DNA of 64,000 nt, taken from positions 13,983,103-14,047,102 of the forward strand of contig CM068549.1 in the NCBI GenBank assembly GCA_035048495.1, written 5' to 3'. Below are positions 1-64,000 of this stretch, piece by piece. The stretch is from Euptelea pleiosperma. Lineage: Eukaryota > Streptophyta > Magnoliopsida > Ranunculales > Eupteleaceae. How positions within the stretch are numbered: position 1 is the first letter of the stretch; each line of letters begins with the position of its first letter. The notes beneath the pieces were generated by a model. The model was not told the DNA's origin and searched no databases. It saw only the letters and a list, made by a program, of their open reading frames with translations. Position numbers and translations under genes: made by a program.

Positions 1-600
1 TTCTGTACGCTTGTGGTAAGTTGGTATACGGGTAATCCAAGCAAGGAGCATTAGCAAACAGTGAAATGGATACTCAGGTACTTGAAGGGTACAATGGATA
101 GGGGTATCATGTTTGAGAGATATGGGCACACGTCAAGTAAAGTGGTTGGGTATGTGGATTCAAATTTTGCAGGTGATTTGGACAGGAGGAGATCCTCTAC
201 AAGGTACTTGTTTACATTGGGAGATGGTCCAATCAGTTGGAAGTCGATATTACAGCCTACCATAGCCTTGTCTACTATAGAGGCTGAGTACATGGTAGCT
301 ACAGAGGTAGTGAAAGAAGTTATTTGGTTGAAAGGAATTGTTAGTGAACTTGGGATTAAACAAGATGAGATGTTTTTGTGCTGTGATGGTTAGAGAGCCA
401 TACACTTGGCAAAGAATCAAGTTTACCATGCAAGAACCGAACATATTGATGGTCGGTTTCATTTTATCAGAGACACCATATCATAGGGGAGAGTCTTGTT
501 TGAGAAGATTCACACAGATGACAATCCAGCAGATATGATGACAAAGCCAGTACTAGCGTCCAAGTTCGAGCATTGCTTGGTCTTGGTAAATGTTCATTGA
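1..600 (+). pseudogene. Ty1/Copia pol remnant, RNase H and C-terminus
   Basis: This is the 3' end of a Copia polyprotein, which in an intact element encodes RNase H to remove RNA from the cDNA hybrid. The frame from base 1 reads through the family motifs KWILRYLKGT, YVDSNFAGD (an RNase H acidic residue), STIEAEYM, HLAKNQVYHARTEHID and DNPADMMTKP, then ends at a TGA at 598-600. Three in-frame stops break it (TAG at 52-54, 391-393 and 484-486), so it is dead. The 5' part lies outside the window. A purine-rich stretch and a 3' LTR follow directly, as expected for Copia. The superfamily assignment is very secure; I do not assign the lineage. Confidence 0.93.
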
Positions 601-728
601 GCATTTTTGGAGGAGTCCTCACCCTTCGTTGCATAGGGGGTGAGAAGACGCCTTTCAAGGTGTGATTCAGGTGACACCAACGATTTTCCTTCATAACAAC
701 AAAATAGAATTCAAGCCAAGGTGGAGAG

Positions 729-1100
729 TGTTATGTTCGGTGCCTTGTATTCAGCCCCTTTTGGTTATTATTTTTTGGGGTTAGTTTTGTACTTTGGGCC
801 AAAGTATAAATTATAACTTTGGCCCTAGGGTTTTGTATGGTAGCCTTTTGGGTTTTGTTTGAGAGAAAAACAAAAGTGAGAGAGAGAGGACCGTGGGAAA
901 CCACAGAGTGAGAGAGAGAGGATGGTACTTGAAGGGGAGTCACCCCCTTTGTAATCCTTTGCACAAAAGATAGTGAAGACAACCGTTCGGCTTGCCTCCG
1001 AGGACGTAGGCCACACCGAGTGAACCTTATAAATACGTGTTTGTGAGTTTTGCTTCCTTTTATGCGTGTTTATTCATTTTTCCAAAGAACTATTGCTGCA
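729..1100 (+). repeat. 3' LTR of the Copia element
   Basis: The LTR begins TGTTATG right after the purine-rich tract AAGGTGGAGAG, the usual polypurine tract of plant Copia elements. It contains two GA-rich stretches (near 877-890 and 908-920). I place its end at the CA of 1099-1100. That right edge is a guess, because the 5' LTR is not in the window for comparison. Confidence 0.7.
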
Positions 1101-1663
1101 TTTTATTTTATATTTGATTTAGACACCGTCGCAATGAGCTTTGCTTCTTCGGTCATCTTCGCTTGATTTTTCATTTTCTTCTTTTGATGCCTATAATCAC
1201 GAGCATAACGATTGGGTTTGTTATAGAAGTAGCTATTTCTTTTTTTTTTTTTATTCTTGTCATTCGAGTTATGTTTATTTTTAACGAAATTGTCATTTTT
1301 AGGATTTAATTTAGTTTCTTTGGATTTTCATCCTCTACAACATTTAGAGAATATTTCCATTTGCACTTCTTTCTTATCATAGATGTGAGAATCTTCCTCG
1401 ATGTGATTTAATGAATGTTTTTTCTTCATGTTTAAGCTTCTCCCTGTAGCCATTCAAGATGAAGGTAATTTAACAATAATAACCGGCACTTGGAAATCTT
1501 CCATAAGGTCTATACTAGCGATTTTAAGATCACCAATAGTAAGTTGAAGTTCATGCACTTGTGCAAGAACAGACATGTTATTGGCCATTTTAAATTAATA
1601 TAATTACTAATTAAGAAATTTTGATTACTTGCCTCTTTGATTACTAATTAAGAATTTTTGATT
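1101..1663. other. AT-rich stretch without recognisable gene
   Basis: No sustained reading frame or family motif is visible. There is a poly-T run near 1240-1252. It lies between the Copia LTR and a dispersed repeat. Confidence 0.4.
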
Positions 1664-2110
1664 ACTTGTCAATCATTGATCTTTGAATCAGATAGGCGAG
1701 ATCAGTGCTTTGAAAATAATGCTCAAAATCGATTTACAAGTCATTGGATCTGAGTATTCCCAAAATAACGCTAAAAATGCTCATCCGAATGGTGGATCTA
1801 AGCCATTCATTCATGGATGAGTGGTAGCCAACATTCATGGGTCATTGGATCTGAGAAAATTAATCAGCCATTGTTCTGATGGAAAACCACCAAAATAATG
1901 CTCAAATCTGAATAAGCTAGGCATGACAAATGGTTTAGGGTTTTCATACCTTAGACGATCTGATGGAAAACCAAAAATTCACTGAATGTAGACGGTATAT
2001 TCTTGATTGAATATGATAATACACGATGAGAAGAGACACAAAGTATCTTCTTGATGAAATGTAGATAGTGTCGTCTTGACTGAATGTGACACAGCATGAA
2101 ACAATAACGA
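1664..2110 (+). repeat. Dispersed repeat R1, copy 1
   Basis: This stretch closely matches 7880-8300 in the same orientation. Both contain AGATCAGTGCTTTGAAAA, GGATCTGAGTATTCCCAAAA, TGGTGGATCTAAGCCATT and CTGAATGTAGACGGTAT. Its right edge is cut by the gypsy element at 2111. It is non-coding and its class is unknown. Confidence 0.75.
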
Positions 2111-2663
2111 GATATGACCAACGTCAATATCTCGAGGTTTGGAATCCACCAAATAGAGAAGAGCTCTCACATGAGCTAAATCACGAATATTATTGAATAA
2201 AAACTCTTTGCCTTTCGGCTTACAACCTATTTAATGAAAAACGAAAATAAGCAAAAGCGAAAATTACTAAAAACGGCAAAATCTAGGTAAGCATGGAAAT
2301 TGATAATACTAGCACCTAGAAACATGTCAATCGATGGTGTGTGACTCTGACTTCTATAATCAAAGTTAGTGCTAAAACAAAAACTTTCTAAAATAGCAAA
2401 ACTGTCGTTTTCACCCCCTGAACGATGGAATTTGGCCAAAAAGCAGCGTACAACACGACGAAGTGGTGACTATTGCTTATCTAGTCATTTCCTTTCAAGA
2501 GCTCCTGCCTTGTGTGGTTCTGACACTGTTGACAATTCCGTTAATACCTGTTACATCATTTCTCATCAACAAGTCCTTTAATGCCCGTTATGTCCTTTAG
2601 TACCGTTTGAGCTTTTGACGATCCAAAAGCTCCATGAAAGAATCTGCTACTTGTTCTACATCA
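2111..2663 (-). repeat. 3' LTR of the gypsy element
   Basis: It matches 5002-5560, including GATATGACCAACGTCAATAT at the low-coordinate end and TCCATGAAAGAATC near the other end. The right edge at 2663 is precise, because the two LTRs diverge there and the purine tract begins. The left edge is approximate. Confidence 0.85.
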
Positions 2664-4690
2664 GTCCCCCCTTCTTGGAAAGAACTCGACCTCGAGTTAT
2701 GTTCTGGATATAGCGGTTCGTCAGCATGATACTCGAACAAGTCTACAACATTAAAAGATTTTGAAATTCCCATGTCCTCCGGTAAATCAATCACGTACGC
2801 ATTATTCATTGATTTTCTTCAAAATCTTGTGCGGGCCGTACTTCTTAGGCTTCAATTTATTGTAACTTCTAATAGAAAACCTTTTCTTGTGCAAGCAAAC
2901 CATCACTGAATCACCTTCTTTGAACAATTTGCGACGCCAGTGCTTGTCTGTAGCCACCTTATACTTAGCATTAGTCGTCTCTAGCCTCTGTCGCACTTCC
3001 TCTTGCATTGTTTGGGCTTGTTTAGCCATGGTCTCAGCTGCGATACTCAAATCTAGACCCTTTGGTAATCTTACCAAATCCACATCATGTTTTGGTGGTG
3101 TCACATATACCATCGCAAAAGGTGACTTTCCTATGGCACTGTGCACTACATTGTTGTAAGCGAATTCAGCTTGAGGTAGTGCATGGTCCCACTGCTTTGG
3201 CCTATCTCCACAAATACATCGAATCAAATTTCCTAAGGTTCAGGTCGTCACCCTCGCTTGACCATCGGTCTGTGGCTGTGCAGTAGTGCTGCGATTCGGA
3301 GAAGTATCAAACATCTTCCACAAGGTTACCCAAAAGTGTCTGAGAAACTTTGTGTCACGGTTATACGTAATTGACTGAGACACCCCATGCAATCGGACTA
3401 TCTCCCGGAAGAACAGTCGTGCTATGTGTGAGGCGTCTGAAGTCTTTCGGCAAGGAATGAAGTGAGCCATCTTCGACAACCTGTCAATAACTACAAATAG
3501 AGTCCACTCCTCGTTGACTACGAGGAAGGCCCAACACAAAATCCATAGACAGATCCTCCCAATTAAGGTTAGGAACGAGTAAAGGCATATAAAAACTAGT
3601 ATTTGTGACTGACCTTTAGACACTTGACATGTGTAACACTTCTTCACAAAATTACCAACATCTTGTTTCAATCGAGCCTAGAAGTACCATTCTTCTAAGC
3701 TCGCCACAGTTTTATCTCTGCCCAGGTGTCCGCTCAATCCTCCACAATGTAAATCACAGATCAGCTTCTCTTGTAGGGAGGTTTCGGGAATACATAAGCG
3801 ATTACCTCGAAATAGATACCCATCATTTGCATAGAAATCATTGATAGGTTGTTGCTCAATACACTTTGCCCAAACTCCTTAAAATCATCATCCCCTTCAT
3901 GCAACTCCTTTAAGCATTCGAATCCAACGATCTCATGAGCCAGTGTCACCATCAAGCTAGCACGAAGACTCTATGCATCAACAACTCGATTCAAAGCCCC
4001 TGACTTGTGCCGAATAGGAAAAGGGAATTTTTGAAAGAAGGTAGACCATCAGACATGCATGCTGTCCAGATGTTTTTGGTTGTTAATGAATTTCAAGGCC
4101 TGATGGTCAATGTATAAGATGAATTCCTTTTGTACCAGATAATGCTCCCAGTGTTTCAAAGCTCGGACTACTGCATAGAACTCCTGATCATAAGTACTCC
4201 ACTTCTGACTGGCTTCAGTTAATTTTTCGCTGAAGAATGCTACTGGCCATTTTTCTTGTGACAGAACTACTCCGATTCCCACACCACTAGCATCGCACTC
4301 TACCTCGAATATTTTCTCAAAACTAGGCAGAGCCAACACTGGTGTAGTGCACAATTTCTCCTAAATCAAGGCAAAACTTTTCTCTGCCTCTTCACTCCAC
4401 AAAAAATTATATTTCTTCATGTATTCTGTGACTAGAGCCATGATAGTGCTGAAATTCCAAATGAAACAACGGTAGAAGGTGGCTAAACTGCGGAAGCTTC
4501 AAACTTCACTCACAGTTTTCGGTGCAGGCCACTCTCGGATAGCTTGGATCTTCTCTTCGTCCTCATGAATCCCCTCCGAACTTACCACATATCCGAAAAA
4601 CAACAAGATGTTCGTCATGAAGCTGCACTTTTTGAGATTAATGAACAACTGATTTTCCTCCAAGAGAGCCAGCACCTGTCGGGCTCATCC
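2664..4690 (-). pseudogene. Gypsy pol remnant: RT C-terminus, RNase H, integrase
   Basis: On the minus strand from 4690 downward: the RT thumb/connection (LLEENQLFINLKKC, FGYVVSSEGI), the RNase H region ([38 protein letters not shown]), the zinc-binding part of integrase ([14 protein letters not shown] followed by CYTCQ), and the integrase core ([14 protein letters not shown], then QTDGQARV). It ends in a tail with [19 protein letters not shown]. In an intact element this polyprotein copies RNA to DNA and inserts it. Stops and frameshifts break it at several points, for example near 3230-3240, 3670, 3960 and 4350, so it cannot act. Fusion of a gag start to mid-RT near 4690 shows an internal deletion. 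Confidence 0.9.
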
Positions 4691-4959
4691 TCGCTATCAG
4701 GTTGATGACGAGGAGGACATCTTAAAATAGTTCTGTTAACAGGTGGGTCTCGGGCAACTCCTTCGACGCGTACCCTGTCAACCGGAGGTTGCCTATTGTT
4801 GGCGTTGAGGTTCATCCGGATGAGAAGCTCACGAATCTCATTCAACTGCTGTGTTAAGTTGTTCAACTGTTGTCGTTGCTCCTCCATCGCTTTCCATAGG
4901 GCTTCTTCCCCACGATCACTGTCAGTAGGGTTTTTGTTTCTTACTTCGTTATTTGCCAT
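4690..4959 (-). pseudogene. Gypsy gag N-terminal remnant
   Basis: A short frame starts MANNEVRNKNPTDSDRGEE just inside the 5' LTR and primer site. It is followed by a Gln/Leu/Asn-rich coiled-coil-like stretch (EEQRQQLNNLTQQLNEIREL) and an Arg-rich segment. The position and composition fit the start of a gypsy gag. It runs about 90 codons before the frame jumps near 4690 into RT sequence, so most of gag and all of protease are missing. Confidence 0.7.
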
Positions 4960-4977
4960 CGAGCCAGGCGAATCCTT

Positions 4978-4988
4978 GCTTTGATACA
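4978..4988 (-). other. Primer binding site (initiator tRNA-Met type)
   Basis: The minus strand reads TGTATCAAAGC, close to the plant consensus TGGTATCAGAGC, about a dozen bases inside the 5' LTR. Two mismatches fit an old element. Confidence 0.65.
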
Positions 4989-5001
4989 AAAATAAAAACA
5001 G

Positions 5002-5560
5002 GATATGACCAACGTCAATATCTTGAGGTTTGGAATCCACCAAACAGAGAAGAACTCTCACAGGAGCTAAATCATGAATATTATTGAATAAAAACTATCT
5101 TTGCGTTTCGGCTTACAACCTATTTAATAGAAAACAAAAATAAGCAAAAGAGGAAAATTACTAAAAACGACAAAAAATCTAGCTTAGCATGAAAACTGAT
5201 AATACTAGCGCCTAGAAACATGTCAGAATTGACGATGAGTGATTCTAACTTCTATAATCAAAGTTATTGTTAAAACAAAAACTTCTAAAATAGCAAAACA
5301 ACCGTTTTCACCCCCTGAACGATGGAATTTGGCCAAAAAGCAGCGTTCATCACAACAAAGTGGTGACTATTGCTTATCTCGTCATTTTCTTTCAAGAGCT
5401 CCGGCCTTGCGTGGTTCTGAAACTGTTGACAATTTCATTAATACCTGTTACGTCCATTTTTATCAACAAGTCCGTTAATGCCCATTATGTCCTTTAGTAC
5501 CATTTGAGCTTTTGACGATCCAAAAGGTCCATGAAAGAATCCGCTACTTGTTCTACATCA
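5002..5560 (-). repeat. 5' LTR of the gypsy element
   Basis: It matches 2111-2663. The high-coordinate edge at 5560 is fixed by where the two LTRs stop matching. Like the 3' LTR it encodes the last ~20 residues of pol ([18 protein letters not shown]). Just outside, ACAAAATGATAAC-like sequence occurs again near 5686-5697. Confidence 0.85.
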
Positions 5561-5755
5561 AAATGATAACGCACAATAAATGGACTTTCTCTTCTTCCTG
5601 AGAGTGTAGACGCGCGGTTGATTCTATGGTTCTGCGAGAGAGTCCATTTTTTTTGAAACACTTTCAATGAGAGATGATCTACAAAATGATAACAAAGCAA
5701 CTGAGGTGCAACTTTTAGATAACCAAGAGAATGAGAAAGATTTCAGTGTGAAAGC

Positions 5756-6067
5756 ACCTTCAAGGAGGAGTGTAAGAAGAGGCTGCAGTCTACCATTTTC
5801 AGCCATCTGTCGCACATTTTTCTCATACTTCTCTAGATTTTCCAGTGTTTTGTCAACTTTCTCGATAGTCAAAATATTCTCCGATTTTCTACTCGCCATC
5901 CCAACTAATATAAGGATTGCTCCATTGACCTCGCCAATCTTTTCACATAAAGCTTTAGATTTTGAGAGCTCGTACAACAAAAACACAGCCTCCTCCCTCT
6001 CCTTAGAAAGCTCATGTGACAAGAATTTAACAATTGTGCGTATAGTGTCCCCTTCAGCCATTGCTTC
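5756..6067 (-). pseudogene. U-box E3 ligase gene fragment (ARM repeats)
   Basis: On the minus strand, after a plausible splice acceptor (CTGTAG then GAAGCAATGG, exon start 6067), about 104 codons read EAMAEGDTIRTIVKFLSHEL, EEAVFLLYELSKSKALCEKI, GEVNGAILILVG and NVRQMAENGRLQPLLTLLLE. I recognise this as ARM-repeat sequence of the plant PUB43/PUB44 (SAUL1-like) U-box group, cytosolic or membrane-associated E3 ubiquitin ligases. Similarity stops abruptly after LLEG. The next ~43 codons, rich in Ser and Phe, look like non-coding sequence read by chance. There is no U-box domain and no other exon nearby. A Copia LTR begins at 6161 just upstream. I read it as a stranded gene fragment, perhaps moved by transposon activity. 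Confidence 0.75.
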
Positions 6068-6160
6068 CTACAGAACAAGAGAAGTGCTGAGAAGAGACCC
6101 AGGCAGGTGCAATAAGGTAATCGATTGTGGAATATAATATGGGTCTTGTCTTGTCTTATT

Positions 6161-6615
6161 CTGTTAGCATTATGTGGCCCATCCTTGGCCCATAAGAAGC
6201 CCATCATGTGACCCATTCATTTTGGTTTCCTAAAAGGCTTGGATTCTATATTAAGAGTTTCCTAATCATAAACCTCCACCTACACCTTCATTGAAATTAG
6301 CAAGTGGAAAGTTTCTAATTGCACTAGGATTCTTGATGTGTTAAAATCGTAGTGTTTCTATTCTTAAGAGCTTGGGTCCCTCTCTCCATCTGTAAAAGGA
6401 GCACAAGCTATTTCCATCAATGCAAGTTCTTATTGGAGTGTGCATACGAGAAGATTAGAGAGAGAAGAACCGAGTCTTCCCTCCTCCACCATCGTTCGTT
6501 GTCTTCAACGATTAAAACACCAAGCAAAGTTGTTGTATCAATGGAGAAAGATACACCGTTCTTTCTTTATTTCTTTTCATGGTTTGAGGACTTCGAAAAA
6601 CGTGTTTATCAAGAT
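6161..6615 (+). repeat. Copia LTR, + copy
   Basis: It starts TGTTAGCATTATGTGGCCC and is homologous to the minus-strand LTR ending at 53417, which starts TGTTAGCTTATGTGGCC. Shared blocks include TTTCTAATTGCACTAGGATT, TTGGAGTGTGCATACG and CCATCGTTCGTTGTCTTCAA-like sequence. No purine tract precedes it and no Copia coding sequence follows, so it is a solo or truncated LTR. The right edge is where similarity to the other copy fades. Confidence 0.75.
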
Positions 6616-7230
6616 CGTGGGTATGGTTTGATAAGAGTGCATCAACAAGATGTAGAAGTGCTAACATATTCACCATCTATTAATGAATTACTTCCCCCAG
6701 CTAGATCTTCCTTCCATTCCCATGAATATGTTTACTTTAGAAATAGTTCCCCCTATCTATTTAAAGCTGCTCATTCCTCGCTTGATTGTTTGGAATGCAG
6801 CGTAGGCGCTTAGGTCTCAATTAGTGTGGTTGATTCTCTTCCTTTAGAAAGACTTGGCCCCAGCCTTGTCAGCTCATCTGTAAGGGTCGAGCGGTCTTCT
6901 TTTCTGTCTGATGGTAATGTGAATCTCGAATCTCTTTATGCTTTATGCTAGCAAATCTCTTGCAATTGGTCCTCAATGGACAACGGGGATGGAATAGCTG
7001 TTGGATGGTTAGGACACCATCTCAGAAATAGAGGTAGGAATTTATCGAACGAACCGCACTCCTTCGTAAACGTCAAGAGTCCATTGATGAGAAGGGGCTG
7101 GGGAAAGCTTGAACCCAATTCCTACAGTTGGTGATGAGACCTAATAGATGGACCTATCAAATGTGACTGACTTGGCCTTGCCTAAAACTTTTGCCAAATC
7201 TCTTTAGAAGGGGGCTTGTCAATAAAAAAA
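6616..7230. other. Segment of different texture, possibly organelle-derived
   Basis: The sequence changes character after the LTR: higher GC, few A/T runs, none of the dispersed MITE motifs and no homologue elsewhere in the window. It has a frame ending at 6813 with no family I know. The texture (for example GGGGCTGGGGAAAGCTTG near 7094) reminds me of plant mitochondrial spacer DNA. That is only an impression. Confidence 0.3.
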
Positions 7231-7319
7231 AAAAACTTTGAAAGCTTTGAGATCACAAATGGTTCGATTCCTGCCTTACACATTTGTTGTCTTAGTGCAT
7301 TCAAAGCGATGGAGAGAGA

Positions 7320-7660
7320 GAGAAACCCACTTTGGTTATGAGAGAGAGGTGGGTGGTTGCAGCGCGCGAGAGTGTGGAGAGCGTGGAGAGTGTGAAGAAG
7401 AAACTAAAATGAGTGGGGGCCGGTAATGTGCGAGAAATAGGAAAACATGAAAGTGAGATTGTGATTTGAGTGGATCAGATCTGACCGTCCAAATTAGATG
7501 GACGAGATGATCTAGTTTGTTATATAGATTTTACGTCAAATCATATAGGGCTCAATTTGCCATGTAAGGAGTGGAGAAAAGCTAACGTAAGGCAAATTTT
7601 TTTCCAATGGCCCTATGGGGAGCATAAAAATGGACCACTTGGTACATTGTTTTGGGCTCA
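7320..7660 (+). repeat. Repeat R2 copy 1, arm of a large inverted repeat
   Basis: The first part (GCGCGCGAGAG, then GAAGAAGAAACTAAAATGAG) matches 8735-8900 in the same orientation. The second part (7530-7660, GCCATGTAAGGAGTGGAGAAA) matches 8925-9045 in inverted orientation. This mixed arrangement suggests foldback elements rearranged locally. Confidence 0.65.
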
Positions 7661-7879
7661 CTGACCCCATAATGCACCACTTGGTACATTATGGGGTTAT
7701 ATCTTAGCACCATCTTTAGTTTTAATCACCACGATCAAAACCACCAACGTTTTACTTGGCATGTAGACCGATTGGTCTGCCATGTTCTTCAGAAAACTAC
7801 CAACATGGTCTGCAATGTTCATCAAAACCATCAACATTTTACCTTGATGATAACAGCCCGCGCAATCTATAAATCGACC

Positions 7880-8300
7880 TGTAAATCGTTGATCTCTAAT
7901 CAGCTAGGCAAGATCAGTGCTTTGAAAAATAATGCTCAAAATCAATTTACAGATTGTTGGATCTGAGTATTCCCAAAATAATTCTAAAAAACGCCGATCT
8001 AATTGGTGGATCTAAGCCATTATTCATGGATCAGTGGTAGCCAAGATTCATGGATCATTGGATTTGAGAAAATCTACCAACAATCTGATGGAAAACTACC
8101 AAAAAATTGCTTAAATCCGAATAAGCTAGGCATGAAAAATGTTTTAGTGTTTCCATAACATAGACGATCTGATGGAAAACAACGAATTCACTGAATGTAG
8201 ACGGTATCTTCTTGAATGAATATGTAAACGAATGGTGAGAAGAGATGTACAATGTCTTCTAGACGGAATGTAGACGGTGGCTTCTGTAGTTCAGCGAGAT
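7880..8300 (+). repeat. Dispersed repeat R1, copy 2
   Basis: Same-orientation homologue of 1664-2100. It runs on to CTGAATGTAGACGGTATCTT and ends at a short TA run where a foldback MITE begins. Confidence 0.75.
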
Positions 8301-8314
8301 ATATATATATATAT

Positions 8315-8706
8315 AGGATTAGGATCACAATTATTTCATACAACGTTTTTGACAACAATTTTGGCGTACCCACATGGAGGATGACTCAATGGCTGATTTT
8401 TAGTGAGGATGATCTTCTCATCATATAGATCACCCGTACAAAAAATCAGCACATTCTGAAATTTCTAATTCCATCAAATGTGATTTTCAAGTTAACGATA
8501 AAAATAGACGGCCCATAATTCTCCAACTTGTAAACTGATCTACGGGTATTGGATTGATTTGAATTTTTGTGAAGATGATCTCCTCACTATAGAGACATCC
8601 TCGCCAAAAATCACTCCATTCCAAGACTTCTAATTTATACATTGGCTTGTGCCAATTTTTGTTGTCAAAAATGTTGTATGAAATTGTTGCCCCCCGATCC
8701 GATCCT
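8315..8706. mobile_element. Foldback MITE, termini AGGAT
   Basis: The ends are inverted repeats of ~55 bp: ATTTCATACAACGTTTTTGAC on the left pairs with the complement of TCAAAAATGTTGTATGAAAT on the right. The interior is also roughly palindromic (GATGATCT ... AGATGATC). It is non-coding. The superfamily is not clear, because the left end is buried in a TA repeat and no target duplication can be read. Confidence 0.7.
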
Positions 8707-8708
8707 GT

Positions 8709-9060
8709 GAGAGAGAGAGAGAGAGATGTCGGTGGTTGTTGCGCGCGAGAGCGTGGAAAGTGTGAAGAAGAAACTAAAATGAGTGAGAAATTGGAAAAAA
8801 TGAAAGGGAAATTTAGGTAGATAAGATTTGACCATCAAAATTAGATGAGCAGGAAGATCTGGACCACTCTTTATGGGAGGATAAGAGAAGGGGACAACCT
8901 TCCTATTTTGTGGGTCCAAAAGAATGTGCCTCGTGGTGCATTTTTATGCTCCCAGTAGGGACATGGAAAAAATTTGCCTCAGGTTAGATTTTCTCCACTC
9001 CTTACATGGCAGATTGAGCCTGGCCTCTATGATTTGACATAAAATGAATACCCTATTAAT
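8709..9060 (+). repeat. Repeat R2 copy 2 and inverted arm
   Basis: It begins with a (GA)n tract, then GCGCGCGAGAGCGTGG and GAAGAAGAAACTAAAATGAG as in copy 1. The end (8925-9045) is the inverted partner of 7530-7660. It is non-coding. Confidence 0.65.
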
Positions 9061-9240
9061 GATTGGACCTACGTATCAAAACTCAGCTTAGGCGGCTTCA
9101 TCTTTGGGGGCTTGACTTGGTTTATTCTAGCTTTGTCTAGCAGCACTAATTTTGTTGGGTCGCTTCGCGTGTCAACCTTGATCTTGGTGGAAATGCCAGA
9201 TTTTTTTTGTTCCAGTGGGGTTTTGGACGGGCTGTTCTTT

Positions 9241-9614
9241 GATACCCTCTTGGTATCAAAATTTTGATGCCGAAGTCCCTCAATTTGCCACGTAGTATAC
9301 TCTTTCGGGCCCACTGACTCCATGAATATTTGGCCCACATCTTGTTGGACCCACACACCAAAAATCAGCGTGATTGTTGATTTCTAGCCGTAGGATTTGA
9401 GCACTTTTCATCATGGGCTTTATGAAGTGGTTCAAAGCCCATGATGAAAAAGTGCTCAAATTCAATGGCTAGAAATCACTAATCACGCTGATTTTTGGTG
9501 TGTGGGTCCACCAAGATGTGAGCCAAATATTCATGGAGTCAGTGGGCCTGAAAGAGTCTACTATGTGGCAAATTGAGGGACTTCAGCATCAAAATTTTGA
9601 TACCAAAGTCGGTA
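9241..9614. mobile_element. Near-perfect foldback MITE (374 bp)
   Basis: The left arm starts GATACCCTCTTGGTATCAAA and pairs along almost its whole length with the right arm ending GATACCAAAGTCGGTATC, around a ~13-bp loop at 9421-9433 (GGGCTT...AAGCCC). The arms include the family core AAAAATCAGCGTGAT and TTGGCCCACATCTTG. It belongs to the window's dominant palindromic MITE superfamily and is the least decayed palindrome here. Confidence 0.85.
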
Positions 9615-9934
9615 TCATAGATTTTTCCGTTTTGGACCAGTCAATCTAGTGCCCTAGGAATGTTTTTGGGCCCACTCATCGCAAATATGTTTATCCCGTT
9701 GGTGAATATACACATCAAAAATCACCTGGTTGGTTATCTCTAACCCATTAGGTTTTAGTACTTTTTTAGGAGTGATTCTGTCCGTTGGATTCAAGCTTTC
9801 TTTTGCATACGATAAATCATTAATCAATCTGATTTTTGTTACGTATATCCACCACAGTGGAATGACCGACAGAATTCCTCTTGTGCTTACCTGTTCCATT
9901 TGACTACCCAAAAAATGCTCAAATCCAACAGATA

Positions 9935-10156
9935 GAGATGGCAAGGGACTTCGCCTCAGGAAGCGAGGTCTTGAGTTCAAATCTCCCCGCGGCCGAGGGT
10001 CGAGGAAAGGACAAAAGGATCATGCCTCAGGAAGCAGGTCTCTTGAGTTCAACTCTCACCCCTTGGGGCCGGGCTACCCCCCAGGATTTATCCCGACTTA
10101 CCCGGTGCGTGTGGAGGGGGGGCTGGACATGTGCCCGGGGGATTAGTCGGGCGAAA
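9935..10156 (+). mobile_element. SINE-like insert
   Basis: Two near-copies of a B-box-like element (GAGTTCAAATC near 9973 and GAGTTCAACTC near 10046, consensus GGTTCGANNCC) occur within GC-rich sequence, ending CCCGGGGGATTAGTCGGGC. The homologous block upstream of gene 3 (about 26262-26285) lacks the insert, so this piece was added. No A-tail or clear target duplication is visible. Confidence 0.5.
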
Positions 10157-10719
10157 TCACCCCATAAAAAATGCTTAAATTCAACGGCTAGAAATCACCA
10201 CCCAAGCCGGTTTTTTTGTTTCAAGGTGTGCAAGTCAAACATTAATGGATCAGTGGGTCCCAAGAAGTTGTCACGTAGTGTTTTGAGCATGGTTTTAAAA
10301 ACGGCCGTTTAAACGGTAACGCCCCAAGCCCATTTCCGTTAAAACCGTTTAAACGCGTTTTATCGTTTTTGAAAAAAACAGCCGTTTTTTTGTTTTAACG
10401 GCCGTTAAAATCGTTTAGGGGGGGCTGGACATGTGCCCGGGGGATTAGTCGGGCGAAATCACCCCATAAAAAATGCTTAAATTCAACGGCTAGAAATCAC
10501 CACCCAAGCCGGTTTTTTTGTTTCAAGGTGTGCAAGTCAAACATTAATGGATCAGTGGGTCCCAAGAAGTTGTCACGTAGTGTTTTGAGCATGGTTTTAA
10601 AAACGGCCGTTTAAACGGTAACGCCCCAAGCCCATTTCCGTTAAAACCGTTTAAACGCGTTTTATCGTTTTTGAAAAAAACAGCCGTTTTTTTGTTTTAA
10701 CGGCCGTTAAAATCGTTTA
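10116..10719 (+). repeat. Exact 302-bp tandem duplication
   Basis: Unit 1 (10116-10417) and unit 2 (10418-10719) start with the same GGGGGGGCTGGACATG and I see no mismatch between them. The unit contains the 3' end of the SINE-like insert, block sequence and the first ~130 bp of the hAT-type MITE. The junction in unit 1 cuts the MITE. It is either very recent or an assembly artefact. Confidence 0.9.
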
Positions 10720-11008
10720 AACAGCCGTTTAATTTTGAAAATTTTTGTGAAAAAAACGGCCGTTAAAGCCGTTTAATTCAGTTAAAATCCGTTTAATTTC
10801 CGTTAAAATCCATTTTTTTTTTAATTTTCAAATTTCAAAATTTGAATTTCAGCGCCACTTCTTCCGTTAAAATCCGTTAAAATCGTTAAAACCGTTAAAA
10901 TCCGTTTTTTCCCATTTTTTTCTATTTTTGCCCCTGACCGTTTCAATCCGTTTAAACGGTAACGCCCCCAGTCCGTTTAACCGTTAAAACGGCCTCCTTT
11001 AAACCTTG
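10288..11008 (+). mobile_element. hAT-type AACGG-rich MITE with partial duplication
   Basis: The intact element is 10590-11008 (419 bp). It starts CATGGTTTTAAAAACGG and ends TTTAAACCTTG, flanked by the 8-bp duplication GTTTTGAG (10582-10589 and 11009-11016). The interior is a low-complexity series of AACGG / CCGTT. The homologous site upstream of gene 4 (about 48365-48385) has no insert. Bases 10288-10417 are the duplicated left end. Eight-bp duplications and CA...TG termini fit the hAT superfamily. Confidence 0.85.
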
Positions 11009-11252
11009 GTTTTGAGAATTGAGAGGGAGTAAGTAGTACCAACTTTTTGTCCATCTTTACCTGTCTGATACAAAGAAGACAAAGTGTTCAACAACTTCGT
11101 TTACAGATCAGATGGTTGTGATGATCTAATTAATTGGGTAATTTGACACTGGAAATTTCTAGGTTTGATTTACCTGCTGGTAAGATATTCCTCTCCTACC
11201 CACCCACTGAAATAAATGTATTTTTTAATGCTCTCATGTCTCATCTACTCTT

Positions 11253-11263
11253 CAATATATATT
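11253..11263 (+). promoter_or_regulatory. TATA box of peptide gene 1
   Basis: CAATATATATT lies ~50 bp before the ATG and is followed by AGCGGTCATGTG, the leader motif shared by all four gene copies (variant GGTCATGTAGTC). Confidence 0.7.
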
Positions 11264-11310
11264 AGCGGTCATGTGTAAGTCTGCACACCACAAAGCTCAT
11301 ATCTTGCAAG

Positions 11311-11670
11311 ATGACTAAGATCAGATGGGTACTCTCTCTCTCTCTCATCCTTCTCCTCTCATCCTCTCAACTCCTTCCAAGTTCAGCTCATGAAGGTGTC
11401 TCGGTTCCTATACAAGGAAAACAACCAGACACAAGAACACAGTCATGGGTTACTCCTGAAGATGGTGTAAGGGCCGGCGGATCTGTAGACAAGTTGTTGC
11501 CCAGATTTGTACATGATAGGAGACTCGGAGTCCACATGAAAAAGGTAAGGGCCAACGGACTGCCAGCTACAGGCAATAGGGCTTCATCATCAGCAGTTCT
11601 TAGATCAACCATCTCTTCACTCCATGTGTATTCCATTCTCGGGTTTTTCATTCTGATTAATTTCTTTTGA
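11311..11670 (+). CDS. Small secreted peptide precursor, family copy 1
   Basis: This is a 119-aa protein of a family I do not recognise, with four members here. Residues 1-26 form a textbook signal peptide (basic MTKIR, Leu/Ser-rich core, cut predicted after PSSA). The middle (27-100) is hydrophilic, basic and Cys-free, with EGVSV at 28-32, a dibasic RRLGVH at 70-75 and a KKVR cluster. A Ser-rich stretch (ASSSA, 91-95) precedes the hydrophobic end SSLHVYSILGFFILINFF. Small residues, spacer and a terminal hydrophobic tail resemble a GPI-anchor signal; a tail anchor or processed hormone precursor are alternatives. It is a single exon, and the ATG is the first in the conserved leader. Compared with copy 2 it lacks 15 residues after VTP, an in-frame difference. 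The product is probably extracellular; its function is unknown. Confidence 0.8.
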   Translation: MTKIRWVLSLSLILLLSSSQLLPSSAHEGVSVPIQGKQPDTRTQSWVTPEDGVRAGGSVDKLLPRFVHDRRLGVHMKKVRANGLPATGNRASSSAVLRSTISSLHVYSILGFFILINFF

Positions 11671-11924
11671 CTGTATTTTATTGATCGAAGTAAAGAAATA
11701 GATCAAACCAGGCAAGATCCAAGGATCACTGGAGAAGGGAATAATAATTCAGACAAGGCTTATCTTGCATCGATTTTAAAACACCTCTCTGAGGTGAGTC
11801 AAGGGCTGATTTTTTGTAACAATGGTGTACTCACAATAATGATCATCCTCACAAAATTCAGCGCCCATCCCAACATTTCTAGCTCTATAAAAAGCCTTCT
11901 CTATGAAGTGAATCGTCTTCGATT

Positions 11925-12075
11925 CACTCTGGTCAAGCTATCATATTCGATTGTGTAGACGTCAATCTACACGATGTAGATGTAGATGTAGAGCTTGACC
12001 AGAGATTGACAACATCTCTAGATGTAGAGATTGACTCTGGTCAAGCTATCATATTCGATTGTGTAGACGTCCGAG
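11925..12075 (+). repeat. Local direct and inverted repeat cluster
   Basis: CTCTGGTCAAGCTATCATAT followed by TCGATTGTGTAGACGTC occurs twice (near 11928 and 12036). An inverted AGCTTGACCAGAG lies between them, with short GTAGAT repeats. It can fold into a hairpin. It follows the 3' flank of gene 1 and I see no coding sense in it. Confidence 0.6.
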
Positions 12076-12164
12076 GATCAACCATGTAAAGAAAGAGAAA
12101 AACAATCGCATGCACAAGAACACATAAAATTTACTTGGTTCACCACCAATGGGTATGTCCAAGG

Positions 12165-12483
12165 GAGACGATGACCGTATGGATGTTTGGCCAGTCCCTC
12201 GGTGGACCGGTACATAAAAAATCAGCCTGATTAGTGATTTCTAACCGATTCGATTGAAGTTATTTTCATGGGTTGATTTTAACGGTAGAAATTTGAGCAT
12301 TATTTGGGTGCAAAAATTCAAAGGTTATAAATTACTAATCAGGCTGATTTTTGGTTTGTAGGTCCATCGAGGGACTGGCCAAACATCTATACGGTCAGAT
12401 CCCTCTGATCGTGTGCCACGTGGCTCGCATTGAGTGCTATGACCGTCTTCCGTCACAAGATCTTGTGACACAAGTTTTACTCT
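12165..12483. mobile_element. Palindromic MULE-type MITE, left end lost
   Basis: The arms share CCTCGGTGGACC / GGTCCATCGAGGGACTGG and AAATCAGCCTGATTAGTGAT / its complement. The right terminus ends ACACAAGTTTTACTC, the same terminus as the complete copy at 49669-50074. The left terminus is missing. Confidence 0.75.
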
Positions 12484-12542
12484 ATAATAGTGATAAGACT
12501 CTGAGACATCCAAGCCACATACAACATATTCAGTACATGACC

Positions 12543-12660
12543 TTTTTTTTATGGATATAAATTTATTAAGGAGACAAAGGACGGGCCCATGAGGTAGAGA
12601 AAACCTCCATAGGGCCCGCTACAAAAAAAAAGCAAGGGAGAAGAGAGAAACAAGAACAAC
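12543..12660 (-). mobile_element. LINE 3' tail near gene 1
   Basis: On the minus strand the sequence ends CTTAATAAATTTATATCC and then poly-A (12543-12550), a LINE 3' end with an AATAAA signal. The flank CCAAGCCACATACAACATAT is homologous to the flanks of the tails at 16942 and 27404, so this is one insertion copied by duplication. Confidence 0.7.
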
Positions 12661-12695
12661 AGCAAAGTACAAAGCTAATCACCCGTCCTCGTAAT

Positions 12696-12899
12696 CATGG
12701 TTGGAAATCTCAGGATCGGAGGCCGGATCAGTGGGATCCAGATTAGGATCGGTCAATCTTGCCCGAGACAAAGTGCGACTCCTTTGTGAAACAGTGATCT
12801 CAGGGTGAGACAGAGCCTAGTTTGGATCGAATGGATGGGCTCCGATCCCGATCTGGGTTGCCCGATATATACCAGGATTGACCGAGACTTTGAACCATG
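12696..12899. mobile_element. hAT-type MITE, GATCCGAT-rich (204 bp)
   Basis: The termini CATGGTTGGAAATCTC and GAGACTTTGAACCATG are inverted repeats. They are flanked by CTCGTAAT (12688-12695) and CTCATAAT (12900-12907), 7 of 8 matching. The interior carries GGATCGG / CCGATCC motifs as in the sister copy at 48468-48676. Confidence 0.85.
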
Positions 12900-13363
12900 C
12901 TCATAATAGAGTTTCAACGAAACACAAAAATCTTTAAAACAGCAAACTCCAACACTCCTCAAAGAGCTTAGATCACATAAACATCAAAAGCTTGACTTTA
13001 ATAATAATAGTCTCATTGCTCTCTAGCGTGTCATCAAAATTTCTATTTTCCTTTGCACGATGGCAAAAGGAAGGATGCTCCAAAGGCTCCCAGCACAAAA
13101 AATAATGTGCCATGTAGCTCATATTGTGGTGCGTCAGCAAAGTGGTACTCAGGATCCTGAAGTGGTGCAATCATAAGACTTGAGCTAAAGGTGCCTAGGT
13201 GTACTGAGGTGGCATGGTCAGACATGAGCAAAAGCTGTAACTCACCGAATTCGAGCACCATGAGTTCGCTTTCCTCTTTCGATTCTTGGACTGTTAATTA
13301 AGATCCGGTTAGGTGTTGTTCTGTGTGCATCTTTCGCTGGCTTTGTGTTGCCACCTCGTGACA

Positions 13364-14560
13364 TTTTTTTTTTTTTTGAAAGGGTAAGGAATTTTATTAA
13401 TAGCTTGGCGGCTGAGAAAGCCTACCAAGACAAAGGAAAGGAAAACAACAAGAAGAATAAAAATCAAGGGAGCAACAAGCACATCATCTTCTCCCTAATA
13501 AGGATGACCACCCAAATGCGAAATCCTCAAATCTAACGTCCCTCCCTTCATCATACAATTTGACCCAAGAAAGGCAAGCCTTCGAATCTCCAACAAGAGG
13601 GCATCAAAAGAGGATTTCCTACCTTTGAAGACCCTGGAATTGCGTTCTCTCCAAATTCCCCATAAGATAGTCAATGGGGTCAGAACCCACAATCTCTTAC
13701 CTATCCCATGAAACTCCTTACATTGCCATGCCAAAAACAAATCCTTGATTGATAGAGGAGAAGCCTAGCTGCAACCAAAATCTTTGCTGAACTCTGACCA
13801 TATAGCCCACGCCACTTTGCAATGCACGAAGAGGTGGTAGTTGGATTCACCACTCTCCAAACACATGGGACATTGATCTACCACCCTGATGTCTCTCCTC
13901 CATAAGAGGTCCATAGTATGAACTCTGCCACGGACTGCACTCCATATCAGGAACCGACCTGTAGAAGGAGCTCTATTGGCCCACACTCTAGCCACATGGA
14001 AGTCCACTGCCTCTTTTTCTTCTAATGCCTCGTAGAATGATCTTATAGAGAATTTACTTTTACTATCATGCTTCCAGCATCTAGAATCTTCCACCTGGCT
14101 AAGAGTGGGTGCATCCCCCCCTTTCACAAGGAGATTCGCCACCTGGGACATTTCTTCGTTGTTGAGGTTTCGACAGAAACCGAAATCCCAAGCTGGTAAG
14201 ACATCTTGTGCAACCTGCATCTCACATACAGTGGCTAATTTTTTGCTAAAAATAGAATAAAGATTATGAAATTCAGACTCTAACTAACCTCAGGACACCA
14301 AGTATCTTTCTAGAACAAAACTAAATTACCTTTACCGACCTTAAAGACAACCCCATCCTTGAATTTATGTAGCCCTTTCATAATCCCTATTTCCAAACCC
14401 CACACCCATAAGCACTTTTACCTAGCCACAAACACTCTCGCCATACTTCACGGCTATAACATTGCGCCACAAACTACCTCTCTCTAACCCGAACCTCCAA
14501 AGCCACTTTCCTCTAAGCACTTCACACATACTTCTAAGCTTACATCGTCAAAAGTCGCAA
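13364..14560 (-). mobile_element. 5'-truncated LINE
   Basis: Read on the minus strand, decayed RT-end sequence ([18 protein letters not shown] near 14500) leads to a zinc-binding RT domain at 13765-14220 (CPMCLESGESNYHLFVHC, a CxxC...HxxxxC pattern). A frame with LWGIWRERNSRVFKG follows at 13495-13740, then a 3' UTR with AATAAA and a poly-A tail (13364-13377). LINEs of this kind copy themselves into the target by target-primed reverse transcription. The frame is broken by several shifts and the 5' part is missing, so it is dead. Confidence 0.9.
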
Positions 14561-14634
14561 TCCAAACTTATTATAATTATAAGATTAAACAATATTTAAT
14601 TTGATCAATCCAAATAGTTAGGCAATAGAGTTAA

Positions 14635-15345
14635 TAAAATCAGCTTGATTAGTTATTTCTAACCTTTGAATCTGAGTACCCCAAATAATGCTAGAAATCA
14701 ATGGTTGAAAATAAGCCTTGATAAATATTTTAGTCCAATGGATATGAATTACTAATCAAGATGAATTTTGGCATCTAGGTCCAACTAGGGATGGGCAAAA
14801 CACCTATATGGTCAGTGGTCTGTAAGAGTGTGCCATGTGGCTCATCATATGGCCATGATCAATGGTGTAAAAACTCAAAGTTTGCAAAAAAAATAATAAT
14901 AAAATATCCCAGGTACATGCCCCATTATTGAGGAGTAATGATTACATGGTCCAAGGTCCATGGACTTGCATGGGGTGTCGTTTTTTTCATTGGCCATATA
15001 ATGCTCAAAATCCACGGCTAAAAAAGACTCTAATCCAACAGAAAATTACTAATCATGCATGATAAATTTTCATATGTAGGTCCACCTAGGGATTGGCCAA
15101 ACATCTATACGGACAGTGGTCTCTAAGAGCGTGCCACGTATGCACATGGCGCCCCCTAGCTAGTATAAAAAATCAGCTGGATTGGTGATCTCTACTCCTT
15201 ATATCTAAGCACCTAAAAAAATAACTTGAACTGAACGGTTAAAAATACGTACCTCATGAAAAATGCTGGAATCCAATGTCTATGGATTACCAATCAAGCT
15301 GATTTTTGTATGTACGTCCATCAAGGGTGCACGAATCACTAATGC
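14635..15345. repeat. Two decayed palindromic MITE copies and shared block
   Basis: 14635-14865 and 15170-15345 carry the AAATCAGCTTGATTAGT / ACTAATCAAG arms. Between them, 14930-15150 (GAGTAATGATTACATGGTCC ... ATCTATACGGACAGTGGTCT) is homologous to 22140-22370 and, inverted, to 32430-32610. All are non-coding. Confidence 0.65.
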
Positions 15346-15469
15346 AGTAGACCCAAAAGAAGTGTGCAACCTAGTGCATTTTGTATTCCCCCACAGGGGC
15401 CACAGGAAAAGTTGGCGTCAGGAATTTTTTTTGTCAGGATATGTTGTGGGGAAATGAAAGTCACCAACA

Positions 15470-15840
15470 ATTTACTCAATCTTTTGGGGGACTTGACTTG
15501 GTTTACGTCTATTAATGTTGCTTTCCTTCATCTGTGGGGGCTTGACTTGGTTCCTTAACGTGTCAACCTTTATATTGATGGAAAGGACTACTTCCACCTG
15601 AAATTGTTTTTGCTAGTTGGATTTTGAACCATTCAATCTAGTGGCCCAATGTATCTCTTTTGGGCCCACTGATTGCAAGTATCACGTACCCTGATTGGAT
15701 ATCTTTAGCCATTAACTACTTTTTAGAAGTGAATCTACCCGTTGGATTCAAGCATTCTTTTGGGTCGTACTACATCAAACGGCTAGAAATTATTAATCAA
15801 ATATGATTTTTCGTGTACATATCCACCAAGATAATTATTA
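15470..15840 (+). repeat. Upstream duplicated block of peptide gene 2
   Basis: GGGGGCTTGACTTGGTT, AACGTGTCAACCTTTATATT, CATTCAATCTAGTGGCCCAA and TTTTGGGCCCACTGATTGCA match the block before gene 3 (25925-26130) and, more weakly, before genes 1 and 4. Confidence 0.75.
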
Positions 15841-16023
15841 ATCAAATTATCTAATTGGATATATAATTTGACACGCTAGCTGTGTGTGCGACTGTACGGC
15901 ACACACGGCTAAAACAAATATAGTCAAACAAAAAATCTGGTCAAAATTAATAACGCTCTTATAACTCCCTAATATATTCTTAAAAAATTTAATAACGCGC
16001 TCTTATATCTCGCTAATACATTA

Positions 16024-16033
16024 ATATATATAT
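16024..16033 (+). promoter_or_regulatory. TATA box of peptide gene 2
   Basis: The ATATATATAT-type box sits 67-76 bp before the ATG, followed by GGTCATGTAGTCTACAAACC, which gene 3 shares exactly. Confidence 0.7.
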
Positions 16034-16099
16034 TAACGGTCATGTAGTCTACAAACCACAGAAGCTCATAACTTTGAAAGCTTTCTCAGCCCAGGAAAA

Positions 16100-16498
16100 A
16101 TGACTAAGATCAGATGGTTACTATCTCTCTCTCTCATCGTTCTCCTCTCCTCATCTCAACTCCGTCCAAGTTCAGCTCACGAAGGTGTCTCAGTTCCTAT
16201 ACAAGGAAAACAACCAGACTTGGTTACTCCTGTTGCAGGTTCAGACAATTACAAGAAGAAGGCACACCATCTCTCTGAAGATGGTGTAAGGGATGACGGA
16301 TCTGTAGACAAGTTGTTGTCCAGAGCTGTACATGCTAGGAGACTCGGAGTCCACGTGAAGAAGGCAAGGGCCGGTGGAGTCGGTGGACGGGCAGCTACAG
16401 GCAATAGAGCTTCGTCATCAGCAGTTCTTCGATCACCCATCTCTTCACTCCATGTGTATTCCATTCTCGGGTTTTTCATTCTGATTAATTTCTTTTGA
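16100..16498 (+). CDS. Small secreted peptide precursor, family copy 2
   Basis: This 132-aa protein is the longest member and seems to keep all modules of the family. Residues 1-26 form the signal peptide (MTKIRWLLSLSL...PSSA). EGVSVPIQGKQPD is at 28-40 and a unique LVTPVAGSDNYKKKAHHLS block at 41-59. EDGVRDDGSVDKL (60-72) is shared with copies 1 and 3. RRLGVHVKKAR is at 80-90, then a Gly/Ala-rich stretch, NRASSSAVL, and the hydrophobic end SSLHVYSILGFFILINFF. The LVTPVAGSDNY part aligns with VTLVASSDSY in copy 4, so this arrangement may be ancestral. There is no Cys and no recognised hormone motif. A single-exon gene with its own TATA box and conserved 5' leader. It is probably secreted and possibly GPI-anchored; its function is unknown. 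Confidence 0.82.
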   Translation: MTKIRWLLSLSLIVLLSSSQLRPSSAHEGVSVPIQGKQPDLVTPVAGSDNYKKKAHHLSEDGVRDDGSVDKLLSRAVHARRLGVHVKKARAGGVGGRAATGNRASSSAVLRSPISSLHVYSILGFFILINFF

Positions 16499-16941
16499 TG
16501 TTGATCGTGTGACTGTTTTATTGATCGACGTAAAGAAGATTCTTTAATTATTTTGCTTCGTTGAAGAAATATATCTTTAATTACTTAGTTCACCACCAAT
16601 GGCTATGTCCACCGGAGATGATGGTCCAGAGTTCACTACAGATGAATTGAAAATATACAAAATAAGCCTCGAACTACGACAAATCCTAGTCCAGAACCAT
16701 TTAACAAACCAGTTCAAAATTGGATATTATACAATTTTCCAAAATGAACGATGAACTAAAAATTCTAGCCGACCTTAATATTAGGTGAGAGTGGTTCCTC
16801 CAACCTTCGTTGGAAGCTAAGGTCTTGGTGAAGGAGGTTGCCCCATACTAATTGGGTCGGAACCTTAAGGGAGCCCACCTATAATAGTTATAGACTTGAT
16901 ACCCAAGCCACATACAATATATATTCAGCGGCACATGTCTC

Positions 16942-16987
16942 TTTTTTATGGATTTAAATTTATTCAGGAGACAAATGAAGGCCCTAG
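16942..16987 (-). mobile_element. LINE 3' tail fragment near gene 2
   Basis: It is the homologue of the tails at 12543 and 27404: T-run, then TGGATTTAAATTTATT and GGAGACAAA. The LTR starting at 16988 interrupts it. Confidence 0.7.
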
Positions 16988-19803
16988 TGTCATGCCCCGG
17001 ATATCAACTACACGAATTTCGATATGTACGTCGTGTGTCCTGAATTCAAGGCAAGCAAGGCATTCGCATGCTCGCATCTAACTCAAGTTATGAAATTTCA
17101 GGAAATGTTTTTTCTAATACGGAAATGTGTCGGATGTCGAATCCACACTTTGGGAGTGAGCGTAATATCAGAACAAAAATTAATAGAAAATGCTATGAAT
17201 GATGAACGGGTGAAAGTGATGGTTTAAGATTTTTTAAACATCCTTTTCGAGCGAGATTTTTACGAAATTAATCAAGAGCAAGTATTAGTGAAAGCCATTA
17301 AAAACATAAGAATGAGAGAAATTAAACAAACTCAATATTGAACTCAAATCATTTAGTCAACTAGAAAATGTTTACAAAACTATGAGATGAAACAATTTGT
17401 TAAACAAATTAATAAAAATAAACTAGAAAGCAATAAAAAGAGGCTTGAGAGAGAAAGTGGAACTAAATATATTACCTAGAGAGAGAAAGTGGGAAAAACT
17501 AAAGAGAGGTAGAGATAGAAGCTAGAGAGAGAAGTTTATAACTTAGAGAGAGAAATGAGGAAATAGAGGGAGAAACTACCTCAGCAACTTCACCGGAATG
17601 GGATTGGACCATTGATCGGCCATTGTGGTGCACGGAACATGATGGTGGTTCGTGTGGGGCTGCTAAGTAGAAGGCAGTGCATGGTAGAGATGGAGTTGAA
17701 GGGAGATTTACTGGGTTTGGGGTGCTGGACTTCGGAGGAGCATGTAATGGAGGGTTGTAGGCGGCAAGAAGGAGATATGATCTCCACAGCAACAGTGAAT
17801 GGAGGGTGCGCCTGTGGTCAAGATCTACTCCAGAAAAGAGAAACCGTGGATGAGTTTCCACGTTTTGGAGATGAGACGCCAGCTGGTGCTTGGTAGAGAG
17901 TGGTGTGGACGGTGCACTAGCAGCAAGAAGAGCACTAGCTGCTCTTTGGAGAAGTGGCGGCGATCTGTGAGCAGGTGGTGATGTTGCACGGTGGTGCACT
18001 TGTAGGCGGTCTAGAAGGTGGAGAGGCTAACCGTGAATATGAGTTGGAGATGCAACAGGTGGTGGACGTACATAGCAGCGCTAAGAGGGGCAATCACTGA
18101 AGATGGAGATCATGGGGTGAAATCGGTGGTGGAGGAGCCAGCAATCGTGGAGAATTGAGGGCGAATCTGCTGGCTTTGCAAGTCCATGCACCAGCAAGGA
18201 TGCCGGAGTTGCAGATCGCTACATGATGAGGCCCACCTGCTGGTGGTGCAAAGGAGATGCACCAGTCCAAGGGAGAGAAGCCTAACGGCTTCCTCTCTAT
18301 CTTCTTTTCTCTTCTTTTCTTCTTTTGTTTTTGAACGAGAAAAGGGTTGGGCTTGAGAATGGCTTGAGAGAGAGAGAAAGAGTTGAGGTTCGGTGGTGAG
18401 GGATGAGAGGTGAGATGGATGGTTTTGGGAGTAGAAAGTGAGAGAGAGGTGGATGAGAGACGGTTGGGGGAGTCCCCTCTATTCTCTTTTTAAGAGAATA
18501 TATATACATAATTCCTTCGGGTTCGGTCCAAGTCTCCTTTGGGGTTGGACGTCCAACACTGTGATCCACCTCTTTTCTTGAATAGCAACTTTCTATGTTC
18601 CTCACCATTGAGCCATTATCCATCGCACGTTTGAGCATCTGATACCTATGAGTCGCACCTTCCTTTGATCTTCACATTGGTTTACAAAATCGGTTATGAT
18701 GGCCCACCTTTTCATTCCCACAACACATGCTCATTTGAGATGTGCTATCTTTTTGGAAATATATGATCACCTTCCATATGTCTTTCACGTCTAGCAACTT
18801 TTTGTTCAATAGCCTATACACATGGTCCACCACTGTGCATTAACTCAAGCATCTGCCACCTTGGTCCTTCTTCATATATATGCTAGCCGATTACACCCTT
18901 GTGTGGGTTGTGTCTATAGTGCTTGTATGACTTCGGACAAGATCCAACGGTTGAGTTGGTGGACATGAGACTCACGGGTGGTGATGATCCTATTGTGAGC
19001 CAATCAACTAGTAGCCATGAATGGATGTGTCTATCGATGATTGGACTCCTCTTCATGGGTTGCTCATGATCGTTGGGATGGATCACCTTCACTAGTTGGT
19101 TCGAGAGTGGCAGCGATCCAATGTATAATCAACATAAAATTGTCTCGTCTCTCATGCATTTCACTTCATAGTTTGCCACGTACGTCATCATATGCTTCTT
19201 GAATTGCCCGATCCATCTTTCACTTTGTTTGGTAGCTCCCATGTGACATACTGGCTCATCTACTTGGCCCATCTTGTAAAGTAACTCCGTACTACCCCAT
19301 CTCTCCGTTAGTATAGACACCCACGCTTCATTGATTAATGAACTGAAATGATCCATTGTCCAAACAACTGTGTTGGTTCCATGTATCACCTTGGAATCAC
19401 TTTTGGCTGTGTCAGCCAGAATTAGTCCTTGATGTTGTGGTCCAAGATCAAGGTCCTACTATACTATTTCTGCTAACTCGGCCCGCACCTTGGTCCATTG
19501 TCTTGGTCAATTCTCATCCGCTCTTTTGGTTCTTGATCTGACTTTTTGATTTTCTGGCTCGGCTTGTACTTGGCCCTGTGGTCCACATCTTTGCCCGTGA
19601 CCTATTAGTCTTTAGGCTTCTCAGATTGTGGTTTGCGGCTAGGTCCACCAGTACTCTTCCTACTTGGCCGTCCTTTAACTTCGCCAACTCCACTATCTTG
19701 ATTCACCCTTTTATCCCACATGGTTCACTGATCTTTGATTGTGACTTTTATTGTTGATCGTGGGCCCGCCAACCTTGAGAATCGCCCGATCGGGTTTTCT
19801 ACA
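16988..19803 (-). repeat. Long Ty3/gypsy-type LTR (2.8 kb)
   Basis: On the minus strand it starts TGTAGAAAACCCGATCGGGC and ends GGGGCATGACA. A minus-strand TATA-like stretch lies near 18495-18510, followed by a C/T-rich leader and frames without family similarity, as in large LTRs. Its low-coordinate end is homologous to 57246-57360 and to 27457-27566. No internal genes are present, so it behaves as a solo LTR. The flanks (CCTAG and ATAAT) do not match, so the right edge is uncertain. Confidence 0.6.
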
Positions 19804-21620
19804 ATAATAAAAAGCACGTAATGAGACTTAATCAAAATGACTTTATATCTACACTTTCGAGAATGTATTTAATTCATACAAGTAGCCTATTTTGTCCAGA
19901 AAAGTGTGTTCTACGCACTGGAGGAAACTCTTACGTAGAAAAGTGGATAAATAGAGAAATTTTACGTAAGAGAGTGCAATAACGCTAAAAGGATAATAGC
20001 TTAAAATAAACACTTTTAAGCAAATATTAATATTGAATAGGGTAAAGGACCCGGTCTTGATTGCAATCAATATTTAACGGAATAAGGTCTCAACCAAACT
20101 CCAACTTAGTCAAGATCACTCTTGAGTCAAGCAGGGTAACAGTATAGATGTAGAATTACTATGGGAGCATTTCTAAATCTAAAGAGAAAGCTCCCAACAA
20201 ACAAAATTAAGTTACATCTCAATAGAGAAGCGTAGCTTTGATGTTGCTGAAGTTTAAACGAGGTTGTAACCCAGAACCGCAGCACACACCAATCACTCGA
20301 GTTGATCCAAAATCGAAGAACGCTGATCACTAAAGCCAATCTCCCACAAAGAATAATACGAGAATCGTGAAAACAAGCTAGCAAGCAAAGGGGTAAGGGA
20401 GCAAGAACAATTTTCTTGAAGATAAAGAACTCAAGACATGCTTTCCCAAGTCTACGGCAATCGACTAATAGAGGTTACATAAATACCCAAGGTTATTCTG
20501 GAATTGATTACACAAGTAGTATACTTATGAATTTCTATACACATTAGACTACAAATATTTCTTAATGTTTCAAGTCAACTTTCAGATGCAAGCTATAATG
20601 AGATGGATCGGAAGATCTGAAATAGAGCTACAACATAAAGGGCAAGCTTTACAGCAGAGAAGGAATTAAAACAATCATTGAAGAGGAATCCTAAATTTTC
20701 TATTGGGTGCTCTCACAACAGATACCAACAAAAAAGCAGAAAAAAGTCTAATTCTAGAATATATCAGAAAAGAATAAAGCCAACAAAAAAACCCCAAAAT
20801 GAGAATACCTCTGAAGAAACATAACTTCTTCGAGAACACATTTAAGGTTGGATTCCTGATGACCCAAACCCTCGCACTAATCACAATGCTGTCCTGGGAA
20901 ATCGATCCTCTTCCCCCAATACAAGAAAAGATATGATAGACTTCATCACATTTTCTAGGGTCTCACAGAGGGGAAAGAGAATCCGATCGTAGAAATCAAA
21001 GAGGAGAAAATGCAAAAAAACTCAAATGGCACAAATGAAGATCGCCAGGAACAAAATTGGGGATATGCGATAGAGACGAGGATGAAAGAGAGAACAAAGA
21101 CCCCGAGAACGAGAGAGGGATTAAGGTTTGTCGTCCCAAAGAACAAGAGAGATTAGGGTTTGTTTCTCACTAAGAGAGGGTTTAGGGTTTGTTCCTCCCT
21201 GAGAAAGAGAGAGTGATTCAGGTTTGAGAGAAGAAAACGAGAGAAAAAGAGATAGATAGACTTGAGAAACGCAACCCTGGTAGCGGCGGTGGTACCCGCG
21301 GCTAGTGAAAGCGGGCAGAAGAGAGATGATGATGAATATCGAGTTGTTGCCTGGGAAAGAAGAGACTGAGAGGATTGAAATAGAGAATGAAGAGAAAACT
21401 GAGAGACGGATCGAGAATGGGTCGTGGGTATTTATAAATATATTATACGATTACAGTTTATAGTTATAAGCCATGATTTTTGTTAAAACGTGGTTTAATG
21501 GTTTTAAGCTGCGATTTTAGTAAAAACTATGGCCATTTTGCAACCCTTTAGGCGACGTTTTTTTTTTTTGGAAAACAATAGTCTTTTTATTTTTCTAAAT
21601 TAATTTTTTGTTTAAATTAG
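19804..21620. other. No gene recognised; minus-strand promoter-like texture
   Basis: A minus-strand TATA-like box (TATTTATAAATAC near 21430) is followed, reading downward, by a pyrimidine-rich leader with many CTCTCTC runs (21420-20950). No convincing coding sequence follows. It may be an LTR leader or a stranded gene promoter. Confidence 0.35.
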
Positions 21621-21630
21621 ACGTTTCAAC

Positions 21631-22030
21631 CAAGGTTTAAAGGAGGCCGTTTTAACGGTCTAACGGGCTGGGGGCTTTATTGTTTAAACCGTTAAAATGG
21701 ATTGAAATGGCCAGGGGCAAAAATGGGAAAACCAGAATTTAACGGAAAAAAAATGGAAAAATGGCGCTGAAATTCAAATTTTGAAATTTTCAAAAGGAAA
21801 AAGAACAGAATTAAGCAGATTTAAGGGCCCTTTTTAATAAAAAAAAATCAGAATTTAACGGTTGTTAAAACGATTTTAACGGCCGTGTAAACGATTTTAA
21901 TGGCCGTTAAAACCAAAAAAATGGCAGTTAAATTCAAAACATGTTTAAACGGTTTTAATGGAAACAGGCTTGGGCTGTTACCTTTTAAACGGCCATTAAA
22001 ACCGTTTAAACGGCCGTTTTTAAAACCTTG
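21631..22030 (-). mobile_element. hAT-type AACGG-rich MITE (400 bp)
   Basis: The termini CAAGGTTTAAAGG and TTTTTAAAACCTTG are flanked by a perfect 8-bp duplication, GTTTCAAC (21623-21630 and 22031-22038). The interior matches the copies at 10288, 31157 and 50881, with ATGGCGCTGAAATTC and CAGGGGCAAAAATGG blocks. Confidence 0.9.
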
Positions 22031-22139
22031 GTTTCAACTTCGGTTTTTAATAAAACTAAAGTCCATTGATTTTTTAACATTGTAGTCTAAACAATATATT
22101 GTTTATGTAGTACTGCATGTACATGCCGTACTATTAAAG

Positions 22140-22380
22140 AGTAATGATTACATAGTCCAAGGTCAATGGACCTCATTTTTTCATTAGCCAAAATGCTCAA
22201 AATCCACGGCTAAAAGCAAACCATAAAAAAGACTCTAATACAACAGATAGAAAATTACTAAACCTGATGAATTTTCATATGTAGGTCCACCTAGGGATTG
22301 GCCAAACATCTATACGGACAGTAGTCTCTAAGAGTGTGCCACATGTAAGGTGCACACGGTGCGCCCTAGTATAAAAAGGG
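22140..22380 (+). repeat. Dispersed block shared with 14930-15150
   Basis: GAGTAATGATTACATAGTCC, AAAATCCACGGCTAAAA and ATCTATACGGACAGTAGTCT match the block upstream of gene 2. The region 22381-22750 that follows shows no gene. Confidence 0.65.
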
Positions 22381-22767
22381 GTTTTTGGCCAATCCCCATT
22401 AATTTATTGATGCAATTTGCAAGTCACCCAAAGTTTTTAAAATAGTTGTGTCTCACCCTCTGATCATGGTCAACGTTGTTGACCATAGACGCCCACTAAT
22501 GGTCGGTGGATGGACATCAAAATATTTTATTAAATGACAATAATGACCTATAAATACATAAAGTACCATTATACCCCTAATTCTAATTCCTTAATAAAAT
22601 AGGTTTTTAGGTCCAGCTGTCCATTGTGTACTCGATCCAACGTCCAACAAATATTCCTACGAAAAACACTACACAGATTATTCTTATGAAAAAGGAAATA
22701 AACGCAAGAACTCAGCAAAGGAAATAAACCCTACACAGATGATCATGAACCACTAAAAGATGAGTTT

Positions 22768-22976
22768 TTTTTTTTTTTTTTTTTTGTAGTCACCATCGTG
22801 AGAGGGCTCCATGGATTAGGAGGTGAAACCTGCACGGACCCGGTCAGAGCCGGTAAAGGGGATCTCTACTCCTGGCACAACTGCTCAAAGGAGAAAATCT
22901 GCCTGTGTGGGTTTGACCCATGACCTCCCTAAAGAGGTGGATACACACCAACCATTTGAGCTGCCATGTTGGGTGT
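22768..22976 (-). mobile_element. Complete SINE with target duplications
   Basis: It lies between perfect 17-bp direct repeats CACTAAAAGATGAGTTT (22751-22767 and 22977-22993). On the minus strand it has a Pol III A-box-like TGGCAGCTCAAATGG and a B-box-like GGTCATGGGTCAAACCC, and ends in an ~18-nt poly-A tail. This is the classic layout of a tRNA-derived SINE, moved by LINE machinery. Length is about 209 bp. Confidence 0.93.
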
Positions 22977-22993
22977 CACTAAAAGATGAGTTT

Positions 22994-23472
22994 GATCATC
23001 AGGGAATTGAACTTGAGTTTCCCCAACCAACGGGGATGGCCAACCTGCTATTGCTTGTATGAAGTGTGTCGTTTCTTAACCAAAACAACCTGCCGCTGCT
23101 GTTGTAAATTTGAAATTCCCTCCTTTATGCCGATTTGTTATTATTTTGGGCGATCATTAAGCAACAATTATTAAAGGCCACCAAATAATTAAAAATGGTG
23201 TGTTGACAAGTATGATAATTTTCAGACTTCATGGTATCATGGTCTGCTAAGAAGACTGCTCATGAGGTTCAACCAGGCCGTCTTAATACAAGTTGGGGCC
23301 TAAGGCGAAAACTCTAAATTGGGTCTTTTATTTAAAATATTAATATAAATTAAAATTAGTTAAAAAAATTAAATTTATATGATAAAAAATACTCATTTAA
23401 ACAAAGAATATTTTACGAAAATACCCCTACACTTAAGTTAGAACAAAAGACGTTTTTTCCTTTCTTTGGTAG
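22994..23472. other. No gene seen
   Basis: AT-rich, with short unrelated frames only. Confidence 0.35.
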
Positions 23473-23970
23473 GGTCGTGATGTAACAAGTTATACTTGAG
23501 ATCTTTTCAATTGTGGAAGCAGCATTTTTGGTTGTCACCGCTGCCATCCGGGCCCATTGACCGCATGGATGTTTAGCCCACCCCTTAGTAGACATTCACA
23601 CCAAAATCAGCTTGTTTGATGATTTTGAGCTATTGATTTTAGTACTAAAAAAATGGTTGCATTCAATAGCTATGTCCAATCCAAATCCAAATCCTATAAA
23701 TTACTAGTCAGGCTGATTTTTGGTTTGTAGGTCCACCATGGGATAGGACAAACATCCATATAGTTAGAGTCCTGTAAGAGTGTGCCACATGGCTTATATT
23801 GGGTCCCTGTACCTGTCATTTTAGATCTATTAATGGAGCCCGACCCATATCCGCAAGGGGTGGGATAAACATCCATGCGGTCATGTGCCTAGATTACAGT
23901 GGTGAATAACAAAAATCGTGTTTCCGCGTTGAAAACATTTCAGCCATACCTTGTCACATCTTTTTTCTTT
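23473..23970. mobile_element. Palindromic MITE, decayed and compound
   Basis: The left end (GATGTAACAAGTTATACTTG, then TTTTCAATTGTGG) and right end (CCATACCTTGTCACATC) match the TIRs of the copy at 24992-25382. A second arm pair (GGTCCACCATGGGATAGG, AGTCAGGCTGATTTTTGG) lies inside. Confidence 0.65.
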
Positions 23971-24081
23971 TTTGTAAACTGTGCTACTTACCTTGTTATA
24001 TCTTTTTCCTTTTTTATTTTTTGGTAAACTGTGTTGCTTCTTTTGGTAAACTGTGCTGTTGTAGAATAGAGAAAAAGAAAG

Positions 24082-24263
24082 GAGAAAAACTTCTGTCACA
24101 ATGGATTGCAAATCACACATTCATAAACCAATCAGTTATGGGCACATACCCAAGTGCTTTTTGCAACATACCCATGTGCTTTTTTGCTTTAAGGTGTACG
24201 TGCCGAGAATTCATTGGCTTGTGATTGTGTGATTTGCAATCTGTTGTGACAGAAGTTTTACTC
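24082..24263. mobile_element. Short MULE-type MITE (182 bp)
   Basis: The TIRs run ~38 bp: GAGAAAAACTTCTGTCACAA on the left, complement of TTGTGACAGAAGTTTTACTC on the right, then GGATTGCAAATCACAC paired with its complement. The flanks AAAAGAAAG and AGAAAAAAG match 7 of 9. The terminus is the same as in the larger palindromic copies. Confidence 0.8.
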
Positions 24264-24269
24264 AGAAAA

Positions 24270-24991
24270 AAGAGTGATTGCAGGGGCTTGACGCTGATGC
24301 ATAGATGGGGCCTTTTCAAAAAAAAATTATTAATAAAACACTTCAAAATATTTTGAGATTTGGGGCCTTACACGTCGGGGGCCTTAGGCGGCCGCCTCAT
24401 TTGCCTAATGGTCGAGCCGGGCCTGGGTTCAACTCAGCAGACCACGCCATTTTTTAAAATTCCATAAAACAACGCACCTATAGTATGATGTTTCTTAACA
24501 AACGACACACAAAAACACACTAGGTGCTTTGTTATTCCTGAAATTAAACCAAGAAACTACAGAACCATCACTAACTGGATTTTTCTTCATAGAAATTAAC
24601 CTAATTTAGTCAAGTAAAAAGTAGCTGTGTTCGAGCACTTAAAAGGGGTTTCAGAATGGTTTGGTTCTTTCCCAATCTATATGTGCGTTGTTATTTCAAA
24701 GTGGGAAGTGGGAACCAAGGAGCTTATGTACTAACTGGGAATTTCTTGGTAAGACGTTCTTGCGAGGTTTAATTTTTGTTGAAGCCCAAGGTTACAACCA
24801 GTGTTTGAAAACTCGAAAACTCAACTCGACTCGAAAGTTTACCGAGTTGAGTTAACTCGAATACTCGAACTCGACCCAAAGTAACTCTACCCGAGTGGTA
24901 TACTAACAACCACTGTTAGATTCGGTCAGCACACGAACACCGAGAGGGGTCAGAGAAAAAGGACGTCTTGGAAGCCGAGCCTTTTATTTTT
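24270..24991. other. No gene; half of a CGAGT-rich foldback
   Basis: No coding frame is supported. Near 24795-24900, AACTCGAAAACTCAACTCGA and CCGAGTTGAGTTAACTCG form a short palindromic stretch resembling an end of another MITE. Confidence 0.4.
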
Positions 24992-25382
24992 GGAAAAAGA
25001 TGTAACAAGGTATGCCTGAAACTGTTTCAAATGCCGAAGCACCATTTTGGTTACTTACCTCTGTCATCTGGACCCACTGACCGCATGGATGTTTATCCCA
25101 CTCCTTGGTGGATATACAAACTAATAATCACCCTGATTGGTGTTCTATAACCATTAGATTTCAACACTTTTTAAAGCATTCTTAGAGCCGTTGAATGCAA
25201 CCATTATTTTTATACTAAAACCAACGGCTAACAATCATCAAACAAGCTGCTTTTTGGCATAAATGTCTATTAAGGGGTGGGCTAAACATCCATGCGGTCA
25301 GTGGGCCCAGATGGCAGCGGTGACTACCTTCCGCAATTGAAAAGATCTCAGGTATACCTTGTTACATCACGACCCTTTTTCT
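24992..25382. mobile_element. Palindromic MITE
   Basis: The left TIR reads GATGTAACAAGGTATGCCTG and the right TIR the complement of CAGGTATACCTTGTTACATC. The arms carry CCACTGACCGCATGGATG and CATCCATGCGGTCAGTGG. Exact ends are uncertain by ~10 bp. Confidence 0.8.
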
Positions 25383-25418
25383 TCAGTTCAAGTATTGTGT
25401 CAGGAAACATTTGGTGGG

Positions 25419-25817
25419 GAGTAAACCTTGGCTCACACCTGTGTGTGAGCAAAGCCGTTCACACACCACAATATGAGCCACGTGGCACACTCTTAGATTA
25501 CGATGACTGTATGAATGTTTGACCAGTCCCTCGTTGGACCGGCAAACCAAAAATCAGCCTGATTAGTTATGTCAGACCTTTGGATCTAGTATCCCAAATA
25601 ATGTTCAATAATGTTCTAAATTCAACGGTTAAAATCAACCCCTGTAAATGACTCCAATGCAACGCTTAGAAATCACTAATCAAGCTAATGTTTTGTTTAC
25701 AAGTCCACCGAGGGACTAGCCAAACATCCATATGGTCATATAAGAGTGTGCCCCGTGGCTCATATTGTGATGTGTGATCGGCTTTGCTCTCACACAGGTG
25801 TGAGGGAAGGTTTTCTC
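25419..25817. mobile_element. Palindromic MULE-type MITE with 9-bp duplication
   Basis: It starts GAGTAAACCTTGGCTCACAC and ends with the complement of GAGAAAACCTTCCCTCACAC. The flanks TTTGGTGGG and TGTGGTGGG match 8 of 9, as expected for Mutator-like elements. The arms carry CACAATATGAGCCACGTGG and its partner. It is non-coding. Confidence 0.85.
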
Positions 25818-25924
25818 TGTGGTGGGGACATGAAAGTCACCAAAAATTTACTTAAATCTTTTGCAAGGATTGCGGCACTCATTGGGTCCAGCCAGTCCAC
25901 ATAGAAAACTACTCCACATCAAAT

Positions 25925-26260
25925 TTCATCGAGTCAGCTTTGGGGGGCTTGACTTGCTCCCTTAACGTGTCAACCTTTATATTGGTGGAAAGGAAAGGAC
26001 TACTTCCACAGGAATTTTTTTTTCTAGTAGGATTTTGAACCATTCAATCTAGTGGCCCAATGTATCCCTTTTGGGCCCACTGATTGCATGTATCACCCTG
26101 ATTGATTATCTTTAGCCAATTAACCTTTAGTACTTTTTAGAAGCGATTCTACCCATTGGATTCAATCATTCTTTCCACTTGCACCACACCACAGTGAGAG
26201 AATTAACAGAATCCCTCTTGTGCTTACCCGTTTGATTTTTCACTACCCAAGAAAATCTTG
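25925..26260 (+). repeat. Upstream duplicated block of peptide gene 3
   Basis: It matches 15540-15840 before gene 2 (AACGTGTCAACCTTTATATT, CATTCAATCTAGTGGCCCAA). It then carries CCTCTTGTGCTTACCCG, which also occurs before genes 1 and 4. Confidence 0.8.
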
Positions 26261-26271
26261 AATCCAACTGA

Positions 26272-26519
26272 TACACATCACCCCCATAAAAAAATGCTTA
26301 AATTCAACGGCTAGAAATCACCAAACAAGCTGAATTTCAATCATTACTCTTTGGTACACATCACCCCATAAAAAAATGCTTAAATTCAACGGCTAGAAAT
26401 CACCAAACAAGCTGAATTTCAATCATTACTCTCTCGTACACATCACCCCATAAAAAAATGCTTAAATTCAACGGCTAGAAATCACCAAACAAGCTGAATT
26501 TCAATCATTATCTGTCTGG
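26272..26519 (+). repeat. Three-unit tandem repeat, 82-83 bp
   Basis: Units start with TACACATCACCCC at 26272, 26355 and 26437 and continue with ATGCTTAAATTCAACGGC and ACAAGCTGAATTTCAATC. A single related unit is present before gene 1 (near 10157 and its duplicate), so this is a local amplification in copy 3. Confidence 0.9.
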
Positions 26520-26723
26520 TACAAATATGACAAACTGTTCAACAACTTGTCTCCAAATCAGATGATCTAATTGGGTAATTTGACACAAGAAATATAGGTG
26601 GGTCTCAGCCAGCCGTGTGTGTGCGACGTGTACGGTACACGCGGTGTGCCGGCTAAAACAAATATAGTCAAACAAAAAATCTAGTCAAAATTAAAAACGC
26701 TCTTATCTCTCGCTAAGACATTA

Positions 26724-26734
26724 ATATATATATA
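26724..26734 (+). promoter_or_regulatory. TATA box of peptide gene 3
   Basis: ATATATATATA lies ~70-80 bp before the ATG. The downstream leader GGTCATGTAGTCTACAAACC is identical to gene 2. Confidence 0.7.
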
Positions 26735-26802
26735 GTAGCGGTCATGTAGTCTACAAACCACAGAAGCTCATATCTTGACAAAGCTTTCTCAGCCCAGGAG
26801 AA

Positions 26803-27159
26803 ATGACTAAGATCAGATGGTTACTATCTTTTTCTCTCATCGTTCTCCTCTCATCTTCTCAACTCCCTCCAAGTTCAGCTCACGAAGGTGTCTCAGTTCC
26901 TGTACAAGGAAAACAGCCAGACATAAGTACACAGTCATGGGTTACCCCTGAAGATGGTGCAAGGGCCGGCGGATCTGTAGACAAGTTGTCGTCCGGACTT
27001 GTACATGCTGGGAGACTCGGAGTCCACATGAAGAGGGTAAGGGCCGGCGGTCTGCCGGCTACAGGCAATAGAGCTTCGTCAGCAGTTCTTCGATCACCCA
27101 TCTCTTCACTCCATGTGTATTCCGTTCTTGGGTTTTTCATTCTGATTAATTTCTTTTGA
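26803..27159 (+). CDS. Small secreted peptide precursor, family copy 3
   Basis: This 118-aa protein is very close to copy 1. The signal peptide is 1-26 (MTKIRWLLSFSLIVLL...PSSA). HEGVSVPVQGKQPD is at 27-40, and STQSWVTPEDGARAGGSVDK follows. The core is RLGVHMKRVR at 71-80, but the first Arg of the dibasic pair is Gly (HAGRLG), unlike the other three. NRASSAVLRSPI and the hydrophobic SSLHVYSVLGFFILINFF close it. Length differences among copies 1-4 are all multiples of three. There are no Cys or introns. It shares promoter, leader and 3' sequence with copy 2 and, like copy 2, is followed by the LINE tail and LTR end. Its function is unknown; likely exported, possibly GPI-anchored. Confidence 0.82.
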   Translation: MTKIRWLLSFSLIVLLSSSQLPPSSAHEGVSVPVQGKQPDISTQSWVTPEDGARAGGSVDKLSSGLVHAGRLGVHMKRVRAGGLPATGNRASSAVLRSPISSLHVYSVLGFFILINFF

Positions 27160-27403
27160 TGTTGAACTTGTGGCTGTATTTTATTGATTAAAGCAATAGA
27201 AGAATCTTTAATCTTTCGTTGAAGATATTCAGGCCATCCTTAATATCAGGGGCGAGTGGCTCCGTCCAACCTTGGTTGGAAGCTACGGCCTTGGTGAAGG
27301 AGGTTGTCCCATCCTAATCAGGGCGGAATCTTACGGGAGTCCACCTATAATAGTTATAGACTTTGGGACCCAAGCCACATATAAGATGTTCACCCACAAA
27401 TGT

Positions 27404-27456
27404 CTTTTCTTATGGATTTAAATTTATTAATTAAGGAGGCAAAAGGAAGGGCTTAG
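27404..27456 (-). mobile_element. LINE 3' tail fragment near gene 3
   Basis: It is homologous in sequence and position to those near genes 1 and 2 (flank CCAAGCCACATATAAGATG). It is followed at the same point as in copy 2 by an LTR end. Confidence 0.7.
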
Positions 27457-27566
27457 TGTCATGCCCAGGATTCCAACTACACGTACGATTCTCAACGTGT
27501 GCTCGTCTATCATGAATTCAACGCTTGAATCAAGACACGCAAGGCATTTGTACGCTCACATCTTAG
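27457..27566 (-). repeat. Truncated LTR end shared with copy 2
   Basis: TGTCATGCCCAGGATTCCAA matches the LTR end at 16988 (TGTCATGCCCCGG) and sits at the same place relative to the LINE tail. Similarity stops near 27566, so most of the LTR has been lost or replaced. Confidence 0.7.
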
Positions 27567-29280
27567 GTCCCATTTATTTTTTTTACCTGTATTTTTGGAC
27601 CCTCGAGGTTCGTAACCCATGCAATTTCGGATGTATGACTTTTTGACGGACTTAACAAATTATGCGTGAAAATCAATTATGTTTGTTTGTTTGTGCAAAT
27701 GATAGTAGATGTTGTAATTCTGCAATGGCGTACTCGAATATTTTTACACGGCCTAGATATACATATAATATATTATATATATTAGATATATTATATGTAA
27801 TATATATAATAAAAAATTTATTTTATATAGTGTGATCCACCGTGTGATGCCCTATAAGTGTGTTTTATGATATATCGGTGCGTGTTGTAATACGCAATTT
27901 GGTGCATATTCTATTAATTCTCATCGGGTTGTTGGGGGTATTGCAACTCGCTCCTTTTGCGCACCTTAAGGGCCTAAGTGCACATTTTGAGTTGTGCCTA
28001 TTAGTGCAATTAAACACGCATTTTTTTACCTATATAAGTGCGCATATCGGGACCAAAACACGCGCGTTCGTAAAAAATAAACACGGCCTAAGTTAAAAAA
28101 TTCTAGAAAATTATTTTTTGAAAACAGAATTGTGGACCTAGTATCTGAAACATTTCATTTGAACATAACAAAACTATTTATATTACAACAAGATATAAAT
28201 TACCAATAAGAGTTTATAACTGTTATCATAATATTATATAGTAGAGAATATAGTTAGCAGATCTCCGTTTAAAACTCGATATTTAAAACCAAAAACCATA
28301 TCTTTTGAAAAAACATTACAAATCACGGTCTTTTGAAAACATTGCGATAAAAACATGAAATATTAAATAATTTGAAACAACTTAGTAATTTTATTTTTTT
28401 TCAAAACTCTAATGAATAAAATTCATTCTTGTTTAAAAAATTAAAGAATAACTTTTATTTCAATATATGTCACCAATTTTTATGTTAAAAAAGCATTTTT
28501 AGAAAAGATTAATAGATTATTATGTGTTTCGAGACATCGATAAATGAGATATATTTTTAAAAATAATTAGTGTTGCTTAGATTACTTAGATTTAAAAGAA
28601 ATATCATATAGTTTTGGTTCTATTATACTTATAATACTACCTAATATGGGCATTTGCAAATACACGTATACGTTTTTTTTTAGTATGTACTTTTGGACTA
28701 AAAAAATATTAAACCCGAAGTCCCTCACTTGTTGATCTTTTTGATATTGTTGTGTTTTCTAATAGCTTTTTTGACTCAAATTTTTTAAACTTGCATTTTT
28801 CAATGAGTAAATTATTTTTACCGCTTCACGATTTGATAACTATGGTAGAGAGATGTATAAGATCCAATGATATAGGTATATATAAACAAAAAAATTTGAA
28901 TAGTCTAAAAATAACGACCTACTTAACTATAATACCATAATTATAATACGCTTCACTGCATTTGAATCCCGTTCCACGATCAATCTACAGTCTCCTTGGT
29001 AACTTCTCTGAGCTTTTAGGAAAGAGCCTAGTAAGTAAACCTAATTTCTAATTAAGTTATAACCTCGTAGTCCACACCAGGTATTATTCACGAGTCTACC
29101 TATAGCATACGATATATATAATCATTTTTACCTCATTAGTTATCATCCTTCTACTTAAGTTTATTTAGACCACTAGAAATATTTATTGGTTTTCTCACCA
29201 TCCCATTCAAGATCTCTCTTTAAAATCAAGTAACCATCTTCCCCGGAACCAAATATCCATATTTCAAATCAAGAACTATC
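27567..29280. other. AT-rich region without recognisable gene
   Basis: It contains a TA-rich tract (27774-27822) and many A/T runs. No coding frame or family motif is convincing. Confidence 0.45.
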
Positions 29281-29289
29281 TTCGAAACT

Positions 29290-29400
29290 AGCAAATGTCA
29301 AGATAAGGCATGATTGCATCTTTTGACAGTGCACCTAATTTGACATTCCATTGTGGGCCTACGTAAAAATTTTAATACATCTCCATTACGTGTGTTTATT
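29290..29400 (+). repeat. Paralogous flank with an empty MITE site
   Basis: CAAATGTCAAGATAAGGCAT and CACCTAATTTGACATT match 49628-50110 downstream of gene 4. The 406-bp MITE at 49669-50074 is absent here: ATCTTTTGA is present once near 29312. Confidence 0.8.
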
Positions 29401-29589
29401 GGTGCGAAAAAGTTGGTCCCGAGTCCGACCGTTAAAAGTAATAATGAAACAGATGATCCAAAATTTTCAACTTGCAAGAAATTTCATCATGGGATGAGGG
29501 AAAACCTTGCACCAAAACTTTTCCCATTCAACTAGAAAATAATATAAAATGAGGGGCGGGCTGATAAGGATTGATCTGGTTGCTGTAGT

Positions 29590-29970
29590 GCAGATTACTT
29601 AAAATTCGTCACGCCGCACTCTTTCAGGCCCTGTAGACCAAAAAATCAGCCTGATTAGTGATTTCTAGCAGTATGAATGGTGCATTTTTCAGGCGGGGGG
29701 GGGGGTCTAGGCATTATATACAACAAGGTTTTAAATTTCGGCCGAAACTCTGTGATTTCTGATATTTTTGACCTCAGCGAAATGGTTACAGAAACCGAAA
29801 TTTAAAACCTTGATATATAAGCACATTTTCTTAACTACACAAATACAATGGCTAGGAATTACTAATCAGGCTGATCTTTGGTGTGTAGGTTAGCCAAAGG
29901 GAAGGCTAAACATTCAGGGGTCATGACTTATGGGCTAGGACGAGTGTGCCACTTGCAAGATTTTCCACGA
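29590..29970. mobile_element. Palindromic MITE carrying a nested MITE
   Basis: The arms AAATCAGCCTGATTAGTGAT (near 29644) and ACTAATCAGGCTGATCTTTG (near 29860) pair. A G-run and an 89-bp element (29724-29812) sit in the loop. Confidence 0.7.
29724..29812. mobile_element. 89-bp hAT-type MITE
   Basis: CAAGGTTTTAAATTTCGG at the start and CCGAAATTTAAAACCTTG at the end form a perfect 18-bp inverted repeat. The flanks ATATACAA and ATATATAA match 7 of 8. It shares its termini with the 400-bp AACGG family. Confidence 0.88.
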
Positions 29971-30394
29971 CCCACAATACCACAATGAGAACGACCATAT
30001 CAAAACATTTCCCCTGCATCCGAGAAACCGCATATTTTGAGAACTGTCTTGGCAGTTGACACACACTACATAAGGAAGCGTCACTTCCAAGCTTATCATC
30101 TTTTAGGTGGCTTCATCTTTGGGGGCTTGACTTTGACTTTGTTTATGACTAGTGGGCCCAACAAAGCATTTGCCAAAATCGGATGTGATTGGCTGAGATC
30201 CACTGTCCATTTGGGGATAAGATCTTGGCCCTTCTTTCTTGAAGCCAATGAGAGGGGCTATAAGTGGGGAGACAACCACTTTGTTTTGTTATATAGATAT
30301 ATTTTCTTTTGAAGGCTACACGCGTCTTCCTTCTTTTGGAGCTGAGTCGTATGCCTTGTTTTAACGACGCTGTTGAGGATTGTTCCTCAAAGGC

Positions 30395-30690
30395 GGCTTA
30401 TGTGCCACGTGGCACAATTTTGAAGACCACTGAACGATATTTGGCCCTCCCTTTGGTGGATCTATGGACCAAAAATAAGCATGATTAGTGAGTTCTAGCC
30501 GTTGAATATGACTATCTCAAATAATGCGTGAATACCATGGCGAAAAGTCAACGTTGAGAAGACCGAAATCCAACGGACAGAAATTACCAATCAGATTGAA
30601 GTTTGGACTGTATGTCTACCTTACGATGGGCCAAGCAAGCATTGGGTCAGTGGTATTAAAGAGTTTGCCACGTGGCATATACAGCTGCTG
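30395..30690. mobile_element. Palindromic MITE, decayed
   Basis: GTGCCACGTGGCACAATTTT on the left pairs with TTTGCCACGTGGCATAT on the right. AGCATGATTAGTGAG and ACCAATCAGATTG are the inner arms. It is homologous to 50545-50700 near gene 4. The region 30000-30394 before it holds a 91-codon frame I do not recognise and would not call a gene. Confidence 0.65.
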
Positions 30691-30717
30691 TGGAGAGTAA
30701 TTCTATCAACCTCATTT

Positions 30718-30985
30718 AGGGCGTTTAGCAACACAAAAATAAGTAACTTATTGACTTTTACAAGTCAAAAAATTTTAAAATTAATTTGGATGTGTTTCAT
30801 ATTTTAACTTTTGAAAAGTTAAAAACTAACTTAAAACTGAAGCTTACAGATGTAGCTTTTAACTTCTCAAAAATTAGAATTCCTCCGGACATTTTAATTT
30901 CTATAACTTTTTTAGAGTTAAAAAATCAACTTGTTACTTCTACTACAAGTGTAAGTGCTTTTACTTCTCGTTCCCAAACGCCCCC
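30718..30985. mobile_element. Foldback MITE with GGGCGTTT termini
   Basis: AGGGCGTTTAGCAACAC on the left pairs with CGTTCCCAAACGCCCC on the right, and internal AAGTTAAAA / TTTTAACTT arms fold. GGGGCGTTTGG-type ends are common in plant hAT MITEs. I could not read a clean duplication. The paralogue at 50735 continues without this insert. Confidence 0.65.
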
Positions 30986-31156
30986 TTACAGAAGGCCGCC
31001 TCTTCTGGAACTAATTATTTGGTGTCTCGCGATATGTTAGTTTGAAGTCCCTCTCCCAAATTCAAAGGCCGGGGTACATTCTTGTGGGGCCACTCAATGA
31101 AAATGCTCGAATTAGACGGCTAGAAATCACAAATCAAGCTGATCTTTGGTTTGGAC

Positions 31157-31532
31157 CATGGTTTTAAAAATGGCCATTATAACGAAAATAACGGCCGTTA
31201 TAACGGATTCGGACCTCCCCTACTAACTTATGTACCGTTTTAACGCTCAAAATAATGGCCATTATTTTGTTATAATGGTCGTTATTTTTTCCGTTATAAC
31301 AAAAATAATGATCATTATTTTCTGAAAAAGTTATAAAAATAACGTCCATTATTTTTCATTTTTTTCCGTTATAAATTTTATTGAAAATTCAAAATTTGAA
31401 TTTTAGCGCTATTATTTCCGTTATGTTCCCTTTTTTTCTGTTTTGCCCATGCATTACAATCTATTATAACCGGAAAAAAATGGTAATGTCCACAGTCCGT
31501 TATACCTTCATAAAGGCCCCTTTTAAACCTTG
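31157..31532 (+). mobile_element. hAT-type MITE, AACGG/TTATAACGG variant
   Basis: CATGGTTTTAAAAATGG ... TTTTAAACCTTG, flanked by GTTTGGAC (31149-31156) and GTTTATAC (31533-31540), 6 of 8 matching. The interior is full of CCGTTATAAC / GTTATAACGG. Confidence 0.8.
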
Positions 31533-31540
31533 GTTTATAC

Positions 31541-33180
31541 TTCACATAACGGTGGGTTACGATTGTAGACGGGGGGCTTAAATGCTTCTGACCACCTTTG
31601 ACGAGGGCATTCACGATTCTAGGGTACCTGATACTGAGTACACCTTCGCTCACACCATGCTGTGACCGAAGCCGATCACAGCCCACAATACAAGCCATTA
31701 GAGGGCACTGACCATATGGATGTTTGGCCAGTCCCTCGGTGGACCTGCAAACCAAAAATCAGCCTGATTAGTGATTTACAAACTTTGGATCTTTGCTTCC
31801 AAATAACACTCAATAATGCTCAAATTCCTACGGTTAAAATCTACCCACGAAAATAACTTCAATTCAACGATTAGAAATAATAATAAAGATATAATAAAGA
31901 TATACATTGGGAACCACGTGTGTGAGATAACACAAATGTCAAATCATATGGAGTCACCACCAATTCTTTTTAACGGTATAATTGGTTACGGGGTTTGAAA
32001 ATAGATAACATTACATTTTTAGATAAGTAAAATACAAATTAGTGGCTTCATTGATCTACTAACCATTTGAAAGATCACTAGATAAGTAGGTCTTTTGTAG
32101 ATTAGATAAGGTATTAGGCATCCCAATTTACATATATTTAAATGGTTACCTACTCTTGTATCATCAATCATCTTTTCAAGTTACTGGTTAAGAAAAAAAA
32201 ATATGTATAATATAAATCTACAAGTATAAAAACATAAGAAAAAAAAAGTGAGATTACCCTACTATACATGTATTTTGAGTTTTCTGCGCAAGTTAAAAAA
32301 AAAAAAAAAACGATAGAGCAACATAAAAAAAGCACGAGAAAATGAATTAAAATAAACAACAAATATATAACAACTTAAAGTTCAATAAACAAAATAAAAC
32401 ATAAAGAAAAAGAAAAAAAGATTAAGGTGGGTAGGTGGAGTTACATATGTAAGTTCATCCTGATTACTAATTTCTATCCATTGGATTAGAGTCTTTTTCA
32501 TGGTTTGCTTTTAACCGTGGATTTTGAGCATTATTTTGCCAATGACAAAACGACAGCACCATGCACCATGATAATGTCCATGGCCCTTGGACCATGCGAT
32601 CATTACTCTTAAAATAATGGGGGTATTTACAGTACATTTAACTTTTTGTGTTTTTTTTTCAAACATCGACGTTGATGATGGATCATATTATGAGCCACAT
32701 GGCACATTAGTCTTAGAGACTACTAACTATATGGATGTTTGACCCATCCCTAGATAGACCGTTATACCAAAATTGCTCCGGATTAATAATTTCTATCCGT
32801 TGGATTAGTAATTTTCATTGTTTATTTCTAAGCATGGATCTATGCATTATTTGGCTTAATCGCATCCAAAAGTTAAAAATCACTCATGGTGATTTTTATT
32901 ATATACGTCTACCAAGGATGGTCCAAACATCCAGACGGTTAGTGGCCTCTAATAGAGTGCCATGTGGCACGCACTGTGGTCCATCATCAAATTTTTTTCT
33001 AGGGAAGGAATTATGCAATTGACGTAAACTGACGTCAATTAAGAAAAAGAAAAGTTGTTTAAAGACTTAATTACCCCTAAAAAACTACGTATAGACTTAA
33101 ATATCCGAAAAAAATAAAATTAAAATTAAAATAACATTATAGGGGCATTTTCAGAGCATAAGTTTTCAATATTTTTTTTC
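31541..33180. repeat. MITE remnants and AT-rich spacer, no gene
   Basis: 31650-31890 is a half copy of the palindromic family (CCTCGGTGGACCTGC, AAATCAGCCTGATTAGTG). 32430-32610 is an inverted copy of the 14930-15150 block. 32690-32980 is another decayed copy (GTGCCATGTGGCACGCAC). Between them lie A/T runs only. Confidence 0.6.
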
Positions 33181-33220
33181 GGGTCGCTCTACAGGCACCC
33201 ATGACTTTAAGCTGGGCACC
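33181..33220 (+). repeat. Left terminal inverted repeat of the 8.5-kb MULE
   Basis: GGGTCGCTCTACAGGCACCC, then CTTTAAGCTGGGCACC. The inner part repeats near 33258-33280 (CTCTTTAAGCTGGGCACCCA). Confidence 0.85.
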
Positions 33221-33562
33221 TACAAAAGAAAAAAAATTAATGATGAAATTACCCTTTTCTCTTTAAGCTGGGCACCCACACTCATGTTAGTCATAGTTAT
33301 GTTGTGTTGTAGGAGGACGTCAAATTCGCACGACGCCGAAGCTGCACTCCCCTCTCAATGAACTCCGTTTCTCTAAGATTACTGCATCTTCTCTTCTTCT
33401 TCTTTATACATCTTCATCATCTTCTCTTCCACTTCTCTGTACATCTTCTTAATTTTCTCAGAAGCTTTTATTTCTTCTAAATTTCTCCTCACCAAACAAA
33501 AAATTCCAAGTTAATTAGTCTCCTCACTCAAGTGGCATATGTGATTGGTGAAGAGGTTAACA

Positions 33563-35835
33563 ATGGAGGAGGTAAAACTTATAATCTTTTAAATTTTTAA
33601 TTTGTTCTTCATATTCCATTATTTGTGTAAACCCTAAATACTGGCCATCATGCAAAAATTTATGTGAAGAGTTTAAAATTTTATGTTAATCAGTTTTAAC
33701 ATGTGTAATTGTGTTGAGAAAATTGCTTCATGCATAAATATATAGAGTTCTAAATAATTTGATGCATAAATATATAGTGCAAACTTTTTTTACCTATTGG
33801 TTATAGATGTTTGAGTCGCTGACCCTCTGCTTAGTTTTGTTTGGACTTTGCCCAATGTGTAGAGTGCAAATTTTTTTAACTCATCGTAATTGTCTTGAAA
33901 AAATTGCTTCGAGTATAAATAGAGTTATATTTAATCTTGTTTGGACTTTGCCTAATGTGTGATTGACTGATAAGAATTATGTTTATACTTTTTATTAATT
34001 ATTTTTAAAACTCTATTGTAAAATTTTGTTTGTAATAATTTGTTATCAATATTTGTTTTAACCCATGTTGTTGTAGGCATCTGATTCATTAAATCAAATT
34101 GTTCCATCGGCTACATCAGTTGATGTCACAGATCGATTTACAACCGACATGGTATGTAAATTATCAATTTGTATTATCTATTTTTGAGTTTTATTATAAC
34201 AACAAATATTGATTGAATAGTTGTTTTTTGAATTTTGGGTTTTCAAAAGTCGGAATGAACTAATGCAGTGGACTAAAGAAGTTGGAAAAGTAGTTGGGAC
34301 TGTCATTGTGACTAAAAGATCAGACTATGGTGTAAATGGAAGGACCCCTAGACTTGCATTTGGTTGTGAGAGGAGTGACCAATATAGAGAGAAGCAATCT
34401 GGCAGAAAAATAGAAAATATTACAAATAGGGGTACGAAACGGTGTGGGTGCTCATTTTCTTTAAAAGTAATAAAATTTTTAAAGGATGATTATTAGATGA
34501 TTAGAGTGGAGTGTGGTATCCACAACTACATAGGAGCATCCCATTTGGAAGGCCACTCTTTTGTAGGGAGGCTCAGTGTTGTAGAAAAAGATATTTTGAA
34601 AGATATGTCGACAAATGGAAGTAAGGCAAGAGATGTGTTGAAAGTCTTAAAAAAGAAAGATTCACAAAATTCATCCACAATGAGTATGATATATAATGCG
34701 AGGGCAAAAATGAAAATTCATGAAAGAAGAGGAAGATCACAGTTGCAGTAGTTAATAAAAAAGTTACATGACCACAAGTACATTGAATTTCATCAGAGTC
34801 ACCTAGATACAGACGTGATTATGGATTTGTTTTGGACTCATCCGGAGTCTATTAATATTGGAAAGTGCTTCCACAATGTATTTCTGATGGATTGTACGTA
34901 TAAGATAAACAGATATAGGATGCCTTTGTTAGAGATTGTCGATGTGACATCTACTGAGAAGACTTTCACATTTGATACTTTTTATATAGAAGCTAAAAAA
35001 GAGGCTAATTTTGTGTGGGCATTGAAATGCATGTAGTCAACTCTCAGTCCGAATATACATCCAGTTGTTATTGTGACAGATAGAGAGTTAACCTTAATGA
35101 ATGCAATCATGATAGTTTTTCCAGAAGCACGGAACTTTCTTTGTCGGTACCATATTTCAAGAAACGTGTTGTCTAATTGCAAGAAAGAGTTTGAAACAAA
35201 AGAAGATTAGAATTCATTTTTATCGAGGTGGAATGACCTAGTAGCGTCATCTACTGTGGAAGACTTCTATGATAGAGTTGCTGCATTTAAAAGCAATTTT
35301 GCTAAGTATCCTGGTCCGATTTCATACGTCAAAGCCAGTTGGATCCGTACAAGGAATCATTTATAGCAGCGTAGACTGACGAGGTTACTCATTTTGGAAA
35401 TATAATGACAAATAGAGCTGAAAGTCCTAGTGCAAAAATTTAGACCAGCTGAAAAGTATAAACACAGTGATGTATAAATTTAGACCAGCTTTGTATAAGA
35501 ATCTGAGGAGAATTATTTCCAGGTCAACACTTGATATGATACTTCAAGAGGAAAAAAGAGCTGAGTCTATTAGTATAGATGCTCACATATGCGATTGTGA
35601 CCTTCGTCGTACGTATGGGTTGCCGTGTACACATGAGACCGTCCAATACAAGTGTGGAGGTCAGCCCATACCTCCATCGTGTGTCCATCCACATTGGTTG
35701 AGGCTTTTTACAATACCCACTGTTATCCCAGTAGAGGACCTAGGCTACACACCAGAGTTTGAGATGTTTAAACAGAGATTTGAAAGAGCAGGTCAAGATG
35801 TACAACTCCATCTTTTGAAGCAGTTGAAGGAATAG
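33563..35835 (+). pseudogene. MuDR-type MULE transposase, broken
   Basis: The likely gene starts with ATGGAGGAG (33563-33571) before a GT donor. Exon 2 is 34077-34151 (acceptor TTGTAG, donor GTATGT) and exon 3 starts at 34221. All three join in frame. Exon 3 holds RNELMQWTKEVGKVVG and CGCSFSLK (zinc-binding N-terminal part). The catalytic core has MDCTYKINRYRMPLLEIV (first Asp of DDE) and VIVTDRELTLMNAI (second Asp), and the end carries CDLRRTYGLPCTHE, a SWIM-like CxH zinc finger. This enzyme would bind the TIRs and cut out the element in the nucleus. In-frame TAG codons (34494, 34749, 35034, 35208) and a disturbed stretch near 35370-35460 inactivate it. Confidence 0.88.
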
Positions 35836-36620
35836 GTAACCTGTCTACCATTGGGTTGCTTGAACCAGTAGTGAAGACAAATACCAAGGACAGGCCAAAA
35901 AGTTGGTTGGCAAATAAAAGATCAAAGGTAGATTCATTTACCAAACGCGATCCATCAGCATTTGAGTATGCAGAAAACAATAAAAGAAGTAGAAACAAAA
36001 ATTGAAAGTACACCGCACTATGGCTCTTAAGGTACAAGTGTAAGAAAGTGAAAGACTACCCTATGTGGATACATTCTCAAAAGTTTTTCAACTCTACATT
36101 GCGAGAGTCAAAGACGTTCTTGGAGATGGATATTGTGGTTTTAGAGTGATGGCAAACCACCTAGGGTTGGGTAAGGACGACTGGGCATAGATCAAACACG
36201 ATTTGAAAGATGAGTTATCATTTCGCTTAGAGTTCTATGACACTGTATTTCGTGTGAGAGGTAGGGCTGCTGCCCTTATGCAAGTGTTAGAATGTGAAGG
36301 CCGTGGTGCAAATGAAGAACATTGGATGATTATGTCAGCATGAGCCATATTATAGCTTTGCGCTATGGAGTAGTTATGGTTCTCATATCTTCATTTCAAT
36401 GTCCGACTTTTCTCCCACGGTATAAACTACTACCGGTGTCCTCAGTCTACCATCAGATCATCGGCATTGGTTTTGTGAATGGCAACCACTTCGTACGCCT
36501 GATCTGCATAAAGGATGTCCACTCTCAACGATCATCAATACTTAGATAGAATATCATGAGCGTATAGCTGACAACTGGGCCACACCCTACCATGAATGTG
36601 TGAAGCATTTTGAATAGTTG
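35836..36620 (+). pseudogene. OTU cysteine-protease-like domain of the MULE
   Basis: Directly downstream of the transposase, decayed frames read SWLANKRSKVDSFTKRDPSA (a linker), then KDVLGDGYCGFRVMANHLGL (36110-36170). This is the OTU active-site block, with the acidic residue and catalytic Cys in GDGYCGF. Next come LEFYDTVFRVRGRAAALMQV and, at 36478-36501, NGNHFVRL holding the catalytic His. OTU enzymes cut ubiquitin-type chains. Fused to or carried with a MULE transposase they may protect or process transposon proteins, which is inference. Stops and shifts (for example the TAG near 36188) show decay. It may have been one long polyprotein with the transposase or a separate exon. Confidence 0.8.
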
Positions 36621-36679
36621 ATTATGTATAATACTGAACCGACACCGCAAAATCCCATAGTCATAGATTAGATGAAGTT

Positions 36680-36790
36680 AGGCCTGTGTGTCATCTCTTT
36701 TTTTAGGCCTACGAGTAATATTTTTGTAAGGCCTGCAAGCCATCTTTTTGTGAGGCATGCTAGCTGTCTTTTTTTTGCCTGCGAGCCAAA
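36680..36790 (+). repeat. Degenerate short tandem repeat
   Basis: Four imperfect units of the type AGGCCTGCAAGCCATCTTTT, ~30 bp each. Confidence 0.6.
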
Positions 36791-36860
36791 CTTATCATAT
36801 TGTAAATATATACTTGTGAATATGTACTTGTGATTATAAACTTGTAAATATTACTTAAGT

Positions 36861-37160
36861 AGAGTTGATGTTGGTGGTGGTGTGGTGGTGGTGGTAGTGT
36901 TTGTTTGGAGTTAGTGATGGTGGAGTAAGTAGTAGTGGTGATGAAGGTAGGGTTAGGGTGGTGTGGGTGGTTCTGGTAAGGGTGGTGGAGTTAGTGGTGC
37001 TAGTGGTGGTGGTGGTGGTGGTGTTGGAGTTAGTGTGCGTTGGAGTAGTGATGGTGGTGGTGGTGTGGGTGGTGGTAGTGGTGGTGTAGATAGGGGTGGT
37101 GGAGTTAGTGGTGCTAGTGATGGTGTTGGTGGTGCTGTTAGTGGTGGTGGTGATGTTTTC
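36861..37160 (+). repeat. GTGGTG-rich minisatellite
   Basis: Irregular repeats of GTGGTGGTG with recurring GGTGGAGTTAGTGGTGCTAG. It yields long spurious frames on both strands (Thr/Pro-rich or Gly/Val-rich) that I reject as genes. A similar block is at 38225-38440. Confidence 0.8.
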
Positions 37161-37439
37161 ATCAATCAAGCTGATTTTTAGTGTATTTATCTACCAATAG
37201 GTGGGCTTAACATCCATGCAGTGATTAGGCTCAAATTGACTCCAATTGGTTAGAATTTAGTAGTGATATAAGGGTAATATGCGATGATTTCGAATAGTAA
37301 CTGTGTGGATGTTTGGACATCCAAGGGGTTTTCTAACACACCAAAAACATGATGGGGTAATGATTTCTATCATTTGGCACTCCCATCATGCCAAGTGGCA
37401 AGCTCTTGGGCCCGACGAATCATGAGACTTTCAGCGCAA

Positions 37440-37945
37440 ATCCATTTCTAAAAAAATTTGCCACTCACAGTACTGTCCTACAGTGGGTGAATTGGTGCCC
37501 ATGGTCGCACTGGCCGTGGGTGACCTAGTGTCCACGGTACTGTCCTACCGTGGGTGAACTTCTAACCACAGCCAAGACAGAAAGTCAGATGCTAATTTTG
37601 GGCTCAATTTAGCCTCCACGACAGCACAATACTGTGGGTGCCTTGGTGCCCATGACCACGCGAACCGTGGCCACCTGATCACTTACGGTCAAGTTGGCCG
37701 TGGGTCACCTTGTGTCCACGATTTTCCTAGCCGTGGGTATCCAGGTAGCCATGACCAGGACCCCAAGTCTGAATGTAATTTTTATGGGAAAAATTATCTC
37801 CTCAGCCCTACAGTACCGTGGGTACCAGTGCACCCACGGCCAGGAAAACCGTGGATGACCTGGTAGCCATGGTTTTCCTAGCCATGGGTGATCTGGTACC
37901 CACGATACTGTATGGCCATGGTGCCCTGGTACCCACCACCAACAC
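37440..37945. repeat. CCGTGGGT palindromic motif array
   Basis: At least ten copies of ACCGTGGGT / ACCCACGG-type motifs occur in both orientations, mixed with GGTGCCCATGG, GGTACCCA and TTTTCCTAGCC. Neighbouring motifs can form hairpins. The spacing is irregular, so it is not a simple satellite. Confidence 0.7.
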
Positions 37946-38224
37946 CACTACCACTAACTCCACCACCTAAAACACCACCACCACCACCACTAATTAGCAT
38001 GATTGGTAATTTCCATCCATTCACCTAAGATTGGGACTCTACTCCAACTTTACCACACACGATCACCCTTAGAGTTTTTGGACAACATTATTGTTGGATT
38101 AACATGCTTCAATCCAACCACCTCCACCACCGCTATTTACTTTTCGTTCGCACAAAAAACGATGAAGCTGCACTCCCCTCTTCTCTCCATTTTTCATGGA
38201 TTTTATCATTTTCTCTTCCTCTTC

Positions 38225-38440
38225 TTGGTGGTAATGGTGATGATAGAGTGGTGGTGGTGGTGATGGTGGTGGTGGTAATGGTGGAGTTGGTAGTGTGATG
38301 GTAGAGTTGGTGGTGGTGATGGTAGAGTTGTGATAGTAGTGGTGGTGGATGGTGGAGTTGTTGGTAGTGGTGGAGTTAGTGGTGGTAGGGTGGTGGTTGT
38401 GGAGTTAGTGGTGGTGGTGGTGATGATGAATAGTGCAAAG
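38225..38440 (+). repeat. Second GTGGTG-rich minisatellite
   Basis: GGTGGTGGTGATGGTGG and ATGGTAGAGTTGGTGG units. It is the counterpart of 36861-37160 on the other side of the CCGTGGGT array. Confidence 0.8.
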
Positions 38441-38778
38441 GTGGTGTAAGGATGGTGGTTTGGAGCACCCCATACTCCCATCGATGGATGGATAATGTGT
38501 GGCAATACCCGCAATTTTTTGTTTTTTTTGCCTTCATGGCCCTGAACAACTGTAGGCGACCGTAGAGTGAACCCTTCACAATAAAATCATGCAAAATGAT
38601 TTTAAACATCACATAGTCATAGTTTTACGTCCAAACTTCATAATCATTTTATAAAAAAAAATTTGAACCAAGCAAATTCATTTGTATGAATTTTAACTAT
38701 CAAACATCATTTTACAATGCTCATGGGCCTTGTAAACATCATACACAAACATATCAAACAGATATAAACTCTCATCTC

Positions 38779-40770
38779 TCATCTCCTTCTGTTTGATTCT
38801 AGCTCCTTGCCCTTCCTCCTTAAACTATCCCATGCATTCCTCCTACTCGAACCCTAGCTCGCACCTTCAAGAAGTGCTTTGACTTCTCTGATCTTCTCTC
38901 TGAAGGTATTAGCCGAACATTCATCAGCGTCGTCAAAGATATTTACTATCTGATCTCTAGTTCTAATCTGCATACAATAAGCATATTTAAACAATTAATA
39001 TAGTTAACATATATACAAAAAGGAACTAAAAATCAATGTCGCACTTACCCAATCATCATTTTGTGTCGTTCATCTATGGGGATCGTAATGGAATGGAACC
39101 ACAGTAGATAGTCTTTTTTAGAATCCCATGGATTTACAACCTGACGTCCACGACGTGATTTCCGTATTGTGTAATCAGGCCACTGCTCCCAATATTGATC
39201 CAGCACATGGTACACCACATCATATTGGGCGGAGGTGGATCCTCGATTAGCTCGAATAGGCGCTAATGGTTCAGGAAGGATAGACTGAACATGTCCAAAT
39301 TGTCTAAGAACCCGAGCTGGGTGATAGGGTTCAATGACATTAAATGCCTCATGCACTCGGATAAGTATGCAATGTTCAGAAATGGGTAAGTATCTCTAAG
39401 TTCTTGATAGGGTTCCCATGTAACCTACAAAAATGAATCAAGGATATCAATGAATAAGATATATACATATATTTTATATTATATATTTTAACTGACCTCA
39501 TTAGGCCCGACAACATCAAGTGCCTCCTGAAGTACTTTCAATTTGGATGACGCATCCCCAGTTTGTGTGGTTGGAATCCAATGTTTAATTCGAAGATCTC
39601 TTAATTGGTTCTCTAAGTCTAGCGTACCCCTTATAGTTGGGAAATATTCATAAATCCATCCCTAAATAACATTAATGATAAAAAAAATTAGATAAAACCA
39701 ATACTTTCTTTAGGTATTTGTTTATGAAGTATACATCAAGTAGCATGAGATAACCAGCAATCTGCTTCGCTCCACACCTCGACGAAAGTTGCAACTGTCT
39801 ATAAAGATGGGCAAGTGTCGCTGCTCCCCATGCATATTCATCAACTTGATCGAGGTTCTGTAATAATCGAAGATACAACATAGGTATCTTTGTCCCACTC
39901 TTGTCATATCATAGAGAGTAACCAAGCAAATATAGCAGATATGCCCTTGTTGCACAATCAATTTCCTCATTTGAAGTATGTTTGACCCCGCAGAAAGTAT
40001 CAACTAACCACTTCATCCTTACTATGCATCTACCATTATGACAACTTTATCTCTCTAAACCCCCAATGTTCTTACCAATAGAGTTGCAGCCTCTTCGACT
40101 GTCAAACCTACTGCCGAACACGTCACCACAGGGATGCCCAAAATTTGGGACATATCATTTAAAGTGATGATCATCTCACCAAATGGGAGATGGAAGGTAT
40201 TCATCTCAGGGTGCCATCTTTCCGCAAATGCTGATATAGTTGCTTTATTTACTAACTTATAACCATATAGGGCCACATTTATTAACCTTGAATTAGTCAC
40301 CCATTTTCTAAAACGACTAGACTCCTTTGTCCAATCCCATGTGTCAATTTTGGACGTGTGTTGAATGCACTTTAGAGGAAAACGTTTCTGCATATGATAA
40401 AATATATTAGACTTTACTAAACATTAAAATGTATTAAAATTTTAAAAAATATATACAATATAACAATCGGTGATTTACATTATTTTGCCATATCTGATAA
40501 GCGATATGGTTTTCATAACTCTTTAGTATCGATGGGTCCTCTCAACCTCCACCGAATGGTTTAGATATATGATGCGTCTGAGGGACCTCAGTTTCCTCTT
40601 GTGATTCCTCTTCAAAAGCACCAATTTGTTATTCTTCTTGGCGCTTTTCTTGGTGTTCTTATTGATACTCTTCTTGGTGCTCTTCTTCTTCCACATAGAA
40701 TTGATGTTGATCTTCATATGCAGACTCTTCTTCAATTCTCGCTTGCCTTCGGAGATTTCACCATTTCTTT
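38779..40770 (-). pseudogene. Plant mobile domain (PMD) gene inside the MULE
   Basis: At least six exons read on the minus strand. Exon 1, to 40479, has an acidic Glu-rich part then YENHIAYQIWQNN (donor GTAAAT). Exon 2 starts at 40387 (KRFPLKCIQHTSKIDTWDW, FAERWHPEMNTFHLPFGEM, LNDMSQILGIPV). Exon 3 (~40030-39694) has RAYLLYLLGYSL and YAWGAATLAHLYRQL. Exon 4 is 39661-39497 (GWIYEYFPTIRGTLDLE, donor GTCAGT). Exon 5 starts at 39424 (YHPARVLRQFGHVQSI). Exon 6 is 38967-38779 (DQIVNIFDDADECSANTFRE). This is the aminotransferase-like PMD. In host MAIN/MAIL1 proteins it acts in the nucleus in silencing and genome stability, and transposons often carry it. Frameshifts in exons 3 and 5 and stops in exons 1 and 6 break it. 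Confidence 0.87.
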
Positions 40771-40986
40771 CAGATGTCGTAGGCGAAACTCATCTACTTG
40801 GTACGAACGAACTTCCTTCCCCTTCTGTTTTGCCCGAACTTCATATCCAACCCATTGTACTTAGAAACAGAAACCAATTACAAAATTATTAGACATTTCA
40901 GGAAAAACAAACACATGCGCAATTACACACATATAGGCATTTGAGATATTTTTACCAAAAAATTACGTGGGTACACATCAAATGAT

Positions 40987-41026
40987 GGTGCCCAGCTTAA
41001 AGAGGTGGGCGCACGTAGAGCGACCC
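40987..41026 (-). repeat. Internal third copy of the MULE terminal repeat
   Basis: GGTGCCCAGCTTAAAGAGGT to GTAGAGCGACCC is almost identical to the right TIR 41685-41724. It lies ~650 bp inside, just upstream of the PMD gene. Confidence 0.85.
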
Positions 41027-41684
41027 AGTGTGAAACAAAGCTAAATGATCTTTTGGACATTTTAACAAACACATGGTATGCTAGATAGACATAAAATCTC
41101 TATCAATATACATAATGATAATGTAAATAATATAAACTAAAATCAAAATAAAAAACTCAATACGAATAATGAACATAATAAAATGCAAATATTTCACATT
41201 GACAAAATGTAAACAACAATGTAAATTTTATTATGCAAACAACAATGTACCTTATATATCTAACTGTGTGGAAAGACTGAATAGAAGTCAGAAAAGGCGA
41301 ATAAAACACTGAAGAGAATCTGAAGTCACGAAATCATTTACTCTTCGTACTCTTTACCGCAATAACTAACCAAAAAATCAAAGGTTTTGTAGTTGCGTAC
41401 CCTTTGTACTATAGTGGTGCTCAAGAAGGTAACGGGGGATCGGGGGATCGATGATTAAGGGCTTTGGAGAAGTGAAAAGGATGGAGAAGTGAGAAGGAGG
41501 TTTGGATGTGAACCTCAAAATTTCAGTGTTGGAGAAGAGAAGAGGAGAGGAGGAGGTATTTCAGTATTGGAGAAGAGGAGGTTTGATGTGCATGGGAGAG
41601 ATTTACATTGGTTATGTGGGTGCCCAGCAAAATGGGGTGCCCAAACATGGGCCCTCTAATAGGCGTGGGTTCCCATCCATTATT

Positions 41685-41724
41685 GGTGCCCAGCTTAAAG
41701 AGGTGGGCGCCTGTAGAGCGACCC
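41685..41724 (-). repeat. Right terminal inverted repeat of the 8.5-kb MULE
   Basis: GGTGCCCAGCTTAAAGAGGT to TGTAGAGCGACCC, the inverted partner of 33181-33220. Partial copies (GTGCCCAGC, GGTGCCCAAAC) sit just inside. Confidence 0.88.
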
Positions 41725-41829
41725 TTTTTTTTTTTCCTTTTCTCTTGCAATACGTGGCGTTTATAGGTGCGCCTATTGTGAAGCCCGCGACCCTCGTCTA
41801 ACCCCAATTTTCACTTTATAATAGTATAG

Positions 41830-42205
41830 ATTGTTGCTTGGCTTCATCTTCAAGGGCTTGACTTGGTTTGTTGTTGCTTTGTTTAGTGCTAATTATATTT
41901 AGGTCCTTTAACGTGTCGACCTTTATGCTAAGGACTACTTCAACTGGAATTTTTTTCTCTAATGGGATTTTGACCAGTCAATCTCAGGGGCCAATGAATC
42001 CTTGTGTAACGCTTGCTTTTGGGCCACTAATATATTTATCCCATTAGTGGATATACACGCTAATAAGTCACTTGGTACTTTTTTTAGGAATGATTCTACC
42101 CGTTGAATTAAGGTATTCTTTTAGTTAATTACTACATACATCGGCTAGAAATCATTAATTAGTTTGATTTTTGGTGTGTATATATATCCACAGGGGTATG
42201 TTAGG
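41830..42205 (+). repeat. Upstream duplicated block of gene 4, left part
   Basis: It carries GGCTTGACTTGG, ACGTGTCGACCTTTATG and TTTTGGGCCACTAA, the order seen before genes 1-3. It is cut at 42205 by the FAR1-type MULE and resumes after 47231, with CATCTTGTGCTTACCCG near 47668. Confidence 0.7.
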
Positions 42206-42397
42206 GAGTGAATCTAGTATGCAACTGTTTGCATACTTTAGAGTATGCAAACGTTGGCAGAAAGCGACACGTGTGAACAAACCCCTGGTTAACCCAACCA
42301 GGGTTTAATCTTTTTAAAACAAAAAAAAATTTCTTTTAGGTGAATTTAAAAGTCCGAACAGAGAAACATTGCTCAGACTTAAAAGTCCGAACATCAA

Positions 42398-42780
42398 TTT
42401 AAAGCGATGATGTTTTTTTTCTGTTCAGACTTACAAGTCTGAACAATACATCCTTGTTCATACTTATCCACCTGAACAGAGACAAATTGTTCAGACTTAA
42501 AAGTCTGAACTTCGATTTAAAGCTATAATGTTTTTTTTCTGTTCAGACTTACAAGTCTGAACAATACATCCTTGTTCATACTTATCCACCCGAACAAAGA
42601 CAAATTGTTCAGACTTAAACTTCCGATTGTCACTTTATACCTGTGATTTTTTCAAATCTTACATCCGTGTTCACACTTATCCACCCGAACAATGAAATAT
42701 TGTTCAGACTTAAAAGTCCGATTGTCACTTTAAACTTGTGATTTTTTCAAGTCTTACATCCATGTGCACATGCATAACCT
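42398..42780. repeat. Subterminal tandem repeats with a palindrome
   Basis: Units begin TTTAAAGC at 42398 and 42516 (118-bp period), then shorter decayed units at about 42634 and 42729. Each carries GTTCAGACTTACAAGTCTGA-type palindromes plus CATACTTATCCACC. A cluster of palindromes just inside one TIR is a plausible transposase-binding region, by inference. Confidence 0.8.
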
Positions 42781-43549
42781 CCCACAACATATGTGCTGCA
42801 TGAAAACTTCACCCATGTCTGAATACTATTCAATAAATCTTGATTCCTAAGTTTCCAATTAATCTTGATTCCTTGCAAAAATCAGCCATCGGCCTTACAA
42901 AAAATGTTGAAGCTATTTACATTTGAGTACTGATATATAAGATGTACAAAAGATTGGTTTCACACCAATAAAAAGTCATGGAATTAATTCTGTTTAAAAT
43001 CGGCCACTGCTTAAAAACACTATCTTTTCTTCAAATGAGCCTACAACAAAAAACCAAGCAAGAAATTAACATCAGACAACATTTGTAATTCCACAAAACT
43101 GTATGTAAAAATAAATGATAAATATAACCATGTGTACTTGAGTAGTAATATAACCATTCCACCAACATTTCATTATCAAAATTCAAGCCTTCGAATTAAG
43201 GAGTTCAAACTTTCCTACATAGTTTTTCAAATCACAATGAATCACATACCAATTAAAATGGACGGTAAAGCCTTCAAAAATTTTGGTCATCAACCCTTAC
43301 CTAACTTAACAATGGATCAACATTCGTATTTTGTGTTGGGATTGATTGTCCTTGTTGTCCGTATAATCCCTACACATGTATTCAAACTTCATAATAAAGT
43401 TAAAGTTGAATTGATCATTTGAAATTTTGTAATGACATGTGTTCAAAGTTTACCTGACAAGACATTAGCGGCCTATTTGGTTGCACGAACCTTCCTTGGC
43501 TAGATGATGCAAGAGGTAGCTCTCCTCCTCTATCCTTATTGGCCTTATT

Positions 43550-45763
43550 CTATTTCGAACATCTTTCCAATGCACTCTTAAACCTTTTAGTTGGTTCTCC
43601 TTTCTTCTTCTTTTTTGCTGGATCCCGTATATTACTTTCTTCTTCAATAATTTCATGTTTTCTCAATGCAGGTTCTTCATCATGTGCAATCTTAGGTATT
43701 GATTCTCCTTGAATCACATCTAGTTCTTTTAAGTAGGTAGTTATATATCGTTTAACCACTTCGTAGGATCTCTCATCAACAACTCCTTTTACAGCAACAG
43801 TAAGAGCTCTATGGGCTAAGTCGCTATAGCGCAAAGTCAAAGACTTTTGATAATCATCGTGTATAACAATTTCAGTATCATTAGTTACAAGACCAGCCTT
43901 AGCATCCTTTGTCCATCTCTTTAAAAAGTACCTTGATGGAATTTCATAGAAGCGCCTTGCAAGTAATACTTTTAATGCATGCACACATAAAATGCCCATA
44001 AACTCAAAACTCTTACAACTACACTCAATAGTGTTGTCGTCGGAGTTAAAAATCACATGCCGATCCATCTCACGCCAAACTTCATCCAACTTCTCAACCT
44101 TTATATGTAAACTGAACCTCTTAGATCTTCTATCTGATCAATGTAACACACTATATTTTTGAACTCTACTTGAAATGTTTTGAATGCCTTCCTTATATAA
44201 ACTTGAGATACCTGCTTTTCAATGGATAAACAAGATATCAAAATTGGTTCAGTTTGTTTGCTCTTATAATCTTCTTCTGTCTCTATTCGACGCCTGTCCA
44301 TTACTGTTTTCTCATATTGTAGGATAAAATCCGATATGCATAAGGTTCCCTTGACATAACCCTTGAAAAAAGCATTTACACTTTCACTTCGCTGAGTTGT
44401 TATCATGCCACCACAAAAGTGTTCTCGTCCATATACTGAAGCCCACTTCTCTCGGATCTTATACAAACCTTTCAACCATTCATTATCAGATAGCCCATAT
44501 CATCAATCATAGAGCCCCAATATGATTGAAACTCCTCTTCTGTCTCAGAATTGTAAATGCATTTTTTGAAATCTTTCTTAAATTGCTTATTAACTTCAAA
44601 CACGTGAGAGAGGTGTTTAGCAGCATTTTTATAGATGTGCCATAAGCGGAGACGATGATGTGTACTTGGTAACACTTGTGCTATTGCATTTGCAATCGCT
44701 TGGGCTTGATCAGTCAAGATTGTCTTTGGTTGTTTTCCGGACATCGTAGCAAGGAATGATTCAAACAACCAAACAAAAGATTCAGTAGATTCATCCACAA
44801 GCAATGCACATCCAAAAATAACAGTCATGCCATGATGATTGACTCCAACTATCGGTGCACATGGCATACTATACTTGTTTGTTCGAAAGGTTGTGTCAAA
44901 ACAAACAACATCACCAAAAAAACTATAGTCAATTTTAGACTTGGCATCCACCCAAAACAAATTACACATCTAGTTGTCTTGATCAACTTGTATGGCATAA
45001 GAGAATGATGGATTTTCCTTTTGCATCTGCCTAAAGTAATTCAAAGCCACTTGAGCGTCCCCCTCTTTGTATATCTCCCTTCGCCTTTTTTGGTAGTAAT
45101 TGACACAATCCTTTTTAGTGAAGTTCAAATATTGTGAACCTCCATGTTCTGCACTCATAACTGAAAAGACTTGACTTGGACCACATCCTCTAGTACGCAT
45201 CGAATCAAGATATTTAGCCTGTATATTTTCAATGTTTTGTTGTGATTTCAAGAGATGCACTTCTGACTCACATGCAAGACTATGGTTGTGCTCTTTTATG
45301 AACTTTTTTACAATCCAATGCTCATCCTCTTCAACCTTGAATGTAATACATGCCTTGCAATTCGTTCGTGCAATTGATCGGGGTTTTTTTGGAGTCACCT
45401 TCTGTGAATGCTTTTCTTTAACACCTTGTTTTGAACAAACAAATTTGCATAAAGAAATTTGCCACTTTTCAGATGTCTTATATTACCTTTTCGCACACTG
45501 AATCGCACTCTCCTTCTATACTCATTGTAGAAATTATACGCTTGATTCTCAGATTAGAACACCACACCAACTTTGGGCACTTGATATTCACCATCATTAA
45601 AATTATGAGTGATCTCTATTCTAGATAAATCAATTCTTTCCCTTCGCACTTCCAAATCGATAAGTTGAGTAACTTTTTCATCCTCATCCTTATCTATAGG
45701 TTCTACATTACGATTCCATGAGTTATCGTCGCTTGAACTTGTATCATTAGAGACATTGGCCAT
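43550..45763 (-). pseudogene. FAR1/FHY3-like MULE transposase, few lesions
   Basis: The start is MANVSNDTSSSDDNSW (45763), or ten codons upstream. Downstream: a FAR1 DNA-binding domain (NQAYNFYNEYRRRVRFSVRK, TNCKACITFKV, KEHNHSLACE), then the transposase core (FFGDVVCFDTTFRTNKYSMP with the first DDE Asp, KTILTDQAQAIANAI with the second, THHRLRLWHIYKNAAKHL), then a SWIM finger (CSCKSFEFMGILCVHALKVL). It would act in the nucleus on the TIRs. Lesions: TAA at 45554-45556, TAG at 44970-44972, frameshifts near 44475-44490 and 44095-44110, and a TAG at 43550 after which QGRFVQPNRPL-type sequence continues. Undamaged relatives are domesticated as FAR1/FHY3 light-signalling factors; this one sits between TIRs, so it is transposon-borne. 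Confidence 0.92.
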
Positions 45764-45793
45764 TGAGATTGCAACACTATAAAGATAAGACAT

Positions 45794-47090
45794 TGTAAAA
45801 GATAATTAGAAGCAAAAATCCAACAATAAATACACAAAACTTAAAAATAAAACTAAATTCCTAAGTATAATTACCTTAGTATAGAAAAGTTTTTTAGACT
45901 GGTCTCCATATTTTATTATGACCATCCAAGAAAATGGCATATTTGGATAATTCAAATCATCAAATCAAGTTAGTTTTGGCCTTAGCAACATACATAATAT
46001 GATGGCGCTAGACATCCCAACGTGTAGAGCATTTTCTGAGAGTGTTTTGTTCGATCATTATTTCATATATGAGTACTCTGTTTTGTTGGATCTAGTTGAA
46101 ATTGGATAGATGTATGTGGCTGCCCCTCTATCAGATGGATTCAGTACACTTGATTCAGGTGTTCTTATCGTTTTACCATAATTTTACATGTTGCAATAGG
46201 GAGCATACAATCCTATTATTACCTGACTGTGACTATAAGCACCTATTGCTCTTCTTGGAATCTGATCTAGAATTTGCCATACTCTCTTATGGCATCTGGG
46301 CTGCACCAAATCATAGTGTATATTAGCTAGGAAAGTAGAAATTATAAGGAAATTGTTAGAAAGGCTTCTATTTTCGTATCCCCCATATATTTTTTATACT
46401 ACTTAAGGAGTCCAATGAAGCAAAAGATGGAGCATCATTGGAGATTAAGACAATTGTTAGCTAGCCCATTTGTAGTGGAAGGCTACACGAGGAAATGTGA
46501 TTAGATGAGTGTCAAGAAAGAAAAGGGCATTTCTCTAAAGTTTGATATGTCTTGAGACAATAAGAGATACCATGTCAACGAAACACAGGGTTGAAGCTTT
46601 TGCAACTTGATGAGGTATGAAGTTATTCAACTCAACCATAACTTGATTGTCAACAATTTCAGAAAGCTATTTAAATTATAAACCCTAATGTTTTGAGTTT
46701 TCTATGTACTTCGGATACAACCAAGGTTTCAAACCTAGAAGAAGATTCAAGAACAGTAGGCTTAGATGAGAATAAACTTCGGACTTTTGGAGGGTGTTTA
46801 CCTCTTCAACTCTGCAACTCGCAATCCATGCATGATTGAATACAGTGTTTAACTCTGCAACTCGTTGGACTGAGAGAAACTAAAAAAACAAAGATAAAAA
46901 GTGTTCAACTCTGCAACCTCGAATACATGCTCTTCAACGGCGTTAGCTGCAACTCATCGGAAGGAGAAATGAGCGGAGGCGATGGGAGGAGAGAGAAAGG
47001 AGAAATGGAAAGGGAGCAAGGAACAGAGGAAATGGGAATGAAGAAGAGCGGGAAAACAAATCCGTTTGTTTTAACAAAAAAGATTATCAA
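45794..47090. other. Non-coding 5' region of the FAR1-type MULE
   Basis: Between the transposase start and the right TIR I see only short frames. A GGAGAAATG-containing purine-rich stretch is at 46955-47030. It may hold promoter and leader sequence. Confidence 0.5.
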
Positions 47091-47261
47091 AGAAATACTT
47101 TTTTTTTCAAAAAGGCTAAACCTCGGTTAGGTTAACCGGGGGGTATGTTAACACACGTGTTGCTTTCTGTCAACGTTTGCATACTCTAAAGTATGCAAAC
47201 AGTTGCATACTAGATTTTTCCGTATGTTAGGCCACTGATCGATTTGATGGAAAACTGGCTG

Positions 47262-47636
47262 GTTCAAAAGTTTTCAAGATTTGCCTGACCACCCACAATA
47301 TAAGCCACGTGGCAATTTATTAGAGGACACTGACCATATAGATGTTTGACCAATCTGTAAGTGGACCTACAAACCAAAAATCAGCCTGATTAGTGCTTTC
47401 AAACCTCTGAATATTTGTATGGAAATAATGGTAAATAATGCTCAAATTCCTACTGTTAAAATCATCCAACAAAAATGACTTCAACTAACAGTTAGAAATC
47501 AATGATCAGATTGATTTTAGGTTTGTAGGTCCATCTAGGGATTGGCCAAACATCCATACGGTCAGTGTCCTCTAATAAATTGCCACGTGGCTTATATTGT
47601 GGTTGGTCAGGCAAGTCTTATTCAAAATTTTCTACT
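47262..47636. mobile_element. Palindromic MITE
   Basis: TTTGCCTGACCACCCACAAT on the left pairs with ATTGTGGTTGGTCAGGCAAG on the right, extending through GCCACGTGGC and the AAATCAGCCTGATTAGTG arms. The outer ends are uncertain. Confidence 0.78.
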
Positions 47637-47741
47637 TGCACCAGGGGGAGGACTGATAGATTCCATCTTGTGCTTACCCGTTGATTTGACTACCACATAT
47701 ACAAATCATCAGCCAGGCTGATTTTTGGTCTCTAATAAGTG

Positions 47742-48297
47742 GAGTAAAACTTCTGGCACAAGATGTTGTGACCGAAGCCGGTCAAAACCCACAATACGAG
47801 CCACCTGGCATACTATTAGAGGGCGCTGACCATATGGTTATTTGGCTAGTCCCTCGGTGGACTTGCAAACCAAAAATCAGCCTGATTAGTGATTTACAAC
47901 CTTTGGATCTTTGCACCCAAATAACGCTTAATAATGCTCAAATTCCTACCGTTATAATCAATCCAACGAAAAATAACTTCAATCCAACGTTTAGAAATCA
48001 CTAATGATCAGGCTGAATTTAGTTGTAGGTCCACGGAAGGACTGGCCAAACATCCATACGGTCAGCACCCTCTAATAATGTGCCACGTGGCTCGTATTGT
48101 GGGTTGTGACCAGGCCGGCTTGTGACAGAAGTAGGAGGTTCTGAGTTCAACTCTCCTTGAAGCCACCCCTGAAAAGAGTAGAAGGTAATAAGTGTCTCTG
48201 TCCACATTAAGTCTTCCAATACTAAGAAGCCCGGATACCCCTGGTTTCAAAAATAAATAAAACAAAAAACAAAAAATCTGTGACAGATGTTTTGCTC
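47742..48297. mobile_element. Palindromic MULE-type MITE split by a SINE
   Basis: It starts GAGTAAAACTTCTGGCAC and ends ACAGATGTTTTGCTC, flanked by CTAATAAGTG and CTCTTAAGTG (8 of 10). The right TIR is interrupted by the insert 48130-48278. The arms CACAATACGAGCCACCTGG and CGTGGCTCGTATTGTGG pair. Confidence 0.82.
48130..48278 (+). mobile_element. 5'-truncated SINE with A-rich tail
   Basis: A B-box-like TGAGTTCAACTCTCC occurs near the 5' end, and the 3' end is A-rich (AAATAAATAAAACAAAAAAC). It is flanked by the 9-bp repeats TGTGACAGA (48121-48129 and 48279-48287). Removing it restores the right TIR of the host MITE. Confidence 0.82.
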
Positions 48298-48467
48298 CTC
48301 TTAAGTGCACCCAAGGTGTGAGCCAAATATTCATGGTCAGTGGGTCCCAAAAAGTTGGCACGTGGAGTTTATAGGAGGGAAAGGAGAGCAACTTTTTTTC
48401 CATCTTAACCGGTCTAATACAAAGATGACTAGAAATATTTTGATTCAGTGATCCTGCCACTTATAGT

Positions 48468-48676
48468 CAAGGATGAAAGTCTCGGGATCGGAGGCTGGAT
48501 CGGTAGGCTCCGATCCCGATCCAGATCGGTCCGATACGGAACAGGATCGGCCATCTCGCTCCGAGACGGTGTGAAAATCCTTAAGAAAACAGAGAACTCG
48601 GGCGAGACAGAGCATGGTATGGATCGGATCGGTGGGCTCCGATCCCGATCCAGATCGCCCGAGACTTTGAACCATG
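48468..48676. mobile_element. hAT-type MITE, GATCCGAT-rich (209 bp)
   Basis: CAAGGATGAAAGTCTCGGG and CCCGAGACTTTGAACCATG are inverted termini flanked by the perfect 8-bp duplication CTTATAGT (48460-48467 and 48677-48684). It is sister to 12696-12899. Confidence 0.92.
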
Positions 48677-48918
48677 CTTATAGTTAGGCACCACCTGTCC
48701 TGGTTAAGGTGGCCTTTAACTGTAGGATCACTGGATCAAAAAGTTGCTCCAACGGTGACAAAGTGTTCAACAACTTGTCTATAGATCAGATGGTTGTGAT
48801 GATCTAGCTAATTGGTAATTTGACTGGGTCTCAGCCAGCTGTTTATGCCACGTGTACGGTAGGGCTGGGATGAAATTCCTCTCCTACCGACTCAAACAGA
48901 TATATTCTTAAAAACCTT

Positions 48919-48938
48919 AATATATATATATATATATT
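48919..48938 (+). promoter_or_regulatory. TATA tract of peptide gene 4
   Basis: A TA run ~75-95 bp before the ATG, followed by the shared leader TCCATGTAGTC and ACAAACCACAGAAGCT. A CACGTG G-box lies upstream at 48849-48854. Confidence 0.68.
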
Positions 48939-49013
48939 AGAGGTCCATGTAGTCGACAAACCACAGAAGCTAGTATCTTTGCAAAGCTATCTCAGATTCT
49001 CAGCCAAAGAAAG

Positions 49014-49325
49014 ATGACTAAGATCAGATGGTTACTATCTCTCTCGCTCATCCTTCTCCTCTCATCCTCTCAACTCCCTCCAAGTTCAGCTCAAGAAGGT
49101 GTCTCGGTGAAAAAACAAGCAGACACAAGTAGAGAGTCTAGGGTTACTCTTGTCGCAAGTTCAGACAGTTACTTCCATGCTCGGAGACTCGGAATCCACA
49201 AGCATGCAAAAGCCCGCACAGTGCCACGTGTACGCACCAGATCTTCTTCAACAGTTCAATCACCCATCTCTTCACTCCATCTGTATTCTATTCTTGGGTT
49301 TTTCATCCTGAATAATTTCTTTTGA
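49014..49325 (+). CDS. Small secreted peptide precursor, family copy 4
   Basis: This 103-aa protein is the shortest and most diverged member. The signal peptide (1-26, MTKIRWLLSLSLILLL...PSSA) and C-terminus (SSLHLYSILGFFILNNFF) are nearly unchanged. The middle is rebuilt: QEGVSVKKQADTSRESR, then VTLVASSDSYFHARRLGIH, then HAKARTVPRVRTRSSST. It lacks the EDGVR...DKL module of copies 1-3 but keeps the dibasic RRLGIH core at 57-62, with all changes in frame. There is no Cys, and the middle is strongly basic. Conservation of both ends and of the core across otherwise variable paralogues suggests these are the working parts. Its leader and promoter match the other copies, with a G-box upstream. 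Function is unknown; probably extracellular, possibly GPI-anchored. Confidence 0.8.
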   Translation: MTKIRWLLSLSLILLLSSSQLPPSSAQEGVSVKKQADTSRESRVTLVASSDSYFHARRLGIHKHAKARTVPRVRTRSSSTVQSPISSLHLYSILGFFILNNFF

Positions 49326-49668
49326 TATATTGAATGTGTGTGGCTGTGTTTTCTTGATCGATGTAAATAAGTTAATCTTTAATTAGTTTGGTTCGCTGAA
49401 GAAATTGATCAAACAAGGCAAGTTCCAAGGATCCATATCTCTGTGAGGTCCGTTGATTTTTTGTGAGGATCGATGATCTACTCATCACCATGATGATCTA
49501 GCTCTATAATTGATGATCTCCTCCCATTCTAGAATTTCTTATAGAATTTTTTAAACTTGTAATCCACTTTTCATAAGGTGAGGAATCTCAGGTTTTGGTT
49601 AATCTATATGTGGATCCCACACTTACCAAATGTCAAGATAAAGCATGATGTGGGTCGGGATCTTTTGG

Positions 49669-50074
49669 GAGCAAAACTTGTGTCACAAGATGTTGTGACG
49701 GAAGTCGGTCACAGCATTCAATACGTGCCACGTGGCATACTATTAGAGGACGATGACCGTATGGATGTTTGTCCAGTCCCTTGGTGGACTGGTACACAAA
49801 AACTCAGCTTGATTAGTGATTTCTAACCGATTCGATTGAAGTTATTTTCATGGGTTGCGTTTAACGGTAGGAATTTGAGCATTATTGAGCGTTATTTGGG
49901 TGAAAAAATCTCAAGGTTTTAAATAACTAATCAGGATGATTTTTGGTTTGTAGGTCCACCGACGGACTGGCCAAACATCCATACGGTCAGCGTGCTCTGA
50001 TCGTGTGCCATGTGGCTCGTATTGAGTGCTGTGACCAGCTTCCGTCACAACATCTTGTGACACAAGTTTTACTC
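49669..50074. mobile_element. Complete palindromic MULE-type MITE (406 bp)
   Basis: It starts GAGCAAAACTTGTGTCACAA and ends with the complement of GAGTAAAACTTGTGTCACAA. The flanks ATCTTTTGG and TTCTTTTGG match 8 of 9. The paralogous region at 29290-29400 lacks it, giving an empty site. It is the best reference copy for the window's dominant MITE family. Confidence 0.92.
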
Positions 50075-50209
50075 TTCTTTTGGTACACTTAATTTGACAT
50101 TTAACATGACATGGTGGGCCCACATGAAAAGTTGGATACATCTCTATTATGCGGGGAGATATTTACCAAAATATCAGCCCATTCTAAAATTTTCAAATTC
50201 ACAAATGAA

Positions 50210-50700
50210 ATTTGCCACGTGATACTCTTTCAGGCCCACTGACCCTTAAATGTTTGGCCCACCTTGGTCGACCTATAAACCAAAAATCGGCTTGATTAGT
50301 GATTTTTTGCGTCGGAATCGGGCATTTTTCATGGGGTGTACGTAGGTGTTGTAGCCGTCGTATGCAAGCACTTTCTTAAGTACCCAAATCCAATGGCTGG
50401 GAATCACTAATCAGGCTGATCTTTGGTGCGTAGGCTAGCCAAGGGGTCATTGGCCAAGAAGAGTGTGCCACTTGCAAGTTTTTCCACGACCCACAATACT
50501 ACAGCAGAGCACCGTAGCAAAAAAATTTCTCCTTATTGTATATGCCACGTGACATATCCTTGAAGACCACTGACTGTATGGATATTTGACCCACCTTTGG
50601 TGGACCTACTGAACAAAAATCAGCTTAATTGATGATTTCTAGCCGTTGAATGAGAATCCCAAATAATGCTTAATCAAACAGCTGCTGTGGAGAGTAATTC
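50210..50700. repeat. Two decayed palindromic MITE copies
   Basis: 50210-50480 and 50545-50700 carry the AATCGGCTTGATTAGTGATT / ACTAATCAGGCTGATCTTTG arms. They are homologous to 29590-30690 downstream of gene 3, so the duplicated segment extends at least this far. Confidence 0.65.
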
Positions 50701-50880
50701 TCTCTAAGTTTGGTGTCCTCGGGGGTCATCATAGTTTGACGTCCCTCCTCCAACTGTAGTGCGGTGGGGCCAGTAATTCGGTAATCCATTCTTCGATGGA
50801 CCAGGACTCCAACAATCAGCTTCGTTGGTGATTTATAACCGTAGTTTCAAGTACTCCAATGTTCCAAACATGATTGAATC

Positions 50881-51279
50881 CAACGTTTAAAGGGGACCGT
50901 TATAACGGTATAACGGACTGGGGGCGTTACTGTTTTTCCATTACAACAGCTGTTACAACGAAAAAAACGCTCAGGGGCAAAAATGGTAAATAACGTGAAA
51001 AAAACAGAAATAACAGAAAAAATGGCGCTGAAATTCGAATTTCAAAATTTCAAAATTTCAAAAACGGAAAATAATGAAATAATGGCCATTTATTTTCACA
51101 ATTTTTTCCAGAAAATAACGGTCGTTATTTTTGTTATAAGGGAAAATAACAGCCATTATTTTTGTTATAACGGCCGTTATTTTTGGGCGTTTAAACGGTC
51201 CATAACGTAACGTGGGAGGTCTGAATCCGTTATAATGGCCGTTATTTTTGTTATAACAACAGCCGTTTTTAAAACCTTG
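50881..51279 (-). mobile_element. hAT-type AACGG-rich MITE (399 bp)
   Basis: CAACGTTTAAAGGGG ... TTTTTAAAACCTTG with the perfect 8-bp duplication ATTGAATC (50873-50880 and 51280-51287). The interior GTTATAACGGCCGTTATTTT matches 31157-31532. Confidence 0.9.
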
Positions 51280-51715
51280 ATTGAATCCACGTAAAGATGG
51301 GTTAAAGAAAATAAAAAAATACAAATTTGAAGTTACGTCTCATTAGTATAATAAATTTCATTAATAATGTATATTAAATGTATTATATCCAATATTATGT
51401 ATATAATATTTTATATTTTAATCAATAATATTGGATTGGGTCATTATGGAAGACTGAAAGAATCCCGCTTGTGATTACACATGGCACACCCCCAAGGCAT
51501 TTTTGCTGACCTGAATCCATATTTCATCAACGACGCCTGCACCGTTGGATTCTCCTCACAACACTGTTTTTAAAACTTTTGAAAACAGTGTTGACTGATA
51601 TATCCAATGGTGCAGAGGTGTCGTGTCGTTGAGCAATAGAGGATTTGACAAGGACATCTATTAGCAAAAATTTCACTGGTTGATCTTAAACTGTTTGGTT
51701 CATCACGGCAAAGAA

Positions 51716-51873
51716 ATATTGCCTACAAATCCTATGGTTGAGATGATCCAATTGGATAATTTGACACATCAAATCTACCTGGTAGGTCTCAGCCGACCGT
51801 GTTTGTGCCACGTGTAGGGATGATATAGCTCTCTTCTTCTTCTCCCCGCTCCTCCCAACCGAGTAAAACTTCC
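51716..51873 (+). promoter_or_regulatory. Orphan copy of the peptide-gene promoter
   Basis: GATCCAATTGGATAATTTGA, GGTCTCAGCC, GTGCCACGTGTAGGGATGA and CTCCTCCCAACCGAG match the distal promoter upstream of gene 4 (48795-48900) and parts of those before genes 1 and 3. The copy stops before any TATA tract, and no signal-peptide sequence follows; a MITE lies downstream. Confidence 0.72.
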
Positions 51874-51889
51874 CAGATCGTCGACGGCG

Positions 51890-52265
51890 AAACCACTGAC
51901 CACCCACAATATGAGCCACGTGGCACACTGATCATATGGGTGTTTGGCCAATCCCTAGATGAACCTACAAACCAAAATTCAGCCTGATTTAGTGATTTCA
52001 AGCCTTTGGATCCTTGTACCCCAAATAATGGTCAATAATGCTCAAATTCCCACTGTTAAAATAAACCCATGAAAATGACTCTCCAACGCTTAAAAATCAC
52101 TAGTCAGGTTGATTTTTGGTTTGTAGGTCTACATACCCATCTAGACGTAGGGATTGGCCAAACATCCATACGGTTAGTGTCCTCTAAAATGTGCCATGTG
52201 GCTCACATAGTGGGTGGCTTCACTGACCATAGTCTGTCAGCCAAGTTTTGTTTTCAAACCAAAAT
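51890..52265. mobile_element. Palindromic MITE
   Basis: CCACTGACCACCCACAATAT with GAGCCACGTGGCACAC on the left pairs with GTGCCATGTGGCTCACATAG and GTGGGTGGCTTCACTGACC on the right. Confidence 0.75.
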
Positions 52266-52740
52266 CTACTTGTCAAAATAACACTCAAATCTTTCCCTTT
52301 TATTTTCAAACCACTACAAAGATTCCCACCTGTCTACTTATTATTGTTAGAAACAACTATGTATACCTAATGAATATAATTTGGATTAAGCAATAGACAT
52401 AAGTATCCACTCACAGATGTATTGTAACAAGAGATATGGTAATGGCAGAAACCTATAGAACAACAAAAGAAACAATGTATCGGTAAGGTATTCAGCATGG
52501 TAGCAGTAGATCGAGGCACGTACGTGCTCCGCACGATGTCCTTAAGGTGAAAAACGTCAACGTATAGATGTTTTCGGCTTCTCGTAGTGTACACCTCCTA
52601 GGATTCAACAATTTTATCTTGTGTACCAACACTGTACGAAGAGATGAACTCACTGTGTTGCACTCCAGTAAAAACGTAGTAGAGAAGAAAGTAAAATAGA
52701 GAGATGATTTGTTACAGTTCAAAACATAAAGGGAGATTCC

Positions 52741-52742
<2 letters not shown>

Positions 52743-52787
<45 letters not shown>
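52743..52787. repeat. (TA)n microsatellite
   Basis: About 45 bp of uninterrupted alternating T and A. Confidence 0.95.
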
Positions 52788-52790
<3 letters not shown>

Positions 52791-52989
52791 AGTTCTCCCC
52801 AATGGACACATCCTATTTGTGGGACACGTTTCTCACGGAATAGGTGGTGAGAAGTTACACAATGTTAGCATTCCAAGAATTAGTCAAAGATGACAAGGAA
52901 CCTTTTTCACCCATGACTCGAGCCCGACCCAGCCTGGCGTGCATGAGCGTGCGTGTGAGTTTGTGATGTTATCTTCCATGTCTCTGAGA

Positions 52990-53417
52990 TGTTCTCTATG
53001 GATTCATCATCGAGACACAAATAATTAACACGATTTTTTAGGTCCTCTACAATGTAAAGAAAGAAAAAGAATGTGTACCTTTCTCCATTGGCACAGCAAG
53101 CTTCCTTGGTGTTTAAACCGTTGAAGACAACGACGATTGTGGAGGGAAGACTTGATTCTTCTCTCTCTACTCTTCTCGCACGTATGCACACTCCAATAAG
53201 ACCTTGCATTGATAGGAATAGGTTGTCTTCCTTTCATAAATGGAAAGAGGGAACTCAGAATCTTAAGAATAGAAACACTAGGATTCTTATCCATCAAGAA
53301 TCCTAGTGCAATTAGAAACTTTTCACTTGCTAATATTAGAGAGGTGTAGGTTGGTCTTAATATAGAATCCAAGATACGTGGAAATAAATTCAAAGATATA
53401 GGCCACATAAGCTAACA
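52990..53417 (-). repeat. Copia LTR, - copy
   Basis: On the minus strand it starts TGTTAGCTTATGTGGCC, directly after a purine tract (CCAAGTGGGAGAA at 53418-53430), so it was a 3' LTR. It is homologous to 6161-6615. The internal Copia region is gone; another LTR end abuts at 53433. Confidence 0.78.
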
Positions 53418-54132
53418 TTCTCCCACTTGGCCTGCCACGCCCCAAATTTTGGGTTATATGACCCGACCCGAATATCCATGGGTCAACCCATTTTTTCAAG
53501 ATCTAGGATGTGGTAAAGATAAAAATTAAATACGATGTCTCATAGTCTGATCACAATAAATATTCAATGTCATCAAAAGTGACCAAAATATCTAATTAAT
53601 TCCTTAAAAGTTCCCACTAAAACTTTTAAATCGTAAACAGTCTGATTACATCATTAATAACTAAATTAAAACAAAAGATTCAACTAGATTTGTTCATCCG
53701 CCTATTCCATCTCATGATGCACGTTGTCCCACTGAGGGTCATCCTCTAGGCAATCCTCGTCATTCCATTAGGGGATCTTTCTTTAAGTAGTCTTAATTTG
53801 CTACATCTGAAATTTTGTGGCATAAAATGCCGTGAGCAATGACGCTCAATAGTAAAGTATTATACTACTTACAAGTTAAGCATACAATTATGCATAGAGA
53901 ATAATACTAAAATTTTATTAAATCAGACATACATCAAATATCAATGAGGAATTAAATATAGATGCAACAAGACAATTAATTTACAAATCACAGATATAAA
54001 TCATGATAAGTGTGTTATGACACGCTAACCCTAGCGCTTAACCTGTGAGGGTCTCCTTCTCTTACTCCCCTCCAGAGCATAGCTTCCCTCTGAAGCTCTT
54101 CCCGAGGAATAATATAAAGTAACTAGTCCGAC

Positions 54133-54320
54133 TTCAATTTAGCCCCTCCGCAAACTAAATAAAAAATGAGTCAAGTTTAATTCAACTTAAGCCCTCCGCA
54201 AACCAAGTAAAAATGAGTCTAATTCAATTCAACTTGCGCTCTTCGCAAATCAAGTGAAAAGGAGTCTAGTTCAATTCAACTTGAGCCCTTCGCAAACCAA
54301 TTGAAGAACATTGACTAACA
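54133..54320 (+). repeat. 47-bp tandem repeat, about four units
   Basis: TTCAACTTGAGCCCTTCGCA-type units start near 54133, 54181, 54228 and 54275. Confidence 0.85.
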
Positions 54321-54502
54321 ACACTTCATATTCGTACTATGCGTAAGATTTCAAAATGCAGCATAATAAATCAATTCTCAGATTTCAGATTGGTATAATT
54401 TTTTCTATTCAGAACACTAAATCAAGATTCTTTTTTTCAAGATGTAAACATTATCAATCTGATATTTCAGTATGTCAATCCAAAGACAGAGAGTAATCTG
54501 CC

Positions 54503-55040
54503 TAAAAATTTTTAGATCGATCGAACTTCGGAAAGAGTCCCAATGAATTAATATCTAACGATCTAGTTGTCTGATCATTCTGAAATTTTAGTATATTCTA
54601 ACAGAGACATCAATAACTGTACTACAAAATTTTTAGGTCGATCGGACTTCGAGAAGAGCCAAAACAATTTCGTACCTCGATATTTGGACGTCCAATCGAT
54701 TTGCAGTTTTAGTATGTCAGATCAAATACATAGAGACATATGCTAAAAAAATTCTAGGTTGATCAGATTCCAGAAAGATTCTAAATAAATTCGTATCACA
54801 CAATCTGGGCATCAGATCAATCTAAAGGTTTAGTATGTCAGATCACATGCATATATCCATCTGTTAAAAAAATTTAAGTCGATTAGACTTTTAAAGAAGT
54901 CGATTAGACTTTTAAAGGAGTCCGATCGAATTAGTATCTCAAGATCCGGATGTTGGATCGATCAAAAAGTTGTACGTGTTTAATCATACGAATAGATCCA
55001 TTTGATCACAAACATTTAAGTCGATTGAACCTTAAAAATA
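54503..55040 (+). repeat. ~121-bp tandem repeat, about five units
   Basis: Each unit starts with a version of TTTTTAGGTCGATCGGACTT (54509, ~54630, ~54751, ~54871, ~55010) and carries TAGTATGTCAGATCA. The fourth unit has a small internal duplication (GTCGATTAGACTTTTAAAG twice). Confidence 0.82.
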
Positions 55041-55084
55041 ATCTGAATAAATGTATACTGAAAACTAACTGGTCCGTTCTCTTT

Positions 55085-57245
55085 TACGTACGAATACCTA
55101 GAAGGGGGGTGATTAGGTATTTAAAAATTAATTAACCTACACAGTTTTACGGGTCTTGGTAAGGGTAATAAAATTGCATGCCTTAGTTGATTGATAAAAG
55201 AATTATCACAACCGATTCAAATCAAATATACTTCCATGGTATATTGTATTTTCGTCGTTTGATCTAATCAATACAATTAGAGGAACAACAATCAAACATC
55301 CACAAGACAAAGAGTTTTTACATGGAAACCTTAGTCAAGGAAAACCATGAGACCTGGTGCTGCGTATGTAGCTTCCAACCTTAGATTACAGTTTTAATTT
55401 ATTATGTGAGCATGATGATGTTTTCTCTTCAATTTCTCTTAGTTTTCTTGGATTCATTTGTATGCCAAGATACTTTAAGCCATGGTCCATATGATTTATG
55501 ATCCCAAATCCTTATTCTATGTATTTTTTTTATGAATAAGCATGATTAAGATTTTGATTAATTAATGGTGTTTAGATTTATTTTTTTAGGTTTAATCTTT
55601 TGTAAATCCATCATGTTTAATTTCTTATTTTGTGATTAAGAAATCGTGTAGAAATTTTATTGTCAATCAATAAGAAAGCATGCTAAATCTTTAATTGTCT
55701 TTGAATTCCTACAAAATTATTAAAATCTAAGCTTTTGTTAGAATTTTATCTCATTCGTTTTTCAACATTTTTTAGCTTTATTTTTTTTAAATTGTGTGTT
55801 TCAAAGAGTAGAATAAGAAGGTATTTTTTATAAAATTTAATCAGAATCATGGAATTTCCAAAAAGTCAAAATACTGATTTTTCCGCTATTATTAAAGGTA
55901 CATTTTTGTCAGAATTGTATCTCACTCGTTTCTTAACATTTTTTAGCGCTATTTTTTAAAATTGTATGTTTTAAAGAGTAGAATAAGATGGTATTTTTTT
56001 TAAAATTTAATATAAATCATAGAATTCTCAAAATTAAAAATACCATTCATCTTAATTCTTAATTTTTAATTATCATTTCTTGATTCTTTATTCTTGAGTT
56101 TGCTTACGATTCTTGGTTAGAGATGTTCTTACTTTAATTATCATGGTAAGATGAGTTATTGCCATGACTTGTAGACTATTAGATTATTGTTAAGATGACT
56201 ATGAATCACGTGAATTATTATAATTCTTGATTATTCAACTATTATTGTATTGTTCATCATAGAGAGCATGATAGATGACTTAGGTTAAGCATACCTATAT
56301 TTGTAGGGTTTATTCAAAGTGTTGTTATGTATAAGCACTTCTGATAGATCATTGATCGGTGCATCAAACCCTAAATAGCAAGCTTTGTGGGGTTTATCCG
56401 AAGTGCAGCTATATATAAGCACTTCTAATAGGTCTTTTGTCGATTCGTCGAATCCTAAATAGCAAGCAGAGAACAAAGAGAAGCCATTGGCTGCAAAATC
56501 CTGAATCATCAATGATCACATGACTATGTATAAGTTGAATTTATTAGCTTGACTATTCATTCGTTGGATTAACTTAGCTTGACCATTCGTTCATCGAATT
56601 AATTAATGCATAAGCACTGTATCGATTGTTAACTTTCATTGTGTATAAGTATCAAAGTTGTTGTGATTATCTCTTGTGACATATGTATAAGAATTGCATC
56701 CTATGTTTAGTTTCAATGTATTCTTTTGATAGTTACACTGGGTTAGCGACAATGTATTAATTGTAGATATATGTCGTTTGTTGGGTATGATCTGTGGGAT
56801 TATTTTGGTTATCATTGGTAATTAGATTCAAACTGTGTACCTATCATTATTAACATGACGGAGTTAAGGGAGAACATGAATATAATTGTACCCTTAATAG
56901 TCATTATGTGATTGCATGTATTATGTCTATACAAGATTGAGTTCCTTGTAATCTTTTATCACTTGATTATGATCTTATATATACTCAATGAGTTATATTC
57001 TTGTACTTGTAATAATTGGGGTTGTTATTGATATGATGTAATATACATCTGCACACGTACAATAGAAGGGTTTAATGTGGCTTTTACTTGCGAGTTGGTT
57101 GGACTCACCCTCGTAGGATATCTTATTTTCAGGTCAGCACGGACAATAGAGATGCACACATGATTGGACTTAGTTAGTACCTGAGATATCCTTAGAGTAG
57201 TTATTTATTTTGATATGCATATGTAGTGAGGCTTGGGATATATTT
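55085..57245. other. AT-rich, no gene recognised
   Basis: Possible LTR-derived DNA. It contains two near-copies of TTTTAGC-TATTTTTTTTAAAT sequence (55780-55870 and 55940-56030) and two of AGGTTTATTC / GTATAAGCACTTCT (56300-56440). Confidence 0.4.
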
Positions 57246-58604
57246 TGTAACGCCCCGAATTCGAATCACACGAATTTCGAGGTGTTAGCCAAGTGTCCTG
57301 AATTCAAGGCACGCAAAGCATTCTCACTCTCACATTTAACCCAAGTTATAAATTTTATGAGATTTTTTTTTTTAAATAAGGAAGCGCAAACCTACTCGAC
57401 ATTATCAATAGTGATAAAGTGTGAAGTTAATGATATATACTTCTAAACAAGAATCTAAATATAAATACATACTCAATCATGAGCTCATAACCTAAAATCT
57501 ATTTCATTGCAACTAGACTTCACTTCAAAACTAGCCTGAATAAGTCTATAAGTTCTTCTCTGCAAGAGAACTAGGGGGTGAGCTTTTTAGAAAAAACTCG
57601 CAGGTAACCAAGTATCCTTAAAATAATCATCATAAATATAAAATAATATAACAACAAAATATATTTCATTTTGAAATAAACAAAAGTGCAAGAATGAAAA
57701 TTCAAACTAAATAATTTTATTTAGTAATAAATGATATAATTTAAAATGTACTAATAAAATTAGAATCAAATAGCATTTAAACATTATATCAATAATATCT
57801 ATATCTCACCCATCACCAACTAATAACAACACAAGGTGGGTAGTCTATTCATCTTAGAGTGAAGATGTCACAACTAGTATCAGTCATAGTCTAGCAATCA
57901 TTTCTTTTGTCCCAATACTTAACCAGTGTGGAACCCCACTGTTGGTATCCTGATTTGCAGTCGGATGGATATTTGCCACTATGTGTGAGGAGCATACTAC
58001 AAGCCCATGAATTTAGGCTTAGGAGAGGGCCTTTGACCACGACACTGAATACATATGTCAAAAGAATAACGATGGTCAATCGTTCGACGTCTACAGACAT
58101 TTCAAGAATCCTTAAACTATTCAAGGACCGGCAAACCGTACCCCTCACGTCTATGGCCTCGTCGAGACATACAATGTAAACCTCTATCAGATCTAGACTT
58201 CCAAGACATACCACTATAAAGATGATAATCTAAAAAAGAGAATTGGAACTTTTTGGATATGAATAATGAGAGTATTCTAAAAGACATGCCCATTCTACCT
58301 AAGATAATATGATCATTATTCGTATCTTAGAAAAATCTGTTGCCTCTAGAAAATAGCATCGAATCACTCCTATAGTATTTTAACTGATCATTTTCCAGAT
58401 CACCTAGTGATATATTATATAATATAAGTAATAATTAAAGATTTCTAATCAAAATAATATTTTTTCTCTTTCGAAAAAATATTTGCATACAAATATGTGT
58501 ACTGAATTCCCCTCTCACATCTTATATGTTCCGTCGTCTTGGGACTAGCTTCCCTCATACGGATTATTACGCGTTGAAGCTCATGTGACACTCATCATCC
58601 AAAG

Positions 58605-58735
58605 CATATCGGGCGGTCTATCACCATCACCCGATCTATCTATAATCAAGTTCTAAGTCCCGGGTGGTCTATCAGCATCACCCGTTAACTAAGTTCTAAG
58701 TCTCGGGCAATCTATCACCATCACCCGCTAAATTT
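58605..58735 (+). repeat. Three-unit tandem repeat, ~50 bp
   Basis: Units of CGGGCGGTCTATCACCATCA followed by AAGTTCTAAGTC, near 58612, 58661 and 58705, within the LTR. Confidence 0.75.
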
Positions 58736-59394
58736 GGGACTTCACGCACCACATACTTCAATTAATTGGGAACTCACGTCTCATATTCACTCACAATCTA
58801 TATCAAACCACGAACAATCACTTTTTTCTTTCATTAAATGAAATAAAGAGAGTTGTTTCGATAAAAATTTTCCAAAATACTTTTGACTTTCAAAAATTCA
58901 TTTCCGAAAACTCGATAGTAAGAAATTTTAAGTTCTAGAAAATAATTATATTTTCTAACTTAATTCATAAACCAAATTATATAACAATATGAATAAATTT
59001 ACAAGATTTCAAAATAAATATAAGATGATTATTAAGAGGATAAGAAACCACCCACCTTATAACGCTACTCCAAAAGGTCTTACAATGGCCTACTAATGCG
59101 TCTTGCTCTTTCGCTAGATGAGCTATAGCTCGGATGCTTTAAATCTCAATCTACGCTTTTCTCCTTGTGTAGCTCCATTTTTTCTCGATTGATGACAAAA
59201 TACAAAGAAAAGAAGAAATTCAATTGAATTATAAGATTAGACCCTTAAGTTCACTGTAGACCTATTAAAATGAACAAAACCTAATACTTAAACTAAAATA
59301 AAACCCTAAGATCAATCTAGATAGAACTTACTTAATCCTACTCAATTTCAGACACACTAATTTAGGTCAAATAAGATTTATTTTGGTCAACTGA

Positions 59395-59790
59395 TATATA
59401 ACAAGTCAATACTTATTAAGTCTAGGTAACAAGTCAACGTAGGTCAAGACTGTTCAACAAGTTAATTGGTTAACCGATCCATATAGTTCCTTCCTAACCC
59501 AATTGGTTAACTAATCCATATAGTCAACCTTAGTTAAACTAGTTAACTAATCAGTCTAGTCCAACTCATGTCAAACTAATCAACTAAGAACTCTGTCAAC
59601 TAAATAAGTTGGTTAGACTAGTTATTTAGTCAACCCAAGTCAAACTGGTTAACTACTCAAACTAGTCCATCTTAGCTGAACTAGTCAACTGAGAACTTTT
59701 GTTAATTTGTTAGACTGGTCAGACTAGTCCTTATAGTCAGCCAGAGTCCAACTAGTCAACTAATAAATATGGTCAACCTAATCGTCCGTT
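59395..59790 (+). repeat. CTAGTCAACTAA short-motif array
   Basis: An irregular series of TAGTCAACTAA, CAAACTAGTC and TTAACTAATC motifs. It resembles the sequence at 63905-63960. Confidence 0.7.
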
Positions 59791-60128
59791 GTAGATTTTT
59801 TAAATTTATTTTCACACATTTTTTTTCATGAAACACATTCATCTAACATTTAGAACGTTCATACAAAATTTTGGCCAATTCAGAGAAAATTGAAAATTTG
59901 AGATTTTTAGGGTCGTTTCATGTGGGCCCGCATGGGCTCATTGGGCCCACACATTTTATGTACTGTTTTGAGTCCCATATAGATAATACATTATTTTAAT
60001 ATAATTTGGCCTATTTATTCCTGATTTTTACGAACATTTTTACTTGTGTTTTGGACGCACATTAATGTATGCACGTATGTTATGTACATATCACGCATAT
60101 CCGGTCCCTATAATTATCGCACCCTACA

Positions 60129-61459
60129 TCAATGTTAGTTCTAATATATGTTATAATTATAATATTATACATGTATTAAATAGATTAAATGGATCATCAA
60201 CATATGAATAACATTATAGTTTAAAGAAATACATGTTATTAATGCTTATTAACTATTGAGATATATATGTATATACTACCCAAACCAAACCCAATGCCTA
60301 AACCGATTAATCCCCTTCCCAACCTAATCTTTCTCATGATCCTTGTTAACTAGTTTTATTTAATTAAACTAGTGTTAACCCATTTCCATTCCAATTAAAA
60401 CCTTTTATTAACATCTTCTAATCAAACTTCCTCAAACCACATCACATGACCGTGTGACCCATTCAAACCTTTTTTTTTTAATTATTTCCCTCATCTTTCA
60501 ACACGTGGAATGAGGTTTCCATGACTCATTCCTAAACACCGAAGGAAACCTACCATATATAAACACCATGGAAATGCCCCCTCTCAATACACCATTCAGC
60601 CATTGGAGGAGCTTCAGCTACAATAGTTGCAGCCGCCAACCCTTAAAGATCTCCACCCTCAATCGTCAAGCACCTTCCACCAAGCATCGAGACACCCTTT
60701 TCTCTTGCTTCCAGATCAGGAACTTCCACAGAGAAGCAACAAGCAAACTCCACCTTTGGATTTGAATCTCTCCCCACCTTCAACCGGGCAACCAGATCAC
60801 CGTGTGATCATCATTCTCCCCTCCGTTTTGGCTCCATTCCCATCATAGGTAGACCGAGGGCTGCAGCAGCAAGTTGCAATGGTATCTCTCTTGGCTTCTT
60901 TGAAGATTTCCATCTCCCATACATACCCATCGTGTGAAGCTACTGCAACTCCATAGCAGCCCACGTAGAGCTTTACAGAACCATCATCATGTAGACTTAG
61001 GTGCTGCTGTGATCAGAGAACTTAAGTCGTTTTGCTTGAGATCAACATCTAATTCTTTCAACGGATCAACCATCTCCAACAGGTGAGGATTCTTATTTTT
61101 TCTTTTTCTTGAACGATCTTGCTCCAATCCCTTCTCAACCCAAATCTTTTATTCTTTTCTTTTTGTTGTCTGTTTTGCTTTATCAAAACCATCTGACTTT
61201 GTTAACAAGAGTTGACGTCAGATCTACCAACCATGTCGCCATGGGCTTCAGATCAGGTGATCCTGTTCTTGCTCTTTGCAGTCCAAGAATCAATGGTTGT
61301 GATGGACTGGTGGCTGCTCGTCTTCTACACCAGTTTAGGTACAAATTATTTGTTTGTTATCCATAGCACATTCTCAAAAATCTATGTTGGTCTAATTTCT
61401 CAGTTGGAATCACAGTCAATCCATTTCTTGTCAGTGGAAGAACTACACATATGGGTTAT
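60129..61459 (+). other. LTR-like leader sequence, no gene supported
   Basis: A TATA box (CATATATAAACACC near 60553) is followed by a CT-rich leader and a donor-like ACAGGTGAGGATTC near 61081. Short frames show no family similarity. It may be an LTR U3-R-U5, interrupted at 61460 by a solo LTR and resuming after 62531. Confidence 0.4.
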
Positions 61460-62531
61460 TGTGGGTGCCGTATTTTCCAGCAAGTCAAATATTGACGCGT
61501 GTTCCTGACTCAGCACGTGAGGATTCAAATAGATGACACGTGTTAGTAGACAGCATGCGAAATTAAATGCGCCAGAGTCATCATCAGGAGCCATTAAAAC
61601 TGCCCATCGTGTCGCATACCTTCCATTAATTGGAAATGCCATGTGTCATGATGGAATGATCGACACGTAGAGTTGCTGGGGTCTATTTCAATATCATCCC
61701 GACAAGACCAACAGACTTACTTGCCGGGATCTATTTCGATATCACCCCGGCAAGGTCCTATGATTTGTTGGATGACTGAGTCCCGACAAGATCAACGGGC
61801 TTGACGGGATTTATTTCAATCTCATCCCGACAAGATCAACAGGCTTGACGGGATCTATTTCAATCTCATCCCGACAAGATCAACGGGCTTGACGGGATCT
61901 ATTACAATCACATCCCGGCAAAGCCAGATAAGGTCAAACGACTTACGTGGCAGAATCTCTTACGTACAAGGTAAGTATTCTGAACACAATCGATTTCTTG
62001 ACTAATGAATATTGGCCACGTGGCAGCTAGTTGAACTATCACGAATTCGACATCCCCTTATCCAAATACCTGACACGAAGGATGCCACCTCAGTATCGCT
62101 CCAGTTATTTCAGGTATAACCGAATCAAGGAAGTCAAGATATAACCATAAGATTCAGTTTTATAACAGAATCCATCTGAGTCATCGTTGACTGATAATGA
62201 CTAGACACATGGAAGGTGAGTCACGCCAGTTCTAAGGTTATAAATATGAGACCCTCAGGACTGAGAAGAGGATCTTGCTCTCCAGATCTAGATAGCCTAA
62301 ACTCTGAAACCTTTTTACTAATTTCCTGAAACCTGTTACATTTCCTAAGCTGACTTGAGCGTCGGAGCCTTGTCAACAGGTACAATCAAATCTCATCTGG
62401 AGATCATCCTATCCTTCGCAGAGGAGAAAGTAGTTTCATCTTGGAGCATCAGAATCGTCCGATCATCACCAAAAACCAAATCGTCTGACCTCGAAGATTG
62501 TGTGGGTTAGATCAGATATTTTTCCCCCACA
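61460..62531 (+). mobile_element. Solo LTR, Ty3/gypsy (Tat-like), 1072 bp
   Basis: It runs from TGTGGGTGCCG to TTTTTCCCCCACA, so the ends are TGTGGG...CCCACA. It is flanked by a perfect 5-bp duplication, GTTAT (61455-61459 and 62532-62536). A TATA box (TTATAAATAT, 62238-62247) and the leader motif CTTGAGCGTCGGAG (near 62355), which I associate with Tat-lineage LTRs, support the call. No internal region remains, so the element was lost by LTR-LTR recombination. Confidence 0.93.
61697..61925 (+). repeat. 44-bp tandem repeat in the solo LTR
   Basis: TCCCGACAAGATCAACGGGC units begin at 61781, 61825, 61869 and 61913, with two older units at 61697 and ~61744. The repeat lies in U3, upstream of the TATA box, where such arrays can act as enhancers (inference). 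Confidence 0.9.
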
Positions 62532-62536
62532 GTTAT

Positions 62537-64000
62537 CGTTCCTTAATATCCAGGTGCTAGGTGGCTGTCCTTGAATGCACTTCAATCATCCTAGTTGTCT
62601 GTCGTGATCCTCAGTCCATAACATCAGAATGTTAAGTCACCTCTTAAGTTCACCACAATCCAATCTTCTACCTTGTAGGATCATTGATTTGTTGCAAATG
62701 CAGTGGCTGTCCCAATTGGGCATTCCACATCGATGACCATGTGCATCACACGTCAATAAACCTTGTATGAGTAAACAATGAAACTTATCCTATCATTCTA
62801 GAACCCACTCTAGGTTTCAAGAATTTATTTTACTTAACTGACACCTAACTCAAAAGCATAAACATTGAAGGTCCAATAGCGGGTTGAATCATCGCAAAGC
62901 GACCAACTTGCGGAATTACAGCTAATTGGATAGCGAGCTAAGGTAGGATTATTTTCTCGATCTCTTACTTTTATAGATGTATTTTATTATTATATTATTA
63001 AATGCATGTGTTTAAAATAGAAAATTTATTTCAATCTATGTTGAAAAGCATGTATATCAATTCTCATGCATCTCCGTTAATTTATCTGCATGTATTGAAA
63101 CATGATCGTTCATTGGATATTATCCTAGATTGTTAATTATTGTTGAAGATGCATTGGTTGTTTTATTGTTATTATTTTGAGGGTTCGGATGTATCGTAAG
63201 ACCACGACCCCTTGGATGCTCTCTCGAATTCCGAGAGCATGCCTAAAAAGCAATGGGGACATTCTGCTCCCAATGGTGAAAGACCTGAAACATCCATAGA
63301 TCCTTGTGGTGGAATTAACGGCATGGCCCGCCCGTAAGAAAGCCACTTGTTTAGCCCAACCATGCACTCTCATTATTATTTTGACTCATTGGGGTTTTGG
63401 GATTTACCCGATGAGTCCAGTATTTAAATATCGATAACATTGATGCATATTTCGATTATTGTATATTTTTTATCATGTTTTAACCGCTCATCCCCATAGA
63501 AGTATGGGTGGTGGAGCGAACCGACTGAGTTGTTGGTAACTCATGCCTATATTCTAACATTTTTTGCAGAGATACCGGATGGACCAGCGGCTCAGTGATA
63601 GAAGCCAGAGGATTCTAGCACTTTTATTGCTTTCCTAGAAATAATGTTTAGGTTTTGCTTCTAGTCATTTGAATTCCTAGTTATCTCGGTAGGTTGTTAT
63701 TTGACATTTAAAATGTAATCGGAAATAAGTTTCGAATTTACGTTATGAGATTGATTCATTTTGATTTGTGTGTTGACTTAGATACATGCTCACTATTTCA
63801 TTAATATTATTTTTATCCACACCTCGTGCCTTAGCTTCGGATACTAGGTTCGATCCATACTCTTCTAGGTCGGGTCATGGGTCCCAGGTTTGGGTCGCGA
63901 TAAAACTAGTCGATCTGACATCCAAGCAAACTAGTTAAAATAGTCAATCGAGGTTAGATAGTCACTTAAACTTTATTTGTTCTTTTTCGTGTTTCTTTTA
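62537..64000 (+). other. LTR-derived sequence, no gene
   Basis: It continues the element interrupted by the solo LTR. Near 63860-63900, TCGGGTCATGGGTCCCAGG and TTTGGGTCGCGATA resemble, inverted, the LTR end at 53433. No coding frame is supported. Confidence 0.4.

Follow-up and report, generated by a model that had tools for sequence, protein, structure and literature searches.

An apparently undescribed tandem family of small, putative surface peptides in Euptelea pleiosperma

Four tandem genes in a 64,000-nucleotide stretch of Euptelea pleiosperma DNA (assembly GCA_035048495.1, contig CM068549.1, positions 13,983,103 to 14,047,102; hereafter the window) very probably code for real proteins and, judged by sequence, look like a real and undescribed family. 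They are best explained, with a probability of about 0.5, as a lineage-restricted tandem family whose products are small surface peptides, cationic and unfolded.

Gene 1 (11311..11670, 119 aa), gene 2 (16100..16498, 132 aa), gene 3 (26803..27159, 118 aa) and gene 4 (49014..49325, 103 aa), the last being the most diverged of the four, were re-found on the + strand where a sequence-only reading had placed them, with the nearly identical ends that it had described. Each is an intact open reading frame (ORF) from ATG to TGA, and the single-exon structure proposed earlier agrees with this one open frame. All four precursors begin with MTKIRW, end in SSLH(V/L)YS(I/V)LGFFIL(I/N)NFF and contain RLG(V/I)H; they have no cysteine, and their net charge is +4 to +8. 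The proteins of genes 2–4 are 66–85% identical to that of gene 1, and because of this identity and of a homologue in another genus the family is more than chance. A fifth coding copy was not found when the four proteins and the homologue were compared with the window by tblastn (next-best match, E 0.14).

The homologue, of the kind outside the locus that the sequence-only reading had named as support and whose absence it had listed among its grounds for rejection, is an uncharacterized protein of 126 aa from Protea cynaroides (NE237_026655, annotated as hypothetical; P0001), matched at E 8.5e-9 in a search that scored the 7987 candidates sharing most words. It was the sole match in searches of 5.8 billion proteins, among which the proteins of genes 1–4 were themselves absent; if expressed, these genes have largely been missed by annotation. 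The finding is not wholly surprising, since plants have many orphan families of small secreted proteins. The Protea protein is like the four in length, in its start (MTxxRWLLSLSLI) and in its tail (SSLHVYxxxGxFIL), and its core has VTVVAGSD and RKLRIYMKR in common with motifs of the family. Unlike them, it has one cysteine, is more basic (+17) and lacks RLG. Its identity to the gene 1 protein is 36% or 41%, depending on the comparison. For each of the four genes, none of 2000 shuffles of the signal part, the tail or the mature part reached the real score of this match; for the core without either end, 13, 63, 1 and 12 of 2000 shuffles did so for genes 1–4 respectively.

Two core motifs recur. 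VTxVA(G/S)SD is found in gene 2 (VTPVAGSD), gene 4 (VTLVASSD) and the Protea protein, and R(R/K)Lx(V/I)(H/Y) in genes 1, 2 and 4 and the Protea protein; the shorter R(R/K)L is present in four of these five proteins and absent from gene 3. RLGVH lies at 11521..11535 in gene 1, 16340..16354 in gene 2 and 27013..27027 in gene 3, and RLGIH at 49185..49199 in gene 4, all on the + strand. It is preceded by R in genes 1, 2 and 4, giving in gene 1 an SBT6.1/S1P-like RRLG, and by G in gene 3, where GRLG replaces RRLG.

That the proteins belong to no recognized family was borne out, as neither the four nor the Protea protein passed a curated Pfam or NCBIfam cut-off. Below threshold, YjeF_N was matched by the Protea protein (15.5 versus 24.9 bits) and EF0750_LPXTG, a family of surface proteins from bacteria, by genes 1, 3 and 4 (12.5–13.8 versus 47 bits); genes 1–4 had no sub-threshold Pfam match. 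PDB sequences gave no match to the family, and no title or visible abstract among the literature matches listed describes it. A bacterial or viral origin was also considered and rejected: a pattern search matched 156 stretches of the genome_contigs set and 143 of the viral_contigs set, and none encodes a relative.

Both ends of the proteins are hydrophobic, and the signal peptides and tails named here are putative assignments based on hydropathy. The putative signal peptides, residues 1–26 in gene 1, span 11311..11388 (gene 1), 16100..16177 (gene 2), 26803..26880 (gene 3) and 49014..49091 (gene 4) on the + strand. Hydropathy maxima near residue 7 reach 2.52–2.65 in all five proteins (2.65 over residues 7–17 in gene 1), and the segment is kept in the Protea protein. 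The conserved C-terminal tails, of 19 residues in gene 1, span 11611..11667, 16439..16495, 27100..27156 and 49266..49322 (+) in genes 1–4 respectively; their maxima are 1.85–2.58 in the five proteins, which are hydrophobic right to the chain end. In the middle region hydropathy does not exceed 0.81 in genes 1–4 and is 1.40 in the Protea protein. A low-confidence AlphaFold2 model of the gene 1 protein (mean pLDDT 52.6) has helices at residues 3–19 and 97–118 and none between. Intron read-through as the origin of the F-rich end, with GGGTTTTT as a possible splice donor, is disfavoured because tail changes lean to synonymous sites (5.0–6.5 per approximately 21 synonymous sites versus 7–8.5 per approximately 60 replacement sites, counted in the three pairs that include gene 4) and because the Protea protein shares the conserved tail.

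The sequence-only interpretation, in which the proteins were read as secreted, is partly supported. The signal-peptide-like starts agree with export, but free secretion fits less well than a GPI signal or membrane tether, because the conserved tail stays hydrophobic right up to the end. A GPI-type triplet of small residues, by a general rule for such sites, precedes the tail in all five proteins; the same rule was passed by 3176–3959 of 5000 sequences in which the core was shuffled and the tail kept, and the triplet was therefore dropped as uninformative about anchoring. When the mature part was shuffled, tail and triplet occurred together in 148–353 of 5000 sequences. Five of the 27 window ORFs of at least 90 aa combine the triplet with hydrophobic sequence at both ends, namely genes 1–4 and one unrelated 91-aa ORF starting MSPWASDQ. 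The odds given to a tether were slightly lowered after these shuffle and ORF controls on tail and triplet. The last two residues of the Protea tail are LR, presumably an unusual ending for a GPI signal. Export with membrane tethering is put at even odds, and a GPI anchor as the means, suggested by sequence features, is possible at somewhat less than even.

In such a tethered family, the fixed signal peptide would bring each chain into the secretory pathway, and the fixed hydrophobic tail would be swapped for a GPI anchor or retained as a membrane tether. The remainder, displayed on the outside of the plasma membrane, would be an unfolded, cationic middle free of cysteine, measuring 58–87 residues from signal to tail, or approximately 51–80 if one of the candidate sites received a GPI anchor. 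This middle, which changes fast between copies, is probably the payload; that the payload serves signalling or defence is a tentative suggestion. An SBT6.1-type protease cutting at R(R/K)L could free part of the middle as a signal, perhaps in defence.

Cleavage of the same kind is central to a rather unlikely alternative, in which the genes encode precursors of a soluble peptide hormone. A subtilase of the SBT6.1 type would cut at R(R/K)L to release a diffusible centre piece, the tail being a propeptide or a passing anchor. The occurrence of R(R/K)L in four of five proteins, the signal-like start and the basic centre are all consistent with this, and GLV1 was reported to be cut after RRLR by SBT6.1 in vitro (PMC4983112). 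Eleven of the twelve hormone-family patterns tried, however, match none of the five proteins: CLE, CEP, PIP, IDA, PSK, PSY, CIF/TWS, Pep, CAPE and GLV/RGF motifs were not found in any, and the conserved cysteines of RALF and other Cys-rich peptides are missing. The twelfth, a loose and inconsistently placed SxS, matches four of five. The sequence-only reading, which had recognized no known hormone family, holds in this respect. Moreover, in known plant peptide precursors it is generally the ligand that is conserved while other parts vary, whereas this family has conserved ends and a variable centre.

The same division is seen in selection. For the pooled ends, omega was 0.37–0.42 in the two codon models whose omega was read; likelihood-ratio p values were 0.010, 0.024 and 0.043 in three codon models and 0.09 in a fourth, and the observed synonymous fraction was reached by 99 of 5000 neutral simulations. 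The two ends, pooled, are under purifying selection, which contradicts the dN/dS near 1 throughout that had been named as grounds for rejecting the genes. The centre evolves at omega of approximately 1 (1.06–1.28, no significant difference from 1), and whole-protein omega likewise does not differ from 1; the value below 1 that had been proposed for both ends was obtained for the two ends pooled. These results also bear on the improbable view that the proteins are membrane-bound cationic antimicrobial peptides, duplicated and diversified against microbes. Their positive charge, particularly that of the Protea protein, and a fast-changing centre within a tandem array would suit such a role, but genes 1–4 lack cysteine, the low-confidence model predicts no structure in the centre, and centre omega is not significantly above 1.

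It is very unlikely that the genes are decaying or untranslated repeat copies with frames open by chance. Open frames are weak evidence alone, since 10–33% of neutral copies stay open in simulations with substitutions only (four settings); the whole-protein omega and the position of the array among transposon remains would also fit. Against this stand the Protea homologue, which belongs to another genus yet has these ends and core motifs too, the purifying selection on the ends, and a codon phase kept in 92.8–100% of aligned coding bases (five gap settings, six pairs). Gaps in the coding sequences are multiples of three in a MAFFT DNA alignment, an outcome sensitive to the gap penalties chosen; when gaps were made cheap, 22 of 40 coding gaps versus 45 of 55 flank gaps were not multiples of three over the six pairs.

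Genes 1–4 sit in duplicated units that take in promoter DNA. Comparison of the window with itself by blastn delimited the unit of gene 3 (25943..27524, +), consisting of upstream block, promoter, gene and 3' block, which is collinear with the unit of gene 2 (15536..17052, +) and, in pieces, with 9721–12587 at gene 1. The relic of a fifth unit, a promoter block only, was detected at 51680..51850 (+) with an nhmmer model of the four promoters (E 6.6e-16). A repeat element follows at approximately 51896–52217, and no coding match was found in 52218–56000. TATA-like runs lie 55–93 bases upstream of each ATG, and all four genes have a purine at -3. The window has no Rfam match at gathering thresholds. 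Transposon cargo is disfavoured because all copies point the same way, their flanks are collinear and the window holds no further coding copy. Ten of the 23 other window ORFs of at least 90 aa were scanned, and five of these reached a Pfam cut-off (Tf2-type SH3, zf-RVT, PMD, SWIM and MULE), with domains typical of transposons. The earlier statement that all other coding sequences are broken is covered in part, for those ten ORFs, and multi-exon genes may also be present.

Several known systems invite comparison. SCOOPs were described from Brassicaceae and have a conserved C-terminus with SxS (PMC8448819). SCOOP/STMP precursors are, like the four proteins, small, multigene and variable with a signal peptide, but distant membership is scarcely credible, because the SxS triplet, present in four of five proteins, stands at varying places and is missing from gene 3, and the hydrophobic C-terminus does not match the conserved SxS domain. 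The GLV/RGF (CLEL) precursors offer a likeness in the RRLR site of GLV1, which resembles the R(R/K)L of the four-gene family and Protea. Small plant GPI-anchored proteins (AGP peptides, LORELEI-like and LTPG) have a signal peptide and a hydrophobic C-terminal tail, and the four-gene family shares this plan; its members are not LLG or LTPG because they lack cysteine, and not AGP-like because they have 0–2 AP/SP/TP pairs after residue 26. It is conceivable, if doubtful, that they represent a new class of plant peptides, tethered to the membrane and acting in signalling or defence, in which an invariant export module and an invariant anchor flank an exchangeable, fast-evolving cationic payload; to judge from the one homologue, such a class would be restricted to Proteales or their near relatives. 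In keeping both ends and varying the middle, the four-gene family makes a tethered, fast-changing payload directly testable.

Four open reading frames of 119, 132, 118 and 103 aa were found on the + strand at 11311-11670 (gene 1), 16100-16498 (gene 2), 26803-27159 (gene 3) and 49014-49325 (gene 4), where the sequence-only reading had placed them. Their alignment contains 59 invariant columns, 41 of which fall at the two ends (gene 1 residues 1-26 and 93-119). No fifth coding copy was detected in the window by tblastn with the four proteins and a Protea cynaroides homologue (best other E 0.14). When each gene with 4 kb on either side was compared with the window by blastn, genes 2 and 3 were found to have in common an upstream block (15536-15760 and 25943-26174, 86%), the promoter and gene (15881-16548 and 26616-27212, 77%) and a 3' block (16762-17052 and 27227-27524, 79%). 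Gene 1 keeps matching blocks in the same order at wider spacing (9721-9803 and 9850-9934; 11255-11702; 12482-12587), and gene 4 has its promoter and gene in common with gene 1 (48757-49325 and 11078-11670). A fifth promoter, at 51680-51850, was also picked up with a model of the four (E 6.6e-16), and the stretch 52218-56000 beyond it gave no coding match. From this arrangement, we infer that at least five units were made by tandem duplication and later spread apart by repeat insertions. The genes form a family expanded by tandem duplication, for which a single homologue was found; no description of it was found in the family libraries or literature searched.

A promoter block lying roughly 120-280 bases 5' of each ATG and at 51680-51850 is conserved, and is possibly a regulatory element common to the units. 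All four genes and the fifth-unit relic carry TAATTTGAC in this block; genes 3 and 4 share an ACGTGTA core with the relic as well. Directly 5' of gene 1, a 302-303-base segment occurs twice in tandem with 100% identity (10115-10719); either the segment was duplicated very recently or the assembly is at fault here. It has sequence in common with an 82-base tandem repeat (3.1 copies, 26268-26523) 5' of gene 3. A family of elements of roughly 250-400 bases, several of them self-inverted (MITE-like), is dispersed over the array; blastn placed them in both orientations at 12172-12482, 25419-25784, 31636-31891, 47276-47619, 47742-48111, 49669-50074 and 51896-52217. A MULE transposase with a SWIM zinc finger is broken across three consecutive ORFs at 43550-44969 (-). 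A 145-aa ORF at 5624-6061 (-) has a weak armadillo-type match (ARMC5, below its cut-off) and presumably resembles plant U-box/ARM proteins.

Open frames in themselves prove little, because frames also stayed open in 33%, 14%, 10% and 14% of neutral simulations with substitutions alone (four settings). The gap-length argument for coding depends on the aligner: MAFFT placed coding-sequence gaps in lengths divisible by three, but a cheap-gap alignment did so for only 18 of 40 coding and 10 of 55 flank gaps, counts that pool six non-independent gene pairs. Over the six pairs and five gap settings (30 combinations), 92.8-100% of aligned bases stayed in the same codon phase. Stronger evidence than open frames or gap lengths is the homologue. 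The search proposed in the sequence-only reading did reach a protein outside the locus: a profile of genes 1-4 gave one match among ~5.8 billion proteins (only the best 7987 word-sharing candidates being scored), the 126-aa Protea cynaroides hypothetical protein NE237_026655 (E 8.5e-9). With this protein as query, nothing besides itself was matched; a profile of mature parts that included it again returned it alone, at an E-value inflated by its presence in the profile. Its signal part (putative signal peptide), hydrophobic tail and mature part each scored above all 2000 shuffles against each of genes 1-4. The core between the ends is weaker in likeness, weakest for gene 2, since the core score was reached by 13, 63, 1 and 12 of 2000 shuffles for genes 1-4 respectively. 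Within it, VTVVAGSD is the counterpart of VTPVAGSD (gene 2) and VTLVASSD (gene 4), and RKLRIYMKR that of RRLGVHMKK (gene 1).

Codon models applied to both ends together (gene 1 residues 1-26 and 93-119) gave omega of 0.37-0.41 (MG+F1X4) and 0.42 (GY+F1X4). For the pooled ends, an omega of 1 was rejected in three models (p 0.010, MG+F1X4; 0.024, GY+F1X4; 0.043, GY+F3X4), but not in GY+F (p 0.090); dN/dS below 1 at both ends is what the sequence-only reading had named as support for real genes. In our own neutral simulation, 99 of 5000 runs attained the observed synonymous fraction of the pooled ends. Pairwise counts for single ends gave omega of 0.22-0.45 (signal part) and 0.17-0.53 (tail). Neither the centre (1.06-1.28) nor the whole protein (0.80-0.85) differed from 1. 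Since dS is low in the signal part (0.10-0.16 versus 0.17-0.56 in the centre), gene conversion may have contributed to how alike the copies are there.

Hydropathy maxima are 2.52-2.65 at the start and 1.85-2.58 in the tail. The stretch that separates signal and tail is 58-87 residues long and, in genes 1-4, has no Cys and a net charge of +4 to +8, in agreement with the basic, Cys-free centre described earlier. AlphaFold2 modelled gene 1 with a helix at each end and nothing between (mean pLDDT 52.6), a model that is not firm because five sequences are too few. A GPI-type triplet lies 25-30 residues before the end in genes 1-4, and the Protea protein has such triplets at 27 and 21. The triplet carries no information here; with the tail retained and the core shuffled, it occurred in 3176-3959 of 5000 shuffles. 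The case for a tether therefore rests on the hydrophobic tail. When the whole mature part was shuffled, triplet and hydrophobic tail came together in 148-353 of 5000 cases. Five of the 27 window ORFs combine a hydrophobic start and end with the triplet, and four of these belong to the family. The other, a 91-aa ORF at 61233-61508 (+), shows no family likeness among the tblastn matches listed for genes 1-4. In plants, a transamidase cuts off the hydrophobic C-terminal signal and adds the anchor, and an uncleaved GPI signal can act as a membrane domain (PMC8331152); exchange for GPI or an uncut tail would both tether the proteins of genes 1-4. R(R/K)L, present in genes 1, 2 and 4 and Protea and absent from gene 3, is a candidate cleavage site; GLV1 is cleaved in vitro by SBT6.1 after RRLR (PMC4983112). 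The most likely plan combines a constant export signal and a constant tether with a cationic payload that varies.

Small secreted families restricted to one lineage are common. No Pfam or NCBIfam family scored above cut-off for genes 1-4 or the Protea protein, and no PDB sequence was matched. Below threshold, the Protea protein matched YjeF_N, and genes 1, 3 and 4 matched a bacterial LPXTG surface family. Eleven of 12 hormone-family patterns found no match in the five proteins. In passages of one review that concern GPI anchors, the mentions are of LORELEI co-receptors and GPI proteins in general, not peptide precursors (PMC11756074). The remaining pattern, the loose SxS, was matched by four of the five proteins at varying places, whereas in SCOOPs, which are Brassicaceae peptides, SxS lies inside a conserved C-terminus (PMC8448819).
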